Program-made: the position numbers and the translations under genes
Part shown: in pieces, positions 1-64,000 of the stretch
Layout of the letters: the number at the start of each line of letters is the position of its first letter
Numbering within the stretch: position 1 is the first letter of the stretch
The notes under the pieces: model-generated
What the model was told of the DNA's origin: nothing
What the model saw: the letters and a program-made list of their open reading frames with translations, nothing else
Database searches by the model: none
NCBI RefSeq assembly: GCF_014236795.1
Contig: NZ_CP049017.1
Coordinates: forward strand, 1,094,001-1,158,000
Source of the DNA: Xanthomonas theicola
GTDB lineage: Bacteria; Pseudomonadota; Gammaproteobacteria; Xanthomonadales; Xanthomonadaceae
DNA length: 64,000 nt
Reading direction: 5' to 3'

Positions 1-308
1 GAGACGCTGTCCACGACGATGCCGACCACGCGGTCCTCGACATTGAGCACGATCATCACGGTGAAGGCGTCGTAGCGCGCTTCCTTCAGCCGCAGCTTCA
101 GGCGCAGGTCGATCACCGGGACGATGGTGCCGCGCAGGTTGATCACGCCCTTGATGTACTCCGGGGCGTCCGGCACCCGGGTGACCGAGTCGTAGCCACG
201 GATCTCCTGCACCTTCAGGATATCGACGCCGTAGTGCTCTTCGCCGAGGGTGAAGCTGAGGAATTCGCCGCCGGTGGCGCCGGAGGCGGAGGTGTTCTTG
301 TCGTTCAT
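1..308 (-). CDS. cheW: Chemotaxis coupling protein CheW (partial, 3' end outside window)
   Basis: CheW links CheA kinase to membrane chemoreceptors in the signalling array. About 102 residues from the start are visible, beginning MNDKNTSASG. They contain the typical CheW core: FTLGEEHYGVDILKVQEI, then a KGVINLRGTIVPVIDLR stretch, then a VGIVVDSVS segment where the window ends. The ATG at 308 is preceded by AGGAG at good spacing, which supports this start. A predicted sigma-28 promoter lies 55-80 bases upstream, so it probably has its own transcript and is the last visible member of the minus-strand chemotaxis block. The identity is secure; only the C-terminal third is missing. Confidence 0.93.
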   Translation of the reverse strand, partial: MNDKNTSASGATGGEFLSFTLGEEHYGVDILKVQEIRGYDSVTRVPDAPEYIKGVINLRGTIVPVIDLRLKLRLKEARYDAFTVMIVLNVEDRVVGIVVDSV

Positions 309-362
309 CGTGTGCTCCTGGTGCGCACGGGATTGCGGTAAGGGGAAAACGGCGCATGCACT

Positions 363-389
363 AGATCGGCGCGCCGGTGCAGAACTTTA
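363..389 (-). promoter_or_regulatory. Predicted sigma-28 (FliA) promoter of cheW
   Basis: Read on the minus strand there is TAAAGTTCT, then GCCGATCT, with exactly 15 bases between TAAA and GCCGATCT. The known FliA consensus is TAAA, 15 bases, GCCGATAA. The expected start of transcription is about 48 bases before the cheW ATG. Four other sites in this window share the 15-base spacing, which strengthens the call. Confidence 0.72.
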
Positions 390-415
390 GCGGTCCGCCG
401 CAGGCCCGGGCGCAG

Positions 416-1198
416 CTAGGACAGCACCCCGCTCTTGCGCGCGCTGCGCTGGCGCTCGATGCGGAAGATGTAGCGCTGGATCACCGCATCCGCGCCGCGC
501 GGCAGGTCGACGAAGCGCAGTCCCACCCGCAGCGTCTGCTGGCCATTGCCCAGCGTGTGCGGATGCATGTTGCAGACCTGCAGGGTCAGGCCGATCGCAT
601 CGGCGTCGGGCAGCTGCAGCACGCAGCGCGGATAGTGCTGCCGGTTCTGCGGCAGCGGCTGGCCCGGCGCCAACGCCAGCGCCAGGCCGCCGCCGCTGAT
701 GTCCAGCACCCGCAGCAGCAGTTCGGTGGGCGGGCTGGCATCGTCCAGCCGCAGCACGCACAGCGGCGGTTCGGTGATCGGCGTTTCCAGCCGGAAGTGT
801 TCGCGGCGCTGCCGGTAGTACAGCGAATCGGGCAGCGGCGCGCGGAATCCGGCAACGCCGCCGTGCGCGACCCGTTCGTGGCCCTGGATGCGGAAGCGCA
901 CGCCGACCTTGTCCAGCTGCGTGAAGCACAGCAGGTACTCGGCCTGCTCGGCAGAGCGGTTGTTGGTCTCGTTGAAGCTCAGGTCCAGCAGCAGGCTGTC
1001 CTGGTCCAATTCCAGCAGCGCGGTCGAAAACGACAGGTCGCGGCCGCCCAGATACGCGCTGACCTGGGAGCGCTGGTTGATCAGCGACTGCAGCAGCTGC
1101 CGGACCTGCCGCCGGTTGGTCAACAGAAAGCGGGCGTCCTGGTCCGGCTCCGCGTGCGCGGACGGTTCGGTGGAGTCGCTGGAGATGCCTTCGGCCAT
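416..1198 (-). CDS. ycgR: Flagellar brake protein YcgR (YcgR-N plus PilZ domain)
   Basis: This 260-residue cytoplasmic protein fits the YcgR family, which binds cyclic di-GMP and slows the flagellar motor. The N-terminal half (about residues 20-125) resembles the YcgR domain. The C-terminal half carries a PilZ domain: an arginine-rich loop RRQREHFR near residues 128-135, and a downstream DISGGGLAL motif that matches the D/N-x-S-x-x-G c-di-GMP contact. The open frame continues upstream to 1654, but that part encodes shredded receptor sequence, so the ATG at 1198 (MAEGISSD) is chosen. A sigma-28 promoter sits about 60 bases upstream. Regulation by FliA matches what is known for ycgR in enteric bacteria. 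Confidence 0.85.
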
Positions 1199-1256
1199 GT
1201 GCGCAACGGAAGTGATGGAATGAATGGGGCGGCCCGGTTTCGCCCGTCCCACGTTC

Positions 1257-1283
1257 CTATCGGCCGGTTCCGGCTTTTTTGTA
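1257..1283 (-). promoter_or_regulatory. Predicted sigma-28 promoter of ycgR
   Basis: On the minus strand the -10 box reads GCCGATAG and a weak -35 box TACA lies exactly 15 bases upstream. Transcription would start about 52 bases before the ycgR ATG. The -10 box is strong and the -35 box is poor, so confidence rests mainly on spacing and context. Confidence 0.55.
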
Positions 1284-1394
1284 GCCTGAATGCGGTTCGA
1301 CGCTGCCGGCGCGGCCGGCCGCCGCCGCGGGTGAACGCGGCGCGCGCGCACCCGTTCGCCGGCCTGGCATCGCATCGGCTGCGCGCTGGCGGCG

Positions 1395-1650
1395 GCTTGC
1401 TCGACCAGCCGCTCAGGGTGCTCACCACCTGGCCGACCGCTTCGCCGTCCTGCGAGGCGACCGCGGCGGCGCCGGCCGCGAGCTGGTCGGCTTGCGCGCG
1501 CGGTGCGCTGCTCGACGGCCCAGGTCGGCTGTTCCATCGAGGCGGCGGTCTCTTCCAGGCTGGCGGCCTGCTGCTCGGTGCGCCGCGACGGGTCGCCGTC
1601 GCCGGCGTCGGTGCGGGCCTCGCCCGGCACGTTGCGCACGCGCAGGTTCT
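1395..1650 (-). pseudogene. Methyl-accepting chemotaxis protein remnant (frameshifted fragment)
   Basis: Two minus-strand frames together retain a short piece of MCP signalling domain. One frame reads [19 protein letters not shown]. The next reads [27 protein letters not shown]. In the intact MCP at 1847-4090 the same segments are contiguous in one frame. The remnant has therefore suffered a frameshift and lost both ends. It is most simply the leftover of a tandem receptor gene removed by recombination with its neighbour. No function is expected. Confidence 0.8.
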
Positions 1651-1846
1651 GCAAGCCACCAGGCGCCGCGACCGTGCACGACCCGTTGCATCGGCGCGTG
1701 GGAACGCGATCGGGCGGCGCGTCGATGCAACTGCTTGGCCGGTGAACGGTGGTCTGGCGGGCCGCTCCGGCGGCAGCGTCTCTTCGCTGCCGGCCGCGTT
1801 GCCTTCAAGCGCTCGCCATGCCGACGTGCGGCATGGCGAGCCGTGC

Positions 1847-4090
1847 TCAGAACTCCTGCCAGCTGGAATCGACGCCGCTGTTGGCCGGATTCCTGGGGGC
1901 ATTGCGCATGGTTCGGGTCGCGGCCGCCACTTGCGCCTCGACGATGGCGGCGACCGATGCCGACGGCGCCGGATGACGCCGGCTTGCCGGCGCGGGCGCG
2001 TCGTCGATCTTGAACAGCGCCACGGCTTCGCTCAGCTGGCCGGCCTGGTCTTCCATCGAGCGCGCCGCCGCGGTGGCTTCCTCGACCAGCGCCGCGTTCT
2101 GCTGGGTGGCCTCGTCCATCTGGGTGACGGTCTGGTTGACCTGCTCGATGCCGGCGTACTGCTCCTGCGAGGCGGCGGCGATCTCGCCCATGATGTCGGT
2201 GACGCGCTGCACCGAGGACACGATCTCCTGCATGGTGCGCCCCGCGTCGTCGACCAGCGCCGAGCCTTCGGCAACGCGGGCGACCGACGCGTCGATCAGG
2301 CCCTTGATCTCCTTGGCGGCGCCGGCCGAGCGCTGGGCCAGGATGCGCACCTCGCTGGCGACCACCGCGAAGCCGCGGCCCTGCTCGCCGGCGCGCGCGG
2401 CCTCCACCGCGGCGTTGAGCGCCAGGATGTTGGTCTGGAAGGCGATGCCGTCGATCACCGAGATGATGTCGGCGATCCTCTTCGAGGAGGCTTGGATCCC
2501 GTTCATGGTGCTGACCACCTGGCCGACCACCGCGCCGCCCTGCGAGGCCACCGCGGCGGCGCCGACCGCGAGCTGGTTGGCCTGGCGCGCGTGCTCGGCG
2601 TTCTGCTTGACGGTGGAGGTCAGCTCTTCCATCGAGGCGGCGGTCTCTTCCAGGCTGGCGGCCTGCTGTTCGGTGCGCCGCGACAGGTCGTCGTTGCCGG
2701 CGGCGATCTCGCTCGCCGCGGTATTGATGCTGACGGTCGCGGTCTGGATGCGCCCGACGATGCCGCTCAGCTGGTCGGCGGTGGCGTTGGCGTCCTCGCG
2801 CATGGAGGCGAACACGCCCTGGAACTGGCCGCTCATGCGTGCGGTCAGGTCGCCGGCGGCGATGGCATGCAGCAACGCGGACAGCTTGCCCAGGTTGCGA
2901 TCGCTGACTTCCATCATCGCGTTGAGGTCTTGCACCATCAGCCGGAAATCGTGCTGGAAGTGCGTCGCATCGCCGCGGGCGCTGAAATCGCCGACCGCCG
3001 CCGCCGCGGCCAGGCGCTTGATCTCGGTGTTGATCGCCAGCAGGCTGGTCTTGGCCGCGTCCATGGATTCGTGCAGCCCTGCGCGGCTGCCGGGCAGGCG
3101 CCGGGCGTCGCGGCGCAGGTCGCCGTTGGCGTACTCGTTGAGCACCGCGATCGCATCGGCGATGGCGTCCAGGTGCTCGAACATCATCGTGTTGATGCCC
3201 TTGCTCAACTCGCCGTACACCCCGGGGAAGTCCTGCGGCATGCGGTGCGCCATGTCCTTGTCCGCGTGCAGTTCGATCATGCGCGAGGTTTCGCTGGAGA
3301 AGCGGTTCAGCTGCATCTGCATGCGGTGCATCGCGTTGAGCAGGCGCCCGGGCTCGTCGCGCGCTTGGGTCCGTACGTCGTTGTCCAGGCGCCCGTCGGC
3401 GATCGCCTCCGCGGCGCGGGTCGCGCGGCCGAGCGGCCCGGTCAGGCTGCGGGTGATCGACCAGGCGAGCAGGCCGCTGATCAGCAGTGCCAGCACGCCA
3501 CCGACGATCAGGTTGCGCCGGCCCTGGTTCATCGACGCCAACGTCGCGGCGTAGGCCTGCTTGCTCAGGCGTCGCTGCAGATCGGCATTGGCCCGGATCG
3601 CGGCCTGTTGCAGGTCCATCGCCACCGCCGCCGCACCCAGCAGCAGGGCTTGCGCATGCACGTTGTCGTCCGCTTGTCCCAGCTTGAGGACCTGGTCGTT
3701 GAGCTTGACCGAGACATCGCGCCGCGTGCCGATCAAGGCCATGGCCTGGTCTTCGGCGGCGCTGCTCGGCAGCGCCGCCAGCGCATCGTGCGCGGCCTTG
3801 TAGCGGGTGCGGTTGGCGTTGACCATGTCCAGCGCGCGTTGGTTGGCCGCATCGCCGTCGACCAGGATGATATCGCGCAAGCCGATCGCGACATTGGTGT
3901 TGGCATCGAGCATTTCGCTGGATAGCCTGATCTTCTCCATGTTGCTGTTGACGATGGTCTCCAGTTCGTAGCGGGCCTTGGCCATGGTCGACAGGCCGAC
4001 GGCCACCAGCGATCCCGACAGCAGGATCAGGAGGCCGAAAGCCACGCCGAGGCGGCGGCCGACGTTGTAGCGTTGCAGGAGTGCGTTCAT
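1847..4090 (-). CDS. Methyl-accepting chemotaxis protein (transmembrane receptor)
   Basis: This 747-residue inner-membrane receptor signals to CheA through CheW. A first membrane helix lies at about residues 14-35, followed by a ligand-binding region of about 150 residues and a second helix near 190-212. A HAMP domain and two HAMP-like stretches follow (about 215-430). The signalling domain contains the [23 protein letters not shown] hairpin region and the adaptation helices with Q/E pairs ([19 protein letters not shown]). The protein ends in SWQEF, which matches the xWxxF tether that recruits CheR/CheB, so it can probably be adapted with high efficiency. The ligand cannot be deduced. Receptor remnants lie on both sides, and a predicted sigma-28 promoter lies about 220 bases upstream. 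Confidence 0.92.
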
Positions 4091-4305
4091 GTCAGGACAC
4101 TGTTTCGATTCGGCTTGCGGTTGATCGGCTGCACCGGGCCGGCTGCGCGCAACCGAGGAAGGTGCTCTCCATGGCCAGCGTATTCAGTGCGATGTCTCAG
4201 CTTGGATCTCGACAGGCCGGCAAAAAGCCGAGGGGTACGCCCGGCCTTGTTCCTGCAACGGCGAGCAGAGCGGAGGTACCGCCGCATCGGCATTGGCTGA
4301 TCGAG

Positions 4306-4332
4306 TTAACGGCCAAGTCCGACATTTCTTTA
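4306..4332 (-). promoter_or_regulatory. Predicted sigma-28 promoter of the MCP gene
   Basis: The minus strand reads TAAA, 15 bases, GCCGTTAA, which is one mismatch from the FliA consensus. It lies in the 413-base gap between the MCP start (4090) and the receptor remnant (4504), giving a leader of about 210 bases. I see no convincing gene in the rest of that gap. Confidence 0.65.
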
Positions 4333-4503
4333 AACATGTCCTACCGGCGGCCTGGAAAGGTCATCGCCAGAACAGTGTGGCTGCACCCGGCAGGTCGCGG
4401 CTGCCGCGCCATCGCATGCTGCATGCGCCGACGCATGCGGCCGGCCGTGCCGCGCAGGCCAACCCGGCGGCTCGGCACTCGGGCCATTGCGCCTCGTCCG
4501 CGC

Positions 4504-4975
4504 CTATGGCCTGTCCGACACCGCGCGTACCGGCACCTGCCTGCGCCTGGCCGGCGCGGTCGTGGTCGCCGCCGGCGCGGCGTCCACGCCGCCGGGCCTG
4601 GCCACGGCGGCGTCGAGCCTGAACAAGGCCACGGCTTCGGTCAGCCGCTCGGCCTGCTCTTGCATCGAGCGTGCCGCCGCGGTGGCTTCCTCCACCAGCG
4701 CTGCGTTCTGCTGGGTGGCCTGGTCCATCTGGGCGACGGTCTGGTTGACCCGCTCGATGCCGGCGTACTGCTCCTGCGAGGCGGCGCATTGATCCGTTCG
4801 GCCAGCAGCAGGACGAAGCCTTGCTTGTTGTCCAGACGCACGCGGCCGGCGAGGTCGCCGGCGACCGCACCGCGCACGATGTCGGCGATTTCCTTTTCCA
4901 GCGCCAATTCTTCGGTGCGATCGAACCATTCGACGACGAAACCACGGCGGCTGATGACACGTCGCCGTCGCGGAC
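4504..4975 (-). pseudogene. Methyl-accepting chemotaxis protein with large internal deletion
   Basis: The upstream part (about 4795-4960) reads RRGFVVEWFDRTEELALEK followed by IADIVRGAVAGDLAGRV and FVLLLAERIN. This is the PAS-to-HAMP-like region of a Xanthomonas-type receptor. In another frame it joins [20 protein letters not shown] and the usual MCP tail, which ends at 4504. The ligand-binding domain and about 150 residues of signalling domain are gone, and the junction shifts the frame. Together with the remnant at 1395-1650 it shows that a longer receptor array has contracted here. Confidence 0.82.
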
Positions 4976-5246
4976 GGCGTCCGCACGGGCGTGGGCGCGG
5001 ACAGGGCGCGGACAGGGCGATGCCGGCCGTGCAGACGGCCTCACCGCGATAGGGCACTGCGCCCGAAACGGTCACGCGCTGGGGTGTGCTGGCCGTGGAG
5101 CACCGTCCCGTTTTGCGTGCACCAGGGGCGCGCCACATGGGGGCGGCCGGCGTGGTCTGCGCATTGGTCTGCGCAGGTGCGCTCCCGCCGGCAGCGGCGT
5201 ATGCGGCCGCTGCGATCGCCGCCGGCCGGGTGCCCGGCGCGGTGGC

Positions 5247-7244
5247 TCAGGCCGCTTGCGGCACCCGCAGCGCCCGCACCAGGCCGCCGATGTCCACGAT
5301 CAGCGCGACGCGGCCGTCGCCGAGGATGGTGGCGCCGGAGATACCGCCGATGCGGCGGTAGTTGTTTTCGATGTTCTTGACCACGACCTGCTGCTGGCCG
5401 ACCAGTTCGTCCACTTCCAGCGCGATCTTCTGGCCATCGGCCTCGACCACCACCACCAGCGGTTCGCTCTGTTCGGTGCGGCCGTAGCCGTAGCAGTCGC
5501 TGAGCGAGAGGATCGGCAGGTATTCGCCACGGACCCGCAGCACGCGGCCTTCGCCGGCCATGCTGCGGATGTCGTCGGGCTGTGGTTGCAGCGCCTCGAT
5601 CACGTAGGCCAGCGGCAGGATCAGGGTCTCGCCGGCGACCGACACGGTCATGCCGTCCAGGATCGCCAGGGTCAGCGGCAAGCGGATCAGCACGCGGGTG
5701 CCGCGGCCGGTGGCGCTTTCCAGCTGCACTTCGCCGCCCAGGCCCTGGATGTTGCGGCGGACCACGTCCATGCCCACGCCACGGCCGGACAGGTCGGTGA
5801 CCGCGTCGGCGGTGGAGAAGCCCGGGGCGAAGATCAAGTCCCACACCTGCGCGTCGGTCGGGTTGTCCACGACCGCCAGGCCGCGCTCGGCGGCCTTGGC
5901 CAGGATGCGGTTGCGGTTGAGGCCGGCGCCGTCGTCGCTGACTTCGATGACGATGTGCCCGCCCTGGTGCGAGGCGGCCAGGGTGATGGTGCCGGTCTCG
6001 TCCTTGCCGGCGGCGCGGCGCGCTTCCGGCATTTCCAGGCCGTGGTCGATCGAATTGCGCACCAGGTGCACCAGCGGGTCGGCGATCTTCTCGATCAGGC
6101 CTTTGTCCAGCTCGGTGCCCTCGCCGATGGTGCGCAGCCGCACCTGCTTGCCCAGGCGCGTGGACAGGTCGCGGACCAGGCGCGGGAAGCGGCGGAACAC
6201 CGCGTCCACCGGCAGCATGCGCACGCCGATCACCGCTTCCTGCAGGTCGCGGGTATTGCGTTCGAGCAGATCCAGGCCGGCGAACAGGCGTTCGGCATGG
6301 GCCGGATCGAGGTCGCCGGAGACCTGCTTGAGCATGGCCTGGGTGATGACCAGTTCGCCGACCAGATTGATCAACGCATCAACCTTGTCGACGCTGACCC
6401 GGATCGAGCTTTCCGCTTCGTGCGCGGCGGCGGCGTTGCCGGCCGGCGCATTGGCGGCCACGGCGGCCGCCGGCGCGGCGGTGGCGGTGGCCGGGCCCTG
6501 CGCCAGCACCGGTGCCGGGGCGGCAGCCAGGCTCGGCGGCGGCACCGCGCGGATGTCCAGTTCGCAATCGTCGATCACCCAGGCGAAGGTGTCTTCGATC
6601 GCGCTGCGCGGGATCTTGCCGGCCAGGCCGAGGTCCCAGGCCAGGTACGCCTCGAGCGGATCGAGGTCGTTGAAGACCGGCAGGCGCGCGCTGCGGCAGG
6701 CGACCTGCAACGGGCCGAGGTGTTCGAGTTCGCGGATGATGCGCAGCGGGTCGTTGCCGCTCATGAACAGCGACGGCGCCGGGGTGAAGCCGATCTGCCA
6801 GGCTTCCGGTTCGGCCGGCTGGTTGGCGGCCGGGGTCGCGGCGGGCGCGGCGGCGGTGCCATTGAGGGCGTGTTGCAGGCGCTCGTGCACCGCCTTGACC
6901 GCGACCGGATCGGCCGGGGTGCCGTGCTCGGCTTCGCGCAGCAGGGTGCGCAGCACGTCCACCGAGCCCAGGATCGCATCGATCGCATGCGCTTCCACGT
7001 CGCGCTTGCCCGAGCGCAACTCGTCGAGCAGCGTCTCCAGCACGTGGGTCAGGCCGGCCATCGCCTCAAAGCCGAACGTGGCGGCGCCGCCCTTGATCGA
7101 GTGCGCGGCGCGGAACACCGAGTTGATCGTTTCGGGGTCGCGGTTGCCATCTTCCAGCGACAGCAGTCCGGCTTCCATCGCGTCCAGCCCTTCGCGGCTC
7201 TCCTCGAAGAAGGTGGCGTGGAAACGTTGCAGGTCCATGCTCAT
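5247..7244 (-). CDS. cheA: Chemotaxis histidine kinase CheA (second copy)
   Basis: This 665-residue cytoplasmic kinase phosphorylates CheY. The N-terminal HPt domain has the phospho-histidine H48 in FRAAHSIKGGAATF. An alanine- and proline-rich linker (about 230-280) leads to the dimerisation domain. The ATP-binding domain keeps the N box (VHLVRNSIDHG), the DDGAGLN and GRGVGMDVVR glycine motifs, and the GRGTRVLIRLPLTLAI lid region. A C-terminal CheW-like domain ends at LVRALRVPQAA. It is the third gene of a STAS-cheY-cheA operon. Most of the window's conserved flagellar order belongs to the other CheA (12011-13753), so this copy may serve a receptor subset or a distinct array. Confidence 0.93.
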   Translation of the reverse strand: MSMDLQRFHATFFEESREGLDAMEAGLLSLEDGNRDPETINSVFRAAHSIKGGAATFGFEAMAGLTHVLETLLDELRSGKRDVEAHAIDAILGSVDVLRTLLREAEHGTPADPVAVKAVHERLQHALNGTAAAPAATPAANQPAEPEAWQIGFTPAPSLFMSGNDPLRIIRELEHLGPLQVACRSARLPVFNDLDPLEAYLAWDLGLAGKIPRSAIEDTFAWVIDDCELDIRAVPPPSLAAAPAPVLAQGPATATAAPAAAVAANAPAGNAAAAHEAESSIRVSVDKVDALINLVGELVITQAMLKQVSGDLDPAHAERLFAGLDLLERNTRDLQEAVIGVRMLPVDAVFRRFPRLVRDLSTRLGKQVRLRTIGEGTELDKGLIEKIADPLVHLVRNSIDHGLEMPEARRAAGKDETGTITLAASHQGGHIVIEVSDDGAGLNRNRILAKAAERGLAVVDNPTDAQVWDLIFAPGFSTADAVTDLSGRGVGMDVVRRNIQGLGGEVQLESATGRGTRVLIRLPLTLAILDGMTVSVAGETLILPLAYVIEALQPQPDDIRSMAGEGRVLRVRGEYLPILSLSDCYGYGRTEQSEPLVVVVEADGQKIALEVDELVGQQQVVVKNIENNYRRIGGISGATILGDGRVALIVDIGGLVRALRVPQAA

Positions 7245-7274
7245 GGGCGGGGAATCCGGGAAAAGGGGGGAGAG

Positions 7275-7640
7275 TCAGCCCAGGACTTTCTGGACGGTGG
7301 CGATCAGCTGTTCCGGGTTGAACGGCTTGACCAGCCAGCCGGTGGCGCCGGCGGCCTTGCCTTCGGACTTCTTGTCCGCCGCCGACTCGGTGGTCAGCAT
7401 CAGCATCGGGGTGAACTTGTAGTCCGGCAGCTGGCGCAGCGCGCGGATCAGCGAGATGCCGTCCATGTTCGGCATGTTGACGTCGGTGACCACCGCGTTG
7501 AAGCGCTGGCCCCGGGCGCGGCCGAGGGCGACCTGGCCGTCTTCGGCTTCCTCCACCGCGAAACCGGCCGAGGTCAGGGCAAAGGCGACCATCTGGCGCA
7601 TCGACGCCGAATCGTCCACCACCAAGATACGTGCGCTCAT
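7275..7640 (-). CDS. cheY: Single-domain response regulator, CheY-like
   Basis: The protein is 121 residues and consists only of a receiver domain. The acidic pair D9-D10, phospho-acceptor D53 (VVTDVNMPNMDG), the switch T in LMLTTES and K in LVKPF are all present. It overlaps the upstream STAS gene by four bases and precedes cheA by 30 bases, so the three are translationally linked and CheA is its likely phosphodonor. Whether it binds the motor or acts as a phosphate sink cannot be told. Confidence 0.9.
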   Translation of the reverse strand: MSARILVVDDSASMRQMVAFALTSAGFAVEEAEDGQVALGRARGQRFNAVVTDVNMPNMDGISLIRALRQLPDYKFTPMLMLTTESAADKKSEGKAAGATGWLVKPFNPEQLIATVQKVLG

Positions 7641-7945
7641 GCGGCGTTCTCCACAGATTTCAGATTGTCAGGGGTTGCGGGAAGGCCCAGCGATGCGCTG
7701 ACCCCTAGCAGACGTGCCGCGTCGCGGAACGTGTCGTTGCATGCCTCGAACACGGTGCGCTTGCCGTCCTGGCGGCGCGCATCGACGAAGGCGCACAGCA
7801 CCTGCACGGAAGCGGTATGGATGCGGCGGACCTCGCCGGCGTCCAGCCGCAGCACGCCGTCCGACGCCAGGAACGGGGTCAGCCGCTGTTTCAGGTCGGC
7901 GCTGGTCTCGATGCCGAGATCTTCGCCAAGAGGGACTGTGCTCAT
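7637..7945 (-). CDS. STAS-domain protein in chemotaxis operon
   Basis: The protein is 102 residues and matches the STAS fold (anti-sigma antagonist/MlaB-like). The motif RIHTASVQVL stands where STAS antagonists carry the phosphorylatable S or T, here T. Two ATGs overlap at 7948 and 7945. GGAG is 5 bases before the second and only 2 before the first, so 7945 is used. It is first in the operon with cheY and cheA, behind a sigma-28 promoter. Its job is unknown. Similar STAS proteins next to chemotaxis genes suggest a regulatory partner-switch or array-assembly role, but this is inference. Confidence 0.8.
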   Translation of the reverse strand: MSTVPLGEDLGIETSADLKQRLTPFLASDGVLRLDAGEVRRIHTASVQVLCAFVDARRQDGKRTVFEACNDTFRDAARLLGVSASLGLPATPDNLKSVENAA

Positions 7946-7975
7946 CATTGCTCCGCACCAATGGTTCTATCGCAG

Positions 7976-8002
7976 ATAACGGCCGATGCGTGAAAAGCTT
8001 TA
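7976..8002 (-). promoter_or_regulatory. Predicted sigma-28 promoter of STAS-cheY-cheA
   Basis: The minus strand reads TAAAG, then GCCGTTAT after a 15-base spacer from TAAA. Transcription would start about 24 bases before the STAS start codon. It lies in the short gap after parP, so this operon is probably separate from motC-motD-parC-parP. Confidence 0.7.
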
Positions 8003-8055
8003 GCGTGGCATCGGAAAGTGCGGCATGGTTGGCAATTGCCGCGCGGCCATGCGGC

Positions 8056-9198
8056 TCAGTGCAGCAGCTGTTCGGCGTCGAGCAGGATCATCGGCTGTTG
8101 CGCCAGACGCGCCACGCCGCGGAACAGATGGTTGGAGATGCGGCAGATGCGTGCGTTGTCCGGCGGTTCGATCTGCTGGTCGGTGAGGCTGGCCACGTCC
8201 TCGACCGCGGTCACGCGCAGGCCCAGGGTCTCGCCGTTCTCCTCCAGCACCACCACCCGGGTCAGCATGTCCATCTCGATCGGCGCGGCGCCCAGGTGGA
8301 TGCCCAGATCGATCACCGGCACCACCTGGCCACGCAGGTTCATGATCCCCAGCATCGCCGGCGGGGTGCCGCGCAGCGCCAGCAACGGCACCGGCAACAC
8401 CACTTCCTGGACCTTCAGCAGTTCCAGCGCGTAGGCCTGTTCGCCGCAGCGCAGGCGCAGCCAGCGTGTGCTGCGATCCGGCGCGCGGCGCTGGTGCGGG
8501 GAGGCTTCGTGGGCCGCGCTCGGGGCCATGAACGCCTGCAGGTTGGGCGGCAGCCGCGACCCCGTGGCCTGCGCGCGCTCGGCCTCGGCGCGGCGTTCGG
8601 GCGGCACCGCCATCGGCGGGCGCTTGGTCGCGCGCGCAGCGGCGGCATCGTCTTCGGTGGCCAGGTCGCGCGGCGGCGTGGGCGCGCGTTGCATCTCCAT
8701 CGCTGCGACCACCTCCAGATCGGCCTGGCGCTTGGCCGCGGACGGCGCCTGCTGCGACATGATGCCGGCCAGGGCCGGGTCGGAGTCGGCTTCGGCGAGC
8801 ACGGCGGCGGCGATCTGTTGCGGGGTGGGGCCGGCCGGCGCCGGCGCCGGCGCCTGCTGCGACATGATGCCGGCCAGGGCCGGATCGGAGTCGGCTTCGG
8901 CGAGCACGGCGGCGGCGATCTGTTGCGGGGTGGGGCCGGCCGGCGCGGGCGCCGGCGCCTGCTGCGACATGATGCCGGCCAGGGCCGGGTCGGAGTCGGC
9001 TTCGGCGAGCACGGCGGCGGCGATCTGTTGCGGGGTGGGGCCGGCCGGCGCTGGCGCCGCGGCGGCGCGCGCCGGTTCTGGCGCTTGTACGGCGCTGGCC
9101 GCGTCGCGCGTCGCCTGCCGTTCGGCGGCCTGCTCCTCGGCGATCACGTCGTGCAGCAAGCCTTCCAGATAGTCGTCGATGACTCCGGGCGTGTTCAT
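8056..9198 (-). CDS. parP: ParP-like CheW-domain protein with triplicated repeat
   Basis: The protein is 380 residues. The C-terminal 140 residues form a CheW-like domain (RLRCGEQAYALELLKVQEVV, LGIMNLRGQVVPVIDLGI). The first 240 residues are alanine/proline-rich and contain three near-identical 35-residue repeats, each including PTPQQIAAAVLAEADSDPAL. In Vibrio and Pseudomonas, ParP is a CheW-domain protein that joins the ATPase ParC to CheA and receptors and keeps arrays at the cell pole. Position directly after the ParC-like gene, with a four-base overlap, supports that role. The ATG at 9198 is used because it overlaps the parC stop. A plain CheW-family adaptor is the alternative. Confidence 0.8.
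   Translation of the reverse strand: MNTPGVIDDYLEGLLHDVIAEEQAAERQATRDAASAVQAPEPARAAAAPAPAGPTPQQIAAAVLAEADSDPALAGIMSQQAPAPAPAGPTPQQIAAAVLAEADSDPALAGIMSQQAPAPAPAGPTPQQIAAAVLAEADSDPALAGIMSQQAPSAAKRQADLEVVAAMEMQRAPTPPRDLATEDDAAAARATKRPPMAVPPERRAEAERAQATGSRLPPNLQAFMAPSAAHEASPHQRRAPDRSTRWLRLRCGEQAYALELLKVQEVVLPVPLLALRGTPPAMLGIMNLRGQVVPVIDLGIHLGAAPIEMDMLTRVVVLEENGETLGLRVTAVEDVASLTDQQIEPPDNARICRISNHLFRGVARLAQQPMILLDAEQLLH
8747..9061 (-). repeat. Three tandem 105-bp repeats inside parP
   Basis: Copies begin near 8747, 8852 and 8957, a period of exactly 105 bases (35 codons). They are almost identical at DNA level, with a few silent or conservative changes. The repeat length keeps the frame, so copy number could vary between strains without breaking the protein. 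Confidence 0.92.
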
Positions 9199-9977
9199 GC
9201 GGCCCGCTCCATCGGCGTCGCATCGCTGGCGATCAGCCATTCCAGGGCGCGGCGGTAGGCGGCCAGGCCGCGGCCGGGGTAGTCGCCGGGGTCGCCGGCA
9301 ACGGTCAAGACCTTGACGTTGCAGATCTTGGTGTCGACCGGGATCGCGTCTTCCCAGACCCGCTCGCCGTAGCTGTCGTGCATCTGCCGCAGGGTGTCGT
9401 TGCCGGCGCGGGTGCGCTTGTCGAACAGGGTCGGCAGGATCGAGGCGGGCAGCGGACGGCGGCGCGAGCGCTCGACCATGTCCACGGTACGGATCATGCT
9501 GGCCAGGCCGTGCAGCGCCAGCGGCTCGGCCTGGGTCGGGATGATCACCCGGTCGGCCGCGGCCAGCGCGTTGATCATCAGCAGGCCCAGGGTCGGCGGG
9601 CAATCGAGCAGGATGTAGTCGTGCTGGCCGGCATGGCGGGCCATGGCCTGCTGCAGCGCCAGGCCCAGCCCGGGCTGGTTGGCGCTGCGCCGCTCCAGGG
9701 TGGCCAGCGCGGTCTGCCCGCAGACGTAGCTCAGGCGGTCGATGGCGCTGTCGCGGGCCACGGCGGCCAGCTCGCCCGGCGGCGTGGCGAACAGGTCGAG
9801 CACGCCGCTCGGCGGCGGGTCCTGCGGCACGTCGAAGGCGCGGGTCAGCGAGGCGTGCGGATCGAGATCCAGCATCAGCACGCGGTGGCCGAGCAAGGCC
9901 AGGCCGCGGCCCAGCGCCAGCGTGGTCGTGGTCTTGCCCACGCCACCCTTCTGGTTGGCAATCGCCCAGATGCGCAT
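9195..9977 (-). CDS. parC: ParA-family ATPase ParC (array positioning)
   Basis: This 260-residue ParA/MinD-type ATPase has a deviant Walker A box KGGVGKTT at residues 10-17, a DLDPHASLT switch region, and LLDCPPTLG as Walker B. In polar flagellates the homologue ParC (not topoisomerase IV) places chemotaxis arrays at the pole and hands them on at division. It starts one base into the motD stop codon and overlaps parP by four bases, so the four genes form a tight operon. A plasmid-type ParA is unlikely because no ParB or parS is nearby. Confidence 0.87.
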   Translation of the reverse strand: MRIWAIANQKGGVGKTTTTLALGRGLALLGHRVLMLDLDPHASLTRAFDVPQDPPPSGVLDLFATPPGELAAVARDSAIDRLSYVCGQTALATLERRSANQPGLGLALQQAMARHAGQHDYILLDCPPTLGLLMINALAAADRVIIPTQAEPLALHGLASMIRTVDMVERSRRRPLPASILPTLFDKRTRAGNDTLRQMHDSYGERVWEDAIPVDTKICNVKVLTVAGDPGDYPGRGLAAYRRALEWLIASDATPMERAA

Positions 9978-10927
9978 CAGTTCACTCCTTCAATGGCGGC
10001 AGGTACGGCGCGGGTCGGGCCGGCAATGCCGGCGGCCGCCGCGGCGGGGGGTGGCGGGGTCGCCGGCGTTGCGCCGGCACTGAACGGGCGCGGCGGCGCG
10101 GCGGGCTCGGCCTCGCCGGCGTCGGCCAGGATCACCAGCACCACGCGGCGGTTGGCGTTGCGGCCGGCCTGGCTGTCGTTGTCGGCGCGCGGGCGGAATT
10201 CGCCGTAGCCGATCATCGACAGCCGCGACGGCTGCAGGCCCTGGTCGGCGAACAGGTGCACCACGCTGGCCGCGCGCGCCGCCGACAGCTCCCAGTTGGA
10301 CGGGAACTGCACGGTGGCGATCGGGCTGTCGTCGGTGTAGCCCTCCACGCGCACGCCGTTGGGCACCGGCCGCAGCACCTGCGCCAGTTGCGCCAGGGTG
10401 GCGCGGGCGCTCTGGTCCAGCGAGGCCGAGCCGACCCCGAACAGGATGTCGCTGTTGATCTCCACCTCGATCCACAGGCCGGCGCGGCGCATGGTGATCA
10501 GTCTCTTCTCGATCAGCGGCGCCAGCGCCGTGCCGAGCCGCATGGCGATGCTGTCGAGCTGGCGCTGCGCGCGCCGCAACTGTTCCTCGTCGCGCAACGC
10601 GCCGCTCGCCGCGCGCATGGGCGAGGCCGACGGCAATCGGTTCGGATCGGGCAGGGACAGCGCCGGGCTGGACTTGATCGGGGTCGGGCGCTCGCCGCCC
10701 TGGCCCTGCATCAGACGCTCGCCGACCTGCACCGGGCGCATCGTCCGCGGCGCGCCGCCGAAGGCGGTGCTCATCGCGTCGGCCATGACCCGGTACTTGG
10801 CCTCGTTGACCGTGGACAGCGCGTACATCACCACGAAGAAGGCGAGCAGCAACGTCATCAGGTCGGCATAGGGAATGGCCCATGCCTCATGGTTGGCGTG
10901 ATCTTCGTGGGGACGCTTGCGGGCCAT
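9977..10927 (-). CDS. motD: Flagellar stator protein MotD (MotB family)
   Basis: The protein has 316 residues. A short cytoplasmic N-terminus precedes one membrane helix with the proton-carrying aspartate in PYADLMTLLLAFFVVMYA. An OmpA-like peptidoglycan-binding domain follows (about 150-265, with VEGYTDDSPI and NWELSAARAASV). A long Pro/Ala tail closes the protein. It pairs with MotC to form a stator ring. MotCD stators in Pseudomonas drive swarming or high-load rotation alongside MotAB. MotAB is not in this window. Confidence 0.92.
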   Translation of the reverse strand: MARKRPHEDHANHEAWAIPYADLMTLLLAFFVVMYALSTVNEAKYRVMADAMSTAFGGAPRTMRPVQVGERLMQGQGGERPTPIKSSPALSLPDPNRLPSASPMRAASGALRDEEQLRRAQRQLDSIAMRLGTALAPLIEKRLITMRRAGLWIEVEINSDILFGVGSASLDQSARATLAQLAQVLRPVPNGVRVEGYTDDSPIATVQFPSNWELSAARAASVVHLFADQGLQPSRLSMIGYGEFRPRADNDSQAGRNANRRVVLVILADAGEAEPAAPPRPFSAGATPATPPPPAAAAAGIAGPTRAVPAAIEGVN

Positions 10928-10934
10928 GAGGAGG

Positions 10935-11675
10935 TCAATGCAAGAAACCGGCCAGTTTCGATTCGATGTTGCGGGGGTTCTCGCCCTGGGCGATGGCGAT
11001 GAGCCCTTCGATGACCATTTCGCGCTCGCCGCTGCTGTGCTTGATCACGCTCTTGAGCTTGCTGGCCATCGGCAGGAACAGCAGGTTGGCCGAGGCGATG
11101 CCGTAGATGGTGGCGGTGAACGCGGCGGCGATGCCGTGGCCGAGCTTGCTCGGGTCGGCCAGATTCTTCATCACCGCGATCAGGCCCAGCACCGCGCCGA
11201 TGATGCCCAGGGTCGGCGCGTAGATGCCCATGCCCTCGAACACCTTGGCCGCGGCCAGGTCGCAGTGTTCCTGACCGTCGAGGTCGATCTCCAGCATGTG
11301 CCGGATCGATTCCGGCTCCACCCCGTCGACCAGCATCTGCAAGCCCTTGCGCACGAATGGGTCGTCCTGCTGCTGGACCTGATTCTCCAGGCCGAGCAGG
11401 CCCTGGCGGCGGGCGATGTTGCTCCACTCCACGATCTGCTGCAGCAGCGCCGGGCGGTCGCTGGCCGGCGGATGCAGGATCCACTTGGCGATCTGGAACG
11501 CGCGCCGGAACACCGCCGGCGGCGTATGCACCAGGATCGCGGCGACGGTGCCGACGATCACGATCACGAACGCGGCCGGCGACCACAGCGCCGAGATGCC
11601 GGCGCCCTTGAGGATGCTGCCGCCGACCAGCGAGGCGATCGCCAGCAGCAGACCGATGAGACTGAGTTTGTCCAT
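10935..11675 (-). CDS. motC: Flagellar stator protein MotC (MotA family)
   Basis: The protein is 246 residues with four membrane helices (about 4-22, 30-50, 148-168 and 180-200). It carries the MotA-type cytoplasmic loop and the conserved proline region GIYAPTLGIIGAVLGLI. It is the first gene of motC-motD-parC-parP. The start ATG has no Shine-Dalgarno sequence and lies about one base from the predicted transcription start of a sigma-28 promoter, so the message may be leaderless. Confidence 0.93.
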   Translation of the reverse strand: MDKLSLIGLLLAIASLVGGSILKGAGISALWSPAAFVIVIVGTVAAILVHTPPAVFRRAFQIAKWILHPPASDRPALLQQIVEWSNIARRQGLLGLENQVQQQDDPFVRKGLQMLVDGVEPESIRHMLEIDLDGQEHCDLAAAKVFEGMGIYAPTLGIIGAVLGLIAVMKNLADPSKLGHGIAAAFTATIYGIASANLLFLPMASKLKSVIKHSSGEREMVIEGLIAIAQGENPRNIESKLAGFLH

Positions 11676-11682
11676 GCAGGAG

Positions 11683-11709
11683 GTATCGGCATCGAGGCCG
11701 GGGACTTGA
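11683..11709 (-). promoter_or_regulatory. Predicted sigma-28 promoter of motC operon
   Basis: The minus strand reads TCAAGT, then GCCGATAC after 15 bases from TCAA. This is close to the Pseudomonas-type FliA consensus. The -10 box ends only eight bases before the motC ATG. Confidence 0.7.
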
Positions 11710-11779
11710 TGGGGAGCCGGGACTTGCGGTCCGGGAGCCTGGGCCCCGGGCTTCGCGTGCGCAGTGCATGGGTGGCAGG

Positions 11780-11824
11780 GGCTTCAGCCCCGACGCGTTA
11801 CCGGTAAGGCGTCGGGGCTGAAGT
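11780..11824. repeat. REP-type palindrome
   Basis: A 15-base perfect inverted repeat (cttcagccccgacgc and its complement, arms 11782-11796 and 11809-11823) surrounds a 12-base loop. The flank ccttcccaca is typical of Xanthomonas/Pseudomonas extragenic palindromes. The pair at 35311-35532 is a related variant. It could also act as a transcription barrier after the cheA operon. Confidence 0.7.
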
Positions 11825-11934
11825 CCTTCCCACAGAAAGCGGTTGGACCGGCACTGTAGGAAAAGCCGCTTTCTTTGCAAAAAAAAGCACTTTTTTCGTC
11901 GAATCGCTTGACAGCGATTTGTGCCGGGACATCA

Positions 11935-12008
11935 TCCCGAGTCCCGAGTCCCGAGTCCCGAGTCCCGAGTCCCGAGTCCCGAGTCCCGAGTCCCGAGTCC
12001 CGAGTCCC
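11935..12008. repeat. Heptanucleotide tandem array (gtcccga), about 10.6 copies
   Basis: A perfect 7-bp repeat covers 74 bases and ends three bases beyond the cheA stop codon. The same heptamer occurs four times inside that cheA (13194-13221) and in degenerate form at 18295-18445. No gene overlaps it. Confidence 0.95.
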
Positions 12009-12010
12009 GC

Positions 12011-13753
12011 TCAGCGCTTCAGCCCGTCCACGTCCAGGATCAGCGCCAGCCGGCCATCGCCGATCAGGGTCGCGCCGGCGTAGCCGGGCAGGCCGCGCAG
12101 CGCGCGCGGCAGCGGCTTGATCACCACTTCCTCGCGGCCGCGGACCTGGTCCACGACCAGGCCCATGCGCGATTCGCCGGCCTGCAGCACCACCACGGTC
12201 AGCAGCGGCAGCTGCGGCGCGTCGATGTTCAGCCACTGGCGCAGGTCCACCAGCGGCAGGGTATGCGACTGCCGGTCGAGCACGGCGCGGCCGTCGAACC
12301 AGCCCAGCGAGCGGAGCGGCGCGTGCAGCACCTCGACCACGCGCGCCAGCGGCAGCGCATAGACGGTGTCGCCGGCCTGCACCAGCAGGGTCGGCAGGAT
12401 CGCCAGGGTCAGCGGCACGCGGATCAGGAAGCGGCTGCCGCGGCCCAGTTCGGACTGGATCTGGATCTGTCCGCTGAGTTCGCGGATGCGCGACTGCACC
12501 ACGTCCATGCCGACGCCGCGGCCGGAGATGTCGGTGATTTCGGACTTGGTCGAGAAGCCGGGCAGGAACACCAGGTGCAGGCATTCCTCGGTGGTCAGGC
12601 GCGCGGCCGCTTCCGGATCGATCAGGCCCTTCTCGCGCGCCTTGGCGCGCAGCCGTTCCGGGTCGATGCCGGCGCCGTCGTCCTGCACCTCGATGCTGAC
12701 GTAGTCGCCTTCCTGCTGCGCCGACAGGCGCACGTGGCCGCCGCGCGGTTTGCCGCTGGCCTCGCGCAGCGCCGGCGCCTCGACGCCGTGGTCGATCGCG
12801 TTGCGCACCAGGTGCACCAGCGGATCGGCCAACGCCTCGACCAGGTTGCGGTCCAGTTCGGTGTCGGCGCCGATCAGTTCCAGTTCCACTTCCTTGTTCA
12901 AGGAGCGGGCGACGTCGCGCGCCACCTTGGGGAAGCGCGAGAACACCTTGCCGACCGGCTGCATGCGGGTGCGCATCACCGCCGATTGCAGGCGCGCGGT
13001 GGCGATGTCCAGGCTGCTGACCGCGCGGTCCAGTTCTTCGTCGCGCAGGCGCACGCGCAGGGTCTTGAGCCGGTTGCGCGACAGCACCAGTTCGCCGATC
13101 AGGTTGACGATCGCGTCCAGGCGCTTGGTGTCCACGCGCACGGTGTGCTCGGGTTCGGCGGCCTTGGCGGGCGCGGCGGCCTTCGGCGCCGCCGGGACTC
13201 GGGACTCGGGACTCGGGACTCGCGAAAGCTGCGGCTTGGCGGTAGGCGCGGCGCTGCCGTGCAAGTCGTCGAGCAGCGCTTCGAACTCGTCGTCGCCGAT
13301 CAGGTCCGAATCAGCGGAGCCGGCCACTGCAGGCGCAGTGCTTTTCCCGCGTCCCGACACCACTGCTGTCTCCTCGCCGCTGGTCGCGAACTGCGCGATC
13401 AACTGCGGCGGCGCGCGCGGCGGTTCGCTGCCGTTGCCGAACGCGTCCAGCATCGACTGCAGATAGTCCAGCGACTGCTGCGCGGCGTCGAAGTGCCGCG
13501 CCTGCAGCGTGGCCTGGCCGGCGCGGGCCTGGCCGAGGGTGTCTTCGGCGGCGTGGCACAGCTCGACCATGGCGTTGATCGCCAGGAAGCCGGCGCCGCC
13601 CTTGAGCGTGTGGAAACCACGGAACACGGCGTTGAGTTGCGCGCTGTCTTCCGGCGCCTGCTCCAGCGACACCAGTTGCTCGCCGAGCCGGTCCAGGATT
13701 TCCTGGGCCTCGATGATGAAATCGGCGGCGATGTCGTCGGGCACGGCGCTCAT
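12011..13753 (-). CDS. cheA: Chemotaxis histidine kinase CheA (flagellar operon copy)
   Basis: The protein has 580 residues from the ATG at 13753; an in-frame ATG at 13780 adds an unlikely tail. The HPt domain carries H48 in FRGFHTLKGGAGFL. A short acidic linker follows, then a dimerisation region (KRLDAIVNLIGELVL) and an ATPase core with HLVRNAIDHG, DDGAGI and GRGVGMDVVQ, and finally a CheW-like domain. No clear CheY-binding P2 domain is visible. The linker contains four heptamer repeats coding for SRVPSPESRVP. Position after cheY-cheZ matches the main flagellar chemotaxis kinase of Pseudomonas-type clusters. No cheB follows in the window. Confidence 0.94.
   Translation of the reverse strand: MSAVPDDIAADFIIEAQEILDRLGEQLVSLEQAPEDSAQLNAVFRGFHTLKGGAGFLAINAMVELCHAAEDTLGQARAGQATLQARHFDAAQQSLDYLQSMLDAFGNGSEPPRAPPQLIAQFATSGEETAVVSGRGKSTAPAVAGSADSDLIGDDEFEALLDDLHGSAAPTAKPQLSRVPSPESRVPAAPKAAAPAKAAEPEHTVRVDTKRLDAIVNLIGELVLSRNRLKTLRVRLRDEELDRAVSSLDIATARLQSAVMRTRMQPVGKVFSRFPKVARDVARSLNKEVELELIGADTELDRNLVEALADPLVHLVRNAIDHGVEAPALREASGKPRGGHVRLSAQQEGDYVSIEVQDDGAGIDPERLRAKAREKGLIDPEAAARLTTEECLHLVFLPGFSTKSEITDISGRGVGMDVVQSRIRELSGQIQIQSELGRGSRFLIRVPLTLAILPTLLVQAGDTVYALPLARVVEVLHAPLRSLGWFDGRAVLDRQSHTLPLVDLRQWLNIDAPQLPLLTVVVLQAGESRMGLVVDQVRGREEVVIKPLPRALRGLPGYAGATLIGDGRLALILDVDGLKR
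13194..13221 (-). repeat. Four heptamer repeats inside cheA coding sequence
   Basis: Four perfect gggactc copies (28 bases) lie in the linker between the HPt and dimerisation domains. Because 7 is not a multiple of 3, any change by one or two units would put all downstream kinase domains out of frame. Confidence 0.95.
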
Positions 13754-13757
13754 GACT

Positions 13758-14022
13758 AGGACCTGCCCACGCGATTGCAATAGGCCGCGTTGTCGTGTCC
13801 GGCCCCCAGGTGGTTGTGCACGGCGCAGCGACAGGCTGGCCGCCTGTTCAAGCCGCGCGCAGCCGCCTGGGGGCCGGACACGGCAACCCGAAGGGCCGCG
13901 CTTTGGTGCGCGCGGTGCTGCGTCATCATTCGGTCGTTTATCGGCATAAATTCCCTCATTCTTCCTTGCCCCGCCCGCACCAAAGCGCGGCGTGGCCTAT
14001 TCCAATCGCGTAGGCAGGTCCT
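13758..14022. repeat. Nested inverted-repeat element between cheA and cheZ
   Basis: Three inverted repeats fill the gap. The outer arms of about 31 bases are 13758-13789 and 13991-14022, with three mismatches. One 16-base perfect pair is 13795-13810 with 13866-13881, containing ggcccccagg. A second 16-base perfect pair is 13895-13910 with 13976-13991, containing ctttggtgcg. No convincing coding sequence is present. The layout resembles a small non-autonomous mobile element, but no transposase or target duplication is evident. Confidence 0.75.
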
Positions 14023-14632
14023 ACAACCCCAGTCCGGACAGCAGGTCGTCGGCGTCGTTCTGCGACACGCCGTGACGGTCCAGGCCGGCCAGCGCCGGGC
14101 CGGCCAGGCCGCCGTCGGCCTTCTTGTTGTCGTCCTTCGGCGGCAATCCCAGCGCGCCGAAACCCTCGTGCACGCGACGCACGATCGCCGCGACGCGGCG
14201 GATGATCTGCCCGGTCAGGTCCTGGAAGCTCTGCGCCAGGGCCATCTCGGTGAGGTTGTGGCGGATCTTGTCGAGGATCTCGCCCTGCTCGCCGCTCAGT
14301 CCGCCGGCGCGCAGCTGTTCGGCCAGCGCGCGGCATTCCTCGGCCAGGTCCAGGGTGCGATGGCTGGCCTGTTCGGTCATCGCCACCACGTGGTCCAGGC
14401 GCGAGCAGGCATCGTCCAGCTCGCCGGCCTCGGTGGGGACGGTGGGCAGCTCGCCGAGCGCCTGGCCCAGGTCGCGCGCCAGCCGGCTCAGGCCCTGCAT
14501 CATCGGCCGCGTGCGCCAGGCGGCGAGCGTGTCGATTTCCTTGCGCCAGCCGGCTTCGTCCCCGCGTTCCAGTGCGTCCAGCGCACCTTGCAGGCGTTCG
14601 ATCAGGGCCCTACGTTCGGCGGTCGCTTTCAT
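14021..14632 (-). CDS. cheZ: CheY-P phosphatase CheZ
   Basis: The protein is 203 residues. CheZ speeds dephosphorylation of CheY-P. The long helical body carries SFQDLTGQ with D138 and the catalytic Q142, matching D143 and Q147 of E. coli. The C-terminal NDADDLLSGLGL is the helix that binds CheY. The ATG at 14632 shares a base with the cheY stop, so the pair is translationally coupled. The frame is open further upstream only through shadow sequence. Confidence 0.94.
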   Translation of the reverse strand: MKATAERRALIERLQGALDALERGDEAGWRKEIDTLAAWRTRPMMQGLSRLARDLGQALGELPTVPTEAGELDDACSRLDHVVAMTEQASHRTLDLAEECRALAEQLRAGGLSGEQGEILDKIRHNLTEMALAQSFQDLTGQIIRRVAAIVRRVHEGFGALGLPPKDDNKKADGGLAGPALAGLDRHGVSQNDADDLLSGLGL

Positions 14633-15024
14633 CAGGCGGTCGCTCCCAGGCGTTCGAAGATCTTGCCGAGCTTCTCCTGCAGGGTCTGCGCGGTGAACGG
14701 CTTGATGATGTAGCCGTTCACGCCGGACTGCGCGGCCTCGATGATCTGCTCGCGCTTGGCCTCGGCGGTCACCATCAGCACCGGCAGGTGCTTGAGCTTG
14801 TCGTCGGCGCGGATGTTGCGCAGCAGGTCGATGCCGGTCATGCCGGGCATGTTCCAGTCGGTGACCACGAACTCGAACGGCGCCGAACGCAGTGCCGCCA
14901 GCGCACTGTTGCCGTCCTCGGCCTCTGCAGTGTTGGTGAAGCCCAGATCGCCGAGCAGATTCTTGACGATGCGCCGCATCGTCGAGAAATCGTCCACGAT
15001 CAAAATCCGCATGTTCTTGTTCAC
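14632..15024 (-). CDS. cheY: Chemotaxis response regulator CheY
   Basis: This 130-residue single receiver domain has D11-D12, phospho-acceptor D56 ([12 protein letters not shown]), the switch T in LMVTAEA, and K in YIIKPF. It matches motor-binding CheY closely ([20 protein letters not shown]). It sits between fliA and cheZ, 18 bases after fliA, so it is the CheY expected to control flagellar rotation. CheA at 12011-13753 is the likely donor and CheZ its phosphatase. Confidence 0.96.
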
Positions 15025-15042
15025 CGCTAACTCCCTTGGGTC

Positions 15043-15792
15043 TTATTCTTCGTCTTCCAGGCCGGCGTCGGCCGCTTCGAACGCTTTCAGGCGCCCGCGC
15101 AACCGTACCGTGGCCTGGCCGTGGATCTGGCACACGCGCGACTCGCTGACGCCGAGCACCGCGCCGATTTCCTTCAGGTTCAATTCCTGTTCGTAGTACA
15201 GCGACAGCACCAACTGCTCGCGTTCGGGCAACTGCGCGATCGCCTTGCCCAGTTCGCGGCCGAATTCGCTGCGCTCCAGCATCTGCTGCGGGTTGGGGCC
15301 GCCCTTGGCGATGCTGTCCAGCTCGCCGTGGTCCTCGATGCGCGACTCCAGGCTCAGCACCTGGCCGCGCGCGGCATCTTCCATCAACCGCAGGTATTCG
15401 GGAAGCGGCATGTCCATCGCCGCGGCCACTTCGTTGGCGGCGGCGGCGCGGCCGGTGCTCTGCTCGATCTTGCGGATCGCCGAGGCGGCGTCGCGGGCGC
15501 GGCGGTGCACCGAGCGCGGCACCCAGTCGCCGCGGCGGATCTCGTCGATCATCGAGCCGCGGATGCGGATCGAGGCGTAGGTCTCGAACGAGGCGCCCTG
15601 GTCGGCGTCGTAGCTGCGCGAGGCCTCGATCAGACCGATCATGCCGGCCTGGATCAGGTCGTCGATCTCCACGCTGGCCGGCAGCCGCGCCGCCAGGTGG
15701 TGGGCGATGCGCCGCACCAGGTCCGAATGCTGGGCGATGTAGTCGTTGGCGCTGTTGCGCTGTACGGCGCGGTACTGGGCGGCGGCGTTCAT
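15043..15792 (-). CDS. fliA: RNA polymerase sigma-28 factor FliA
   Basis: This 249-residue sigma factor directs late flagellar and chemotaxis genes. Region 2 includes DDLIQAGMIGLIEA and FETYASIRIRGSMIDEIR. Region 3 starts near SVHRRAR. Region 4 has LPEREQLVLSLYYEQELNLKEIG and the helix-turn-helix GVSESRVCQIH. The ATG at 15792 overlaps the flhG stop by four bases. Five sites matching its consensus lie in this window, which makes a self-consistent regulon. The anti-sigma factor FlgM is not in view. Confidence 0.96.
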   Translation of the reverse strand: MNAAAQYRAVQRNSANDYIAQHSDLVRRIAHHLAARLPASVEIDDLIQAGMIGLIEASRSYDADQGASFETYASIRIRGSMIDEIRRGDWVPRSVHRRARDAASAIRKIEQSTGRAAAANEVAAAMDMPLPEYLRLMEDAARGQVLSLESRIEDHGELDSIAKGGPNPQQMLERSEFGRELGKAIAQLPEREQLVLSLYYEQELNLKEIGAVLGVSESRVCQIHGQATVRLRGRLKAFEAADAGLEDEE

Positions 15793-16673
15793 GCGGCGAC
15801 CCCTTGCTGGATGATCCGTTCGACGAAGAACTCGACGTTGCCGCGCGCCGCCGTCGGCGCCTGCCAGCGCGAGGTGCGCCGCGCGATTTCGGCGATCGCC
15901 TGCGCCGACGGGCTGGACGGGTAGGCCTTGACCACCGGCTGCTGGCGCTGCACCGCCAGGCGCAGCCAGTCGTCCTGCGGCACGCAGCCCAGGTAGTTCA
16001 ACGACACGTCGCCGAGGAACTTCTCGCACACCCGGCTCAGCTTGTCGTACAGCAGGCGGCCCTCGTTGAGGTCGCGGACCATGTTGGCGACGATCTGCAC
16101 CCGGTCCACGCCGCGCTCGCGCGAGAGCACCTTGATGAGGGCGTAGGCGTCGGTGATCGAGGCCGGCTCGTCGCACACTACCACCACCGCGTCCTGCGCG
16201 GCCTGGCAGAAGGTCAGCACGCTGTCGGTGATGCCGGCGGCGGTGTCGATGACCATGATGTCCAGTTCGCGCTGCAGCTCGGAGAACACGTTGACCAGGC
16301 CGACGTGCTGGGCCGGCGGCAGCTCGGCCATGTGCCGGCGGCCGGAGGCGGCGGGCACCACCATCAGGCCGTTGGGCATGTCCACCAGCACCTCTTCCAG
16401 GGTGCAGCGCCCGGCGACCAGGTCGGCCAGGGTGAACTTGGGGGTCAGCCCGAGCAGCACGTCGACGTTGGCCAGGCCGAGGTCGGCGTCCAGCAGCAGG
16501 GTGCGCTTGCCCATGTCGGCCAGCGCCATCGACAGGTTGACCGAGATGTTGGTCTTGCCGACGCCGCCCTTGCCGCCGGTCACGGCGATCGTGCGCACCG
16601 GGCCCAGCGGTTCGCTGCGCGTCGCCGACAGGGGGAAGGCATTGGTGAGATTGACGTAATCACGCGACGGCAT
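15789..16673 (-). CDS. flhG: Flagellar number regulator FlhG (FleN), MinD-like ATPase
   Basis: The protein is 294 residues from the ATG at 16673, which overlaps the end of flhF by 14 bases. The deviant Walker A box KGGVGKT is at residues 35-41, followed by LLLDADLGLANVDVLLGL and the Walker B IDTAAGI. FlhG limits the number of polar flagella by opposing FlhF, and in Pseudomonas it represses FleQ. The first 25 residues before the P-loop fit the FlhG activator helix that contacts FlhF. The longer frame to 16784 has no support. Confidence 0.94.
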   Translation of the reverse strand: MPSRDYVNLTNAFPLSATRSEPLGPVRTIAVTGGKGGVGKTNISVNLSMALADMGKRTLLLDADLGLANVDVLLGLTPKFTLADLVAGRCTLEEVLVDMPNGLMVVPAASGRRHMAELPPAQHVGLVNVFSELQRELDIMVIDTAAGITDSVLTFCQAAQDAVVVVCDEPASITDAYALIKVLSRERGVDRVQIVANMVRDLNEGRLLYDKLSRVCEKFLGDVSLNYLGCVPQDDWLRLAVQRQQPVVKAYPSSPSAQAIAEIARRTSRWQAPTAARGNVEFFVERIIQQGVAA

Positions 16674-18276
16674 GGGTCTGCTCCGGAGTACAGGGCTTAT
16701 CGGCAGCGCGCCGCAAATCTTCAAGGCGCAATACCAGGCTGGCGGCGTTGGCACGGTGCAGGTCGTCCGGCACGCGCTGACCATCGGTCACCCAGGTGAG
16801 GGGAAGCCGGTGGTCCGCGACCACCGACAGGGCACTGCCAAACCGCCCGGTTTCGTCCAGCTTGGTCAAGATCGCCCCCTGCGGATCGGCGCCGGCGAAC
16901 CGGCGCACCACCTCGTCCAGGTCGGAGAAATGCGCGTTGGCAGGCAGTACTAGCAAGGACCGGACCACTCGCGAGGCGCGCAGCCAGTGCAGCTGTGCGG
17001 CCAGGGCGCGGTCGCGCTGGCCCATGCCGGCGGTGTCGATCAGCACCAGCGTGTAGTCGCGCAGGCGCTCCAGCAGCTGCTGCAGCGCCGTGTCGCTGTC
17101 GGCCTCGTGCACGGCGATGCCGAGCTGGCGGCCGTAGCTGTGCAGCTGTTCGCGGCCGCCGACGCGGATGGTGTCGGTGGTGACCAGGGCCACGTCGCGG
17201 GCGGCGTGGCCCTGCAGGAAGCGCGAGGCCAGCTTGGCGATGGTGGTGGTCTTGCCGGCGCCGGTGGGGCCGATCAGGGCGATCACGCCGCCTTCCTCGA
17301 TCGGGTCCAGCGGCGCGATCGGCAGGCGCTTGGACAGCAACCCCAGCATCAGCCCGCGGCCGCGGTGCAGTTCCAGGTCGGCCGGGATCTGCATGACCAC
17401 CTCGCGGGTGATGCCGCTGTCGAAGCCGTAGTCGTCCATCAGTTCCAGCGCCTGGGCGCGCACCGGCGAGCCGCGCAGGCGTTCGTCGGTGAGCCGGTTC
17501 ATCTCGCGCTCGATCATCTGCCGCATCAGCGCCAGTTCGTCGCGCAGCTGAGTCAATTGTTCGTCGTTCTGCATCGCGGGGAAGCTCGGCACCGGCGCCA
17601 GGGCCGGCAGCGCCGGGATCCCGGCGCTGGGCGCGGCGGGTACCGGCGGCGCGACCACGGGCGCCGTCGCGGCGGCCGGGGTCGGCGATACCGCGGCGAC
17701 GTCCTCGAGCCAGGCTGGCACGGCGGCGGCGCTGGCCGCGGCGGCCGGGGCGGCGAACGGGCTTGGCAGCGGCACGCTGATCGGCGCGTTGCGGAATACG
17801 TCCTCGGGAATGCGGAATTCGGCCGCGGCGGCCGGGGCAGGGGCCCGCGGCGCAGGCGCCGCAGCGGCCGGCGCGGACGCCGTGCCGGCCGGCATCGCCG
17901 AGATGGCGAGGGCGGCGGGCTGGGTCAGCGGCCGCGCCGGTGCGGCCTGCATCGCCGCGGCGAGCGCGGCCGGCGCGCTGCGGCGCTTGCTGATCGCGGC
18001 CATCATCGCCATCGCCGGGTTGGTCGCGGCGCCGGCCTTGGCCGCACGCGGTGCCGGGTTGGCGGCGGCCACCGGCGGCCGCGGCGCCGCCTCCTCCGGA
18101 CGCACCGCGTTCAGGGCCTGCTGCACCAGCGTCTCGTCGTAGTTGCTGGCGGCGACGATCTCGATGCCCTCGTCGGTGCGCCGGTTGGACAGGATCACCG
18201 CATCCGGGCCATGCTCGTCGCGGACCATGCGGAACGCGGTGCGCATGTCGGGCGCTACGAAGCGTTTGATTTTCAT
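16660..18276 (-). CDS. flhF: Flagellar biosynthesis GTPase FlhF (SRP family)
   Basis: This 538-residue SRP-type GTPase marks the pole for flagellum assembly. An N-terminal B domain begins MKIKRFVAPDMRTAF. It is followed by about 170 residues rich in Ala/Pro (about 65-230). The NG domain has G1 LIGPTGAGKTTTIAKL, a DTIRVGG motif, IDTAGMGQRD (G3) and TKLDET (G4). The low-complexity linker is longer than in many homologues. It lies between flhA and flhG in the usual order. Confidence 0.95.
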   Translation of the reverse strand: MKIKRFVAPDMRTAFRMVRDEHGPDAVILSNRRTDEGIEIVAASNYDETLVQQALNAVRPEEAAPRPPVAAANPAPRAAKAGAATNPAMAMMAAISKRRSAPAALAAAMQAAPARPLTQPAALAISAMPAGTASAPAAAAPAPRAPAPAAAAEFRIPEDVFRNAPISVPLPSPFAAPAAAASAAAVPAWLEDVAAVSPTPAAATAPVVAPPVPAAPSAGIPALPALAPVPSFPAMQNDEQLTQLRDELALMRQMIEREMNRLTDERLRGSPVRAQALELMDDYGFDSGITREVVMQIPADLELHRGRGLMLGLLSKRLPIAPLDPIEEGGVIALIGPTGAGKTTTIAKLASRFLQGHAARDVALVTTDTIRVGGREQLHSYGRQLGIAVHEADSDTALQQLLERLRDYTLVLIDTAGMGQRDRALAAQLHWLRASRVVRSLLVLPANAHFSDLDEVVRRFAGADPQGAILTKLDETGRFGSALSVVADHRLPLTWVTDGQRVPDDLHRANAASLVLRLEDLRRAADKPCTPEQTHAVA

Positions 18277-18294
18277 GCGGGCACCTTCGGAGCG

Positions 18295-18445
18295 GGACTC
18301 GGGATTGGGGACTGGGGACCGGGCAGCTTGGAGGTCACCCCTTGCGATGCCGTTTGGACGTGGATGTGTTTGCGAGCATTCATTTGTCTATTCCAATTAC
18401 TGACCGTTGCGTTCCCGGGTCCGGAGTCCCGAGTCCCGGGTCCCG
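18295..18445. repeat. Degenerate heptamer repeats between flhF and flhA
   Basis: Two short stretches, about 18295-18330 and 18413-18445, contain degraded gggactc-like units (gggactcgggattggggactggg; ccggagtcccgagtcccggg shown in part). The 172-base gap holds no gene. This is the third location of the same heptamer in the block. Confidence 0.75.
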
Positions 18446-18448
18446 GCT

Positions 18449-20533
18449 TCAACTAATCGTTCCCACCAACTTCAGCCGCTTGTCCTCCGGAACCTCGCTG
18501 TAGGACAGCACCGACAGCGAGGGGACGCTGTGGCGGACCAGCCGGGCCAGCGCGGCGCGGACTTGCGCCGGGACCAGCACCACGGCCGGTTCGTTGCGCG
18601 CTTCCTGCTTGCCGACGCACTCGGCCAGGCTCTGGTGCAGTCGCTCGGCCAGGCCGGGTTCCAGCGCGGCGCCGTTGCCCTGGGTAGAGTCTTGCAAGAC
18701 ACGTTCCAATTGCGGTGCTAGGGTGAACACCGGCAGTTCCGGCGCCATCCCGGCGATTTCCTGGACGATGAAGCGGCCCAGCGCATTGCGCACCGCGGCG
18801 GTGAGCGCGCCGGGTTCCTGACTCTGCGGGGCGTGCTCGACCAGCGCCTCGACGATCTTGCGCAGCTGCCGTACCGGGATCTTTTCGATCAGCAGGTTCT
18901 GCAGCACGCGCACCACCACCGACAGCGGCAGCGCCTTGGGGGTGAGGTCCTCGACCAGCTTCGGGGCGCTCTTGGCCAGCGTGGCCAGCAGCTGCTGCAC
19001 CTCCTCGTGGCCGAGCAGTTCCGGGGCGTGTTCGCGGATCAGGTGCGACAGGTGGGTGGCGATCACCGTGGCCGGGTCGACCACGGTGTAGCCCATGGTC
19101 TCGGCCTGGGCGCGCTGGTGCGGCTGGATCCAGATCGCGTCCAGGCCGAACGCGGGGTCCTTGCCGGCGATGCCGTCGATCCTGCCCAGCGCGCCGCCCG
19201 GGTCCAGCGCCAGTTCGCGGTCGGGATGGATATCGGCGGTGGCCACCGGCACCCCGTGCACCAGCAGGCGGTAGGCGTTGGCCGGCAGTTCCAGGTTGTC
19301 GCGGATGTGCACCGGCGGGATCAGGAAGCCGATGTCCTGGGTCAGCTTGCGCCGCACACCCTTGATCCGCGCCATCAGTTCGCCGCCCTGGGCCTTGTCC
19401 ACCAGCGGGATCAGCCGGTAGCCGACCTCCAGGCCCAGCGGATCGATCGGGCGCAGTTCGTCCCAGCCCAGTTCGGCGTTGGCCTGCGCGCCGGCGGCCG
19501 CCGCCTGCTGCACCGGATCGGGCTTGACCTCTTCCGGCAGCAGGCTGCGCTTCCACATCTTCCAGGCCAGCAGGCCCAGGACCAGCGCCAGCGTCAAGAA
19601 AGCGACGTTGGGCATGCCCGGGACCAGGCCGACCAGGCCCAGGATCGCCGCGGCCACCGCCAGCGCTTTGTGCTGGCCGAACACCTGGCCCATCATGGAG
19701 GCGCCCATGTCCTGCGAGCGCGAGGCGCGGGTGACCAGCATCGCCACCGCCGAGGACACCAGCAGCGCCGGCAGCTGCGCCACCAGGCCGTCGCCGATCG
19801 ACAGCAGGGTATAGGTGGACGCGGCCTGGGCGACCGGCATGCCGTGCTGCAGCACGCCCACCGCCATGCCGCCGATCAGGTTAATGAACAGGATCAGGAT
19901 GCCGGCGATGGCGTCGCCGCGGATGAACTTGCTGGCGCCGTCCATCGAGCCGTAGAAGTCCGCTTCCTCGCGGACCTCCTCGCGCCGGGCCTTGGCCTCC
20001 TCGCGGGTCAGCAGGCCGGCGTTGAGGTCGGCGTCGATCGCCATCTGCTTGCCGGGCATGGCGTCGAGGATGAAGCGCGCGGTCACTTCCGACACGCGCC
20101 CGGCGCCCTTGGTGATGACCACGAAGTTGATGATGGTCAGGATCGCGAACACCACGATGCCGACCGCATAGTTGCCGCCGATCACGAACTGGCCGAACGC
20201 CTCGATCACCTTGCCGGCGGCGCCGTGGCCGTCCTGGCCGTTGATCAGGATCACGCGGGTGGAGGCCACGTTCAGCGCCAGGCGCAGCATCGTGGTCATC
20301 AGCAGCACGATCGGGAAGATGCTGAACTCCAGCGGCCGCTTCACGTAGACCACCGCCAGCAGCACCATCAGCGAGATGGCGATGTTGAAGGTGAACAGGG
20401 CGTCCAGCACCGGCGCGGCCAGCGGCACCACCACCATCGCCAGCATCGCCATCACGATCAGCGGCGCGCCCAGGCCGTGCTTGATCATGTCCATCATCTT
20501 GCGCGTATTCATCTGCGCGGCCGGCTGGCTCAT
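18449..20533 (-). CDS. flhA: Flagellar type III export gate protein FlhA
   Basis: The protein is 694 residues. The N-terminal half (about 20-330) has about eight membrane helices and the conserved cytoplasmic loop GAGRVSEVTARFILDAMPGK, plus the charged stretch GSMDGASKFIRGDAIAG used in proton-coupled export. The C-terminal half is the soluble ring that docks export chaperones, with VHIRDNLELPANAYRL. It overlaps flhB by four bases. Length and layout are normal for the family. Confidence 0.96.
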   Translation of the reverse strand: MSQPAAQMNTRKMMDMIKHGLGAPLIVMAMLAMVVVPLAAPVLDALFTFNIAISLMVLLAVVYVKRPLEFSIFPIVLLMTTMLRLALNVASTRVILINGQDGHGAAGKVIEAFGQFVIGGNYAVGIVVFAILTIINFVVITKGAGRVSEVTARFILDAMPGKQMAIDADLNAGLLTREEAKARREEVREEADFYGSMDGASKFIRGDAIAGILILFINLIGGMAVGVLQHGMPVAQAASTYTLLSIGDGLVAQLPALLVSSAVAMLVTRASRSQDMGASMMGQVFGQHKALAVAAAILGLVGLVPGMPNVAFLTLALVLGLLAWKMWKRSLLPEEVKPDPVQQAAAAGAQANAELGWDELRPIDPLGLEVGYRLIPLVDKAQGGELMARIKGVRRKLTQDIGFLIPPVHIRDNLELPANAYRLLVHGVPVATADIHPDRELALDPGGALGRIDGIAGKDPAFGLDAIWIQPHQRAQAETMGYTVVDPATVIATHLSHLIREHAPELLGHEEVQQLLATLAKSAPKLVEDLTPKALPLSVVVRVLQNLLIEKIPVRQLRKIVEALVEHAPQSQEPGALTAAVRNALGRFIVQEIAGMAPELPVFTLAPQLERVLQDSTQGNGAALEPGLAERLHQSLAECVGKQEARNEPAVVLVPAQVRAALARLVRHSVPSLSVLSYSEVPEDKRLKLVGTIS

Positions 20534-21657
20534 GGCGCGCTCCCCGGGGCGAATTCATCGACCTCCAGCGGCGGCGGCGGCATCGGCCCGCTGCGCCAGG
20601 CGCGTAGCTGGTACACGTAGGAGAGGATCTGCGCCACCGCCGAATACAGTCTCACGGGAATTTCCTTGCCGAGTTGCCCTTCCCGATACAAGGCGCGTGC
20701 CAAAGGCGGCGCGGACACCACTGCGACGCGGTGCTGCTCGCCGATCTCGCGGATGCGGAAGGCCAGTTCGTCCACGCCCTTGGCGACCACGGTCGGCGCG
20801 CGCATGCGCCCGCCCTCGTACTTCAGCGCCACCGCATAGTGGGTGGGGTTGACCACCACCACGTCGGCGCCGGGCACCGCCTCCATCATCCGCCGCTGCG
20901 ACAGCTGCATCTGCATCTGCCGGATGCGGCCCTTGACCTCCGGGCTGCCCTCGCTTTCCTTCATCTCCCGGCGCACTTCGTCGCGGGTCATCTTCAGTTT
21001 GCGGGTGTAGTTCCACTTCTGGTACGGCGCATCGATCGCGGCCAGCAGCGCCAACGCGCCGGCGGTGTACAGCAGCAGGCGCAGGGTGAAGCCCAGGCCG
21101 TGGCCGATCGCCTGCTCCAGCGGCTGCAGCAGCAGGCCGCGCAGGCCGTCCAGGCCGCCCCAGATGCACAGGCCGGCGGCAGCGCCGACGAAGCACATGC
21201 GCAGCATCGACTTGAACAGCTCGGCCACGCTTTCCGCGCCGTACAGGCGGGTCAGCCCGGTCATCGGATTGAGCCGATCAAGCTTGGGCAGCAGCGCGGC
21301 CCCGGAGAAGCGCAGGCTGCCCATCAGCAGTGGCGCGACGAAGCCGGCGGCCAGGCAGATGCCCACCAGCGGCAGCGCCACCCACAGCAGCCCCAGCAGC
21401 AGATCGCCGAAGTGGCCGAACAGGGCGCCCGGGTTGTCGTGCAGGCCCGGATCGGGGCGCAGCGCGTCCTTCATCCACGCCACCGCGCCGGCCGCCAGCG
21501 AGCCGGACATCCCCATCAGCGCGAAGATGCCGGCGCTGAACACCGCCGCCGTCGCCAATTCGCGCGAGTGCGGGATGTTGCCCTGCTCGCGGGCCTCGCG
21601 CAGGCGTTTTTCGGTAGGTTGTTCGGTGCGTTCGCCGCCGTCTTCGTTTTCGGACAT
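20530..21657 (-). CDS. flhB: Flagellar export switch protein FlhB
   Basis: The protein is 375 residues from ATG 21657 (MSENEDGGERTEQPTEKRLREA). Four membrane helices occupy about 30-205. The cytoplasmic domain contains the autocleavage motif NPTHYAVALKY, where N-P cleavage switches export from rod-hook to filament substrates. Upstream in-frame ATGs are ignored because the family starts at this acidic N-terminus. A sigma-54 site lies 44-59 bases before the start, which fits control of flhB by RpoN and FleQ in xanthomonads. Confidence 0.95.
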   Translation of the reverse strand: MSENEDGGERTEQPTEKRLREAREQGNIPHSRELATAAVFSAGIFALMGMSGSLAAGAVAWMKDALRPDPGLHDNPGALFGHFGDLLLGLLWVALPLVGICLAAGFVAPLLMGSLRFSGAALLPKLDRLNPMTGLTRLYGAESVAELFKSMLRMCFVGAAAGLCIWGGLDGLRGLLLQPLEQAIGHGLGFTLRLLLYTAGALALLAAIDAPYQKWNYTRKLKMTRDEVRREMKESEGSPEVKGRIRQMQMQLSQRRMMEAVPGADVVVVNPTHYAVALKYEGGRMRAPTVVAKGVDELAFRIREIGEQHRVAVVSAPPLARALYREGQLGKEIPVRLYSAVAQILSYVYQLRAWRSGPMPPPPLEVDEFAPGSAP

Positions 21658-21700
21658 GGCAGTAGTGGGCAAGGCCGGGCAGGGGATTCGACCAGCCTCT

Positions 21701-21716
21701 TGCAAGGACCGTTCCG
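21701..21716 (-). promoter_or_regulatory. Predicted sigma-54 promoter of flhB
   Basis: The minus strand reads CGGAACG, gtcc, TTGCA, compared with the consensus TGGCACG, four bases, TTGCA. The invariant GG and GC are ten bases apart as required. Expected transcription start is about 33 bases before the flhB ATG. Confidence 0.68.
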
Positions 21717-21761
21717 TTGCGCGGGCGACCGGCGCCGCGTGCGCAGGCAGGCCGCGACGGG

Positions 21762-22098
21762 GTGAATAACCGGACCTCCACGCCGATCCTCGCCAGCGAC
21801 GAGAAGGCGCGCGAGTTGAACTCTCTCGCCACCAACGCCGCGACCGCACTGGCGCTGAAGGCCGCGCCGCACCCCGACGATCCCTTCCGACTCCCCGCCA
21901 AGGCCAGCGACCGCCCCAGCCTGAGTCGCGCCGACTGGACCCGCGATGCCGCCGACGGCCAGTGGCATCGCCAGGTCAAGACCGGCGTGTCCGGGGAAAA
22001 CAACCGCGGCCTCTACGAACAGCAGACCGCATCGCCAGCGCGTGCGGCCGACCTGGACGCGCAGGCCGCGGCCGTCGTTGCGCGCAACCTCGCCAACG
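21762..22098 (+). pseudogene. Truncated protein fragment of unknown function
   Basis: An open frame from a GTG at 21762 encodes about 112 residues before IS481 sequence interrupts it. Visible features are hydrophilic and Ala-rich, including LASDEKARELNSLATNAATA and SRADWTRDAADGQWHRQVK. Codon use looks native. The style (W, charged, RAADLDAQAAAVVARNLAN) reminds me of domains in large secreted or type IV effector-like proteins of xanthomonads, but I do not recognise it firmly. The ribosome site is weak, so this may be an internal piece rather than a start. Confidence 0.45.
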
Positions 22099-22881
22099 GC
22101 TTCAGAACGTCCGCCATGCGGCCGTTGAACCGCTCGATCATGCTGTTGGTTCTCGGGGTCCTGGGTTGGGTCAGCCGGTGCTCTATGCCCAGTTCCTGGC
22201 ACAGTCGGTCGAACTCATGGTGGCCACTGGGTTCGCGTTCCTTGCTGGCAAACAGGCGATCCGTGAACTCCTTGCCGTTGTCGGTCAGCCTCTTGCTGAT
22301 CTTGATCGGGCAGGCCTTGTGCAAGGCTCTCCGGAAGGCCTGTGCACTGGTGGTTGTCTTGTTGGCCTCGAGTTGTGCGAACACCCCTCGTGTGGCCCGG
22401 TCGATGGCCACGAACAGGTAGCGTCGGCTGCTTTCATCCTGTATCTGCGGCAGGTACTTCTACGTCCACGTGCACATCGCCCGGCTCGTAGCTCTTGAAT
22501 GTCCTGGGGGCCACCGCAGGCTCCTGGGGTTTGAGGGCGTTAAGGTTGCCCGCCCCAGGGCGGCGCAGGCGCCGGTCCAGGCCCGAGTGGGAGACATGCG
22601 GGCAAATGAACTGGCGCGTGACCGCCAGCAGGTCATCCAGAGGCAACGGCAGGGTGCCTCGCAGATGAAGGACCATGGTCTCCTGGGCCGGTGTGAGCAC
22701 GGTCTGCAGGCGATGGGCGTGCGAGAACGGTCCCCAAAGACCTCGCCTTCTTCCACTTGTAGACCGTCTGCTCGGTGATGCTAACGCGTTGGGCCAGCAC
22801 GCTGGCGGTCTCGTTGCTGGCCGCGATCTCGGCACGCACAGCGGGCGTGGTGCGGGCGTTCTTGTGAAGGGCTATCAGCAT
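22098..22881 (-). pseudogene. IS481-family transposase, two frameshifts and 3' truncation
   Basis: Three minus-strand frames together give most of an IS481 DDE transposase. The first reads MLIALHKNARTTPAVRAEIA to about 22745 and contains a helix-turn-helix (ITEQTVYKWKK). The second reads HRLQTVLTPAQETMVLHLRG through PGDVHVDVE to about 22460. The third reads AIDRATRGVFAQLEANKTTT through the DNGKEF motif to MIERFNGRMADVLK, where it is cut. The catalytic core is broken and the last 40-50 residues are missing, so it is inactive. Confidence 0.85.
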
Positions 22882-22960
22882 GGCATCGCTTTCCGGATCG
22901 ATCGCAAGGACTCTATCCACTCCTGCAAAACGGATCTGGCCATGAAAAGTGGATAGCGCT
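22098..22960 (-). mobile_element. IS481-family insertion sequence remnant
   Basis: The region encodes a broken IS481-type transposase and ends abruptly at about 22098, where it joins an unrelated frame. The 5' end of the element lies near 22960, just beyond agtggatag. The terminal inverted repeats cannot be fixed because one end is lost. Confidence 0.75.
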
Positions 22961-23023
22961 TAGCGTCCATACAATCATCAGGGATGCGACACGTTCAAAG
23001 ATGCACTGGATTGCAATGTGGAT

Positions 23024-23983
23024 TCATACACGAGACTCCGGCAACTGTCGGAGAAATTCTTCGACTGGGACGAGCGTAGCTGTCGGGTCTTCTTCGTGAG
23101 GCAAGTGTCCAAGACCGGGAAGGATGGCCAAACGGCTTCCGCGAATGTCGGCATGAAAACGCTCAGCCTCGCCCCGCGTCACCGTCGTATCTCGATCACC
23201 CCACAGGATAAGCGTGGGCGCTGTGATCTCTCGAATGCGGGAGGAATCATCCGGCACAGGCGCCTGCAACAGCGTTTGCCGGAGCGCGCGGCGAACACCT
23301 GCGCGACGACTGATGTCAAGGTTCCAGGCGATGGTTTCCGGGCGAAGCCTTTGCGGATCGCCATAGACCGCCCTCAGCCCGGCGACCGCCACGGCGCGAG
23401 GCATGAACACTTGCATTAGAGCTGATCCTGCCTCCGATTGTGCGATCCGCAATGCAAGTGGGAGCGGTGTTGTGCGCGAGTAGCCAGCGGCATCGACCAA
23501 AATGAGGCCCGCGACCCGGTCAGGCGACCGAAGCGCGACATGCCAGGCAACCCTCCCACCTGACGAGTTGCCGGCCAGGATGAACCTGTGGACGCCCAAC
23601 TTGTCGAGAAGATCAAGGGTGATTTTGGCGGCACGATCCATATGATAGTCGCCGGTCGGATCGGGTCCCGTCAGTCCGAAACCTGGCCTGTCAAAGCGGA
23701 TGACGCGTCGAGTCTGCTTCATTCCGTCCGCCCAGCCGTCCCAGCTCAGCAGGCTCGAGCCGGTTCCGTGCAGGAGCACGATCGGCAGGTCTGATTTCGG
23801 ACCTTCATCGCGCACGTGAATGTCCATACCGTCGATGGTCGGGAAGTACGATGGTGGCTTCGCCCAGCGCGCTTTGACCTGATCAAGCGGAAGATCAGGT
23901 GCATAGCCCCAAAGGAAGACCACCCCCAGAATGCCCATGAGTATCAAGACACATGCCGCAGCCAAGCTCCATCCAAAACTCAT
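23024..23983 (-). CDS. Alpha/beta-fold hydrolase, membrane-anchored
   Basis: The protein is 319 residues from ATG 23983, which has GGAG seven bases upstream. An N-terminal hydrophobic helix (about 7-27) probably anchors it or acts as an uncleaved signal. The hydrolase core has the oxyanion region LLHGTGSS, nucleophile S140 in GNSSGG, the acid in LWGDRDTT and the base in GLGHLPHEED. Substrate is unknown. It diverges from an HxlR regulator 316 bases away, a typical regulator-target arrangement. Base composition is lower in GC than the flagellar block, which suggests it arrived with the island. Confidence 0.85.
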   Translation of the reverse strand: MSFGWSLAAACVLILMGILGVVFLWGYAPDLPLDQVKARWAKPPSYFPTIDGMDIHVRDEGPKSDLPIVLLHGTGSSLLSWDGWADGMKQTRRVIRFDRPGFGLTGPDPTGDYHMDRAAKITLDLLDKLGVHRFILAGNSSGGRVAWHVALRSPDRVAGLILVDAAGYSRTTPLPLALRIAQSEAGSALMQVFMPRAVAVAGLRAVYGDPQRLRPETIAWNLDISRRAGVRRALRQTLLQAPVPDDSSRIREITAPTLILWGDRDTTVTRGEAERFHADIRGSRLAILPGLGHLPHEEDPTATLVPVEEFLRQLPESRV

Positions 23984-24299
23984 CGACAAGCTCCAATCCA
24001 GATTGTGGTATCCAATAGAGACAGAGGCTACAATGGAAACCCATTGGGGACAAGAAGGCACTTTTACGGAAGTTGGTTACTTCCACGCAACTTGTGAATG
24101 TCGAGATTCCACGAACGGTCCAATGGCGCGTAGACAGTCATGGATGATTCCAGGTGCCATTGAGGCGGCTGGGCGTGAAGGAGGATCGGTACGAAATGTC
24201 GGAAGAGGCTTGCGACAGTGGCGTGCGTTGAAGTCGGATGGTTTGACTGCTTGAACCTGCGCAACTGAGGTTAAACGGATCCATAAGGAGCATAGTGCA

Positions 24300-24671
24300 A
24301 TGAAAGTCGGACGCTTTTCAGTTCCAGAGGGTGCGTGCAGGGAGACAGCGGGCGTGCTCGAACGGATAGGCGATAAGTGGTCGGTCCTGATCATCGTGTC
24401 GCTTAAGGATGGTCCGCTGCGATTCACGCAGATCAAGCGGCTGATCGACTCGGTTTCCCAGAAAATGCTGACCTCGACGCTCAGAGGACTGGAGCGAGAT
24501 GGATTCATCACTCGTACCGTCACGCCGACGATTCCGCCACGCGTTGACTATGAACTGACCTCGCTCGGCCGTGATCTACTGATTCCGCTTGATGCCCTAG
24601 CCACATTTGCGATGAAGCGGCGCAAGGACGTAGAAAAGGCCCGAGCGAAGTTCGATGCGGCCGTCGAGTAA
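24300..24671 (+). CDS. HxlR-family transcriptional regulator
   Basis: The protein is 123 residues. The winged helix-turn-helix has [20 protein letters not shown], then [20 protein letters not shown] and the wing [13 protein letters not shown]. HxlR/MarR-like regulators of this type often sense electrophiles or aromatics and control a divergent enzyme gene, here probably the hydrolase at 23024-23983. The ATG has AAGGAG about ten bases upstream. The 316-base intergenic region must hold both promoters, but I see no clear operator palindrome. Confidence 0.9.
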
Positions 24672-24714
24672 TAGTCGCCCACTCGAACGCATGGCCCAGT
24701 CAGTCTCTTCAAAG

Positions 24715-24950
24715 TGACCTGCACACGTTGAAGCTGTACAGCGTGCCGCCGACCGTGACCGACTTCTCTCGGCGTCCCTTGCGCAGTGGCCCGGTGTTTT
24801 GCAGCAGGCCCGAATAGGCGAACATCAGATAGTTGTGCTGCGCCTGCTCTTCCGACTGATCGAGGTGTCCATGCGCCATCAGGTAGGCCGGGGACGCTGC
24901 CAGGATGCGCGGGTTGCCGGGCACGCGCTGCGCCACCACTCGAAAGTGGG
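24715..24950 (-). pseudogene. LysR-type regulator fragment
   Basis: About 75 residues match the effector-binding domain of LysR regulators: VAQRVPGNPRILAASPAYL, HNYLMFAYSGLLQ and GRREKSVTVGGTLYS. No DNA-binding domain is present. The upstream end abuts IS3-type sequence at about 24957, and the downstream end degenerates after TLYSFN. It is non-functional debris. Confidence 0.75.
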
Positions 24951-24956
24951 CCGGCC

Positions 24957-25135
24957 GACGTCCCCCTATTTAGAGTAGCAGGCTGATTTGGAATCCAATC
25001 CCTCAGACCAAGGAGATTGGACGTGAAGAAGCGTTTCAGCGAAGAACAGATCATCGGCTTCCTGCGCGAGGCTGAGACCGGCGTGGCGGTCAAAGACTTG
25101 TGCCGGCGGCACGGCTTCAGCGAGGCGTCGTACTA
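24957..25135 (+). mobile_element. IS3-family element remnant (left end and orfA start)
   Basis: The sequence closely matches the right end of the intact IS3 element at 62247-63452: a cgacgtccccc tip, a shared leader, then a TTG-initiated orfA (25017) reading [18 protein letters not shown] up to HGFSEASY. There it is cut by the IS5 element at 25136. Only the first 39 codons of orfA survive. Confidence 0.88.
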
Positions 25136-25949
25136 GGGCCTGTTAACACATCCGAAGCCCATCAACGACCAGGACGAAGCTGAGGAATCCAAGGAACATG
25201 GCATCCAGCTTCTCGAAGCGCGAGAAAATCCGGCGGTAGCCTTTCAGGCGACGGAACAGTCTCTCCACTTCGTTGCGCCGCTTGTACATCTCCCGGTTGT
25301 ATTCCCAAGGCTCGACCCGATTGGATTTCGGCGGGACCACCGGCACGAAGCCAAGATCGAGCGCCAACTGGCGGGTTTGGTTGCCTTCGTAGGCACGGTC
25401 CATCAACAAATGAATCGGCCGCTCCACTGGCCCCAGGTGTTCAAGCAACGTGCGGCCTGCAGGTGCGTCATGCACGTTACCAGGCGTCAATCCAAAGGTG
25501 ATGGCTGTTCGAGCATCTGCGGCAACCATATGAATCTTGGTATTCCATCCACCGCGGGACTTGCCGACGGCCTGCGGACCGTTTTTTTTAATGCGCCCGT
25601 GCCATCGGGATGCACCTTGATGCTGGTGGAGTCCAGCGAGATTGCTTCGATTTTGATGCGCACGATCTGGGACTTCTGCAATTGGACCAACATCCGGTCC
25701 AGCACACCCGCCTTGGCCCAGCGGTTCATGCGTGTGTACACCGTGTGCCAGTTGCCAAAGCGCTTGGGCAGGCCGCGCCATTTGCAGCCATGCTCGGCAA
25801 CGTAAAGGATGGCGTTGACCACTTGCAGGTTGGTCATGCTGACATTGCCGCGCTGTGCCGGCAGGCAGTGTTCGATTAGGGAAAATTGTGCTGGCGTGAT
25901 CTCCATGCCCGATAGTTTAAACGCTCGGGCCATTAGTGTTAACAGGCCC
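25136..25949 (-). mobile_element. IS5-family insertion sequence (complete)
   Basis: A 14-base perfect terminal inverted repeat gggcctgttaacac is found at 25136-25149 and, inverted, at 25936-25949. The element is about 814 bases and encodes a transposase in two overlapping frames. CTA is present at both junctions, which may be a 3-bp target duplication. Left and right flanks belong to different broken elements (IS3 and IS30), so the locus has probably recombined after insertion. Confidence 0.9.
25143..25933 (-). CDS. IS5-family transposase made by frameshifting (two frames)
   Basis: The first frame (25487-25933, 148 residues) starts MARAFKLSGMEITPAQ and includes a DUF4096-like N-terminus and LDSTSIKVH with the first catalytic D. 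The second frame (from 25781 down to 25143) continues RIKKNGPQAVGKSRGGWNTK and holds LLMDRAYEG (second D) and NEVERLFRRLKGYRRI (E). The frames meet at a run of eight A residues (25582-25589 on the plus strand as T). Slippage there would give a full DDE transposase of about 260 residues. This organisation is normal for the IS427-type group, so the element may be active. Confidence 0.87.
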
Positions 25950-26901
25950 TAGTCGCCAGGGTGAAGCGCTGGTGCTTGTGCATTTCGGCACCGCGATCCC
26001 AGGTCAGGGAACCTTTCAGCTGAGCAGGTAACCGCCGGATATGCTTGGCGACCGCGTCCACCACGGTGGCACTGTCGCGCGAAGGAAGCTTGATCAACAT
26101 CACAAAGCGCGATTGCCGCTCCACGAGCGTGGCGATTTGCGTGTTCACCGTGCCCATCAGCAGGTCGCCTTCCCAGTGCCCAGGTACCGCGCGGTCGTCC
26201 ACCTCGGCCGGACGCTGGCTGATCGGCAGGGCATCTATCATCAGGTTGCGGGCGCCCTTGCGGCTCTTCCCGTGGCGTCCCTGCGCGGTCGGATAACGCA
26301 CCAGTCGACGCGTGCGCAACTGGGCCAAGAGCTGCTTCTTGAGCACCCCGCGACTCTGAACGAACAGGCTTCGATAGATGGTTTCGTGCGACACCGGCAT
26401 ACTGTCGTTGTTTGGATAACGGCGGACAAGCCATCCGCTGATCTGCTGCGGCGCCCAGCGACGGGCCAGCTTGCTGGCCACCAGGCGGCGAAGCACCCCG
26501 CAGCGGGCAAGCAGGCAGGCTTTGGGCCGTTTGGCTTGCGACCAGGCGCGCTCGTCGGCGTGTGTCGCGCGGTAGATCTCACAGCCTGCGTTGCGCTCGA
26601 TCTCCCGACTGATGGTCGAGACCGCCCGGCCCAAGGCCTGAGCGATCTGGCGCAGGGAACGGCCTTGGCACAGGCCGCGCGAGATCTCCTCGCGCTCAGC
26701 CAGCTGGAGTGCTCGTGCCGCTCGTTTGCACGGTCGCGGCGCAAACCCACCGCGCTGCCGAAGGACGTACCGAACCAACGCTTCATCCCGCTCAAGCACC
26801 TTGGCGATAACACTCGGCGGCTCGCCCGCCTGCCAGCGCGTCCATAGCTGTTCACGGTCCGCTGCCGACAAATGGCGCCAAACCCTGACTGTTCTGCTCA
26901 T
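25950..26901 (-). pseudogene. IS30-family transposase, truncated before catalytic glutamate
   Basis: The gene starts at ATG 26901 with GGAGGT seven bases upstream (MSRTVRVWRHLSAADREQLW). Helix-turn-helix segments occur near residues 65-95 (GRSLRQIAQALGRAVSTISRE). The DDE core shows GHWEGDLLMG (first D) and LTWDRGAEM (second D), but the frame runs into IS5 sequence after HKHQRFTLAT, so the last D/E segment is missing. It should be inactive. Confidence 0.87.
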
Positions 26902-26957
26902 GATGTCCACCTCCGTCCTGATCAGACTACGGTGTTGCATCGATCGGTTGAGACCAC
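25950..26957 (-). mobile_element. IS30-family insertion sequence, right part lost
   Basis: An IS30-type element runs from its transposase-start end near 26957 (ggtgttgcatcgatcggttgagacc) to 25950, where the IS5 element begins. The other terminus and the end of the transposase gene are absent. The exact outer boundary was judged from where the antitoxin coding sequence ends and is approximate. Confidence 0.75.
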
Positions 26958-27278
26958 CTTGGCGGGTGCAACAGATAGCCGCATTCCTACCGCATGCAGC
27001 ACAGCTAGCAAGGTCTTGAGCGTTGGATTGCCTGTCGGCGACAGCGCCCGATAGAGAGCTTCGCGGGTGATGCCTGCTTCCTGGGCGACCGTCGCCAGTC
27101 CGCCGTAGGCCTCGGCCACGTCGCGTAGCGCGAGCAGGCCGACCGCGCGATGCTCTGGGTTGTCGAGTTCTTCCAGCGCGGATTTCAGGTACTCGACCGC
27201 AAAGCCTTGATCGGCACGAAGTTCGGCAATGGTGGCCTCGCTATGGGAGACCGAGGCGGCATGTTTGCGATTGCTCAT
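26922..27278 (-). CDS. HigA-like antitoxin with altered C-terminus
   Basis: The protein is 118 residues from ATG 27278 (MSNRKHAASV). It resembles the addiction-module antidotes paired with Gp49-type toxins. Its helix-turn-helix reads LATVAQEAGITREALYRALS, followed by GNPTLKTLLAVLHAVGMRLSV. It overlaps the toxin gene by four bases. The last 12 residues or so (KVVSTDRCNTVV) come from the tip of the IS30 element, so the native end was replaced. The core fold looks intact and it probably still neutralises the toxin and represses the operon. Confidence 0.83.
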   Translation of the reverse strand: MSNRKHAASVSHSEATIAELRADQGFAVEYLKSALEELDNPEHRAVGLLALRDVAEAYGGLATVAQEAGITREALYRALSPTGNPTLKTLLAVLHAVGMRLSVAPAKVVSTDRCNTVV

Positions 27279-27598
27279 GTATTTCTCCGTTTCCAGTCCA
27301 GCCAGTATTCCTTGGCCCGTTGGATGTCCGCGTCCTGCGAGCGCTTGTCGCCGCCACACAGCAAGATGACCAGCGCCGCCCCGTGCCGACCGAGGTACAC
27401 GCGATAGCCGGGGCCGATGTCCTCGCGCAGTTCCAGGACACCTTCGCCGACCGCCTTGATGTCGCCAAAGATCCCCAGAGACACCCGCCGGAAACGGATT
27501 TCCAGCTTGGCCCGCGCCCGCGCATCCCGCAGATCGGCCAACCAGTCGGCAAGCGGCACCACTCCGTCCGCACGTTGGTATCGCCGGACCTCAATCAT
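27275..27598 (-). CDS. RelE/ParE (Gp49/HigB-like) toxin
   Basis: The protein is 107 residues and starts MIEVRRYQRADGVVPLADWL. It includes the family stretch DARARAKLEIRFRRVSLGIFG, GVLELREDIGPGYRVYLG and a tail ALVILLCGGDKRSQDADI. These match the phage-derived Gp49-like toxins, which usually cut mRNA on the ribosome. The toxin gene comes first and the antitoxin second, the usual order for this type. The pair may help keep the island. Confidence 0.87.
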   Translation of the reverse strand: MIEVRRYQRADGVVPLADWLADLRDARARAKLEIRFRRVSLGIFGDIKAVGEGVLELREDIGPGYRVYLGRHGAALVILLCGGDKRSQDADIQRAKEYWLDWKRRNT

Positions 27599-27649
27599 GG
27601 CCTGGCCTCCATTGTAACTTATAAATCACAGGCATCAAGGTGGCCACCT

Positions 27650-28987
27650 TCATGACGCAAGCTCGGCCGGCGCATCGGTCGCACGCTTGCTGCTGGGCGG
27701 GACTGAGCGCGTGCCGCCCTTACGATGCCGATACGGCTTGTAGACCGCGGCCGGGCTCTTGGGCTCCTGTGTCACCGGAGCTGGAGGCGAAACGTCGATG
27801 GCTGGCGACGGCCGGGTTTCGATCAAAGCCTTGCGCCGGCTCGCCACCAGCTCAGTAGCTGCGCGAACGGGATCGTCCTCGGTGTGCACGTACCGCATGA
27901 ACATCGTGACCGTTTTGTGCGCGGTCAACGCCATGCCAACTTTCACGGGGACACCTGAGTTAGCGATGTCCGTCGTAGCACGGTGGCGGATGCCGTGCGT
28001 TCCGACGTGGGGAACGCCAGCACGATTGAGGATGCGCCGCCACGCTTGGTAGTAGGAATTAACGGTCAGCGACTTCTTGTGGTCGAAGATCGATGGACAG
28101 ACGAAGGAGGAGTTCTCGTAGCGCGCTGCGGTTGACAACAGCCGGTGCGCCTCCTCGCTCATGGGCTTGGACATGTCACCCGTTTTGCTATCCGGCCAGA
28201 CCACGCGCTTGTTGGGCAGGTCGATCCAGGCCCATTCCAGAAGCAGGATCTCCGACATGCGGGCAGCGAACTCGAACTGCAGCCGAATCGCCAGCGTCAG
28301 CGTTGGATGTTCCAGCGCCTCTGCGTCAGCTTTTTCAAGATAGGTAAACAACCTTGCCATCTCCGCGTCAGTGATCAGGCGCGTCTTGCCTTTTTCAGGG
28401 TACTTTGGAACGTGCCGGCAGGGATTGGAGCCATCGGGCCGGTAGCCCCACAGTTCGGCGAGGTTGAACATCTTGCGAATGCAACCGAGTACCCGATTGG
28501 CCTGGATCGGGGATTCTTCCTTGCGCTTCATCAGCGCAGTCACGTCCAGGCGGGTAACGTCCGCCACCTTCATGTTGCCGAAGGCCGGGATGATCGAGCG
28601 GTCGATTTGATGCTGGTAGGAACGTTGAGTGCTCGGCTTGTTGCGGGTCTTGGAGTAGTCCTCCATGAACCGGGTGCACAGTTCAGCAACGGTCGGTGCC
28701 TTGCGCGCTTCCGCTTTCTGGCCGCCGGGGTCGCCACCTCGGCGGACTTCAGCGAGCCAGTTCTGCGCGAGCGTGCGGGCTTGCTCGACTGTCAACTCGC
28801 CGAACAGCCCGAGCGACGGCTTGCGGCGCTCGCCAGCGTTGGTGCGATACTGCACCATGAATACCTTCCGGCCTTTCGGGGTTACTTTGCACAGGAAGCC
28901 CGGAACCAGTGTGTCGCGCAGTTCCACGTCAGTGGATTGAGGCTGTGCCGCATCGACCACCGTTTTCGTCAATTTGATCTTGGCCAT
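27650..28987 (-). CDS. Tyrosine recombinase (island integrase)
   Basis: The protein is 445 residues from ATG 28987, with AAGGAG five bases upstream. An N-terminal DUF4102-type arm (MAKIKLTKTVVDAAQP, DTLVPGFLCKVTPKGRK) precedes the core-binding domain. The catalytic part has R in FAARMSEILLL, HxxR in THGIRHRAT, H in LTAHKTV and the nucleophile Y in MFMRYVHT. The tail is Pro/Arg-rich. It lies 176 bases from a duplicated tRNA-Leu 3' end, which is its probable attachment site. Confidence 0.92.
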   Translation of the reverse strand: MAKIKLTKTVVDAAQPQSTDVELRDTLVPGFLCKVTPKGRKVFMVQYRTNAGERRKPSLGLFGELTVEQARTLAQNWLAEVRRGGDPGGQKAEARKAPTVAELCTRFMEDYSKTRNKPSTQRSYQHQIDRSIIPAFGNMKVADVTRLDVTALMKRKEESPIQANRVLGCIRKMFNLAELWGYRPDGSNPCRHVPKYPEKGKTRLITDAEMARLFTYLEKADAEALEHPTLTLAIRLQFEFAARMSEILLLEWAWIDLPNKRVVWPDSKTGDMSKPMSEEAHRLLSTAARYENSSFVCPSIFDHKKSLTVNSYYQAWRRILNRAGVPHVGTHGIRHRATTDIANSGVPVKVGMALTAHKTVTMFMRYVHTEDDPVRAATELVASRRKALIETRPSPAIDVSPPAPVTQEPKSPAAVYKPYRHRKGGTRSVPPSSKRATDAPAELAS

Positions 28988-29163
28988 GATTTCTCCTTGG
29001 AATGACCCGATTTCCAGGAGCCAGGCAGGAGCCAAGCGAAAGAGAACCGGGTCGATCTGCATCAAGCGCCCGGGTATCATCAACACTAGATGCCCCTATG
29101 AAAACGCGCCTCAGGGGGCTTGATCCAAGCCTGGAGTGCCTCGGCGCAGTGTCGATTCTTCGG

Positions 29164-29218
29164 CTTAAAATCCGCCGGGGGCGACCCCATGCCGGTTCGA
29201 TTCCGGCTCCGGGCACCA
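29164..29218 (+). other. Attachment-site remnant: 3' half of tRNA-Leu(UAA)
   Basis: The sequence from the anticodon loop (CTTAAAA, anticodon TAA at 29166-29168) through a long variable arm (gggggcgacccca), the T arm (gccggttcgattccggc), the acceptor strand tccgggc and ACCA matches the 3' half of tRNA-Leu(UAA). The bases before the loop do not pair with the anticodon stem and no 5' half lies upstream. Duplication starting in the anticodon loop is typical of tyrosine-integrase insertion. It marks the right edge of the island. Confidence 0.85.
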
Positions 29219-29439
29219 GCATCGCCGCGCCGCCTGCCGCTGCTTGCCGCGCCGCGCCGCGCGTCGTGGCGCCGTACCGATGGCGTGCCAGCGCCAGAAA
29301 ACGTCCCTCGTCTTTGCGCGCCGGCGGCGTGGCCGCGCGGCGCGCGGATGAACCTGGGTTGCGCACGCGCCGGCTACGGAAAGGAGTGCGAAAGACAGCC
29401 CGCCTAGGCTCTGCCCCGACCAGCCCCGGAGAGCATGCC

Positions 29440-30132
29440 TTGCGCGCCCAGTGGAAGATTCTTTGCGATTTCGACGGTACCGTGTCGCTGCAGGACGTGA
29501 CCGATACCTTGCTTGAACGGCTTGGCCGGCCCGGCTGGCGTGCGCTGGAAGACGACTGGGTGGCCGGGCGCATCGGCGCGCGTGCCTGCATGCACGGGCA
29601 GGTGGCGCTGCTCGACGACGACGTGGACGCATTGCATCGCGTGCTCGACGAGGTTCGCATCGATCCCGCGTTCGTGCGCTTCGTTGATCTGGCGCGCGAT
29701 CTGGGCATGCCGCTGAGCATCGTCAGCGATGGGCTGGACTATCCGATCGCGCGGATCCTGGGGCGGCATGGCCTGCCGCAGTTGCCGATCATCGCCAATC
29801 GGCTGCTGCGCACGCCCGAGGGGCAATGGCGCATGGCCTCGCCGCATGCCCAGCCGGACTGTCCCAGCGGCACCTGCAAGTGCGCGGTCATGGCCCAGCA
29901 CGGGTCTGCGCGATCCACCCTGCTGATCGGCGACGGCCGTTCCGATTTCTGCCTGGCCGGCCGTGCCGACCTGGTGTTCGCCAAGGACGGCCTGCTGCGC
30001 CACTGCCGCGCCAACGGCATCGCGCATCGCGCGATCGGCGATTTCGAAGACGCCATCGCCTTGCTGCACGCACTCGCCGCGCCAGTCGCGGCGGCCACGC
30101 GCGTGCCACTTCCCATTGCCCAACGAGCCTGA
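29440..30132 (+). CDS. HAD-IB family phosphatase (MtnX-like)
   Basis: The protein is 230 residues and starts at a TTG (LRAQWKILCDFDGT) with GGAGAG six bases before it; no in-frame ATG fits. The HAD motif I is CDFDGTVS with nucleophile D10 and acid D12. Motif II lies in LSIVSDGLD and motif IV in LIGDGRSDFCLA. The family includes MtnX, which dephosphorylates a methionine-salvage intermediate, and phosphoserine phosphatases, but no other salvage gene is nearby. It ends five bases before an aminotransferase gene, so the two probably act in one pathway. The substrate is unknown. Confidence 0.82.
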   Translation: MRAQWKILCDFDGTVSLQDVTDTLLERLGRPGWRALEDDWVAGRIGARACMHGQVALLDDDVDALHRVLDEVRIDPAFVRFVDLARDLGMPLSIVSDGLDYPIARILGRHGLPQLPIIANRLLRTPEGQWRMASPHAQPDCPSGTCKCAVMAQHGSARSTLLIGDGRSDFCLAGRADLVFAKDGLLRHCRANGIAHRAIGDFEDAIALLHALAAPVAAATRVPLPIAQRA

Positions 30133-30137
30133 CTCCC

Positions 30138-31628
30138 ATGAACCGGAATGTTCCGCTTTCCACGGCGTTCGCGCCGCTCCACGACGATCTCGACGCCGCC
30201 GCGCACGCCAGCCTGCAGCCGGCGGCGCCCGACCCGGGCGCGGCCTACTCGCGTGCGCTGAGCGATGCGCAGCTGCTGGCCGAGGAGGCCGAATACTGTT
30301 CGTTCGGCGACACCGTGCACTACAGCGAACCGCCGCGGATCTTCGCGCACTGCGACGGCAGCTACCTGTACGACACCGAGCAGGTGCCGTATCTGGATTT
30401 GCAGATGTGGTATTCGGCGGTCAACTTCGGCTATGCCAATCCGCGTCTGAACGGGGCGTTGAAGCGGCAGATCGACAGCCTGCCGCAGGTGGCCAGCCAG
30501 TACCTGCATCCGACCAAGATCGAACTGGCCAAGACCATCGCCCAGGACGCGCAACGCAAGTGGGGGCGCAAGGGCCGGGTGCATTTCAACGTCGGCGGCG
30601 CGCAGTCGGTGGAGGATTCGCTGAAGCTGGTGCGTAACGCCAGCGCCGGCAAGAGCCTGGTGTTCGCGTTCGAGGGCGGCTACCACGGCCGCACCCTGGG
30701 CGCCTCGGCGATCACCTCCTCGTACCGCTACCGGCGCCGCTTCGGCCATTTCGACCGCGCCCAGTTCATCGAATTCCCGTATCACTTCCGCGGCCCCAAG
30801 GGCATCTCCAAGGAGGAATACGGCGAGCAATGCGTGGCCAGGTTCGCACGCCTGTTCGAGACCGAGTACAACGGCGTGTGGGACCCCAAGGCCGGGCAGT
30901 GCGAGTACGCGGCGTTCTACGTCGAGCCGATCCAGGGCACCGGCGGCTACGTGATCCCGCCGCCGAACTTCTTCACCGGGCTGAAGAAGGTGCTGGACCA
31001 GTACGGCATCCTGCTGGTGGTGGACGAGATCCAGATGGGCTTCTTCCGCACCGGCAAGCTGTGGGCGATCGAGCATTTCGGGGTGACGCCGGACGTGCTG
31101 GTGTTCGGCAAGGCGCTGACCAACGGCCTCAACCCGCTGGCCGGGATCTGGGCGCGCGAGGAGCTGATCAACCCGACCGTGTTCCCGCCGGGTTCGACCC
31201 ATTCCACCTTCGCCTCCAATCCGCTCGGCACCGCGGTGGGGCTGGAGACGATGCGCATGCTGGCCGAGGCCGACTACGAAACGATGGTCATGGCCAAGGG
31301 GGCGCACTTCCTCGACGGCCTGCGCGCCCTGCAAAAGCGCCATCCGGAAATCGGCGACGTCGACGGCCTGGGTCTGGCGCTGCGCGCGGAGATCTGCCAG
31401 GCGGACGGCTTCACTCCGAACCGCAAGCTGCTCGACACGATGGTGGACATGGGCCTGGAAGGCGAGCTGCGCCACAACGGCAAGCGCATCGGCCTGGTGC
31501 TGGACGTGGGCGGCTACTACAAGAACGTGATCACGTTGGCGCCGTCGCTGCACATCAGCCACGAGGAGATCGATCTGGCGCTGTCGCTGCTGGACCAGTT
31601 GCTGACCCGCGCCAAGCGGGTGGCATGA
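30138..31628 (+). CDS. Class III PLP-dependent aminotransferase
   Basis: The protein is 496 residues, in the size range of the omega-aminotransferase family. It has VGGAQSVEDSLKLVRNA (phosphate binding), FEGGYHGRTLGASAIT, EPIQGTGGY, LVVDEIQMGFFRTGK (the D that contacts the pyridine N), and the Schiff-base lysine in VFGKALTNGLNPLAG. A 60-residue N-terminal extension precedes the fold. Such enzymes move amino groups to or from omega-amines, diamines or ketone/aldehyde substrates. It is coupled to the HAD phosphatase upstream and faces the ketosynthase gene. Confidence 0.9.
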   Translation: MNRNVPLSTAFAPLHDDLDAAAHASLQPAAPDPGAAYSRALSDAQLLAEEAEYCSFGDTVHYSEPPRIFAHCDGSYLYDTEQVPYLDLQMWYSAVNFGYANPRLNGALKRQIDSLPQVASQYLHPTKIELAKTIAQDAQRKWGRKGRVHFNVGGAQSVEDSLKLVRNASAGKSLVFAFEGGYHGRTLGASAITSSYRYRRRFGHFDRAQFIEFPYHFRGPKGISKEEYGEQCVARFARLFETEYNGVWDPKAGQCEYAAFYVEPIQGTGGYVIPPPNFFTGLKKVLDQYGILLVVDEIQMGFFRTGKLWAIEHFGVTPDVLVFGKALTNGLNPLAGIWAREELINPTVFPPGSTHSTFASNPLGTAVGLETMRMLAEADYETMVMAKGAHFLDGLRALQKRHPEIGDVDGLGLALRAEICQADGFTPNRKLLDTMVDMGLEGELRHNGKRIGLVLDVGGYYKNVITLAPSLHISHEEIDLALSLLDQLLTRAKRVA

Positions 31629-31689
31629 GATGACGGGGGACAGCGCGTCGGCGCCGCGTTGCCTCCCGTCGTCCGCGGCGGCGGAGGCT

Positions 31690-32925
31690 TCAGCGCGGCG
31701 CGCGCAGCGCGAGCACCGCGTTGAGGCCGCCGAACGCGAAGGAATTGCTCAGCACCGCGCGGACCGGCCGCGCGCGGGCCTGGCCCGGGACGTAGTCCAG
31801 GTCGCAGTCCGGGTCCGGGTCGAGGAAGTTGGCGGTCGGCGGCACCAACTGCTCGCGCAGCGCGCCGATCGCGGCCACCAGTTCCAGCGCGCCGGCGGCG
31901 CCGAGCGCGTGGCCGTGCACGGCCTTGGTCGAACTCACCGCCAGCGCGTCGGCATGGCCGCCGAACACCTGGCGCAGCGCCTGCGTCTCGCAGCGGTCGT
32001 TGGCCTGGGTGCCGGTGCCGTGGGCGTTGACGTAGTCGATCTGCTGCGGCTCCAGGCCGGCATCGTGCAGGGCCAGGCGCATCGCCGCGGCGGCGCCGTC
32101 GACGCTGGGCGCGACGATGTCGTGCGCATCGGCGCCCAGGCCGACGCCGGCCAGTTCGGCCAGCGGCACCGCGCCGCGCGCGGCGGCATGCGCGGCGCTT
32201 TCGAGCACGAACACGCCGGCGCCTTCGCCCAGCACCAGGCCGCTGCGCTGCGCGCAGAACGGCCGGCAGGTGTCGTCGCTGACCACGCGCATCGCTTCCC
32301 AGGCGCGGATCAGCGACAGGCTCAGACAGGCCTCGCTGCCGCCGCTGAGGGCGACGTCGGCCAGGCCATGGCGGATCAGCAGCGCCGCCTGCGCCAGCGC
32401 GTGGTTGGCCGAGGCACACGCGCTGGAGACGGCGAAGGCCGGGCCGCGCAGGCCGAAGGCGATGCTGATCTGGCTGACCGGGGCGTTGTTCATGCTGCGC
32501 ACGATGGTCAGCGGGTGCAGGCGCTCGGCCTGCTCGCGGTACAGCCGCCGCGACTGTTCGTCGCGGCTGAGTTCGGCGCCGACGCCGGTGCCGAGCACCA
32601 CCGCGCCGCGTGCGGCGCCTGCGCCGCGCAGGTCCAGTCCGGATTGAGCCACGGCCTCGTAGGCCGCGACCAGCGCCATCTGGGTCATGCGGTCGAGCTG
32701 GCCGGGCGCGATGCCGCCCAGCTGCGCCGCCTGCGGCGCGAAGCCCGGCACCGCGGCGGCCAGGCGCATCTTCAGCGTGGCCTGCGGATCGGGCGAGGCC
32801 AGCGCGGCGATGCCGCTACGGCCCTCGCACATGCCGCGCCACAGGGCATCGGCACCCAGGCCGAGCGCGCTGACCGCGCCCATCCCGGTGACGACGACGC
32901 GATGTCCCTGCGCCGAGCGGTCCAT
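31690..32925 (-). CDS. Stand-alone beta-ketoacyl-ACP synthase (FabF-like)
   Basis: The protein is 411 residues, of the FabF/KAS II type. It has an intact condensing triad: C170 in VSSACASANHAL, H302 in NAHGTGTQAND, and H339 in STKAVHGHALGAAG. It condenses acyl and malonyl groups on ACP. It is separate from any fab cluster and is followed upstream on its operon by its own ACP, six bases away. No ketoreductase or dehydratase lies nearby, so it may perform one dedicated condensation rather than full chain building. Confidence 0.9.
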   Translation of the reverse strand: MDRSAQGHRVVVTGMGAVSALGLGADALWRGMCEGRSGIAALASPDPQATLKMRLAAAVPGFAPQAAQLGGIAPGQLDRMTQMALVAAYEAVAQSGLDLRGAGAARGAVVLGTGVGAELSRDEQSRRLYREQAERLHPLTIVRSMNNAPVSQISIAFGLRGPAFAVSSACASANHALAQAALLIRHGLADVALSGGSEACLSLSLIRAWEAMRVVSDDTCRPFCAQRSGLVLGEGAGVFVLESAAHAAARGAVPLAELAGVGLGADAHDIVAPSVDGAAAAMRLALHDAGLEPQQIDYVNAHGTGTQANDRCETQALRQVFGGHADALAVSSTKAVHGHALGAAGALELVAAIGALREQLVPPTANFLDPDPDCDLDYVPGQARARPVRAVLSNSFAFGGLNAVLALRAPR

Positions 32926-32931
32926 GGCGGC

Positions 32932-33207
32932 TCAGTGCGCCGCGGCCAGCGGAGCGGCGGCGGCCTTGGCGGCCAGCGCCTGTTGCACCGCTTCGGTCAG
33001 CTTGCCCAGCGAGCCGTCGTCCAGGTTCGGATCGCGCTGCGGGAAGGTGATGTCGAAGTGCTCCTCGATGTCGAACAGGATTTCGATCGCCTCGAGCGAA
33101 TCCAGGCCCAGGTCCTGCAGTTTGGTGTCCGGGGTCAGGCCGGCGGGATCGATCTCGCCGTGCTTGGCGACGATGCTGTGGATCTGTGTCTCGATAGACG
33201 GGGTCAT
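32932..33207 (-). CDS. Dedicated acyl carrier protein
   Basis: The protein is 91 residues, with the phosphopantetheine site S37 in LGLDSLEAIEILFDIEEHF. The acidic helix II expected of ACPs is present. An Ala-rich tail of about 15 residues extends past the usual fold. It is the first gene of the ACP-ketosynthase pair and starts 114 bases from the divergent transferase gene, so the shared gap is a bidirectional promoter region. Confidence 0.93.
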   Translation of the reverse strand: MTPSIETQIHSIVAKHGEIDPAGLTPDTKLQDLGLDSLEAIEILFDIEEHFDITFPQRDPNLDDGSLGKLTEAVQQALAAKAAAAPLAAAH

Positions 33208-33320
33208 GGCAGTCCTCCGCGAAATGAAAGGCCACCGTGCGGCGAATGCCGCCGGTGGAAGGCATGCCGCGGCCCAAGGCTGCGGCGTCCATCCTCCACG
33301 CTAGCCGGCCAATCTTGCAG

Positions 33321-34391
33321 ATGCCTTTCGTAGGCCAACTCGAACCGCAGGCGTTGCAGCAGCAGTTCCTCGCGCACCCGCCGCAGGCCTTCCAGGCGCG
33401 TCCCCTGGAGCACGGCGTGCCGGCGTTCGAGGCCGAGTTCGACCTGCTGACCACCGCCGACCCCGCGCTGCGCGCGCGCAGCGCCCGCTGGCCGCTGCAG
33501 TGGCTGTGGCGGCGCCTGCTGCGCCCGCGCACCAGCTTCGTCGGCAGCACCGTCAGCGAATACGCCTGGCTGCCGCGCGCGGCCGATCCGGCGCGATTGC
33601 CCGGGCAATGGCGGGTGCAGCTGGGGCGCAAGCGTCCGCTGCTGATCGTCAAGGACATCCCGCAGCACTCGCCGCTGCTCGACGCCAGCGACAACGTCTG
33701 GGCGCGCGCGTTCCTCGAAGCGTGCGAACGCAGCGGCTACGTGGTACTGCGCGGGCAGGCGCTGGCCTGGGTGCCGATCGATTTCGGCTCCGTCGACGAG
33801 TACCTGGCGCGGCTGTCGCGCGCCCGGCGCCGCAACATCCGCCGCAAGCTGCGCTCGCGCGCCGACCTGGAGATCGAGGTGCTGCCGACCGGCGCCGCCT
33901 TCGCCGACCCGGCGCTGCGCGCGCACTGCTATGCGCTGTACCTGCAGGTGTACGCGCAGAGCGAGGTGCATTTCGATCTGTTGACCGCGGCGTTCTTCGA
34001 TGCGCTGCTGACCGATGCCGATTGCGGTGGCCTGGTGTTCACCTATCGTCATCAGGGCCGGCTGATCGGCTGGAACCTGTGCTACGTGCACGACGGGCGG
34101 CTGCTGGACAAGTACATCGGCCTGCACTATCCGGATGCGCGCGTGCACAACCTGTACGCGCTGAGCTGGATGCACAACCTGGACTACGCCTGCCGCCATG
34201 GCCTGCGCGCCTACGTCGCCGGCTGGACCGACCCGGAAGTGAAAGCGCAGCTCGGCGCCAGCTTCACCTACACCTGGCATGCGGTGTACCTGCGCAATCC
34301 GTTGCTGCGCATCGCGCTGCGGCGGTTGCGGCCGCTGTTCGAGGCCGACCAGGTCGGTGCCGCCGCGACCGATGCCGACGTGGCGCAATGA
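33321..34391 (+). CDS. FemAB/GNAT-like acyl or aminoacyl transferase
   Basis: The protein is about 356 residues from ATG 33321; in-frame ATGs at 33237-33264 would crowd the divergent ACP promoter and are less likely. It resembles GNAT-fold FemAB-like proteins: SRARRRNIRRKLRSRADLEIEV, then GGLVFTYRHQGRLIGWNLCYVHD and LYALSWMHNLDYACRHGLRAY. Such proteins transfer acyl or aminoacyl groups to amines. Beside an ACP and a ketosynthase, it could offload an acyl chain onto an amine; this is inference. Overlap with the next gene by four bases shows coupling. Confidence 0.68.
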   Translation: MPFVGQLEPQALQQQFLAHPPQAFQARPLEHGVPAFEAEFDLLTTADPALRARSARWPLQWLWRRLLRPRTSFVGSTVSEYAWLPRAADPARLPGQWRVQLGRKRPLLIVKDIPQHSPLLDASDNVWARAFLEACERSGYVVLRGQALAWVPIDFGSVDEYLARLSRARRRNIRRKLRSRADLEIEVLPTGAAFADPALRAHCYALYLQVYAQSEVHFDLLTAAFFDALLTDADCGGLVFTYRHQGRLIGWNLCYVHDGRLLDKYIGLHYPDARVHNLYALSWMHNLDYACRHGLRAYVAGWTDPEVKAQLGASFTYTWHAVYLRNPLLRIALRRLRPLFEADQVGAAATDADVAQ

Positions 34392-35275
34392 AGACCAATG
34401 CGCCCGTCGTGCTGGACCTGGACGCCTCGCTCGGCATCCTGCCGGGCGCGCTGCGCCTGCCGCTGCAGGACTGGCGCGACGGCTTGCGCTTCGCCTGTTC
34501 GCTGCGCCGGCTGCGGCGCTTCGGCGCCGCGCTCGACGCCTTGCTGCCGGCCCGGCACGGCAGCGTGCTGCTGGGCAGCGGCGATTTCCACCATCTGAGC
34601 CTGCCGCTGATCGCGCGCGTGGCGCAACGCGCGCCCGGGCCGCTGCGGGTGGTGGTGTTCGACAACCATCCGGACAACATGCGGTTCCCGTTCGCGGTGC
34701 ACTGTGGTTCGTGGGTGTGGCGGGTGGCGGCGCTGCCGCAGGTGGCGCGGGTGGAGGTGGTCGGCATCACCTCGGGCGACGTGGGCGCCGCGCATGCCTG
34801 GGAAAACCACCTGCGGCCGCTGTACCGCGGCAAGCTGCGCTACTGGTGCAGCGGCGTGGACGTCGGCTGGGCGCGGCGCCTGGGGCTGGGCCAGGCGGTG
34901 CGCGGCTTCGCCTCGAGCATGGAGATGATCGACGCCTTCCTGCAGCACCTGCGGCGCACGCCGATGCCGACCTATCTGTCGCTGGACAAGGACGTGCTGG
35001 ATCCGGACGAGGTGCGCACCAACTGGGACCAGGGCGAATTGCGGGTGCCGCACCTGCTCACCGCCATCGCCTACCTGCACGGGCAACTGCTCGGCAGCGA
35101 CATCACCGGCGAGGTGTCGCAGGTGCAGTATCCTCAGTGGTGGAAGCGGCGCCTGGCGGCATTGGATGCGCAGCCGCCGCCGTCGCCGCAATCGCTGATG
35201 GAATGGCAGGCGCGGCAGCACGCGGTGAACCTACGGCTGTTGCAGGCGCTGGCCGAGGCTGGGCTGCGGCGATAG
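34388..35275 (+). CDS. Arginase/agmatinase-fold protein
   Basis: The protein is 295 residues. Metal-site motifs of the ureohydrolase family are visible: GSGDFHH (replacing GGDHS), FDNHPDN (DxHxD) and SLDKDVLDPDE (SxDxDxxDP). Most manganese ligands are therefore kept, though the first motif is altered. Members cleave guanidino groups or, in divergent branches, formimino or amide bonds. It is coupled to the transferase upstream. A REP pair follows it. The true substrate is unknown. Confidence 0.8.
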   Translation: MKTNAPVVLDLDASLGILPGALRLPLQDWRDGLRFACSLRRLRRFGAALDALLPARHGSVLLGSGDFHHLSLPLIARVAQRAPGPLRVVVFDNHPDNMRFPFAVHCGSWVWRVAALPQVARVEVVGITSGDVGAAHAWENHLRPLYRGKLRYWCSGVDVGWARRLGLGQAVRGFASSMEMIDAFLQHLRRTPMPTYLSLDKDVLDPDEVRTNWDQGELRVPHLLTAIAYLHGQLLGSDITGEVSQVQYPQWWKRRLAALDAQPPPSPQSLMEWQARQHAVNLRLLQALAEAGLRR

Positions 35276-35310
35276 CGCTGTCTCAACCTGGCTCTTTGCA
35301 GTCGTCCAGA

Positions 35311-35532
35311 TGTTGTGGGAGCGACTTCAGTCGCGACGGGCCTTACTGGTAGGCCTTTGGCAATCGGCGGTCCCAGGTCCGGGATTCGCTGCCACAGTGT
35401 CTGCTGCATGCGACTGGACGAAAAGTAAGGCGTGCCAATGTCCTCTTCCTGATCCATGCATGCGCCTTCAGTCCATCGGTTGCGATGGGGCGTATCGGTA
35501 CAGCGCGTCGCGGCTGAAGTCGCTCCCACAAC
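35311..35532. repeat. REPIN-like pair of inverted REP sequences
   Basis: A 27-base arm (35311-35337, containing tgttgtgggagcgacttcag) is repeated in inverse orientation at 35506-35532 with one mismatch. Smaller hairpins such as gccttactggtaggc lie between. Two inverted REPs with a spacer are the usual REPIN form. This 312-base gap has no gene and sits between convergent genes, so it may also serve as a transcription end. Confidence 0.82.
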
Positions 35533-35587
35533 ATTCCGCTGGCTGCAGATATCCGGACCGAGGCGGGCCAGCGCGAGCGTTGCGCTG

Positions 35588-36793
35588 TCAGTCCGCACCG
35601 TCGGCACACACCTGCTGCAGCACCGCCAGGATCGCCTCGAAACCTTTCTCGTGCAGCCACGGGCTGTTGCTGATGCTCAGGCAGCGCGCGGCGAAGTCGC
35701 GCGCGTTGGGCATCGGCGCGGCCTCGACGATGCCGCGCAGGTAGGCGTAGTCGGGCAGGGCGTGCACGAACAGCAGGCCGACGCCGAGCCCGCGTGGCCA
35801 CAGCCGCGCCAGCGCGCGCTCGCGCGCGGCGGCATCCGGCAGCAGCACCAGCAGTGCCGGCCAGCTGCCCTGCGCGCCGGCGCTGTCGGCGATCACCCGC
35901 AGCCCTGCGATCGCGGCCAGGCGCGCGCTGCGGCGCCGGCCCTGTTCGCGCAACTGCGCCAGGAACGCCGGCCAGCGTGCGGCGGCACGCACCCCGACCG
36001 CTTCGCGCCAGGCACCGACCGCATGCTGCGGGATCGCCGCGTCGAACTGGTCGCCGACCGCACCCACGCGGTCGCCGCGGCGCAGCGCGCGGCGCAGCGG
36101 TGCGCCGTAGGCCCAGCGCAGCGCGTGCGGCCGGTACAAGGCGGCGTAGCCGAGCAACTGCACGCTGCGGCGCAGTTCCCAGCGCCAGTCGGGCTGGCCC
36201 AGGCGCGCCGCGGTGTCGATCAGGCTGTCCCGCAGCGGCGCATGCCGCGACAGCAGCAGGCCGCCTTCGTACAGGGTCGGGCCCTTGCCCACGGCCAGGC
36301 TGCAGAAGCCGATGTCGCCGCCGAGGCCGGCGGCGCTGCCATCGGCATGCACGCCGCCCAGCGCTTGCGCCGCGTCCTCGATCAGCACCGCGCCGCAGGC
36401 CGCGGCGGCGTCGCGCAACGGCGCCAGGTCGGTCAGGCGTCCGCCCAGGTGGGTGGCGACGATCGCCAGGGTGTCGTTGCCGCAGCGGTGCGCCAGTTGG
36501 GCGGGGTCGGGTTCGATCGAACCGGGCAGCAGATCGCACAGTACCAGCTGCAAACCGCAGTGGGCCACCGCCAGCGCCACCAGCGGGCAGGTGTAGGCGG
36601 CCACCAGCACCTGCCGGCGGCGGCTGCCGGCGGCCAGGGTGCGCAGTGCGACCACCAGCGCCGCCGTGCCCGAGCAGGTCAGCAGCGCGTCGGGCAGGCC
36701 GAGCTGCGCCGCCAGGCGCCGCCCGTCACGCGGCGGCCACAGGTCGCGCCACTGCAGCGGCAACCCGGCAGTGGGCGGAATCTCAGTGCGCAT
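35588..36793 (-). CDS. DegT/DnrJ/EryC1-family aminotransferase
   Basis: The protein is 401 residues. The PLP lysine is in LAVGKGPTLYEGG, which matches the K-x5-EGG pattern of sugar aminotransferases. LLTCSGTAALVVAL forms the phosphate-binding start and IEDAAQALGG carries the D that contacts the cofactor. Known members aminate keto-sugars such as UDP-4-keto-pentose (ArnB) or make other amino products. It is the last gene of the operon with two EamA halves and an esterase, overlapping the gene before it by 11 bases. Confidence 0.85.
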   Translation of the reverse strand: MRTEIPPTAGLPLQWRDLWPPRDGRRLAAQLGLPDALLTCSGTAALVVALRTLAAGSRRRQVLVAAYTCPLVALAVAHCGLQLVLCDLLPGSIEPDPAQLAHRCGNDTLAIVATHLGGRLTDLAPLRDAAAACGAVLIEDAAQALGGVHADGSAAGLGGDIGFCSLAVGKGPTLYEGGLLLSRHAPLRDSLIDTAARLGQPDWRWELRRSVQLLGYAALYRPHALRWAYGAPLRRALRRGDRVGAVGDQFDAAIPQHAVGAWREAVGVRAAARWPAFLAQLREQGRRRSARLAAIAGLRVIADSAGAQGSWPALLVLLPDAAARERALARLWPRGLGVGLLFVHALPDYAYLRGIVEAAPMPNARDFAARCLSISNSPWLHEKGFEAILAVLQQVCADGAD

Positions 36794-37181
36794 CGGCCGG
36801 CGCGGTGCGTTCGCCGAGCGCGAGGCAGACGATGCCGGCCACGATTAGCGCCGCGCCGAGCGCTTGCAGCACGCTGATGGTTTCGCCGAACCACCATGCC
36901 GACAGCAGCAGTATGCTGACCACCTCCAGGTGCGAGGCGGCGAAGGCGGGCCCGATCGGCGCGTGCTCGAGCAGTTTCATCCAGGCGAAGAACGCGCCGA
37001 CATAGCCCAGCAGCGCGACGTACAGCCAGGGACTGGCGAGTAGGCGCAGCACCCAGGCCCAGTCCGCCTGCGGCGGGAACGCATCCGCACCGCCGAGCTT
37101 GAAGCCGAACTGGGCCAGGGTGTCGAAGCCCAGCAGCAGAGCGAAGCCCAGCGCGTAGCGCTGCAGCGGCGGGCGGGTCAT
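36783..37181 (-). CDS. Half-size EamA/SMR membrane protein (ArnF-like)
   Basis: The protein is 132 residues with four predicted helices (about 8-28, 45-65, 72-90 and 100-122). It has the size of small multidrug-resistance or ArnE/ArnF proteins rather than a ten-helix EamA exporter. Motifs include DTLAQFGFKLGG in helix 1 and ALGAALIVAGIVCLALGE in helix 4. It overlaps its sister gene by four bases and a DegT aminotransferase gene on the other side. ArnE and ArnF form a flippase for an amino-sugar lipid, so a paired flippase role is a fair guess. Confidence 0.75.
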   Translation of the reverse strand: MTRPPLQRYALGFALLLGFDTLAQFGFKLGGADAFPPQADWAWVLRLLASPWLYVALLGYVGAFFAWMKLLEHAPIGPAFAASHLEVVSILLLSAWWFGETISVLQALGAALIVAGIVCLALGERTAPADAH

Positions 37182-37543
37182 GTGCCGAGCCCGACCACGG
37201 CCACGCCGGCGCTGACCAGGCAGATCCCGGCCACCTGCATGCGCCCCAGCCGCTCGCCGAACAGCCAGTGCCCGGCGAGCATGATCGCCACGATGTTGAT
37301 CGAGCCGAGCAGCACGCCGCGGCCCAGCGGCACCAGCGACAGGAACGCGGTCCAGGCGAGGAATTCGAACGCGTAGCAGGCCATGCCCAGCCACAGCCAC
37401 GGCTGCCGCGCCATGCGCCGCCAGCGCGCCGCGCCGGCCGCCAGCGGGTCGCTGGCGACGTGCTTGAAGGCCAGTTGGCCGACCGTGTCCAGCGCCACCG
37501 TCGCCAGCCACACGCCGACCACTGACGCCTGCGGCGACATCAT
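37178..37543 (-). CDS. Half-size EamA/SMR membrane protein (ArnE-like)
   Basis: The protein is 121 residues (120 if the second ATG is used) with four helices. LATVALDTVGQLAFKHVA parallels DTLAQFGFK of its neighbour, and LLGSINIVAIMLAGHWLFGERL parallels the third helix region. Two unlike but related halves side by side are the hallmark of heterodimeric SMR transporters. Start and stop overlap both neighbours by four bases, so expression is tightly matched. Confidence 0.75.
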   Translation of the reverse strand: MMSPQASVVGVWLATVALDTVGQLAFKHVASDPLAAGAARWRRMARQPWLWLGMACYAFEFLAWTAFLSLVPLGRGVLLGSINIVAIMLAGHWLFGERLGRMQVAGICLVSAGVAVVGLGT

Positions 37544-38364
37544 GCGGCCTGGCGCGGCGCGGCTTGCGCGGCGAAGAACTGCGCCAGCCGCGCGCCGAGC
37601 ACGCGGCGTTCGCGGTCCAGGGTGATCATGTGGTAGCTGTCGTGCAGCAGCAGCAATTCCACCGCTCCGGACACGCCGGCCATCACCAGTTGCGCATTGC
37701 GCAGATGCGCGATGTCGTCCTCGGCGGCATGCGCGACCAGGCACGGCGCGGTCACCTTGGCCAGGTTGCGGCGCACCCGGCGCGACAGCAGATGCATCTC
37801 GGCCAGCGCGTGCCACGGATTGCCGGGCAGGCCGGCGGCGCTGCTGTCGCCGCCGAGCATCGCGCCGCTGATCTGGGCGCGGATGCGCTCGTCGCGCAGG
37901 CCATACGGCGGCGCTTCCATGAACATGCGGCGGCGGCCGATGCCCAGGCGCTTGAACCACGGCAGCAGGAACGTCAGCCGCGCGCGCCGCGGAATGTTCC
38001 AGCCGTCGTAGCGGAAGGTGGCGCCGAGCACGCCGACGCCATCGACCCACTGCGGCCGCTCTTCGGCCAATTGCAGCGCCAGCAGCGCGCCCATCGACAG
38101 GCCGGCCACGAATAGTTTGTCCACCTGCGGGCGCATCCGCGCCGCCGCCTGCTCGACGCTGGCGGACCAGTCGCGCCAGCCGGTGGCGAGCAGGTCGTCC
38201 TCGTTGCCGCAGTGTCCGGCCAGTTGTACGCCGTGCACGCTGAAGCCCTCGCGGTGCAGGCATTTGCCGAGCAGGCGCATTTCGCTGGGGGTGCCGGTCA
38301 GGCCGTGGATCAGCAGCACGCCGTGGCGGCCGCCCTGGAAGTGGAATTCGGCGGATTGGATCAT
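37540..38364 (-). CDS. Carboxylesterase-like alpha/beta hydrolase
   Basis: The protein is 274 residues and resembles the Est30/carboxylesterase group. LLIHGLTGTPSEMR forms the oxyanion loop. S90 in AGLSMGALLA is the nucleophile. AAEDDIA supplies the acid and DSYHMIT the histidine. No signal peptide is seen, so it is cytoplasmic. It opens the esterase-EamA-EamA-DegT operon. It could release a product from ACP, remove a protecting acyl group, or hydrolyse a lipid. Which of these applies cannot be told. Confidence 0.85.
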   Translation of the reverse strand: MIQSAEFHFQGGRHGVLLIHGLTGTPSEMRLLGKCLHREGFSVHGVQLAGHCGNEDDLLATGWRDWSASVEQAAARMRPQVDKLFVAGLSMGALLALQLAEERPQWVDGVGVLGATFRYDGWNIPRRARLTFLLPWFKRLGIGRRRMFMEAPPYGLRDERIRAQISGAMLGGDSSAAGLPGNPWHALAEMHLLSRRVRRNLAKVTAPCLVAHAAEDDIAHLRNAQLVMAGVSGAVELLLLHDSYHMITLDRERRVLGARLAQFFAAQAAPRQAA

Positions 38365-38435
38365 CGGTGCGGGCGCGATTTCGCGATCTGGGCAATGCGC
38401 GCAGCGTGGCCGCTGCGCGTTTCAGCAGCCTTTCG

Positions 38436-39329
38436 TCAGCGCGGCGCGGTGCGCAAGCGCACCAGCACGCGCTGGCCCAGACGCAGCGCCGAGGGCTGCT
38501 GGAACGCGAGCACACAGGCCACGCTGCGGTCGTTGCCGGCGCTGTCGGCGGCATCGTGCAATTGCGCCGGACCGAACGCCGGCGCCAGCCAGCGCACCAC
38601 CGCCGTCCCCAGCACGGTCTGCCGGCCGTCGTCGCTGATCACGTCGGCCAGCATGCCGGGTGCGACCGCGGCGGCGTAGCGCTCGTCGAGTTCGGCGCGG
38701 ACCAGGCGCGGCGCGTCGGGCAGCAGGGTCAGCAGCGGCGTGGCGCCGCCATCGCTGCGCGCGCCCGGCGCCGCGGCCAGTTGCAGCACGCGCCCGTCGA
38801 CCGGCGCGTACAGCCGATATTGGTCGCGCTGCAGTTCGGCCTGCCGCACCTGCGCGACGGCCAGCGTGGCGTCGCTGCGCGCGGTCTGCAGGGCGTCGTC
38901 CAGGGTCTGGCTGGCGTCGCCGGCATCGTCGGCGCTCTGTCCGTCGCCGGCGCCGATGCGTGCCGCCTCGGCCAGCCGCCGCTGGCGCTGCCGCGCGTGC
39001 GCCAGCCGTTGCTGCAGTTGCGTCACCCGCGCCGCGGCGGCCTGCGCGCGGGTCCGCGCGATGTCCAGTTCCAGTGCCGCGGCGCGGTCGTCGGCTTCGA
39101 TCAGCAACGCACCGCGGCGGACCGCGTCGCCCTCGTGCACCGCCACCTGGCGCAGCGCCGCGGCGACCGGCAGGCTCAGCCGCAGCAGGCCGCCTTCCAC
39201 GTCGATGCGGCCGCGCGCCACGGCCAGGTACGCGGCCGGTGCCGGGTCGGGCGCGGCCACGGGCGCGGGCGGTTGCGTGCACGCCGCCAGCAGCAGGCTC
39301 AGCACAGGAGCGGAAACGAACGCTTTCAT
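38436..39329 (-). CDS. HlyD/MacA-type periplasmic adaptor lipoprotein
   Basis: The protein is 297 residues. The signal peptide ends in LLLAAC, a lipobox, so it should be anchored in the inner membrane. The barrel/lipoyl part reads VAVHEGDAVRRGALLIEADD. A coiled hairpin (about 90-150, Gln/Ala/Arg-rich) and the returning lipoyl half YRLYAPVDGRVLQLAA follow. It couples the ABC transporter to the outer-membrane channel. Its start overlaps the ATPase gene by four bases. Confidence 0.87.
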   Translation of the reverse strand: MKAFVSAPVLSLLLAACTQPPAPVAAPDPAPAAYLAVARGRIDVEGGLLRLSLPVAAALRQVAVHEGDAVRRGALLIEADDRAAALELDIARTRAQAAAARVTQLQQRLAHARQRQRRLAEAARIGAGDGQSADDAGDASQTLDDALQTARSDATLAVAQVRQAELQRDQYRLYAPVDGRVLQLAAAPGARSDGGATPLLTLLPDAPRLVRAELDERYAAAVAPGMLADVISDDGRQTVLGTAVVRWLAPAFGPAQLHDAADSAGNDRSVACVLAFQQPSALRLGQRVLVRLRTAPR

Positions 39330-40087
39330 GGTACGGACTTCCGGGGCAGGGACGAGGGCGGCGGCGCCAGGCGGCGGTCGTCGAGAATGCGGCCGTCCTC
39401 CATCGACAGCACGCGGTCGGCATGGCGGATCAGGCGCGGGTCGTGGCTGACGCACAGCACCATGGTGCCGTGCGCGCGCGCGATGCGGTGCAGCAGGTCG
39501 ATCACGATCTGGCCGTTGCCGGCGTCCAGCGCGCTGGTCGGCTCGTCGGCGAACAGCAGCGCGGGGTGCTTGGCCAGCGCGCGCGCGATCGCCACGCGCT
39601 GCTTCTCGCCTCCGGAAAGTTCGGCCGGGCGCAGCTGCTGGCGCTGGGCGATGCCGACCTCGGCCAGCGCCGCTTCGGCGCGCGCGCGCACCTCGGCGGC
39701 GGCCAGGCCCATGTATTGCAGCGGCAGCCGCACCTGGTCCAGCGCGCACAGCGCCGGGAACAGGTTGAAGCCCTGGAAGATGAAGCCGGTATGGCGCAGG
39801 CGGAAGCGCTCCAGCGCCGCCGCGTCGAGCGCGCCCAGGTCCTCGCCCAGCGCCTGCACCCGGCCGGCATCGGCGCGTTGCAGGCCGCTGAGGATCGACA
39901 GCAGCGTGCTCTTGCCGCAGCCCGACGGCCCCGAGATCAGGGTCAGCTCGCCCGGCCATACCTGCAGTGTCAGCTCGCGCAGCACCGGCGTGCGCAGCTT
40001 GCCGGACACGAAGCTCTTGCACAGGCCGCTGCCGTGCAGGGTCGCGCCCGTCGCCCACGGCGCGGCGGGGGGGGCGGCCCGGTTCAT
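39326..40087 (-). CDS. ABC transporter ATP-binding protein (MacB/LolD type)
   Basis: The protein is 253 residues. Walker A is SGPSGCGKSTLLS, the signature is LSGGEKQRVAIARAL, Walker B is LLFADEPTSALD and the switch is CVSHDP. The D-loop and Q-loop region FIFQGFNLFPAL fit the MacB/LolD/FtsE group that works with FtsX-like permeases. It is cotranscribed with the permease and adaptor, so the complex probably works as a tripartite exporter. Confidence 0.93.
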   Translation of the reverse strand: MNRAAPPAAPWATGATLHGSGLCKSFVSGKLRTPVLRELTLQVWPGELTLISGPSGCGKSTLLSILSGLQRADAGRVQALGEDLGALDAAALERFRLRHTGFIFQGFNLFPALCALDQVRLPLQYMGLAAAEVRARAEAALAEVGIAQRQQLRPAELSGGEKQRVAIARALAKHPALLFADEPTSALDAGNGQIVIDLLHRIARAHGTMVLCVSHDPRLIRHADRVLSMEDGRILDDRRLAPPPSSLPRKSVP

Positions 40088-41217
40088 CGCAGCAGCAGCG
40101 CCGGATCGGCGCGGCGCAGTCCGCGCAGCGCGGCCAGCGCCGACAGCAGGGTCAGCAGCATCACCGCGACCACGCACAGCGCCCAGCCGCTGCCGTCGAA
40201 GGCCACCGGCACGTCGTGTGCGCGGGCAAGCGCCACCAGTGCGGCGCCGAGCGCGCTGGCGCCGAACAGGCCGAGCGCGCCGACCCAGGCCGCCTGCTCC
40301 AGCACCACCCAGCGCAGCGCGCGCATGCTCACGCCCAGCGCATTGAGCGTGGCGTATTCGCGCGCGGCGCCGAGCACCGTGGCCAGCAGGGTCTGGCTGG
40401 TGATCGCCACGCCGACCAGCAGCACGATGCCGCCGAGGAACAGCACGCCGGCGCCGGCGCCGGTGTCGAACATCCAGAACAGGATGCTGCGCCGGGCGAA
40501 GTCCGCCGCGCTCCACGCCGCGATGCGCGCCGGCACGGCGGCGCCAGGGATGCCGCGGGCCACGGCCTCGGCGTCGGCACCGGGCCGCAGCCGCGCGACC
40601 AGGTAGGTCGGCCAGTCCGGGTGCGCCTCGTCGGTGTTCAGGGCGCGCGTGGTCTCCAGCGAGGCCAGCACGTTGACGCCGCCCAGCGCGCGCAGGCCGC
40701 GGCCGACCCCGACCACCCGCACCCGGTGGCCGTTGATGCGCGCGCTGCGGCCGATGCGCACGCCGAGCTTGTCCAGTTCGGCGCGATCCACCACCACCGT
40801 GTCCGGTTCGCGCAGCGCCGCGCGCAGGGCCGGGCTCAGCAGCCTGGCGAACATCAGGCCGTCGGCGCGGGTGTCGATGCCGGAGACGTAGATCGACACC
40901 GCGCCGTTGGCGCCGGGACCGCGCCAGTCGCCGTCGAACCACACGAACGGCTCGACCTGCAGCACCTGCGGATCCAGGTACAGCGACGCCGCGGCATCGG
41001 GGTCGATCGGACGGCCCTGGTCCACGCTCTGCGTGCCCGGATAGCCGAGCCACAGGTCGGCGGCCGAGCCGGACACGTAGACGCTGGCACTGCCGAAGAT
41101 GCCCAGCACCAGCGCGGTCTGCAGCAGCAGCAACAGGCTGGCGAAACCGACCGAGACGACCACCGGCAGGAAGCGGCGCCATTCGTGGCGCAGGGTCTGG
41201 CGGGCCAGCGCGACCAT
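40084..41217 (-). CDS. FtsX/MacB-type ABC permease
   Basis: The protein is 377 residues. A first helix lies at about 18-40, a large periplasmic domain at about 45-240, and three helices at the end (about 255-280, 305-330 and 345-365). This is the MacB-type topology without a fused ATPase. The ATPase is the next gene, overlapping by four bases. MacB-like pumps drive substrates already in the periplasm through a TolC channel, so the product may be flipped across the inner membrane first, perhaps by the EamA pair. Confidence 0.88.
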   Translation of the reverse strand: MVALARQTLRHEWRRFLPVVVSVGFASLLLLLQTALVLGIFGSASVYVSGSAADLWLGYPGTQSVDQGRPIDPDAAASLYLDPQVLQVEPFVWFDGDWRGPGANGAVSIYVSGIDTRADGLMFARLLSPALRAALREPDTVVVDRAELDKLGVRIGRSARINGHRVRVVGVGRGLRALGGVNVLASLETTRALNTDEAHPDWPTYLVARLRPGADAEAVARGIPGAAVPARIAAWSAADFARRSILFWMFDTGAGAGVLFLGGIVLLVGVAITSQTLLATVLGAAREYATLNALGVSMRALRWVVLEQAAWVGALGLFGASALGAALVALARAHDVPVAFDGSGWALCVVAVMLLTLLSALAALRGLRRADPALLLR

Positions 41218-42644
41218 CAGGGCGTCGCGCCCGCGGCGCCCGCATCGGTGCCGGCGCCGCGTGGCGCCGCGCTGCCCAGCGCGGTCTGTAGCACGATGTA
41301 GTCCAGGTCGCGTTGGCGCTGCGCATCCAGCAGCTCCAGCGCGGCCTGGTCGCGCGCGGCCCGCTGCGTGGCGACCTCCAGATCGTTGCCCAGACCAAGC
41401 CGCCGCCGCGCCTGCGCCGCGTCGGCGGCCTGTTGCAACGCCTGCACCGCCTGCTGCTGCGCCAGTTCGCGTCGGCGCTGCTGTTCCAGCGTGGTCAGCG
41501 CGTTTTGCACTTCGGCCACCGCCTCCAGCACGCACTGGCGGTAGGCCAGCGTCGCCGCCTCCAGCAGGTCGCCGCGCGCCAGCGCCTGCGCTTGGCGTTG
41601 GCCCCAGTCGAACAGCGGGATGTCGATCAACGGCCCCAGCGAGGCGATGCCGTGTGGGGAGGTGCGGCGGTGCGAGATCAGGTTGCTGGACCAGTGGATC
41701 GCGCCACCCAGGCCGATGCTGGGATAGCGGTCGGCGCGGGCGATGCCCAGTTCGCCGGCCGCGCTCAGCACCTCGGCCTCGCGCGCGGCGATGTCCGGGC
41801 GCCGCCGCAGCAGGTCGGCGGGCACCGCGTCGATCGCGCCGATCTGCAGTCCGAGCTGCGCTGCGCCGCTGTTGGCCGTGGGCGCCACGGCCCAGGCCGG
41901 ATCCGGTGCGTTGCGGGCCAGCAGCACCGCCAGCCGCTGCGCTGCGTCGGCGCCGGCGCTGCGTGGTTGGTTCAGCGCGGTCTGTGCCTGCCGCTGCGCG
42001 GCGTGCGCCTGCGCCGCGGTGGCCGGCGCGGCCAGGCGCAGGCGGACCAGGGCCTGGCTCAGCGTCGCCTGCTGCTGCCGGGCCTGCACGATGCGCTGCA
42101 GGACCTGCTCGGCCCGCTGCGCATGGCGCAGTTCGATCCAGTTGCGCGCCACCTCGGCCACGGTGGCGGCGCGCACCTGCTCCAGGCGCGCCTGCGCCGC
42201 CTGCAGGTCGCCGCGGGCCAGGCGGCGACTGGCCTCGCCGCGCCCGAACAGGGGCAGTTCCCATTCCGCGTCGAAGCCGGCGACCAGGAACGAGGCGCTG
42301 GCGTCGGGGTCGATCGGATCTTCGGTGCGTGCATGCAGCTGCGGCCTCAACGTGGCGTCGGCGACGCCGTCCATGCGCCGCGCCGCGCGCAGCCTGGCCA
42401 GCGCCTGGGCGACATCGAGGTCCTCGCGCAGCGCCTGCGCGACCAGCGCATCCAGTTGCGGATCGTGGAAGTCCTGCCACCAGGCGCTGCCGGCCGGCCG
42501 CGGCGCCGCCGCGGCCGGCAGCGCGGTCCACTGAGGCGGCAGCGGCTGCGCCAGGTCGGGCAGCGGCGTGCTGACGCAGCCGGCCAGCGCCACGGCGCTC
42601 AGCCCTGCAAGGCCGGCCAGCCGGAGTGCGCGGCGCCGGCTCAT
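41217..42644 (-). CDS. TolC/NodT-family outer-membrane efflux lipoprotein
   Basis: The protein is 475 residues. The signal peptide with lipobox VALAGC places it in the outer membrane. Repeated helical halves show LDALVAQALREDLDVAQAL and GQRQAQALARGDLLEAATLAY, with SIGLGGAIHWSS in the beta region. Such channels pair with an adaptor and a pump. It sits between the sensor kinase and the permease genes, with one-base and four-base overlaps. Confidence 0.9.
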   Translation of the reverse strand: MSRRRALRLAGLAGLSAVALAGCVSTPLPDLAQPLPPQWTALPAAAAPRPAGSAWWQDFHDPQLDALVAQALREDLDVAQALARLRAARRMDGVADATLRPQLHARTEDPIDPDASASFLVAGFDAEWELPLFGRGEASRRLARGDLQAAQARLEQVRAATVAEVARNWIELRHAQRAEQVLQRIVQARQQQATLSQALVRLRLAAPATAAQAHAAQRQAQTALNQPRSAGADAAQRLAVLLARNAPDPAWAVAPTANSGAAQLGLQIGAIDAVPADLLRRRPDIAAREAEVLSAAGELGIARADRYPSIGLGGAIHWSSNLISHRRTSPHGIASLGPLIDIPLFDWGQRQAQALARGDLLEAATLAYRQCVLEAVAEVQNALTTLEQQRRRELAQQQAVQALQQAADAAQARRRLGLGNDLEVATQRAARDQAALELLDAQRQRDLDYIVLQTALGSAAPRGAGTDAGAAGATP

Positions 42645-44068
42645 GCGGGCGGCGGCGCGTTGGCCGGCAGGTCCAGTTCCACGCGCAGGCCGCCCAGCGC
42701 CGAGCGCTGGTAGCGCAGGGCGGCGTGGTGGCGTGCGGCGATGCTGGCGACGATCGCCAGGCCCAGGCCGGTGCCGCCCACGGGCGCGTCCGGGGCGCGG
42801 AAGAAGCGCTCGCCCAGCCGCGGCAGCAAGGCCTCGTCCAGTCCCGGGCCGGCATCGTCGACCGTCAGCCGCTGGTGTCGCGGCTGCCGGCGCAGGCTCA
42901 CCGTGACCATGCTGCCGGCGGCATGCTTGAAGGCGTTGTCGAGCAGGTTGTCGAGCAGTTCGCGCAGCGACCAGGCGTCGGCGGCGATCCAGGCCGGGCC
43001 GTCGTCATCGTCGTCGTCGTAGCCGAGGTCGACCCCGGCCTGCAGCGCGTCGGGGATGCGCTCGGCCAGCACGTGCGGCAGCCACGCGGCCAGGTCCAGC
43101 GGCAGTAGCGGGCGAATGCTCTCGCTCGGCGCCTGCGCGCGGGTCAGCGCCAGCAACTGGGTGGAGCTGCGGATCGCGCGGTCGGTCAGCTGGCGGATGT
43201 GTTGCAGCGCCTGCGCGGTGTCCTGCGCACAGGTGCTGGCCTGGGCGCGCTGCACGTGCATGCTCAGCCCGGCCAGCGGCGTGCGCAGTTGGTGCGCGGC
43301 GTCGGCGACGAAGCGCTCCTGCAGCGCCATCAGCTGCTTGAGTCGGCCCAGCAGGCCGTCGATGGCCTGGGTCAGCGGCAGCACCTCGATCGGGATGTCC
43401 GCGCTGGACACCGGGCTGAGGTCGCGTTGGCTGTCGTCCAGGCGCCGCACCGCCGGTTCCAGCAGGCGCAGGCCCACCTGCACGCCATGCCAGACCAGCG
43501 CCAGCAGCGAACAGGTGAGCAGCAGCTCGGTCGGCAGCATCAGCATCAGGATCTCGCGCGCGCGGCGGCGGCGGTCGTCCAGGGTTTCGGCAACCGAGAT
43601 GGTCAACCGGTCGCCGGCCTCCTGGGCCGACGGCAGCAGCACGCTGGCCACGCGCACCGGGATGCGGGTTGCCATGCGCTCGTCGCGCAGGAACACCCTG
43701 CCAAGCTCGTCGGGCTCGGCGTGTGCGGGAATCGTCTGCGCGCTGCGGCTGATCACGCCGTGCTTGCGGCTGCGCACTTCGAAAAAGACGCGCCCTTCGT
43801 TGCTGTATTCGATCAGGCGCTGCGCCTGCAACGGCAGCGGTAGGCCGGGGCCGGTGGCGTTGACCGCCTTGGCCAGGCCTAGCGTATCTTCCTTCAGATC
43901 CATGTCGTGGACATGGTTGGAGTACTTGAGCATCAGCAGATAGAACAGTGCCGAAATGCTGATCATCAGCAGCAGGGTGGGGATCAGCAGGAACGCCAGT
44001 AGGCGTTGGCGCAGGCTGGGATGGGCGGTAGCCAACGCCGCCACTTCGACTGCCGGGGCGGCGCTCAC
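42641..44068 (-). CDS. Sensor histidine kinase
   Basis: The protein is 475 residues from a GTG at 44068 that overlaps the response-regulator stop. Helix 1 is at about 25-48 and helix 2 at about 180-200, enclosing a periplasmic sensor of about 130 residues. The phospho-histidine is in FVADAAHQLRTPLAGL near residue 260. The ATPase has LLDNLLDNAFKHA, DDAGPG and GGTGLGLAIV. An unusual run of six aspartates lies before the N box. It probably senses an envelope or product signal and controls the export operon. Confidence 0.92.
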   Translation of the reverse strand: MSAAPAVEVAALATAHPSLRQRLLAFLLIPTLLLMISISALFYLLMLKYSNHVHDMDLKEDTLGLAKAVNATGPGLPLPLQAQRLIEYSNEGRVFFEVRSRKHGVISRSAQTIPAHAEPDELGRVFLRDERMATRIPVRVASVLLPSAQEAGDRLTISVAETLDDRRRRAREILMLMLPTELLLTCSLLALVWHGVQVGLRLLEPAVRRLDDSQRDLSPVSSADIPIEVLPLTQAIDGLLGRLKQLMALQERFVADAAHQLRTPLAGLSMHVQRAQASTCAQDTAQALQHIRQLTDRAIRSSTQLLALTRAQAPSESIRPLLPLDLAAWLPHVLAERIPDALQAGVDLGYDDDDDDGPAWIAADAWSLRELLDNLLDNAFKHAAGSMVTVSLRRQPRHQRLTVDDAGPGLDEALLPRLGERFFRAPDAPVGGTGLGLAIVASIAARHHAALRYQRSALGGLRVELDLPANAPPPA

Positions 44069-44760
44069 GACGCGAGTTGGCCGGGTGCGTCGGCGCAGGT
44101 TTCCTCCAGTAGGTAGCCCAGCCCGCGGATGGTACGGATACCGACGCCGGAGTGCTCCAGCTTGCGGCGCAGGCGATGCATGGAGATGTCCAGGCCGTTG
44201 TCGGTGATCTCGTGCTGCCAGTCGCACAGGGACTCGGTCAGCTGGCTGCGGCTGACCACCCGTCCGCTGTTCAGCAGCAGGGTCTCCAGCAGCGCGAACT
44301 CGCGCGCGGTCAGATCCAGCGATTCATCCAGCTGCCATACCCGGCGCCCGGCCAGGTTGATCCGCAGTTGGCCCAGGGCCATCTCGGGGACGCCACCGCT
44401 GCTGCGCCGGCGCAGCAGGGCGCGAGTGCGGGCCAGGAACTCGGACAGTTCGAACGGCTTGATCAGGTAGTCGTCCGCGCCCTGATCGAGCGCGCGGATG
44501 CGGTCTTCCACCCGGTCGCGCGCGGTCACCACCAGTACCGCGATCTCGTCGCGCCGCTCCCGCAACCGCCGTATTATCTGCATGCCGTCACGTCGCGGCA
44601 GGCCAAGATCGAGTACCAGCAGGTGGTAGGATTCGCTGCTGAGCGCGAGCTCGGCGGCGACGCCGTCGCCGACCTGGTCCACGGCATGCCCGCACTCGCT
44701 GAGCGAGTCCCGCAGCGCAACGGCAATGGACTTATCGTCTTCGGCAACTAGGATTCGCAT
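44065..44760 (-). CDS. OmpR-family response regulator
   Basis: The protein is 231 residues. The receiver has D8-D9, phospho-site D51 (LLVLDLGLPRRDG), T in LVVTARD and K in YLIKPF. The winged helix includes LTAREFALLETLLLN and the recognition region ITDNGLDISMHRLRRKLE ending in IRTIRGLGYLL. It leads the operon that continues with the kinase, channel, permease, ATPase and adaptor, and so very likely regulates its own transcript. Confidence 0.95.
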   Translation of the reverse strand: MRILVAEDDKSIAVALRDSLSECGHAVDQVGDGVAAELALSSESYHLLVLDLGLPRRDGMQIIRRLRERRDEIAVLVVTARDRVEDRIRALDQGADDYLIKPFELSEFLARTRALLRRRSSGGVPEMALGQLRINLAGRRVWQLDESLDLTAREFALLETLLLNSGRVVSRSQLTESLCDWQHEITDNGLDISMHRLRRKLEHSGVGIRTIRGLGYLLEETCADAPGQLAS

Positions 44761-45355
44761 GGTCTGGATGTTCGCAATGACGATGTTGGAGAATGGTCGT
44801 AATCGATGTCAGGCGAAGTCATTCAGGGTTGCATTCGTTTTATGTGACGAATTTCACCGGCGCCGGTTCGGGACGAATTGTGCCAAGTACCGATCAAATT
44901 TTCTGCAAGAAAATTCCTGAGTGCGGGCGCGCAAGCATGAAATACACGCTCCAGCGCAATTGGACGAGTCTGGATTCTCATGTGGTTTTGCCTGCATTTG
45001 CGCAGTCGCCGACCGACCGGCGGCACGCCTGCCGGCAGCCGCAACGACCTGCCCGTCACTCACGCCGCCCGGGCATGCCACGGCGGCGTTAGGGTGGCCG
45101 AATGCTTTGCAGGGGAGCGCCGCTGCGACGCCGACGGCGTGCGTGTCGGCGCCGCATGCGCGCCGCGGCCGCGATGGCGGCGCCTCCGTCCCGTTAGGTC
45201 GCCGCCGTTACCTGTGCATGATCCGACCGGACCGTCGGTATCGCTGCCGCCGATCCGGTCGCCCCGTGGCGTGTGCGCCGCCCTCATGCGGCGGCCTGTG
45301 CGCATGCGGTCGTCGCCACCAGACCCGGCACGGCGTATCCGGGGACCCGAACCCC
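44761..45355. other. Intergenic region, 595 bases, no gene seen
   Basis: This gap separates the response-regulator start from the end of the oprB-type gene. The first 180 bases next to the regulator are clearly poorer in GC than the surroundings and should contain its promoter; no operator repeat stands out. The remaining GC-rich part has only shadow reading frames. Confidence 0.6.
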
Positions 45356-46621
45356 CTACAACAACGTCCAGTCCACCCGCATGCCGGCGACCAGCGCATT
45401 CGGCAGGTCGCGGGTGCGCGCCGGCTCGTTGAACTGGTCCGGGTGCACGATGTACTGCAGGTTCGGCGCGATACGCAGCTGCGGGCTGACCTGGATGCCG
45501 TAGTTCAACTCCATCATGTACTGCGAACTGTGCGGGGTGCCGCTGCCGCCGGCCGCGGCGCGCGCCAGGCGCTGGTCGTGCAGCGCGTCGTCGCTGTAGT
45601 GCTGCTGGGTGACGACGAAGGCGATGTTGTCGTGCGCGCGACTGGCGAAGGTGCCGCGCTGGACCAGGCCCAGCTCCAGGAAGTAGTCCTCGATCAGCTG
45701 TCCGGAGGTGCCCTTCAGCACCGAACCGAACAGCACCAGCCCGCGCGTGCCGTCGGCGTCGGGACGGGTGACCTGCTGCTCGAAGCGGAAGAACGCGCCG
45801 GAACGGCCGTTGCGGCTGGCGTAGTCCAGGCCGCTGCGCCGCGCCGGGTTGCCGTTGCGGTCGTTGAGCGGATCGCGGTAGTCGGAGTTGTCCTGCCAGC
45901 CGCCTATTTCGTACAGCGCCGGCAAGCGCGCGCTCGCCGCATCGGTCTTGTAGCCGATCGCGTACGGTACGACCACGCCGGTACTGTCGCGGGTGCTCCA
46001 GTTCAGGCCGTGTTCGCCGTCTTCGGCCTGGGTCGGATTGACCTCGTAGACGCCGACATGCACGTACACCTTGGGCGTGACCCAGGCCTTGGCATGCGCG
46101 GCCCAGCTGGAGACCGGCCAATAGGTGAAATTGCTGACCTGGAACACGTACTTCGGACTGCCGCAGGCCGCGTTGTTCTGGAAGTAGCCGCACAGCTCCG
46201 AGCCGAGGAAATGGATGTTGGCTCCGCTGCGTCCTGCCTCCAGTTCCAGGCGGTCGTCGAACAGCTTCTGCTCCAGGGTGAGGTTGACCAGGCGCGTACC
46301 CTGTGCGCCGTAGAGTTCCTGCACCGAGACGCTGTTGCCGACGTCGTTGGTCAGGCTGGTGCCGTGGCGATACACACCGAACATCTTTACCGTGGCGCCG
46401 TTCCAGTTGACCAGGCGCTGCAGGTCGACCTCGGTGCCGAACACCAACTGCCCGGCGTAGGCGCTGTCTTTGTCCTTGCCGCCATCCAGCAGAACTGCGC
46501 CCTCGCCGGTGTAGCCGAGCTTGAACTTGAACGCGTCACTGGCGTCCTGGGCATGGACCAGCGGCGCGAGGGCGAGCGCCAGAGCGGTGAGCGACAGACG
46601 CCAGGGAAGGGAAACGGACAT
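45356..46621 (-). CDS. oprB: OprB-family carbohydrate-selective porin
   Basis: The protein is 421 residues from ATG 46621. A signal peptide (SLTALALALAPLVHAQD, cleavage after VHA) precedes a beta-barrel with alternating hydrophobic strands and aromatic belts, ending in the typical C-terminal MRVDWTLL (not F). OprB porins admit glucose, fructose and related sugars. It lies 202 bases downstream of fruA on the same strand, so it is probably part of the fructose regulon and lets sugar cross the outer membrane. Confidence 0.88.
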   Translation of the reverse strand: MSVSLPWRLSLTALALALAPLVHAQDASDAFKFKLGYTGEGAVLLDGGKDKDSAYAGQLVFGTEVDLQRLVNWNGATVKMFGVYRHGTSLTNDVGNSVSVQELYGAQGTRLVNLTLEQKLFDDRLELEAGRSGANIHFLGSELCGYFQNNAACGSPKYVFQVSNFTYWPVSSWAAHAKAWVTPKVYVHVGVYEVNPTQAEDGEHGLNWSTRDSTGVVVPYAIGYKTDAASARLPALYEIGGWQDNSDYRDPLNDRNGNPARRSGLDYASRNGRSGAFFRFEQQVTRPDADGTRGLVLFGSVLKGTSGQLIEDYFLELGLVQRGTFASRAHDNIAFVVTQQHYSDDALHDQRLARAAAGGSGTPHSSQYMMELNYGIQVSPQLRIAPNLQYIVHPDQFNEPARTRDLPNALVAGMRVDWTLL

Positions 46622-46823
46622 GGCGGTAATTCCTCGATTGGTAGTGAAGTGGATGCACGGCCGCAGGCGTTGGGGGGAGGGGCTATCCGGGGTATTGATG
46701 ACTACGCGGCCGTCAGGCGCGCGGTTGGTGCTCAGAATCCTCATGCATCACTCGTACATTCCAATTCCTTCGCACCTTTCACGCCGGCCTTAAGGGCCGC
46801 TGGCTGTGTTCAGTTGGCCGCTC

Positions 46824-48569
46824 TTAGTCGATGGCCGGTTTTTTCAGTAAGCGCAGCATCAGCGCGGTCAGCGCGGTGCCCGCCAACAGTGCCACCAGGT
46901 ACATGCCCAGGTGGGTCACCGCGTTGGGGATCGGGAGCACGAACACGCCGCCGTGGGGCACCTTCAGTTCGGCGCCCATGGCCATCGAGATCGAGCCTGC
47001 CAGGGCGGAGCCTAGCATCAACGCGGGGATGGTGCGCAGCGGATCGCGCGCTGCATAAGGAATCGCGCCTTCTGTCACGAAGGCCAGGCCGAGCACGCCG
47101 GTGGCGGCGCCGGTACCGCGCTCTTCGCGGGTGAAGCGGTCGCCGAACGCCCAGGTCGCCAGCGCGATGCCCAGCGGCGGGGTCATGCCGGCGACCATCG
47201 CCGCAGCCATCGGCGTGTACACCTGGCTGGCGATCAGGCCGGTGGAGAACGCATAGGCGGCCTTGTTGACCGGCCCGCCCATGTCGAAGGCCATCATCGC
47301 GCCCAGCAGCAGGCCCAGCAGCACGGCGCTGCTGCCCTGCATGCCGCGCAGCCAGTCGGTGAGCCAGGCCAGCAGCTCGGCGACCGGCTGGCCGACCACG
47401 TACAGCATCGCCAGGCCGACCAGCAGGGTGCCCAGCACTGGCAGGATCAGCACCGGCTTGAGGCCTTCCAGCGTGCGCGGGAGCCTGATCGCGCGGTTCA
47501 GCGCGGCCACTGCGTAGCCGGCGATGAAGCCGGCGAAGATGCCGCCGATGAAACCGGCGCCCAGGTTGGCCGCGACCATGCCGCCGATCATGCCGGGGGC
47601 GATGCCGGGGCGGTCGGCGATGGAGTAGGCGATGTAGCCTGCCAGCGCCGGCACCATCAGGGTGAAGCCGGCCTTGGCGCCGATCTGGAACAGCGACCAG
47701 GCCAGGGTGCCCTTGTGCGCGTCGTCGAAGGCGTAGATGCCGCCCAGCGCGAACGCCAGCGCGATCAGCAGGCCGCCGGCGGTGACGAACGGCAGCATGA
47801 ACGACACGCCGGTCATCAGGTGCTTGTACGGGCCGGCCGAGGTGCCGCGTTCGCGGTTCGCCGGCGCGGCGCCGCTGCCGCTGCCGCTGCCGCTGGCCGC
47901 GTGCACGCCGGCTTCGGCCAGCGCCTTGCGCAGCAGCGCCGGGCCATCGTTGATCGCCGGCTTGGTACCGCTCTTGTACAGGCGCTTGCCGCCGAAGCGG
48001 GCCAGATCCACTTCACGATCGGCGGCGATCAGCACCAGGTCGGCGTCGGCGATCTCCGCGTCGCTGAGCGTGTCCTGGGCGCCGACCGAGCCCTGGGTCT
48101 CGACCCGGATCGCATGGCCCAACATCCCGGCCGCCTGTTGCAGGCCCTCGGCGGCCATGAAGGTGTGGGCGATGCCGGTGGGGCAGGAGGTGACCGCGAC
48201 GATGCGCTTGGCGCCGGCCGCCTGGCGGACGGTGCCGGTCGCCGGCGCGGCGCCGGCGTTGGCCAGCAGTGGGGCGAGCACGCCGGCGGCGTCGTTCAGC
48301 ACCGCTTCGAGGCTGGCGCGGGCCGCCGCGACGCCGGCGAAGCGCGCCCCGTCGGCGTCGCCATCGGCATTGCCATCGCCGACCAGCAGCAGCGAGTAAC
48401 CGCTGCCGGTCGCGGCCAGGTTCAACGGCGCGATCACGCCCTGCGGGGTGCGCACCTCGGCGTGCAGCATGGCGCCGCGCGCGGTGGCCGCATGGCGCAG
48501 CGCCGCGGCGGCGAGGACGGCTTCGGTGCTGCGCTCGCCGGCGACGATCACCACGAAGATGGGATTCAT
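46824..48569 (-). CDS. fruA: Fructose PTS EIIBC component FruA
   Basis: The protein is 581 residues from ATG 48569 (MNPIFVVIVAGERS). A degenerate IIB-like domain (1-100) precedes the true IIB with phospho-cysteine C129 in VTSCPTGIAHTFMAAEGL. A Gly/Ser linker (GSGSGSG) leads to IIC with about eight to ten membrane helices, including the substrate region AFDMGGPVNKAAYAFS. It imports fructose as fructose 1-phosphate using phosphate from FruB. It ends the fruB-fruK-fruA run. Confidence 0.96.
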   Translation of the reverse strand: MNPIFVVIVAGERSTEAVLAAAALRHAATARGAMLHAEVRTPQGVIAPLNLAATGSGYSLLLVGDGNADGDADGARFAGVAAARASLEAVLNDAAGVLAPLLANAGAAPATGTVRQAAGAKRIVAVTSCPTGIAHTFMAAEGLQQAAGMLGHAIRVETQGSVGAQDTLSDAEIADADLVLIAADREVDLARFGGKRLYKSGTKPAINDGPALLRKALAEAGVHAASGSGSGSGAAPANRERGTSAGPYKHLMTGVSFMLPFVTAGGLLIALAFALGGIYAFDDAHKGTLAWSLFQIGAKAGFTLMVPALAGYIAYSIADRPGIAPGMIGGMVAANLGAGFIGGIFAGFIAGYAVAALNRAIRLPRTLEGLKPVLILPVLGTLLVGLAMLYVVGQPVAELLAWLTDWLRGMQGSSAVLLGLLLGAMMAFDMGGPVNKAAYAFSTGLIASQVYTPMAAAMVAGMTPPLGIALATWAFGDRFTREERGTGAATGVLGLAFVTEGAIPYAARDPLRTIPALMLGSALAGSISMAMGAELKVPHGGVFVLPIPNAVTHLGMYLVALLAGTALTALMLRLLKKPAID

Positions 48570-48636
48570 GCTTGCTCCCGATGCAGGCAGGGGGACGGCG
48601 CGCGGGATCGCGGCGACGGGGGGTTCGAGGTGGGGA

Positions 48637-49590
48637 TCATTGCAGCGACTCGATGCCGACCGCGGCGGCGATGCCGTCGACCTGCGCGCGCGGCAGCCGC
48701 CGTGCGCCGCCGCTGCCCAGCGTGGCCACGGCGAAGGCGGTGGCCTGGCGCGCGCAGGTCGCCAGGTCGGCCTCGGCCAGCAGCGCCGCGACCAGGCCGG
48801 CGACCATCGCATCGCCGGCGCCGACGCTGCTGCCGCCGGCCAGCTGCGGCGGTCGCGCCAGTACGGCCTGTTCGCCGCACACGAACAGTGCACCGTCGGT
48901 GCCCAGCGATACCACCACCAGCGCGATGCCGCGGGCGAGCAGCGCGTGCGCGGCCGCCAGCAGCTCGGCGGTCCCGCGCAGCGGCGCGCCGGCCCAGTCT
49001 TCCAGTTCGTGGCGGTTGGGCTTGATCGCGAACGGCAATTGCGCGCGCGGCGCCGCCAGCGCCTCGCGCAGCGGCGCGCCGCTGGTGTCCAGCAGCACCC
49101 GCGCGCCGGCGGCGCCGGCCTGCGCCTGCAGCATGCGCCAGCCGTCGTCGGCCAGGCCGGCCGGCAGGCTGCCGGTCAACACCACCGGCAGGCCCGGGCG
49201 CAACAGCGCGGCCAGGCGCGCGCCGACCTGCTGCAACGCGGCCGCGCCCAGCGGCAGGCCGGGCAGGTTGATGTCGGTGGTGTCGCCGCTGTCGGCGGCG
49301 ACCAGCTTGAGGTTGGTGCGGGTGTCGCCGGGCACGCGCAGGCAACGGTCGTCGATGCCGCGCGTGGCGAACAGGGTTTCGAACAGGTGCGCGTTGCCGG
49401 CGCCGAGCACGCCGAGCGCGGCAGTGGCGATGCCGGCATCGGCCAGGCAGGCGGCGACGTTGATGCCCTTGCCGCCGGCGATGGCGTGCGCGTTGCGCGC
49501 GCGATGCACCTGGCCGGGTTGCAGACGGTCGATCGCCACGGTCAGGTCGATCGCCGGATTCAGGCTCACGCTGACGGCCTGCACGCTCAT
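48637..49590 (-). CDS. fruK: 1-Phosphofructokinase FruK
   Basis: The protein is 317 residues of the PfkB/ribokinase family. NPAIDLTVAIDRL and AGGKGINVAACLADAG bind the sugar phosphate. The catalytic base is in GGSSVGAGDAMVAGLVAALL. It converts fructose 1-phosphate into fructose 1,6-bisphosphate. It overlaps fruB by four bases and precedes fruA by 67 bases. Confidence 0.96.
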   Translation of the reverse strand: MSVQAVSVSLNPAIDLTVAIDRLQPGQVHRARNAHAIAGGKGINVAACLADAGIATAALGVLGAGNAHLFETLFATRGIDDRCLRVPGDTRTNLKLVAADSGDTTDINLPGLPLGAAALQQVGARLAALLRPGLPVVLTGSLPAGLADDGWRMLQAQAGAAGARVLLDTSGAPLREALAAPRAQLPFAIKPNRHELEDWAGAPLRGTAELLAAAHALLARGIALVVVSLGTDGALFVCGEQAVLARPPQLAGGSSVGAGDAMVAGLVAALLAEADLATCARQATAFAVATLGSGGARRLPRAQVDGIAAAVGIESLQ

Positions 49591-52100
49591 GCGCCTGCTC
49601 CGTCCAGCGCGCGCACGTCGGCTGCGCTCTCGCAGTCCAGCGCCCGCTGCGCCAGCGCCTGCAGCGCGTCCAGGCGGCTGCCGCGCAGGCGTGCCTTCAC
49701 CACCGGCACGTCGTTGGGGGTCATCGACAGTTCGTGCACGCCCAGGCCGGCCAGCAGCGCGGCGCCGAACGCATCGCCGGCCAGTCCGCCGCACACGCCG
49801 ACCCAGCGTCCGTGGCGCGCCGCGCCCTCCACGGTGGTGCGGATCAGGCGCAGCACCGCCGGGTGCAGGCTGTCGGCCTCCGCGGCCAGGTCCGGGTTCT
49901 GCCGGTCGATCGCCAGCGTGTACTGGGTCAGGTCGTTGGTGCCGATCGAGAAGAAGTCGGCATGCCGCGCCAGCGCGTCGGCCTGGATCGCCGCGGCCGG
50001 CACTTCGATCATGATTCCCAGCGGTACTTGGGGCGCGTCCAGCTCCGCGCGCAGGCGCTCGCACGCGGCGCGCAGCGCGAGGATCTCCGCCGCCGAGGTG
50101 ATCATCGGGAACATGATCGCCAGCTTGGCGCCGTCCTTGGCCGCGCGGTACAGCGCGCGCAACTGCGGTTGCAGCAGGTCGGCGCGGCGCAGCAGCAGGC
50201 GCGCGCCGCGCACGCCCAGGAACGGGTTGTCCTCGCGCGGCAGGTTCAGGTGCGCGACCTGCTTGTCGCCGCCGATGTCCAGCGCGCGCACGATCAGCGC
50301 GCGTCCGTCCAGCGCCTGGGCCATCGCGATATAGGTCGCGTATTGCTCGTCCTCGCTTGGAATGCTGCCGCGTTCCAGGAACAGGAACTCGGTGCGCATC
50401 AGGCCCACGCTCTCGGCGCCCCGCGCCAGCGCCAGCGCCACCTGGTCGGGCAGATTGACGTTGGCGCCGATCTCGATCCGGTGGCCGTCCAGGGTCTGCG
50501 CCGGCTGGTTGCGCTGTGCGGCCTCGTGCTCGCGCAACTGGCGCTGTGCTTCGATGTAGGCGCGTGCCGAGGCCAGATCGGCGTGCGAGGGCGCCAGGTA
50601 CAGGCGGCCAGTGCTGCCGTCGACAATCACGCTGGCGCCGTCCTGCAGTTCCAGCAGGCCCGGCCCGCCGGCGACCAGCGCCGGCAGGCCCAGCGTGCGC
50701 GACAGGATCGCGGTATGCGAGGTCGGCCCGCCCAGCGCGGTGGCCAGGCCGAGCACGCGGCGGGTGTCCAGGTGCGCGGTGTCCGACGGCGACAGGTCGC
50801 TGGCGAGCAGGATGCAGGGACGGTCCGGCAGGTGGTCCAGGCTGCCACTGGCCAGGCTCGGGTCGATCTGCGCCAGCACCCGGCAGCCGACATCGCGCAG
50901 ATCGCTGGCGCGCCCGGCCAGCACCGCGTTGCCCAGCGCCGACAGCTTGTTGGCCATGCGCTCGACCGCCTGCTGCCAGGACCAGGCCACGCCGTGGCCC
51001 TCGACCATCAGCTGGCAGGCCAGGGTGATCAGGTCGGTGTCGTTGAGTAGTTCGGCCTGGGCGCGGAAGATCGCCGCGTCGCCGGCGCCGAGCCGGCGCC
51101 GGGTGTCGTTCTCGATCGCCTGCAATTGCTGGCGTGTGCGCAGCAGCGCGTCGTGCAGCAGCGCGCCGCCGTCGCTGAGCGGCACCGGCGCATCCGCCAC
51201 CGGGCCGTCGTTGCCGGCCAGCTTGTGCACCACGCCGATCGCCAGGCCGGGGCTGGCGCCGATGCCGAGGATGGCCGGCTGCGCCTGCGGCGGGGTCCAG
51301 CCGGCGACCGGCGTGGCCCGGCGCTGTGCCGCGGCCTGCGCGTCGGCGGTTTCCTGCGCGGTCAGGCCGTCGATGACACTGCGCAGCCGCGCCAGCGCGG
51401 CGGCGGCGTCCTGGCCTTCGGCCGAGATCGTCACCGTGTCGCCGGCATGCAGGCCCAGTTGCAGCAGCGACACCAGGTTCTTGGCGTCGCCGGTCTGCTC
51501 GCCGGCGCGCACCTGGATCCGCGCCGCGAAGCCGCGCGCCGTCTCCACCCAGCGCGTGGCCGGGCGCGCATGCAGGCCGGCGGGGTAGGCGACGGTCCAG
51601 TCAAAGCGCTCGCCGAGGTCGGCGACCGCAGCGCCGCTGGCGGTGGCGGTGGCCGGATCCTGGCTCAGCGCGTCGACGATCGCCTGCGGGTCGTCGCTGG
51701 CGAACAGCGCGTCCAGCCGCGGCTGGTCCTGGATCAATCGGGTCAGGCGCCGCAACAGGGTGATGTGGGTATCGGACTGCGCGGCGATGGCGACCACCAA
51801 GTGCGTGGTCTGGCCGGGATTCCATTCCACCCCGTCGCGCAGCTGCAGCACCGCGATGCCGTCGCGCTGGACCAGGTGGCGGTCGTCGCCGGTGCAGTGC
51901 GGGATCGCGACGCCGCGGCCGAGGAAGGTGTTGGCCAGCGCCTCGCGGCGCAGCATGCTGGCCGCGTAGGCCGGCGGCACGCAGCCGGCGGCGACCAGCA
52001 GCTGCGCGGCCTGGGCGATGGCATCGGCCTTGTCGCGGGCCTGTGCGTCGACGCGGACCAGTTCGCTGGCGACCAATACGGGGGGATGCGTCTGGGTCAC
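49587..52100 (-). CDS. fruB: Fructose PTS multiphosphoryl transfer protein FruB (EIIA-HPr-EI)
   Basis: The protein is 837 residues from a GTG at 52100 with AAGGAT eight bases upstream; the longer frame to 52175 would run through the operator and is rejected. Three domains follow one another. EIIA has H68 in GRGVAIPHCT. HPr has H177 in YPAGLHARPAT. Enzyme I has its active histidine in GGPTSHTAILSR, the PEP site MRTEFLFLER and the cysteine of GVCGGLAGD. Phosphate passes from PEP through all three to FruA. This fusion is known in Xanthomonas and pseudomonads. Confidence 0.95.
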   Translation of the reverse strand: MTQTHPPVLVASELVRVDAQARDKADAIAQAAQLLVAAGCVPPAYAASMLRREALANTFLGRGVAIPHCTGDDRHLVQRDGIAVLQLRDGVEWNPGQTTHLVVAIAAQSDTHITLLRRLTRLIQDQPRLDALFASDDPQAIVDALSQDPATATASGAAVADLGERFDWTVAYPAGLHARPATRWVETARGFAARIQVRAGEQTGDAKNLVSLLQLGLHAGDTVTISAEGQDAAAALARLRSVIDGLTAQETADAQAAAQRRATPVAGWTPPQAQPAILGIGASPGLAIGVVHKLAGNDGPVADAPVPLSDGGALLHDALLRTRQQLQAIENDTRRRLGAGDAAIFRAQAELLNDTDLITLACQLMVEGHGVAWSWQQAVERMANKLSALGNAVLAGRASDLRDVGCRVLAQIDPSLASGSLDHLPDRPCILLASDLSPSDTAHLDTRRVLGLATALGGPTSHTAILSRTLGLPALVAGGPGLLELQDGASVIVDGSTGRLYLAPSHADLASARAYIEAQRQLREHEAAQRNQPAQTLDGHRIEIGANVNLPDQVALALARGAESVGLMRTEFLFLERGSIPSEDEQYATYIAMAQALDGRALIVRALDIGGDKQVAHLNLPREDNPFLGVRGARLLLRRADLLQPQLRALYRAAKDGAKLAIMFPMITSAAEILALRAACERLRAELDAPQVPLGIMIEVPAAAIQADALARHADFFSIGTNDLTQYTLAIDRQNPDLAAEADSLHPAVLRLIRTTVEGAARHGRWVGVCGGLAGDAFGAALLAGLGVHELSMTPNDVPVVKARLRGSRLDALQALAQRALDCESAADVRALDGAGA

Positions 52101-52141
52101 GCGGACATCCTTACGGGGTCTGGGCGGCGAGTGGGCGCAGT

Positions 52142-52157
52142 GTGGGAACGTTCCCAC
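52142..52157. promoter_or_regulatory. FruR operator, perfect 16-bp palindrome
   Basis: The sequence gtgggaacgttcccac is its own reverse complement. It lies 42 bases before the fruB start and 108 before fruR, in the shared gap, as expected for a LacI-type operator that controls both genes. Confidence 0.85.
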
Positions 52158-52237
52158 TGCTGCGTCAATGTGCACTGCACAATTTATCGGTGAAATGCCG
52201 GTGCTACTATCGAATCTGGCACTTGGAAGGGAGTAGC

Positions 52238-52263
52238 AGTGGGAATGTTGAGGGAACGTTGCC
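52238..52263. promoter_or_regulatory. Second, imperfect FruR operator candidate
   Basis: The stretch holds gtgggaatgtt and then gggaacgtt, two half-sites of the palindrome at 52142 in direct order. It sits immediately before the fruR GTG and would fit autoregulation. Confidence 0.5.
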
Positions 52264-52264
52264 A

Positions 52265-53245
52265 GTGAGTGTCAGCATTCATGACGTGGCCCGGGTGGCA
52301 GGGGTCTCGACCTCCACGGTGTCGCGCGCGCTGGGCCAGGGGCCGGTCAGCGGGGAGGTGCGGGTGCGGGTGGAAGCGGCGGTGCGCGAGACCGGTTACC
52401 GGCCGAACCTGATGGCGCGGCGGTTGCGCTCGCAGCATTCGGGCATCGTCGGACTGATCGTTGCCGACATCCGCAATCCGTTCTTCACCGCCGCGATCCG
52501 CGCGGTCGAGGACGTAGCCTACCGCGCCGGCATGCGCGTGATCCTGTGCAACACCGACGAGGATCCGCAGCGCGAGGCGCTGTACCTGCAACTGATGCAG
52601 GAAGAGCGGGTCAGCGGCCTGATCTTCGCGCCGACCCGCACCACCCAGAGCCGGTTGCCCAAGCTGAATTTCGATTATCCGGTGGTGCTGATCGACCGCG
52701 CCGGCAAGGCCGGCGCGCACGACAGCGTGGTGCTCGACAACGCCGCGGCGATGGCGGTGCTGATCGAGCACCTCGCCGAACGCGGCCTACGCCGCATCGG
52801 CGGCCTGTTCGGCAGGACCAGCAGCACCGCCGCCGAGCGCCGCGACGCCTACCTGGCGGCGATGCAGGCGCACGGCCTGGCGCCGAGCTACCGCGAGGTG
52901 GCGCCGAGTGCGGAGGCGGCGAGCGCGCAGGTGCAGGCCTGGCTGGCGCAGCCCGATCGCCCCGAGGCGCTGGTGGCCAGCAACAGCCTGTTGCTGATGG
53001 GCGCGCTGAAGGCCGCGCGCGGCGCCGGCCTGCGCATTCCGCAAGAGCTGGCGCTGGCGGGGTTCGACAACGACAACTGGACCGAATTGGTCGAGCCCGG
53101 CATGACCGTGATCGCGCAGCCGGTGGAGGAAATGGGCCGCACCGCGATGTCGCTGCTGTTGGAACGGCTCAATGCGCCGGCCCTGCCGGTGCGCAAGGTG
53201 GTGTTGAGCGGACGCTGCATCGTGCGCGGGTCGAGCCTGCGCTGA
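52265..53245 (+). CDS. fruR: LacI-family fructose repressor FruR
   Basis: The protein is 326 residues from a GTG at 52265 (VSVSIHDVARVAGVSTSTVS). The helix-turn-helix and hinge are at 1-60 (ETGYRPNLMARRLRSQ), followed by a periplasmic-binding-like effector domain (IVGLIVADIRNPFF, GFDNDNWTELVEPG). It diverges from fruB over a gap with a perfect palindrome. In related bacteria fructose 1-phosphate releases it. The frame upstream of the GTG is open but not LacI-like. Confidence 0.93.
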   Translation: MSVSIHDVARVAGVSTSTVSRALGQGPVSGEVRVRVEAAVRETGYRPNLMARRLRSQHSGIVGLIVADIRNPFFTAAIRAVEDVAYRAGMRVILCNTDEDPQREALYLQLMQEERVSGLIFAPTRTTQSRLPKLNFDYPVVLIDRAGKAGAHDSVVLDNAAAMAVLIEHLAERGLRRIGGLFGRTSSTAAERRDAYLAAMQAHGLAPSYREVAPSAEAASAQVQAWLAQPDRPEALVASNSLLLMGALKAARGAGLRIPQELALAGFDNDNWTELVEPGMTVIAQPVEEMGRTAMSLLLERLNAPALPVRKVVLSGRCIVRGSSLR

Positions 53246-53410
53246 GCGCGGACGTCGTCGGTTGCGCCCGAGGTAAGCGCAAGCTCGGCATCCCGGTCTA
53301 TCGGTTCGGCACGCGTGCTGCGTGAAAGACCGCCCCGAGAGCATTGCAGGGCTCGGGCCTCCTGCCGCTGACGGATCGCCCCAGCGGCGTCGAGAGCGGG
53401 CCGTCCCGGT

Positions 53411-54043
53411 CTAGCGTCGCGCTTCCGTCGCCATTCTGACGGCCAAGCCTGCGAGCACTGTTCCCATTATCCAGCGCTGGACGAGCGCAAAAGTCGGGCG
53501 TTGTGTAAGAAACATGGCGATCGAGGCTGCCGAAACCGCGATTATCGCGTTCACAGAAACGCTGATGGCAATCTGAACTGTTCCCAGAACCAGAGCTTGT
53601 GCAAGTACGCCACCGTTTGCCGGATCGATGAATTGCGGCAGCAGGGAGAGATACATCACGGCAATCTTCGGGTTCGGCAGGTTGGTCAGAAATCCCATGA
53701 GGAACAGCTTGCGCGCGCTGTCCTTGGGCAAATCCCTGACCTGGAACGGCGAACGTCCTCCCGGCCGGACCGCTTGTCAGGCCAGCCACAGCAGGTAGAG
53801 CGCGCCCGCGATACGGATGGTGTCATAGGCGTAAGGTGCGGCCAGCACCAAGGCCGTGATGCCGAACGCGGCGCACACCATATAGAACACGAAGCCCAGC
53901 GCGACGCCGCCCAGGGAGATCAGGCCAGCGCTTGGGCCTTGGCAGATCGACCGCGATATGAGGTAGGCCATGTTCGGTCCCGGCGTCAGCACCATGCCGA
54001 GGGCGATGGCGGCGAAAGCCAGCAGGCTAGCAAGCTCGGGCAT
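53411..54043 (-). pseudogene. LysE/RhtB-family amino-acid exporter with in-frame nonsense codon
   Basis: The gene starts at ATG 54043 with GGAG seven bases upstream (MPELASLLAFAAIALGM). It encodes the LysE hallmark LTPGPNMAYLISRS and GLISLGGVALGF. At 53777-53779 the frame has TGA after LLWLA, exactly where the family has a Trp, and then continues in the same frame as QAVRPGGRSPFQVRDLPKD to a normal end (NPKIAVMYLSLLPQFID). Only one base change (TGG to TGA) separates it from a full 210-residue, six-helix exporter. Recent inactivation, a strain polymorphism or a sequencing error are all possible. Confidence 0.88.
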
Positions 54044-54210
54044 CTGTTTTCTCCATACGGGAAGGATGGCCCGACGCAGGGCCAATGAAATGATTCTCGC
54101 GCTTCCCGCTGGGTTTCCCTCTTTCAGCGTCGATCACGCGAAGCTGGAGGATAGAGAGGGATGAAACTCTGTCTGTAAAGAGAACGGATCGATAGTAGCG
54201 ATCGACCTTG

Positions 54211-54387
54211 CTACTCGCTGCCGTCCGGCCGCGGATGGTCGCGTTCCGGATCGGCGTGGTTGCGCTTGGGATCGCTGTCCGGCTGGCCGCGGTCCTTCCA
54301 CCGCGCGTCGTCGTTGCGCAGCGTGTCGGAGGGTGGCTCCGCCGCTGGGACTGTCCCCGGTCTCTCGGGGTTGGATGCGCTCGGCAT
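54211..54387 (-). CDS. Small hydrophilic protein, 58 residues, unknown
   Basis: The gene starts at ATG 54387 with GGAG eight bases upstream and ends in a stop at 54211. The product is very polar, rich in Asp, Pro, Arg and Asn (for example DDARWKDRGQPDSDP), with no hydrophobic core, so it is probably disordered. It lies 19 bases after the next gene upstream on the same strand and may be cotranscribed. I do not recognise the family. Confidence 0.6.
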   Translation of the reverse strand: MPSASNPERPGTVPAAEPPSDTLRNDDARWKDRGQPDSDPKRNHADPERDHPRPDGSE

Positions 54388-54406
54388 GGACCTGTCTCCA
54401 GGGTGG

Positions 54407-54730
54407 TCAGAGAGGGGCCGTGGTCGGATCGGGCTGGGTGCCGCGCCGTTCGGAACCGTCCAGCCTGACCCAGCAGGCCAGCACCAAGGCTTCGGCGTCG
54501 TTCCAGGTGATGCGCGGCCAGGGGTGCTCGGCGCCGTAGCGCTGACGCAGGCGCTGCGTGCGCATCGCGTTGGATTCGCGCGGCAGTTGCAGGAACACGT
54601 CGCAGGCCATCTTGATCAAACGCGCATGCTCGCTGAAGGACTGTGGGCCCAGCTTGCCTTCGCCGTGCAATGTCTTCCAATGCGCGAGTTCGGCTTCGAC
54701 ATCCACGAGCGAGCGCGGAGCGTGGCTCAA
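54407..54730 (-). CDS. Hypothetical protein, 107 residues
   Basis: A TTG at 54730 with AAGGAG seven bases upstream is the best start (LSHAPRSLVDVEAELAHW); the ATG at 54769 lacks a ribosome site. The sequence looks like a compact helical protein (FSEHARLIKMACDVFLQL, ITWNDAEALVLACWVRLDG) with several Trp. No known domain is recognised. It leads a likely two-gene unit with the 58-residue gene. Confidence 0.65.
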   Translation of the reverse strand: MSHAPRSLVDVEAELAHWKTLHGEGKLGPQSFSEHARLIKMACDVFLQLPRESNAMRTQRLRQRYGAEHPWPRITWNDAEALVLACWVRLDGSERRGTQPDPTTAPL

Positions 54731-55017
54731 GGCGGATCTCCTTGTTGGGAATAGGCTTGGGTGGCGCATATATGCTGCGCTAGCCTAGACTGGGCCACGT
54801 CAAGATCAGGTCAGATCGGCGTGCCGCGGCATGTCGATGACTGCGATGCGCCGCCATGCCGAGCGTCGGCGGCGCCAGCGCGGTGGCGGTGAAGGCGCGC
54901 GCGGTGGCGGCGCTTGGAGCACACCGCCGCGCCGCTTACCATGGTCACGTCCGCGCCGCGGACGCCCCCACTCCTACGCCCGCCGGCCGCTGCCGCAGCA
55001 CCTCGACAAGGAACGGC

Positions 55018-56310
55018 ATGCCCGTCGCTATCATGTTCGATCCCGCGCAGCTGCGCATCGCCGTCATCGGCCTGGGTTATGTCGGCCTGCCGCTGGCAGT
55101 GGCCTTCGGCGCGCGCCACGACACGCTCGGCTACGACATCGATGCGCAGCGCGTGGCGCAGCTGTGCCACGGCCACGACCGGACCCTGGAGATGCAGGCC
55201 GACGACTTGCGCAGCGGCGTGCACCTGCGCTACAGCGCCGATGCGGGCGCGCTGCGCGACCGCAATGTCTACATCGTCACCGTGCCGACCCCGATCGATG
55301 CCCGCGAACAGCCCGACCTGCAACCGCTGCGCCAGGCCAGTGAGCTGCTCGCCGGCGTGCTCAAGCGTGGCGACCTGGTGATCTACGAGTCCACGGTGTA
55401 CCCGGGCACCACCGAAGAGGTGTGCGTGCCGCTGCTGGAACAGGGCTCGGGATTGCGCTGCAACGAAGACTTCCACTGCGGCTACAGCCCGGAGCGGGTC
55501 AATCCGGGCGACCGCCAGCGGCGCCTGACCGACATCCGCAAGATCACCTCCGGTTCCAGCGCCGCGGCCGCCGATGCGGTCGATGCGCTGTACGCCGGCA
55601 TCATCGGCGCAGGCACCTGGCGTGCGCCGTCGATCCGCGTGGCCGAGGCGGCGAAGGTGGTGGAGAACATCCAGCGCGACGTGAACATCGCCCTGGTCAA
55701 CGAACTGGCGCTGATCTTCGACCGCCTCGGCATCGATACCCAGGACGTGCTGGAGGCGGCCGGCACCAAGTGGAATTTCCTGCCGTTCCGCCCCGGGCTG
55801 GTCGGCGGCCACTGCATCGGCGTGGACCCGTACTACCTGCTGCACAAGTCCGAGAGCATGGGCTATCACCCGGACCTGATCCACACCGCGCGCCAGGTCA
55901 ACAATCGGGTCGGCGCGCACGTCGCCGCGCGGGTGCGGGCGCTGTTGGCCGACAAGGGCGTGGACATGGCCGCGGCCGCGGTTCTGGTGCTCGGCGTCAC
56001 CTTCAAGGAGAACTGCCCGGACCTGCGCAACAGCCGCGCGCTGGAGCTGGTGCATGCGCTGGCGGCCAGTGGCGCGCAGGTCGACGCCTGCGATCCGTGG
56101 GCCGATCCGCAGCTGGCGCGCGAGCACGGCGCGGTGGAGTTGCTGCCGGCGCCGGCAGCCGGCCGCTACGACGCGGTGGTGTTGGCGGTGGCGCACGACC
56201 AGTACCGCGCGCTGGATGCGGCGCAGATCCGCGCGCTGGGTACGCCGAACCTGGTGGTCTACGACGTCAAGTCGGTGTGGCCGCGCGCCGCGGTGGACGA
56301 CCGCCTGTAG
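55018..56310 (+). CDS. UDP-sugar dehydrogenase (UDP-N-acetylhexosamine 6-dehydrogenase type)
   Basis: The protein is 430 residues. The NAD site is AVIGLGYVGLPLAVAFG, and the catalytic cysteine is in VGGHCIGVDPYYL. AEAAKVVENIQRDVNIALVNE and LGVTFKENCPDLRNS fit the WbpO/TviB group, which oxidises UDP-GalNAc or UDP-GlcNAc to the uronic acid for surface polysaccharides. The start at 55018 has AAGGAA upstream; ATG 55033 is an alternative. No other polysaccharide genes are adjacent, so the final product is unclear. Confidence 0.87.
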   Translation: MPVAIMFDPAQLRIAVIGLGYVGLPLAVAFGARHDTLGYDIDAQRVAQLCHGHDRTLEMQADDLRSGVHLRYSADAGALRDRNVYIVTVPTPIDAREQPDLQPLRQASELLAGVLKRGDLVIYESTVYPGTTEEVCVPLLEQGSGLRCNEDFHCGYSPERVNPGDRQRRLTDIRKITSGSSAAAADAVDALYAGIIGAGTWRAPSIRVAEAAKVVENIQRDVNIALVNELALIFDRLGIDTQDVLEAAGTKWNFLPFRPGLVGGHCIGVDPYYLLHKSESMGYHPDLIHTARQVNNRVGAHVAARVRALLADKGVDMAAAAVLVLGVTFKENCPDLRNSRALELVHALAASGAQVDACDPWADPQLAREHGAVELLPAPAAGRYDAVVLAVAHDQYRALDAAQIRALGTPNLVVYDVKSVWPRAAVDDRL

Positions 56311-56380
56311 CCACAGGCAGCCGCCATTGCCGACCGCCAGCGTCTACACTGGCTGCCTTTCGGATTCCGCGAGGGACACG

Positions 56381-56781
56381 ATGCACCGCTGCCTAGCGTG
56401 CCGTTCTCGAAATAAATTACCCATGAGCCTGTCGAGCCGCCGGACCGGCGCGCGATTGCCTGCACCCGTGGCCATGGCGTGGACATCGCCGGGCTGCGCG
56501 CACGGCAGCTGCGCACCGCCGACTTCGCCGCGTTCGACTGGATCCTGTGCGCCGACGCCAACAACCTGTGCGACGTGCGCCAGCGCGCGCCGGCCGCGGC
56601 GCTGGAGCGGGTAGCGCTGTGGCTGCCGTGGGCCGGCATGGACGGGCGCCAGGAGATACCCGACCTATACACCGGCGGCAGCGACCACTTCGAGGAAGTC
56701 TGGCGTTTGGTAGACGAAGCGGCGGCGCGCAGTACGGCGCGGCTGTCTGCCGACGGCGGCTCCGGCATAATTGCCGGATGA
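56381..56781 (+). pseudogene. Low-molecular-weight protein tyrosine phosphatase, decayed
   Basis: The C-terminal two thirds are clear: PDRRAIACTRGHGVDIAG, LRTADFAAFDWILCAD, and the DPYTGG-type motif as PDLYTGGSDHFEEVW. The start (ATG 56381, with GAGGGA upstream) reads MHR...CRS, which looks like the beginning of the family with the CxxxxxR P-loop collapsed, followed by a stop and a frame change. The catalytic cysteine loop is therefore lost. Its stop overlaps the next gene by four bases, so the operon structure remains. Confidence 0.75.
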
Positions 56782-58199
56782 ACATGCCCGCCGCCTTTGA
56801 ACTGCCGCCATCCGGCATCTGGCTCAATGCTGCGCCGTTGACGCTGCGTGAACAGCAGGGGCGCGCGTTGGTGCTGGCCTTCGTCAACGCCGCTTCGGTG
56901 TGGTGCGCGCAGCGCCTGGCCGAGCTCAGCCACTGGCAGGCGCGCAATCCGGGACGCCTGCAGCTGATCGTGGTGCAGGTGCCGCGCTTCGACAGCGAGC
57001 GCGAGCCGCAGTGTGCGCTGAAGCTGCTGCGCAGCCAGGGCGTGTCGGCGCCGATCCTGCTCGACGCTGACTGGGCCGCCTGGCAGCGCTTCGCCGTGCA
57101 GGCGTGGCCGACCCTGGTGCTGCTCGACGCCGACGGCTACGAGCGCGAGCGCCTGGTCGGGATCGGTGGCGCGGATCTGGAGAGAGCGCTCAATGCCTTG
57201 TGCGCAGCGCAATCGCTGCCGCTGGACGAGGAACTGCGCGACCCGCGCGAGACCCAACCGGAGCCGCGCCTGAGCCTGCGCTTCCCGGTCGGCCTGGCGG
57301 TCGCCGACGATCGCCTGTACATCGCCGACAGCGGCCACCACCGCATCCTGGAGTGCACCACCGGCGGCCGCGTGCTGCGCCGGTTCGGACTGGGCACCGC
57401 CGATTTCATCGACGGCGGCGTCGGCGAGGCGGCGTTCCACCGGCCGCGCGGGCTGGCGCTGGAGCGCGGCGTGCTGTACGTCGCCGATACCGGCAACCAC
57501 GCGCTGCGGCGGATCAACCTACTCAACGGCCACGTCGATACCCTGTGCGGCAACGGCCGCATCGGCGAGCCGGTCGAAGGGCCGGTGCAGCACGCACGGC
57601 AGGCGCCGCTGAACCATCCGCAGGACGTGGTGGTGGCCGACAACCAAGTGCATATCGCGATGGCCGGCGACAACCGCGTGTGGAGCTACGAACTCGGCAA
57701 CCGCAGCTTGCGCTGGCGCGCCGGCGCCGGGGCGCTGGAACCGCGCGACGGCAGCGGCCACCTGGCGGCGTTCGCGCAGCCGTGCAGTGTGGCCGCGGTG
57801 CAGCAGGTGCTGTACGTCTGCGACGCGCTGGGTTCGGCGGTGCGCTCGCTGCAACTGCGCGGCGACTTGGTGCAGACCCTGCTCGGCGGCCAGGGCCCGT
57901 GGGACTTCGGCAACGAGGACGGCCCGCGCGGCCGCGCGCGCCTGCAGTTCCCGCAGGCAATCGCGCTGAGCCCGGAATCGCCGCTGCTGTGGATCGCCGA
58001 CAGCGGCAACGGCAGCCTGCGCAGCCTGCGCCTGGGCGGCGGCGAACTGTCGACCACGGCCCTGCCGCGGCGCCTGCATGGCCCGGCGGGGCTGGCGGTG
58101 ACCGCGGGCACGGTGTGGATCGCCGAGACCGATGCCCACGCCGTGTTGCGCTACGACATCGGCAGCGGCGAACTGAGCGACGTGCCGATCAGCGAATGA
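56778..58199 (+). CDS. Thioredoxin-like plus NHL-repeat protein (NHLRC2-like)
   Basis: The protein is 473 residues. The first 150 residues form a thioredoxin-like fold (ALVLAFVNAASVWCAQRL, SAPILLDADWAAWQRFAVQAWPTLVLLD) with a single cysteine rather than CxxC, so redox activity is doubtful. Five or so NHL repeats follow (LYIADSGHHRILE, LYVADTGNHALRRIN, LWIADSGNGSLRSL), building a beta-propeller. No signal peptide is seen. Function is unknown in bacteria. It overlaps uvrC by four bases. Confidence 0.82.
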   Translation: MNMPAAFELPPSGIWLNAAPLTLREQQGRALVLAFVNAASVWCAQRLAELSHWQARNPGRLQLIVVQVPRFDSEREPQCALKLLRSQGVSAPILLDADWAAWQRFAVQAWPTLVLLDADGYERERLVGIGGADLERALNALCAAQSLPLDEELRDPRETQPEPRLSLRFPVGLAVADDRLYIADSGHHRILECTTGGRVLRRFGLGTADFIDGGVGEAAFHRPRGLALERGVLYVADTGNHALRRINLLNGHVDTLCGNGRIGEPVEGPVQHARQAPLNHPQDVVVADNQVHIAMAGDNRVWSYELGNRSLRWRAGAGALEPRDGSGHLAAFAQPCSVAAVQQVLYVCDALGSAVRSLQLRGDLVQTLLGGQGPWDFGNEDGPRGRARLQFPQAIALSPESPLLWIADSGNGSLRSLRLGGGELSTTALPRRLHGPAGLAVTAGTVWIAETDAHAVLRYDIGSGELSDVPISE

Positions 58200-60055
58200 C
58201 CGCGTCTCCGCTGCCCGCGTTCGACGGCAAGGCCTTCGCCGCCAATCTCAGCACCGCGCCCGGCGTCTACCGCATGTACGCGGCCGACGACACCTTGCTC
58301 TACGTCGGCAAGGCCGGCGCGCTGCGCAAGCGCGTCTCCAGCTATTTCAGCGCCTCGCCGAAGAACGCGCGGACCATGGCGATGCTGGCCCAGGTTGCGC
58401 GCATGGACGTCACCGTCACCCGCAGCGAAGGCGAGGCGCTGCTGCTGGAAAACCAACTGATCAAGTCGCTGGCGCCGCGCTACAACGTATCGCTGCGCGA
58501 CGACAAGAGCTATCCCTATGTGCTGTTGACCGGCGAGGAATGGCCGCGGATCGCGCTGCACCGCGGCCCGCGCGCGGTGCCGGGGCGCTACTTCGGCCCG
58601 TATCCGGGCGTCACCGCGGTGCGCGAGACGCTGAACCTGATGCACAAGCTGTTCAAGCTGCGCAGCTGCGAGGACAGCGTGTTCCGCAACCGCTCGCGGC
58701 CGTGCCTGCAGTACCAGATCGGCCGTTGCAGCGCGCCGTGCGTGGCGCTGGTGGCGGCTGACGAGTATGCCGAGTCGGTGCGCCGCGCCACGCTGTTCCT
58801 GGAAGGGCGCAGCGACCAGCTCGGCGACGAACTGGTGCAGGCGATGCAAGCCGCCAGCGAGCAGCTGGAGTTCGAGCGCGCCGCGCGCCTGCGCGACCTG
58901 CTCGGCTCGCTGCGCAGCATGCAGAGCCGGCAGTACGTGGACGGCCGCGCCGCCGACCTGGACGTGCTCGCCTGCGCCACGCAGGGCGCCAATGCCTGCG
59001 TGCTGCTGCTGGCGTTCCGCGACGGCCGCAATCTCGGCACGCGCGCGTTCTTTCCCAAGACCAACGGCGAGGACAGCGCCGCCGAGGTGCTCGGCGCGTT
59101 CGTGTCGCAGTACTACGCCGAGCATCCGCCGCCGCGCGAGGTGCTGCTGGACCGCGAGATCGCCGACGCGGAGATGATCGAGGCGGCGCTGGGGTCGGCC
59201 GCCGAGCGCAAGGTGCAGCTGCGCTGGAACGTGCGCGGCGAGCGCGCCGGCTACCTGGAACTGGCCAGCCGCAACGCGCAGGCCACGCTGGCCACCGAAC
59301 TGACCAGCCGCAACGCGCAGCACGCGCGCAGCGAGGCGCTGCGCCAGATGCTGGGGCTGGCCGCGCCGGCCAGGCGCGCGGAGTGCTTCGACATCAGCCA
59401 CACCATGGGCGAGGCCACCGTCGCCTCGTGCGTGGTGTTCGACGCCAGCGGTCCGGTGCGCAGCCAGTACCGGCGCTACAACATCAGCGGCATCGAGCCG
59501 GGCGACGACTACGCGGCGATGCGCCAGGCGATCGAGCGCCGCTTCCGCCGCGTGGCGGAGGGCGAGGGCAAGGGCGATGCGGTGCTGCCCGACGTGCTGC
59601 TGATCGACGGCGGCGCCGGCCAGCTGGCGCAGGCCAACGCCGCGCTCGCCGACCTGGGCGTGGACGGCATCCTGGTGATCGGCGTGGCCAAGGGCGCCGA
59701 ACGCCGCGCCGGCCACGAAACGCTGGTGATGCCGGACGGGCGCGAACTGCGCCCCGGCGCGGCGTCGCCGGCGCTGCAGTTCATTCAGCAGGTGCGTGAC
59801 GAGGCGCACCGTTTCGCGATCACCGGCCACCGCGGGCGGCGCCAGAAGGCGCGCATGACCAGTAAGCTGGAGGACATTCCCGGCATCGGTCCGCGCCGCC
59901 GCGCCAGCCTGTTGAAGCATTTCGGCGGGCTGGCCGGACTCAAGGCTGCCGGCGAAGCGGAGATCGCGCGCGTGGAAGGCATCAACGACGCGCTCGCCGC
60001 GCGAATCTACGCTAACCTGCACGGGCTGCCGGTGCCCGATCCGGCAGGCGAGTAG
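58196..60055 (+). CDS. uvrC: Excinuclease ABC subunit C (UvrC)
   Basis: The protein is 619 residues. The GIY-YIG domain starts PGVYRMYAADDTLLYVGKAG (3' incision). A cysteine-containing segment reads CLQYQIGRCSAPC, then a UvrB-contact (UVR) helix reads QLEFERAARLRDLL. The RNase H-like 5' nuclease has ECFDISHTMGEA and LLIDGGAGQL. Two helix-hairpin-helix motifs end the protein (LEDIPGIGPRRRASLL). Length is normal. In gammaproteobacteria uvrC is commonly followed by pgsA, as here. Confidence 0.97.
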   Translation: MTASPLPAFDGKAFAANLSTAPGVYRMYAADDTLLYVGKAGALRKRVSSYFSASPKNARTMAMLAQVARMDVTVTRSEGEALLLENQLIKSLAPRYNVSLRDDKSYPYVLLTGEEWPRIALHRGPRAVPGRYFGPYPGVTAVRETLNLMHKLFKLRSCEDSVFRNRSRPCLQYQIGRCSAPCVALVAADEYAESVRRATLFLEGRSDQLGDELVQAMQAASEQLEFERAARLRDLLGSLRSMQSRQYVDGRAADLDVLACATQGANACVLLLAFRDGRNLGTRAFFPKTNGEDSAAEVLGAFVSQYYAEHPPPREVLLDREIADAEMIEAALGSAAERKVQLRWNVRGERAGYLELASRNAQATLATELTSRNAQHARSEALRQMLGLAAPARRAECFDISHTMGEATVASCVVFDASGPVRSQYRRYNISGIEPGDDYAAMRQAIERRFRRVAEGEGKGDAVLPDVLLIDGGAGQLAQANAALADLGVDGILVIGVAKGAERRAGHETLVMPDGRELRPGAASPALQFIQQVRDEAHRFAITGHRGRRQKARMTSKLEDIPGIGPRRRASLLKHFGGLAGLKAAGEAEIARVEGINDALAARIYANLHGLPVPDPAGE

Positions 60056-60064
60056 AGCAGCGCA

Positions 60065-60700
60065 ATGAAGTTGACCATCCCCACCTGGCTGACGCTGCTG
60101 CGGATCGTGATGATTCCGGTGCTGGTGCTGGTGTTCTACCTTCCCTATACGTGGACCAACTTCGCCTCGGCGGCGATCTTCGGCCTGGCCGCGTTCACCG
60201 ACTGGCTGGACGGCTGGGTGGCGCGGCGCTATCACCAGTACTCCGCGTTCGGCGCGTTCCTGGACCCGGTGGCCGACAAGCTGATGGTGGCGGTGGCGCT
60301 GTTCCTGATCGTGCAGGGCCACCCGACGCCGTGGATGGCGTTCTGGGCGGCGGTGATCGTCGGCCGCGAGATCGCGGTGTCGGCGCTGCGCGAATGGATG
60401 GCCGAGATCGGCCAGCGCGCCAAGGTGCGGGTGGCGATGATCGGCAAGGTCAAGACCACCGCGCAGATGGTGGCGCTGCTGTGCCTGCTGTATTCGGTGA
60501 TGCCCGACGGCTCGCCGCCGGAAAGCGTGTGGATGGGCTTGTTCATTTTCCATGTCGGCGACTGGACGCTGGCGATCGCCGCGATCCTGACCCTGCTGTC
60601 CGGCATCCAGTACCTGCACGCGGCCTGGCCCAGCCTGCGCGCCGACGAGCGCGCTGCGGTGGCGGACAAGAATGCGAAGAAAATCGAAGGCAACGGTTGA
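60065..60700 (+). CDS. pgsA: CDP-diacylglycerol-glycerol-3-phosphate 3-phosphatidyltransferase PgsA
   Basis: The protein is 211 residues, an inner-membrane enzyme that makes phosphatidylglycerol phosphate. The CDP-alcohol transferase signature D-G-x2-A-R-x8-G-x3-D-x3-D is present as DGWVARRYHQYSAFGAFLDPVAD. About five membrane helices are visible. It begins nine bases after uvrC and is followed by tRNA-Gly. Confidence 0.96.
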   Translation: MKLTIPTWLTLLRIVMIPVLVLVFYLPYTWTNFASAAIFGLAAFTDWLDGWVARRYHQYSAFGAFLDPVADKLMVAVALFLIVQGHPTPWMAFWAAVIVGREIAVSALREWMAEIGQRAKVRVAMIGKVKTTAQMVALLCLLYSVMPDGSPPESVWMGLFIFHVGDWTLAIAAILTLLSGIQYLHAAWPSLRADERAAVADKNAKKIEGNG

Positions 60701-60736
60701 CAGCTTGCCGGTTCCCGGTAGAATTTCCGGCCTAAA

Positions 60737-60812
<76 letters not shown>

Positions 60813-60853
60813 AATATTGATCTACAGACTTCCACTGGCGTCTGTAGGTTGTT

Positions 60854-60880
60854 GAAAAGAGGGGCTTCGGCTCCTTTTTC
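60854..60880 (+). terminator. Rho-independent terminator after tRNA-Gly
   Basis: The stem ggggc/gctcc closes a UUCG tetraloop, extended by an A-rich/T-rich pairing and ending in five T residues. Another hairpin (ctacagac/gtctgtag, 60822-60847) precedes it. Together they should end transcription from pgsA and the tRNA. Confidence 0.75.
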
Positions 60881-61036
60881 ATTCCAGCAAAAGCCACTGG
60901 GATCCAGCGACAGCTAGCGTTTTTGAGGCCAGAATTGAGGCCAAAGAATACGGGCGGTGCCGGTTCCGGGTTGTTGCTGGGGTTGGATCGGGAAGACCAG
61001 CAGCATCGAGCCTAAGTCTCACGACTTAGGAGTTTG

Positions 61037-62250
61037 ATGATGGCACTCTTTGATCTGACCGTGCGGCAAGCCAAGGCCGCCGAGAAAACCTACAGTATCC
61101 CCGACACCGACGGCCTAGGCCTGGTGGTCACACTACCGGTGGCAAATCGTGGCATCTGCGCTACTACTGGCTCGGTAAGCAAAAGCGCATCTCTCTGGGC
61201 ACCTACCCTGAGATCGGACTGCGTGAAGCACGCAGCTTGCGTGATGAAGCTCGCGCGCTCCTGGCAAAGGGTATCAATCCGCACGCTGACCGCAAACGTA
61301 AGCGACACGCTGTCAAGCTGGCCTCGGACTACACGTTCAAGGCGGTCTTCAATGCCTGGGTCGAGCATCGCACGAAGGAACTCAAGGAAGGCAGGAACAG
61401 CACGCTTACGCAGATCAAGCGAATCTTCGTGAAAGATGTGCTGCCCAGCCTTGAAAAGATGTCGATCTACGACATTCGCCGGCCTCAGCTCCTGGGCGTC
61501 TTGGCGCGGATCGAGGGGCGCAAGGCTTTCACTACTGCCGAGAAGGTCCGCACCTGGCTGGGCCAGTTGTTCCGCTACGCCTTGGTCATCGTGGAGGGCA
61601 TGGAGGCCAATCCGGCTACCGACCTCGACGTGGTGGCGGAGCCCAAGCCTCCGGTGAGCCACAACCCCTACCTGCATCTGCCCGAACTGCCCGGCTTTCT
61701 CCAGAAGCTCAGGCTCTACAACCCTCGTGGCTGGCAAACGCAACTCGGCATTCGGCTGCTGCTCCTGACCGGGGTACGTACCGGCGAGCTACGGCTGGCC
61801 ACCCCGGACCAGTTCGACCTCGACCGCGGTCTTTGGATTATTCCGCCGCAGATCGTCAAGCAGCTTCAGGAGGAAATGCGCAAGGCCGGCAAGCGCCCGC
61901 AGGATGTTCCGCCTTACATCGTGCCGCTGTCCCTTCAGGCCATTGAGATCGTGCGCTACCTCTTGGGGATCATGCGGCCTGCTCAGCGCCACTTGCTGAC
62001 GCACCGCAGCGAACTCAAAAAGCGCATCAGCGAGAACACTCTCAATGCCGCCTTGAAGCGGATGGGCTACGAGGACCAACTGACCGGCCATGGCATCCGC
62101 GGGACTATCTCGACAGCGCTCAACGAGATTGGCTATCCCAAGATTTGGGTGGATGCGCAGCTTTCGCACGCTGATCCAAACAGGGTGAGTTCGGCTTACA
62201 ACCACGCCAAGTATGTGGAGCCGCGACGCCGGATGATGCAAGACTGCGAC
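61037..62250 (+). pseudogene. P4-type tyrosine integrase, frameshifted and 3'-truncated
   Basis: The start MALFDLTVRQAKAAEKTYSI and DTDGLGLVVT is in one frame. At about 61130 a one-base change moves the reading to GGKSWHLRYYWLGKQKRISL, which then continues in the long frame to 62250. Catalytic residues R (LTGVRTGELRLA), HxxR (TGHGIRGTIS), H (LSHADPN) and Y (SSAYNHAKYV) remain. After YVEPRRRMMQD the frame runs into IS3 sequence, so the usual 30-residue tail is missing. It sits 225 bases from tRNA-Gly, its probable target. It is probably inactive. Confidence 0.87.
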
Positions 62251-63452
62251 GTCCCCCCGCTTTCAGTAGCGGGGCTCTTTAGAGTCCGGGTTTCATCGTA
62301 GCGGCTTTGGCCGCTAGCTGTTGGGCATAGGCGGCCGGGGTCAGGCCGCCCAAGATCTTCTTCGGTCGCTCCTCGTTATATTCCCGTCGCCAGGTCTCGA
62401 TCTCGGTGCGGGCGTGCAGCAGCCTCGGGAACCAGTGCTCGTTGAGGCATTCGTCGCGCAGGCGGCCGTTGAAGCTCTCGATGTAGGCGTTCTGGTTCGG
62501 CTTGCCTGGCTGGATCAAGCGCAGCTGCACACCGCGCTCGTGGGCCCACGTCACCATCGTCTTGCCGCAGAACTCCTTGCCGTTGTCGGTGCGGATCACC
62601 TGCGGCAGACCCCGTGTCAGCGCCAGCCGATCCAGCACCCGGGCCACGCCGTGGCCGGAGATGGCCCGCTCCACCTCGATCGCCACCGCCTCGTGCGTGG
62701 CATCGTCGACGATGGTCAGGGCCTTGAGCACCCGGCCCTCGGCGGTGCGGTCGAACACGAAGTCCATCGACCAGACCTGGTTGGCGGTTCCAGGCCGAAG
62801 CAACGGTTGGCGCTCGCCCAGCAGCACCTTCTTCCGCTTGCGCCGGCGCACCTGCAACCTGGCCTCCTGATACAGCCGTTCCACCCGCTTGTAGTTCACC
62901 GGCCACTGCTCCTGCCGCAGCTTCAGATAGATCATCCCGACGCCGTAGCGCTTGTGCCGCTGCGCTAGCGCCAGGATCCGCTCGCGCAGCTCGACGTTGC
63001 GATCCGGACGTGGGACGTAGCGCAGCGCGCTGGCGCTCATCCGCACCACGGCCAGCGCCCGCCGCTCAGGGAGCCCGCGCTCCATCAGGTGCCGCACCAG
63101 CATCCTGCGCGCCGGTGCGGTCACCACTTTTTTCGCAGGGCGTCCTTGATGACGTCGTTCTCGAACAGCTGCTCGGCCAGCAGCTTCTTCAGCCGCGTGT
63201 TCTCCGCCTCCAGCTCCTTGAGCCGCTTGGCCTCCGGCACGCTCATGCCGCCGAACTTGCTGCGCCACAGGTAGTAGGAGGCCTCGCTGAACCCGTGCCG
63301 CCGGCACAGGTCCTTCACCGCCACGCCGGCTTCGGCCTCACGCAGGAAGCCGATGATCTGCTCTTCGGAAAAGCGCTTCTTCACGTCCAATCTCCGTCTC
63401 GTTGGGGATTGGACTCCAAATCGCCGTGCTACTCAAAACCGGGGGGACGTCG
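62247..63452 (-). mobile_element. IS3-family insertion sequence (IS407-like), apparently intact
   Basis: Inverted tips share cgacgtcccccc (62247-62258 and, inverted, 63441-63452). Between them are orfA and orfB with the usual overlap. The same element survives as a stub at 24957-25135. The target duplication could not be recognised, and exact ends may differ by a few bases. Confidence 0.85.
62279..63390 (-). CDS. IS3-family transposase OrfAB (made by frameshifting)
   Basis: OrfA (63121-63390, 89 residues, TTG start) has the helix-turn-helix [20 protein letters not shown] and a leucine-zipper-like coil [20 protein letters not shown]. Near its end is an AAAAAAG run (63128-63133 as T6 on the plus strand) suited to -1 slippage. 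The second frame then continues [15 protein letters not shown] to the DDE core: [16 protein letters not shown] and [13 protein letters not shown]. It ends [19 protein letters not shown]. All catalytic residues are present, so it may be active. Confidence 0.9.
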
Positions 63453-63535
63453 GCTTCTATCCAGCAGCCTGGATATCGAGCGTAAGCTCTGACCACGTCG
63501 CGTTTCGATTTGGAGTACCGCGCGCTCTTCTGCGC

Positions 63536-63694
63536 TCAGGTGGAGATAGCTTCTTGACATGCATACACCCTACTGGCTGAGAGGGTGTTGCGCTTGGAAG
63601 TTGAGTCTAAGTACTGCCCCGGAGGGCACCCCTGCTCTGCAAAAGCAGGGCACCAAAAGACGAGCACAAGAGAAAACACTATCACTCTCAGCAT
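63536..63694 (-). pseudogene. Truncated DUF4189-type secreted protein
   Basis: A 52-residue frame starts MLRVIVFSLVLVFWCPAFAEQ, a clear signal peptide, followed by GCPPGQY, the usual start of mature DUF4189 proteins in xanthomonads. It then departs into STSKRNTLSASRV and stops. The rest of the domain is missing, so this is a 5' remnant. It lies downstream of a fuller DUF4189 gene on the same strand. Confidence 0.6.
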
Positions 63695-63792
63695 TAGACA
63701 TCCCTTCTTGTAAATCACCTTGCAAGAATTTTGTGGGATTAGAACCCGGCTTTCTTCTCATTCGCCGAGCTGTTCCTTTTCCTTGATCGCAA

Positions 63793-64000
63793 TCAATATC
63801 TTTCAAAGATCTGTTCTGTACATGCGGTATAGATAATCTTGCAAGCTGCCACGGAAAAATTTGCATTGGCTTTTTTGCATCTCTCCAATGCGACTTCACT
63901 TGCCTTTGGAATGCTCACTTCCCCTGCGAACGTCGAGCCCCCTCCATCAAATGTTTTCCCCTGCATTTGTGGCTCTGCAATGGCTGCGCACTGGTTTTTG
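63793..64000 (-). CDS. DUF4189-domain protein (partial, 5' end outside window)
   Basis: The last 68 codons are visible. KNQCAAIAEPQ matches the DUF4189 core, where NQCxAIA is conserved. It is followed by KASEVALERCKKANANFSVAACKIIYTACTEQIF with paired cysteines that probably form disulfides, so the product is likely periplasmic or secreted. Function is unknown. Base composition is much poorer in GC than the rest of the window. Confidence 0.72.
   Translation of the reverse strand, partial: KNQCAAIAEPQMQGKTFDGGGSTFAGEVSIPKASEVALERCKKANANFSVAACKIIYTACTEQIFERY

Follow-up and report, generated by a model that had tools for sequence, protein, structure and literature searches.

A conserved sixteen-gene module of Xanthomonas theicola and scattered Proteobacteria with a candidate role in the synthesis and export of an amine-containing lipid

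The stretch of DNA analysed here (the window, 64,000 nucleotides of Xanthomonas theicola NZ_CP049017.1) carries a locus in which genes for a ketosynthase, two PLP enzymes and several hydrolases are situated next to genes for an exporter and a two-component system, raising the question of which product such a gene set might make and release. All sixteen genes of the first-pass annotation (16/16) were found where it had placed them, at 29440..44760.

29440..30132, plus strand: HAD, MtnX-like HAD-IB phosphatase with TTG start (Pfam/NCBIfam)
30138..31628, plus strand: AT3, class III PLP enzyme (Aminotran_3), PLP Lys kept, without GabT R398 and E211
31690..32925, minus strand: KS, FabF-like ketosynthase with intact Cys-His-His (Pfam/NCBIfam)
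32932..33207, minus strand: ACP, dedicated acyl carrier protein, PP-binding (Pfam/NCBIfam)
33321..34391, plus strand: FEM, FemAB_like/Acetyltransf_6 acyltransferase of GNAT fold (Pfam)
34388..35275, plus strand: ARG, arginase-superfamily metallohydrolase (Pfam Arginase)
35588..36793, minus strand: DegT, DegT/DnrJ/EryC1/StrS aminotransferase (Pfam/NCBIfam)
36783..37181, minus strand: EamB, half-size EamA/SMR-type membrane protein, weakly ArnF-like
37178..37543, minus strand: EamA, half-size EamA/SMR-type membrane protein, weakly ArnE-like
37540..38364, minus strand: ABH, Hydrolase_4 alpha/beta hydrolase, monoacylglycerol-lipase-like
38436..39329, minus strand: ADP, periplasmic adaptor of HlyD/RND_mfp type
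39326..40087, minus strand: ATP, ABC exporter ATPase, DevA/LolD-like
40084..41217, minus strand: PERM, ABC exporter permease, DevC-like
41217..42644, minus strand: TOLC, outer membrane factor of the NodT family
42641..44068, minus strand: HK, sensor histidine kinase with GTG start, X. sacchari homologue annotated as sensor kinase
44065..44760, minus strand: RR, response regulator, X. sacchari homologue annotated as such

HK and RR were assigned by the annotation of their X. sacchari homologues. By start-codon geometry the genes form four units: HAD-AT3 (plus), ACP-KS (minus), FEM-ARG (plus), and a ten-gene unit on the minus strand (RR-HK-TOLC-PERM-ATP-ADP-ABH-EamA-EamB-DegT) with 4-base overlaps between most neighbours. 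An Rfam scan of positions 20000-46000 at gathering scores gave zero matches. No description of the gene set was found in the open-access literature (PMC), nor any recognised account of it among the papers on related chemistry and exporters listed there. The first-pass annotation knew of no described system with this set; the module is apparently undescribed so far.

The arginase-like gene is present in 19 of 20 Xanthomonas genomes, the own genome counted. The X. sacchari copy and nine additional Xanthomonas stretches each contain recognisable members of all sixteen gene types. Some of these stretches stop within HK or RR, and PERM and TOLC of the X. sacchari record are each split into two frames. 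FEM adjoins ARG on the same strand in 80/80 loci, the top-ranking 80 among 542 confirmed relatives; these loci were fetched by ARG, so that its presence in 80/80 is built into the sample, in which close relatives are over-represented. Flanks of 10 kb were taken, some contigs being shorter, and the locus counts miss genes located farther out as well as homologues below the identity thresholds. A sample of 398 Pseudomonadota genomes, including the window's own, was scored on the 3 to 5 best-ranked candidates of each genome (limits 1e-8 for ARG, 1e-100 for AT3, 1e-25 for FEM) and contained ARG in 16, AT3 in 26, and FEM in 18 genomes. All 16 ARG genomes also have AT3 and FEM, and ARG is missing from ten AT3-positive genomes. 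Co-occurrence across genomes had been named beforehand as a check on the locus and is seen in both samples; together with the linkage it bears out the reading of the genes as one biosynthesis-and-export system.

Co-occurrence was observed for separated genes as well. FEM-ARG occurs without AT3 in the fetched stretch of 23 genomes, 20 of which contain AT3 elsewhere and 22 of which contain HAD, and in 20/20 cases the AT3 gene elsewhere adjoins HAD. Ten of these are Dyella genomes, where the HAD-AT3 pair is separate from FEM-ARG, at a distance of approximately 150 kb along one chromosome in a single genome and on another contig of the draft in nine; in the two of these genomes that were read, the HAD-AT3 site also has exporter and two-component genes. 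The other ten cases are flank edges, short contigs, or G440, with AT3 approximately 30 kb off on the same contig. For loci L043 and L086, AT3 is situated on the same contig just beyond the fetched stretch. Two genomes (L187 of G043 and L195 of G021) have HAD, AT3, ABH, the EamA pair, exporter, and two-component genes, and FEM, ARG, and DegT were not found in these two stretches; genome-wide, neither ARG nor FEM was detected in G043 and no ARG in G021 at the limits used. Thus either another acyltransferase acts in these genomes or N-acylation is not essential. In the stretches seen of a Bartonella plasmid and of Xylophilus, AT3, FEM, and ARG are the only genes of the set, and an AT3 homologue in L186 (55%) has no recognised partner. 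The sixteen-gene locus is a real, conserved module, spread over scattered Proteobacteria: Xanthomonadales, Burkholderiales, Neisseriales, Pseudomonas-like bacteria, rhizobia, Bartonella, and Acetobacteraceae, where the orders of the genera (Delftia, Comamonas, Pigmentiphaga, Snodgrassella, etc.) are those we take them to belong to. A Dyella DNA topoisomerase subunit, a Pigmentiphaga cyanophycin-synthetase-like protein, and the Azospirillum MipA were set aside as lineage-specific neighbours.

The catalytic residues of the window proteins are identical in every aligned homologue, except for gaps at these columns in one or two AT3 rows; homologues below the identity thresholds were left out of the alignments. 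This applies to the five HAD-motif residues (49/49, Asp-x-Asp intact), the metal ligands of ARG (80/80), the PLP Lys of DegT (66/66), Ser-Asp-His of ABH (61/61), and the PLP Lys of AT3, which is intact in the window and in the aligned homologues. The Cys-His-His triad of KS, described before as intact, is identical in 56/56, and the ACP that adjoins KS, regarded as its own, has the phosphopantetheine Ser in 56/56.

The first-pass annotation had centred the pathway on a single condensation by KS. KS and ACP were not found in the fetched stretches of 17/17 loci from Burkholderiales/Neisseriales genera, in rhizobial and Pseudomonas-like stretches, or in L142 and L143 of another genus of the same family, where the other enzymes are the same; KS is also missing from stretches L074 and L106 (Proteobacteria), counted apart from the 17. 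A single condensation as the core of the pathway is therefore rejected. The pair occurs in Xanthomonadales loci and, in a distant family, once more next to HAD-AT3-ABH; it is functionally linked, yet dispensable at the locus, and probably supplies the acyl chain. A Pfam scan of the ten biosynthetic proteins gave no KR, DH, chain length factor, A or C domains, which rules out a standard PKS or NRPS cluster and supports the earlier view that this is not a standard polyketide.

HAD adjoins AT3 in 39 of 58 AT3 loci and is located up to 6.5 kb away in 9 more. In two genomes lacking AT3, as well as in Roseomonas, Aureimonas, and Azospirillum, a glutamate-1-semialdehyde-aminomutase (GSAM)-like enzyme adjoins HAD. 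In the two genomes this distantly related class III enzyme replaces AT3, and the same reaction is expected of both. Due to the position of HAD beside either enzyme, a phosphorylated intermediate is favoured. HAD was not found in the fetched stretches of the remaining 10 of the 58 loci and of the Bartonella plasmid region, and our confidence in the main model was lowered for this reason from slightly better than even to even. AT3 itself, whose next-best match within its own genome is 31% identical, is not a standard 2-oxoglutarate-dependent class III transaminase in the 10/10 rows compared: the positions of GabT R398 and E211, which we take to be the glutamate/2-oxoglutarate-binding Arg of such enzymes and a Glu of likewise presumed function, are both Thr (comparators GabT, PatA, and HemL only), and Thr occupies the R398 position in 57 of 58 AT3 proteins, with the remaining one gapped. 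Without this Arg, AT3 could be a lyase, mutase or racemase. The former proposal of a chain aminated by the PLP aminotransferases is too simple for AT3.

On its sequence, ARG belongs to the arginase/agmatinase superfamily, with 37.5 bits against the Pfam Arginase cut-off of 22 and with the predicted binuclear metal ligands, which align with those of E. coli SpeB. A Glu or Asp is kept at the SpeB position that presumably binds guanidine. Where SpeB has its GTGTPVIGG motif, ARG has TNWDQG, which ten diverse members share unaltered, and ARG reaches 22.3 of the 302 bits required of an agmatinase proper. Sequence searches of the PDB gave no significant match for ARG, the two weak ones being arginases, and no match for FEM up to E 1. 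Among 14 control genomes, a genome-level PF04339 match was noted in Caulobacter.

With respect to transport, the best NCBIfam match of ATP is DevA (218.4 bits, cut-off 295.8) and the sole match of PERM at E 1e-10 or better is DevC (65.4 bits, cut-off 290.35), both below the curated cut-offs for DevBCA membership; TOLC scores 217.9 bits with the NodT model (cut-off 210.05). ABH is nearest to monoacylglycerol lipases. Acyl-chain enzymes vary by lineage, with KS/ACP in some and, in two rhizobial operons, a fatty acid desaturase and a cyclopropane synthase. Due to the DevA/DevC-like exporter, the lipase-like ABH, and these acyl-chain enzymes, a lipid product is favoured and appears to be the best-supported product class.

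We give an even chance to a regulated pathway in which an amine-containing lipid is built in the cytoplasm, flipped over the inner membrane, and exported; from the gene set we infer its substrates, the sequence of its steps, which way transport runs, and that the product is a lipid. AT3 would aminate a small keto phosphate, for which dihydroxyacetone phosphate is the simplest candidate, and FEM would couple a fatty acyl group to the new amine, with an ACP as donor where the KS/ACP pair tailors the chain. HAD would take off the phosphate before or after acylation, head-group tailoring may fall to ARG and DegT, and trimming or transfer of an ester-bound chain to the lipase-like ABH. The EamA pair is the putative flippase, after which the lipid would be brought to the outer membrane or outside by the DevBCA-like exporter (ATPase, permease, and adaptor) together with the outer membrane factor, production being turned on by the two-component system. 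The arginase-type residues of ARG are not well accounted for by this scheme. It is tempting to speculate, as an unlikely narrower version, that the product is a ceramide-like N-acyl amino-alcohol lipid, derived from a triose phosphate by amination, N-acylation, and dephosphorylation, and served by a flippase, an exporter, and a two-component system of its own.

Four other explanations bear on the same genes. In a beta-amino-acyl route, KS or the housekeeping FabF would make a 3-oxoacyl-ACP that is aminated by AT3 or the GSAM-type enzyme, acylated by FEM, and released by ABH. The GSAM-like nature of the AT3 substitute speaks for it, since GSAM-like aminotransferase domains of iturin-type synthases act on beta-ketoacyl-ACP. 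Also in its favour are the active-looking motifs of KS and ACP, their position in series with HAD-AT3-ABH in the distant family, and the 10 AT3 genes with no HAD seen nearby. However, it gives no role to the HAD that accompanies most AT3 genes and also its substitute in the cases seen, and the 17 stretches without KS/ACP count against it; we consider it unlikely. Quite unlikely is an acylated polyamine or guanidine metabolite, for which ARG would be a true ureohydrolase or amide hydrolase acting on an arginine- or polyamine-derived amine processed by AT3 and FEM. The metal ligands, the retained Glu/Asp, and the isolated AT3-FEM-ARG trios are consistent with it, but the lost SpeB motif and the low agmatinase score are not, and HAD, ABH, and the acyl-chain enzymes are left without explanation.

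Very unlikely in our estimation is an envelope sugar modification of the Arn kind, with an amino sugar formed by DegT, flipped on a polyprenyl carrier by the EamA proteins, and transferred by a GT-C enzyme to lipid A or another acceptor. ArnBCADTEF likewise has a half-size EamA pair and a DegT-family enzyme; the EamA proteins of the locus match ArnE/ArnF, its DegT matches sugar aminotransferases, GT-C glycosyltransferases occur in some loci (PMT_2 in L041, GT87 in L109), and an undecaprenyl-diphosphate phosphatase gene adjoins the Roseomonas locus. But the window proteins scanned include no glycosyltransferase and no ArnA, ArnC or ArnT, the EamA pair reaches 28 of 92 and 30.3 of 99 bits with the ArnE/ArnF models, far under the cut-offs, rhizobial and Pseudomonas-like stretches are without DegT, and AT3, FEM, ARG, the desaturase, and the cyclopropane synthase would stay unexplained. 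A chance neighbourhood of unrelated genes, suggested by the differing gene order between lineages and the split set in Dyella, has next to no probability and is rejected, as co-occurrence persists through splitting and shuffling and the replaced partner is still beside HAD.

The locus and the pathway proposed for it can be compared with known systems. The biosynthetic genes of DevBCA-HgdD differ from those of the window locus. Adaptor, DevC-like permease, DevA-like ATPase, and TolC-type factor are shared with DevBCA-HgdD of Anabaena, the exporter of heterocyst glycolipid (PMC8277102). Unlike that system, the window locus scores below the curated cut-offs and occurs in Proteobacteria. The transaminase of Campylobacter jejuni belongs to a PLP class other than that of AT3. 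Its combination with a HAD phosphatase, yielding an amino alcohol that is finally bound as an amide (PMC11800397, PMC13276843), is similar to the proposed one: Cj1437 converts dihydroxyacetone phosphate to serinol phosphate and Cj1435 acts once the amide bond is formed (PMC11800397). There, however, the amide is made to capsule glucuronate by an ATP-dependent ligase (PMC11800397), whereas a fatty amide made by an acyltransferase is proposed here. RtxA of the rhizobitoxine pathway yields serinol from dihydroxyacetone phosphate, the substrate proposed for AT3, and unlike AT3 is fused to an O-acetylhomoserine sulfhydrylase-like domain (PMC3222319). The bacterial sphingolipid pathway (Spt, bCerS, CerR) resembles the proposal in that an amino-alcohol backbone is N-acylated in the cytoplasm and then transferred to the envelope (PMC11087976). 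Among the ten biosynthetic proteins scanned, the PLP enzymes are Aminotran_3 and DegT only, and no class II oxoamine synthase (serine palmitoyltransferase) and no reductase were found. FEM may resemble bCerS.

If true, the ceramide-like reading would mean sphingolipid-like lipids made without serine palmitoyltransferase. More generally, a dedicated system for an envelope or secreted lipid would add a new class of membrane or signalling lipids and explain orphan genes that are now annotated piecemeal. Its carriers include some plant-associated, bee-gut (Snodgrassella), and soil bacteria, and ARG and AT3 were not detected in most of the sampled Proteobacteria. Near the loci, recurring ORFs of no assigned type were observed, many of them antisense-looking. 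Relatives of AT3 also occur in 65 phage-collection records, each of them less than 60% identical.

The sixteen genes that the first-pass annotation had placed at 29440-44760 are all present, as judged by start and stop positions and family assignments, and by these positions fall into four units:

plus strand: HAD phosphatase (HAD) and class III PLP enzyme (AT3)
minus strand: ACP and ketosynthase (KS)
plus strand: FemAB_like acyltransferase (FEM) and arginase-fold protein (ARG), with a 4-base overlap
minus strand, a series with mostly 4-base overlaps: the two-component genes RR and HK; TOLC, PERM, ATP, and ADP (outer membrane factor, permease, ATPase, and adaptor of an exporter); alpha/beta hydrolase (ABH); the half-size membrane pair EamA and EamB; DegT aminotransferase

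An equivalent gene set with 81-96% protein identity occurs in X. bonasiae, and positions 30000-38400 match Xanthomonas sacchari with 86% identity over 95% of the 8.4 kb; these likenesses place the window in Xanthomonas. The convergent ARG and DegT are separated by a repeat (35313-35546) whose inverted ends resemble TGTGGGAGCGACTTCAGTCGCGAC; short matches to it are numerous and dispersed across G008, another genome of the genus. Far from the locus, at G000:C1:1510645-1511736 (the window itself being G000:C1:1094001-1158000), the genome encodes another PF04339 protein, which is full-length (435 bits). Positions 22000-29100 form a low-GC island (57-64% vs about 70%) with ORFs presumed, from their translations, to encode:

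25939-26940: IS30-like transposase
27275-27598 and 26922-27359: HigB/HigA-like pair
27650-29086: tyrosine-integrase-like protein

Between the integrase-like ORF and HAD lie 28 bases of a tRNA-Leu 3' end (29191-29218), of which one copy exists genome-wide and where no intact tRNA was predicted by ARAGORN. In X. sacchari, an intact tRNA-Leu(UAA) is located upstream of HAD (L013, 14157-14243). The fragment looks like an attachment remnant left by an integrated element.

Within the genus, 19 of 20 genomes have ARG, the genome under study included, as does 1 of 21 others of the family and order. For G008, the genus member lacking ARG, no AT3 was found at E 1e-100, and DNA matches to the region were background only. 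An ARG alignment scan of genome contigs confirmed at least 542 relatives, of which the best 80 were fetched and their genes counted within 10 kb flanks or to contig ends. In these best 80 of at least 542 loci, ARG (80, by construction) is accompanied by FEM (80), EamA and EamB (67 each), DegT (66), ABH (61), AT3 (58, at 60% identity or more), KS and ACP (56 each), HAD (49), PERM and TOLC (42 each), ADP (41), ATP (40), HK (27), and RR (24). All 80 have FEM adjoining ARG on the same strand with a gap of at most 277 bases. A single even sampling of Pseudomonadota comprised 398 genomes (213 genera), whose counts are not independent due to shared kinship: ARG occurs in 16 genomes (9 genera), FEM in 18 (11 genera), and AT3 in 26 (13 genera); AT3 and FEM are present in all 16 ARG genomes, and both FEM genomes beyond these carry AT3.

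The composition of the locus differs between lineages:

Rhizobium, Phyllobacterium: two-component system, HAD, AT3, ARG, EamA, fatty acid desaturase, ABH, FEM, EamB, cyclopropane synthase
Agrobacterium: desaturase and cyclopropane synthase absent; TOLC, PERM, ATP, ADP present
Pseudomonas-like L138, L139, L141: ARG, EamA, EamB, HAD, AT3, ABH, FEM, HK, RR
L142, L143 (a different genus from the window's family): two-component genes, ABH, EamA, EamB, DegT, HAD, AT3, FEM, ARG; the stretch lacks KS, ACP, and exporter
Burkholderiales: AT3-FEM-ARG, in many opposite DegT, EamB, EamA, ABH, HAD, and exporter
Xylophilus, Bartonella plasmid: AT3-FEM-ARG; no other locus genes seen within the stretch
L185, L188, L189 (distant family): ACP and KS in series with HAD, AT3, ABH

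None of the 17 stretches from Burkholderiales or Neisseriales genera among the best 80 of at least 542 loci contains KS or ACP. From the stretches of L187 (G043) and L195 (G021), FEM, ARG, and DegT are absent, the remainder being present, with KS and ACP in L195 and without them in L187. Due to these versions, including the two lacking FEM-ARG, the widest core is given by HAD, AT3, ABH, and the EamA pair. The addition found most often is FEM-ARG; KS/ACP, desaturase/cyclopropane synthase, exporter, and DegT are variable. Further genes were found at related loci:

L069 (Pigmentiphaga), 10821-13775: cyanophycin-synthetase-like ORF between ARG and DegT; this 984-aa ORF family is common to L069, L071, L073, L089, and L094 (Pigmentiphaga and related)
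L138 (Pseudomonas-like), 12460-13587: MipA/OmpV-family gene beside the cluster, by eye from the translation
L030 (Phyllobacterium), 15663-16463: the same, annotated
L031 (Azospirillum), 8599-9507: the same, by Pfam
L026 (Bartonella plasmid), 12885-15407, opposite strand: AlgX-like SGNH protein and MBOAT acyltransferase after AT3-FEM-ARG

In case of 23 genomes with FEM-ARG (22 of the best 80 loci, and G276), AT3 is missing from the stretch. AT3 is located elsewhere in 20 of them and HAD in 22, and all 20 have HAD adjoining AT3; several of these 20 merely reflect flank or contig edges, and ten are Dyella. HAD-AT3 lies about 150 kb from FEM-ARG on one chromosome in D. jiangningensis and on a different contig in the other nine Dyella; ADP, ATP, PERM, TOLC, HK, and RR are also found at the HAD-AT3 site of D. 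jiangningensis and D. tabacisoli. In G447 and G457, which have HAD and no AT3, HAD is adjoined by a glutamate-1-semialdehyde-aminomutase-like (HemL-like) class III enzyme, 72-73% identical to that of Roseomonas. The Roseomonas enzyme and homologues in Aureimonas (74%) and Azospirillum (82%) adjoin HAD likewise. The ordinary HemL-like enzymes of G447 and G457 are 43-45% identical to the Roseomonas enzyme; AT3 shares only 24-25% with these substitute enzymes. Neither AT3 nor HAD was found in the metagenome-assembled genome G443. That HAD adjoins AT3 or its substitute speaks for a phosphorylated amine as intermediate. The reaction of AT3 should be one that an aminomutase-like enzyme also performs.

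Judging from their residues, the enzymes look functional. For homologues above the identity thresholds used in the best 80 of at least 542 loci, invariance was observed for the KS Cys and both His (56/56), the ACP Ser (56/56), five HAD residues (49/49), the ABH triad (61/61), the DegT Lys and Asp (66/66), and eight Asp or His residues plus D214 of ARG (80/80); the AT3 PLP Lys is kept in 57 of 58 (one gap) and the Asp in 56 (two gaps). AT3 is the most conserved locus gene: outside Xanthomonas its median identity to the window is 78% (56 loci with at least 60% among these 80), compared to 71% (exporter ATPase) and 58-59% (FEM, ARG).

AT3 reaches no curated NCBIfam equivalog cut-off among the matches listed. 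An alignment with E. coli GabT, PatA, and HemL shows the PLP Lys retained and Thr at GabT Arg398, the 2-oxoglutarate-binding Arg of standard class III transaminases, and at Glu211. With these replacements, AT3 is probably not a glutamate/2-oxoglutarate transaminase of the standard type. The substitute (two rows) has Ser and Asn there, like HemL. The ARG family keeps GSGDxHH, DNHPD, and DKD, aligned with the metal ligands of SpeB agmatinase, and has Glu or Asp at the Glu of SpeB DVVEVAP; SpeB GTGTPVIGG is replaced by TNWDQG (TNWEQG in Roseomonas). ARG is likely a metallohydrolase with a substrate other than that of agmatinase; the model is weakest at its step.

Functionally, the locus resembles one dedicated to lipid synthesis and export. 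The defining features tested for sphingolipid, PKS/NRPS, Arn, and agmatinase systems are each lacking. Searches of an open-access library, aimed at the gene set and at related topics, found no description of it; one may be in print elsewhere, in subscription papers or preprints. The exporter ATPase is nearest to DevA, below cut-off, and DevC is the only NCBIfam match of the permease at E 1e-10, also below cut-off; according to PMC8277102, DevBCA with HgdD exports the heterocyst glycolipid. ABH is nearest to monoacylglycerol lipases, and the acyl-chain enzymes vary by lineage, with AT3 and ABH constant and HAD and FEM mostly so. Taken together, these likenesses and this variability point to a lipid, short of proof.

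That the locus is an amine-containing lipid system, of the N-acyl amino-alcohol kind, appears to us evenly balanced. Among the 58 AT3 loci of the best 80 of at least 542, HAD adjoins AT3 in 39 and lies 3.9-6.5 kb off in 9; the reading is weakened by the remaining 10 without HAD in the stretch (L069, L070, L071, L073, L074, L088, L089, L094, L106, and L110). In C. jejuni, according to PMC11800397 and PMC13276843, transamination of dihydroxyacetone phosphate gives serinol phosphate, which is built into an amide before a HAD enzyme removes the phosphate; RtxA is another serinol source (PMC3222319). By analogy with both, a phosphorylated compound would be aminated, the amine N-acylated by FEM, and dephosphorylation would yield the N-acyl amino-alcohol lipid. 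Serinol in particular would be a doubtful candidate for the amine, suggested by the same analogy.

Two further AT3-like sequences, both with 55% identity, were observed. In L049 of Rhodanobacter, a second reading frame (about 5700) occurs beside a normal AT3. The homologue in L186 (9902-11287), with no HAD or other partner recognised nearby, could reveal the role of the enzyme outside this pathway.
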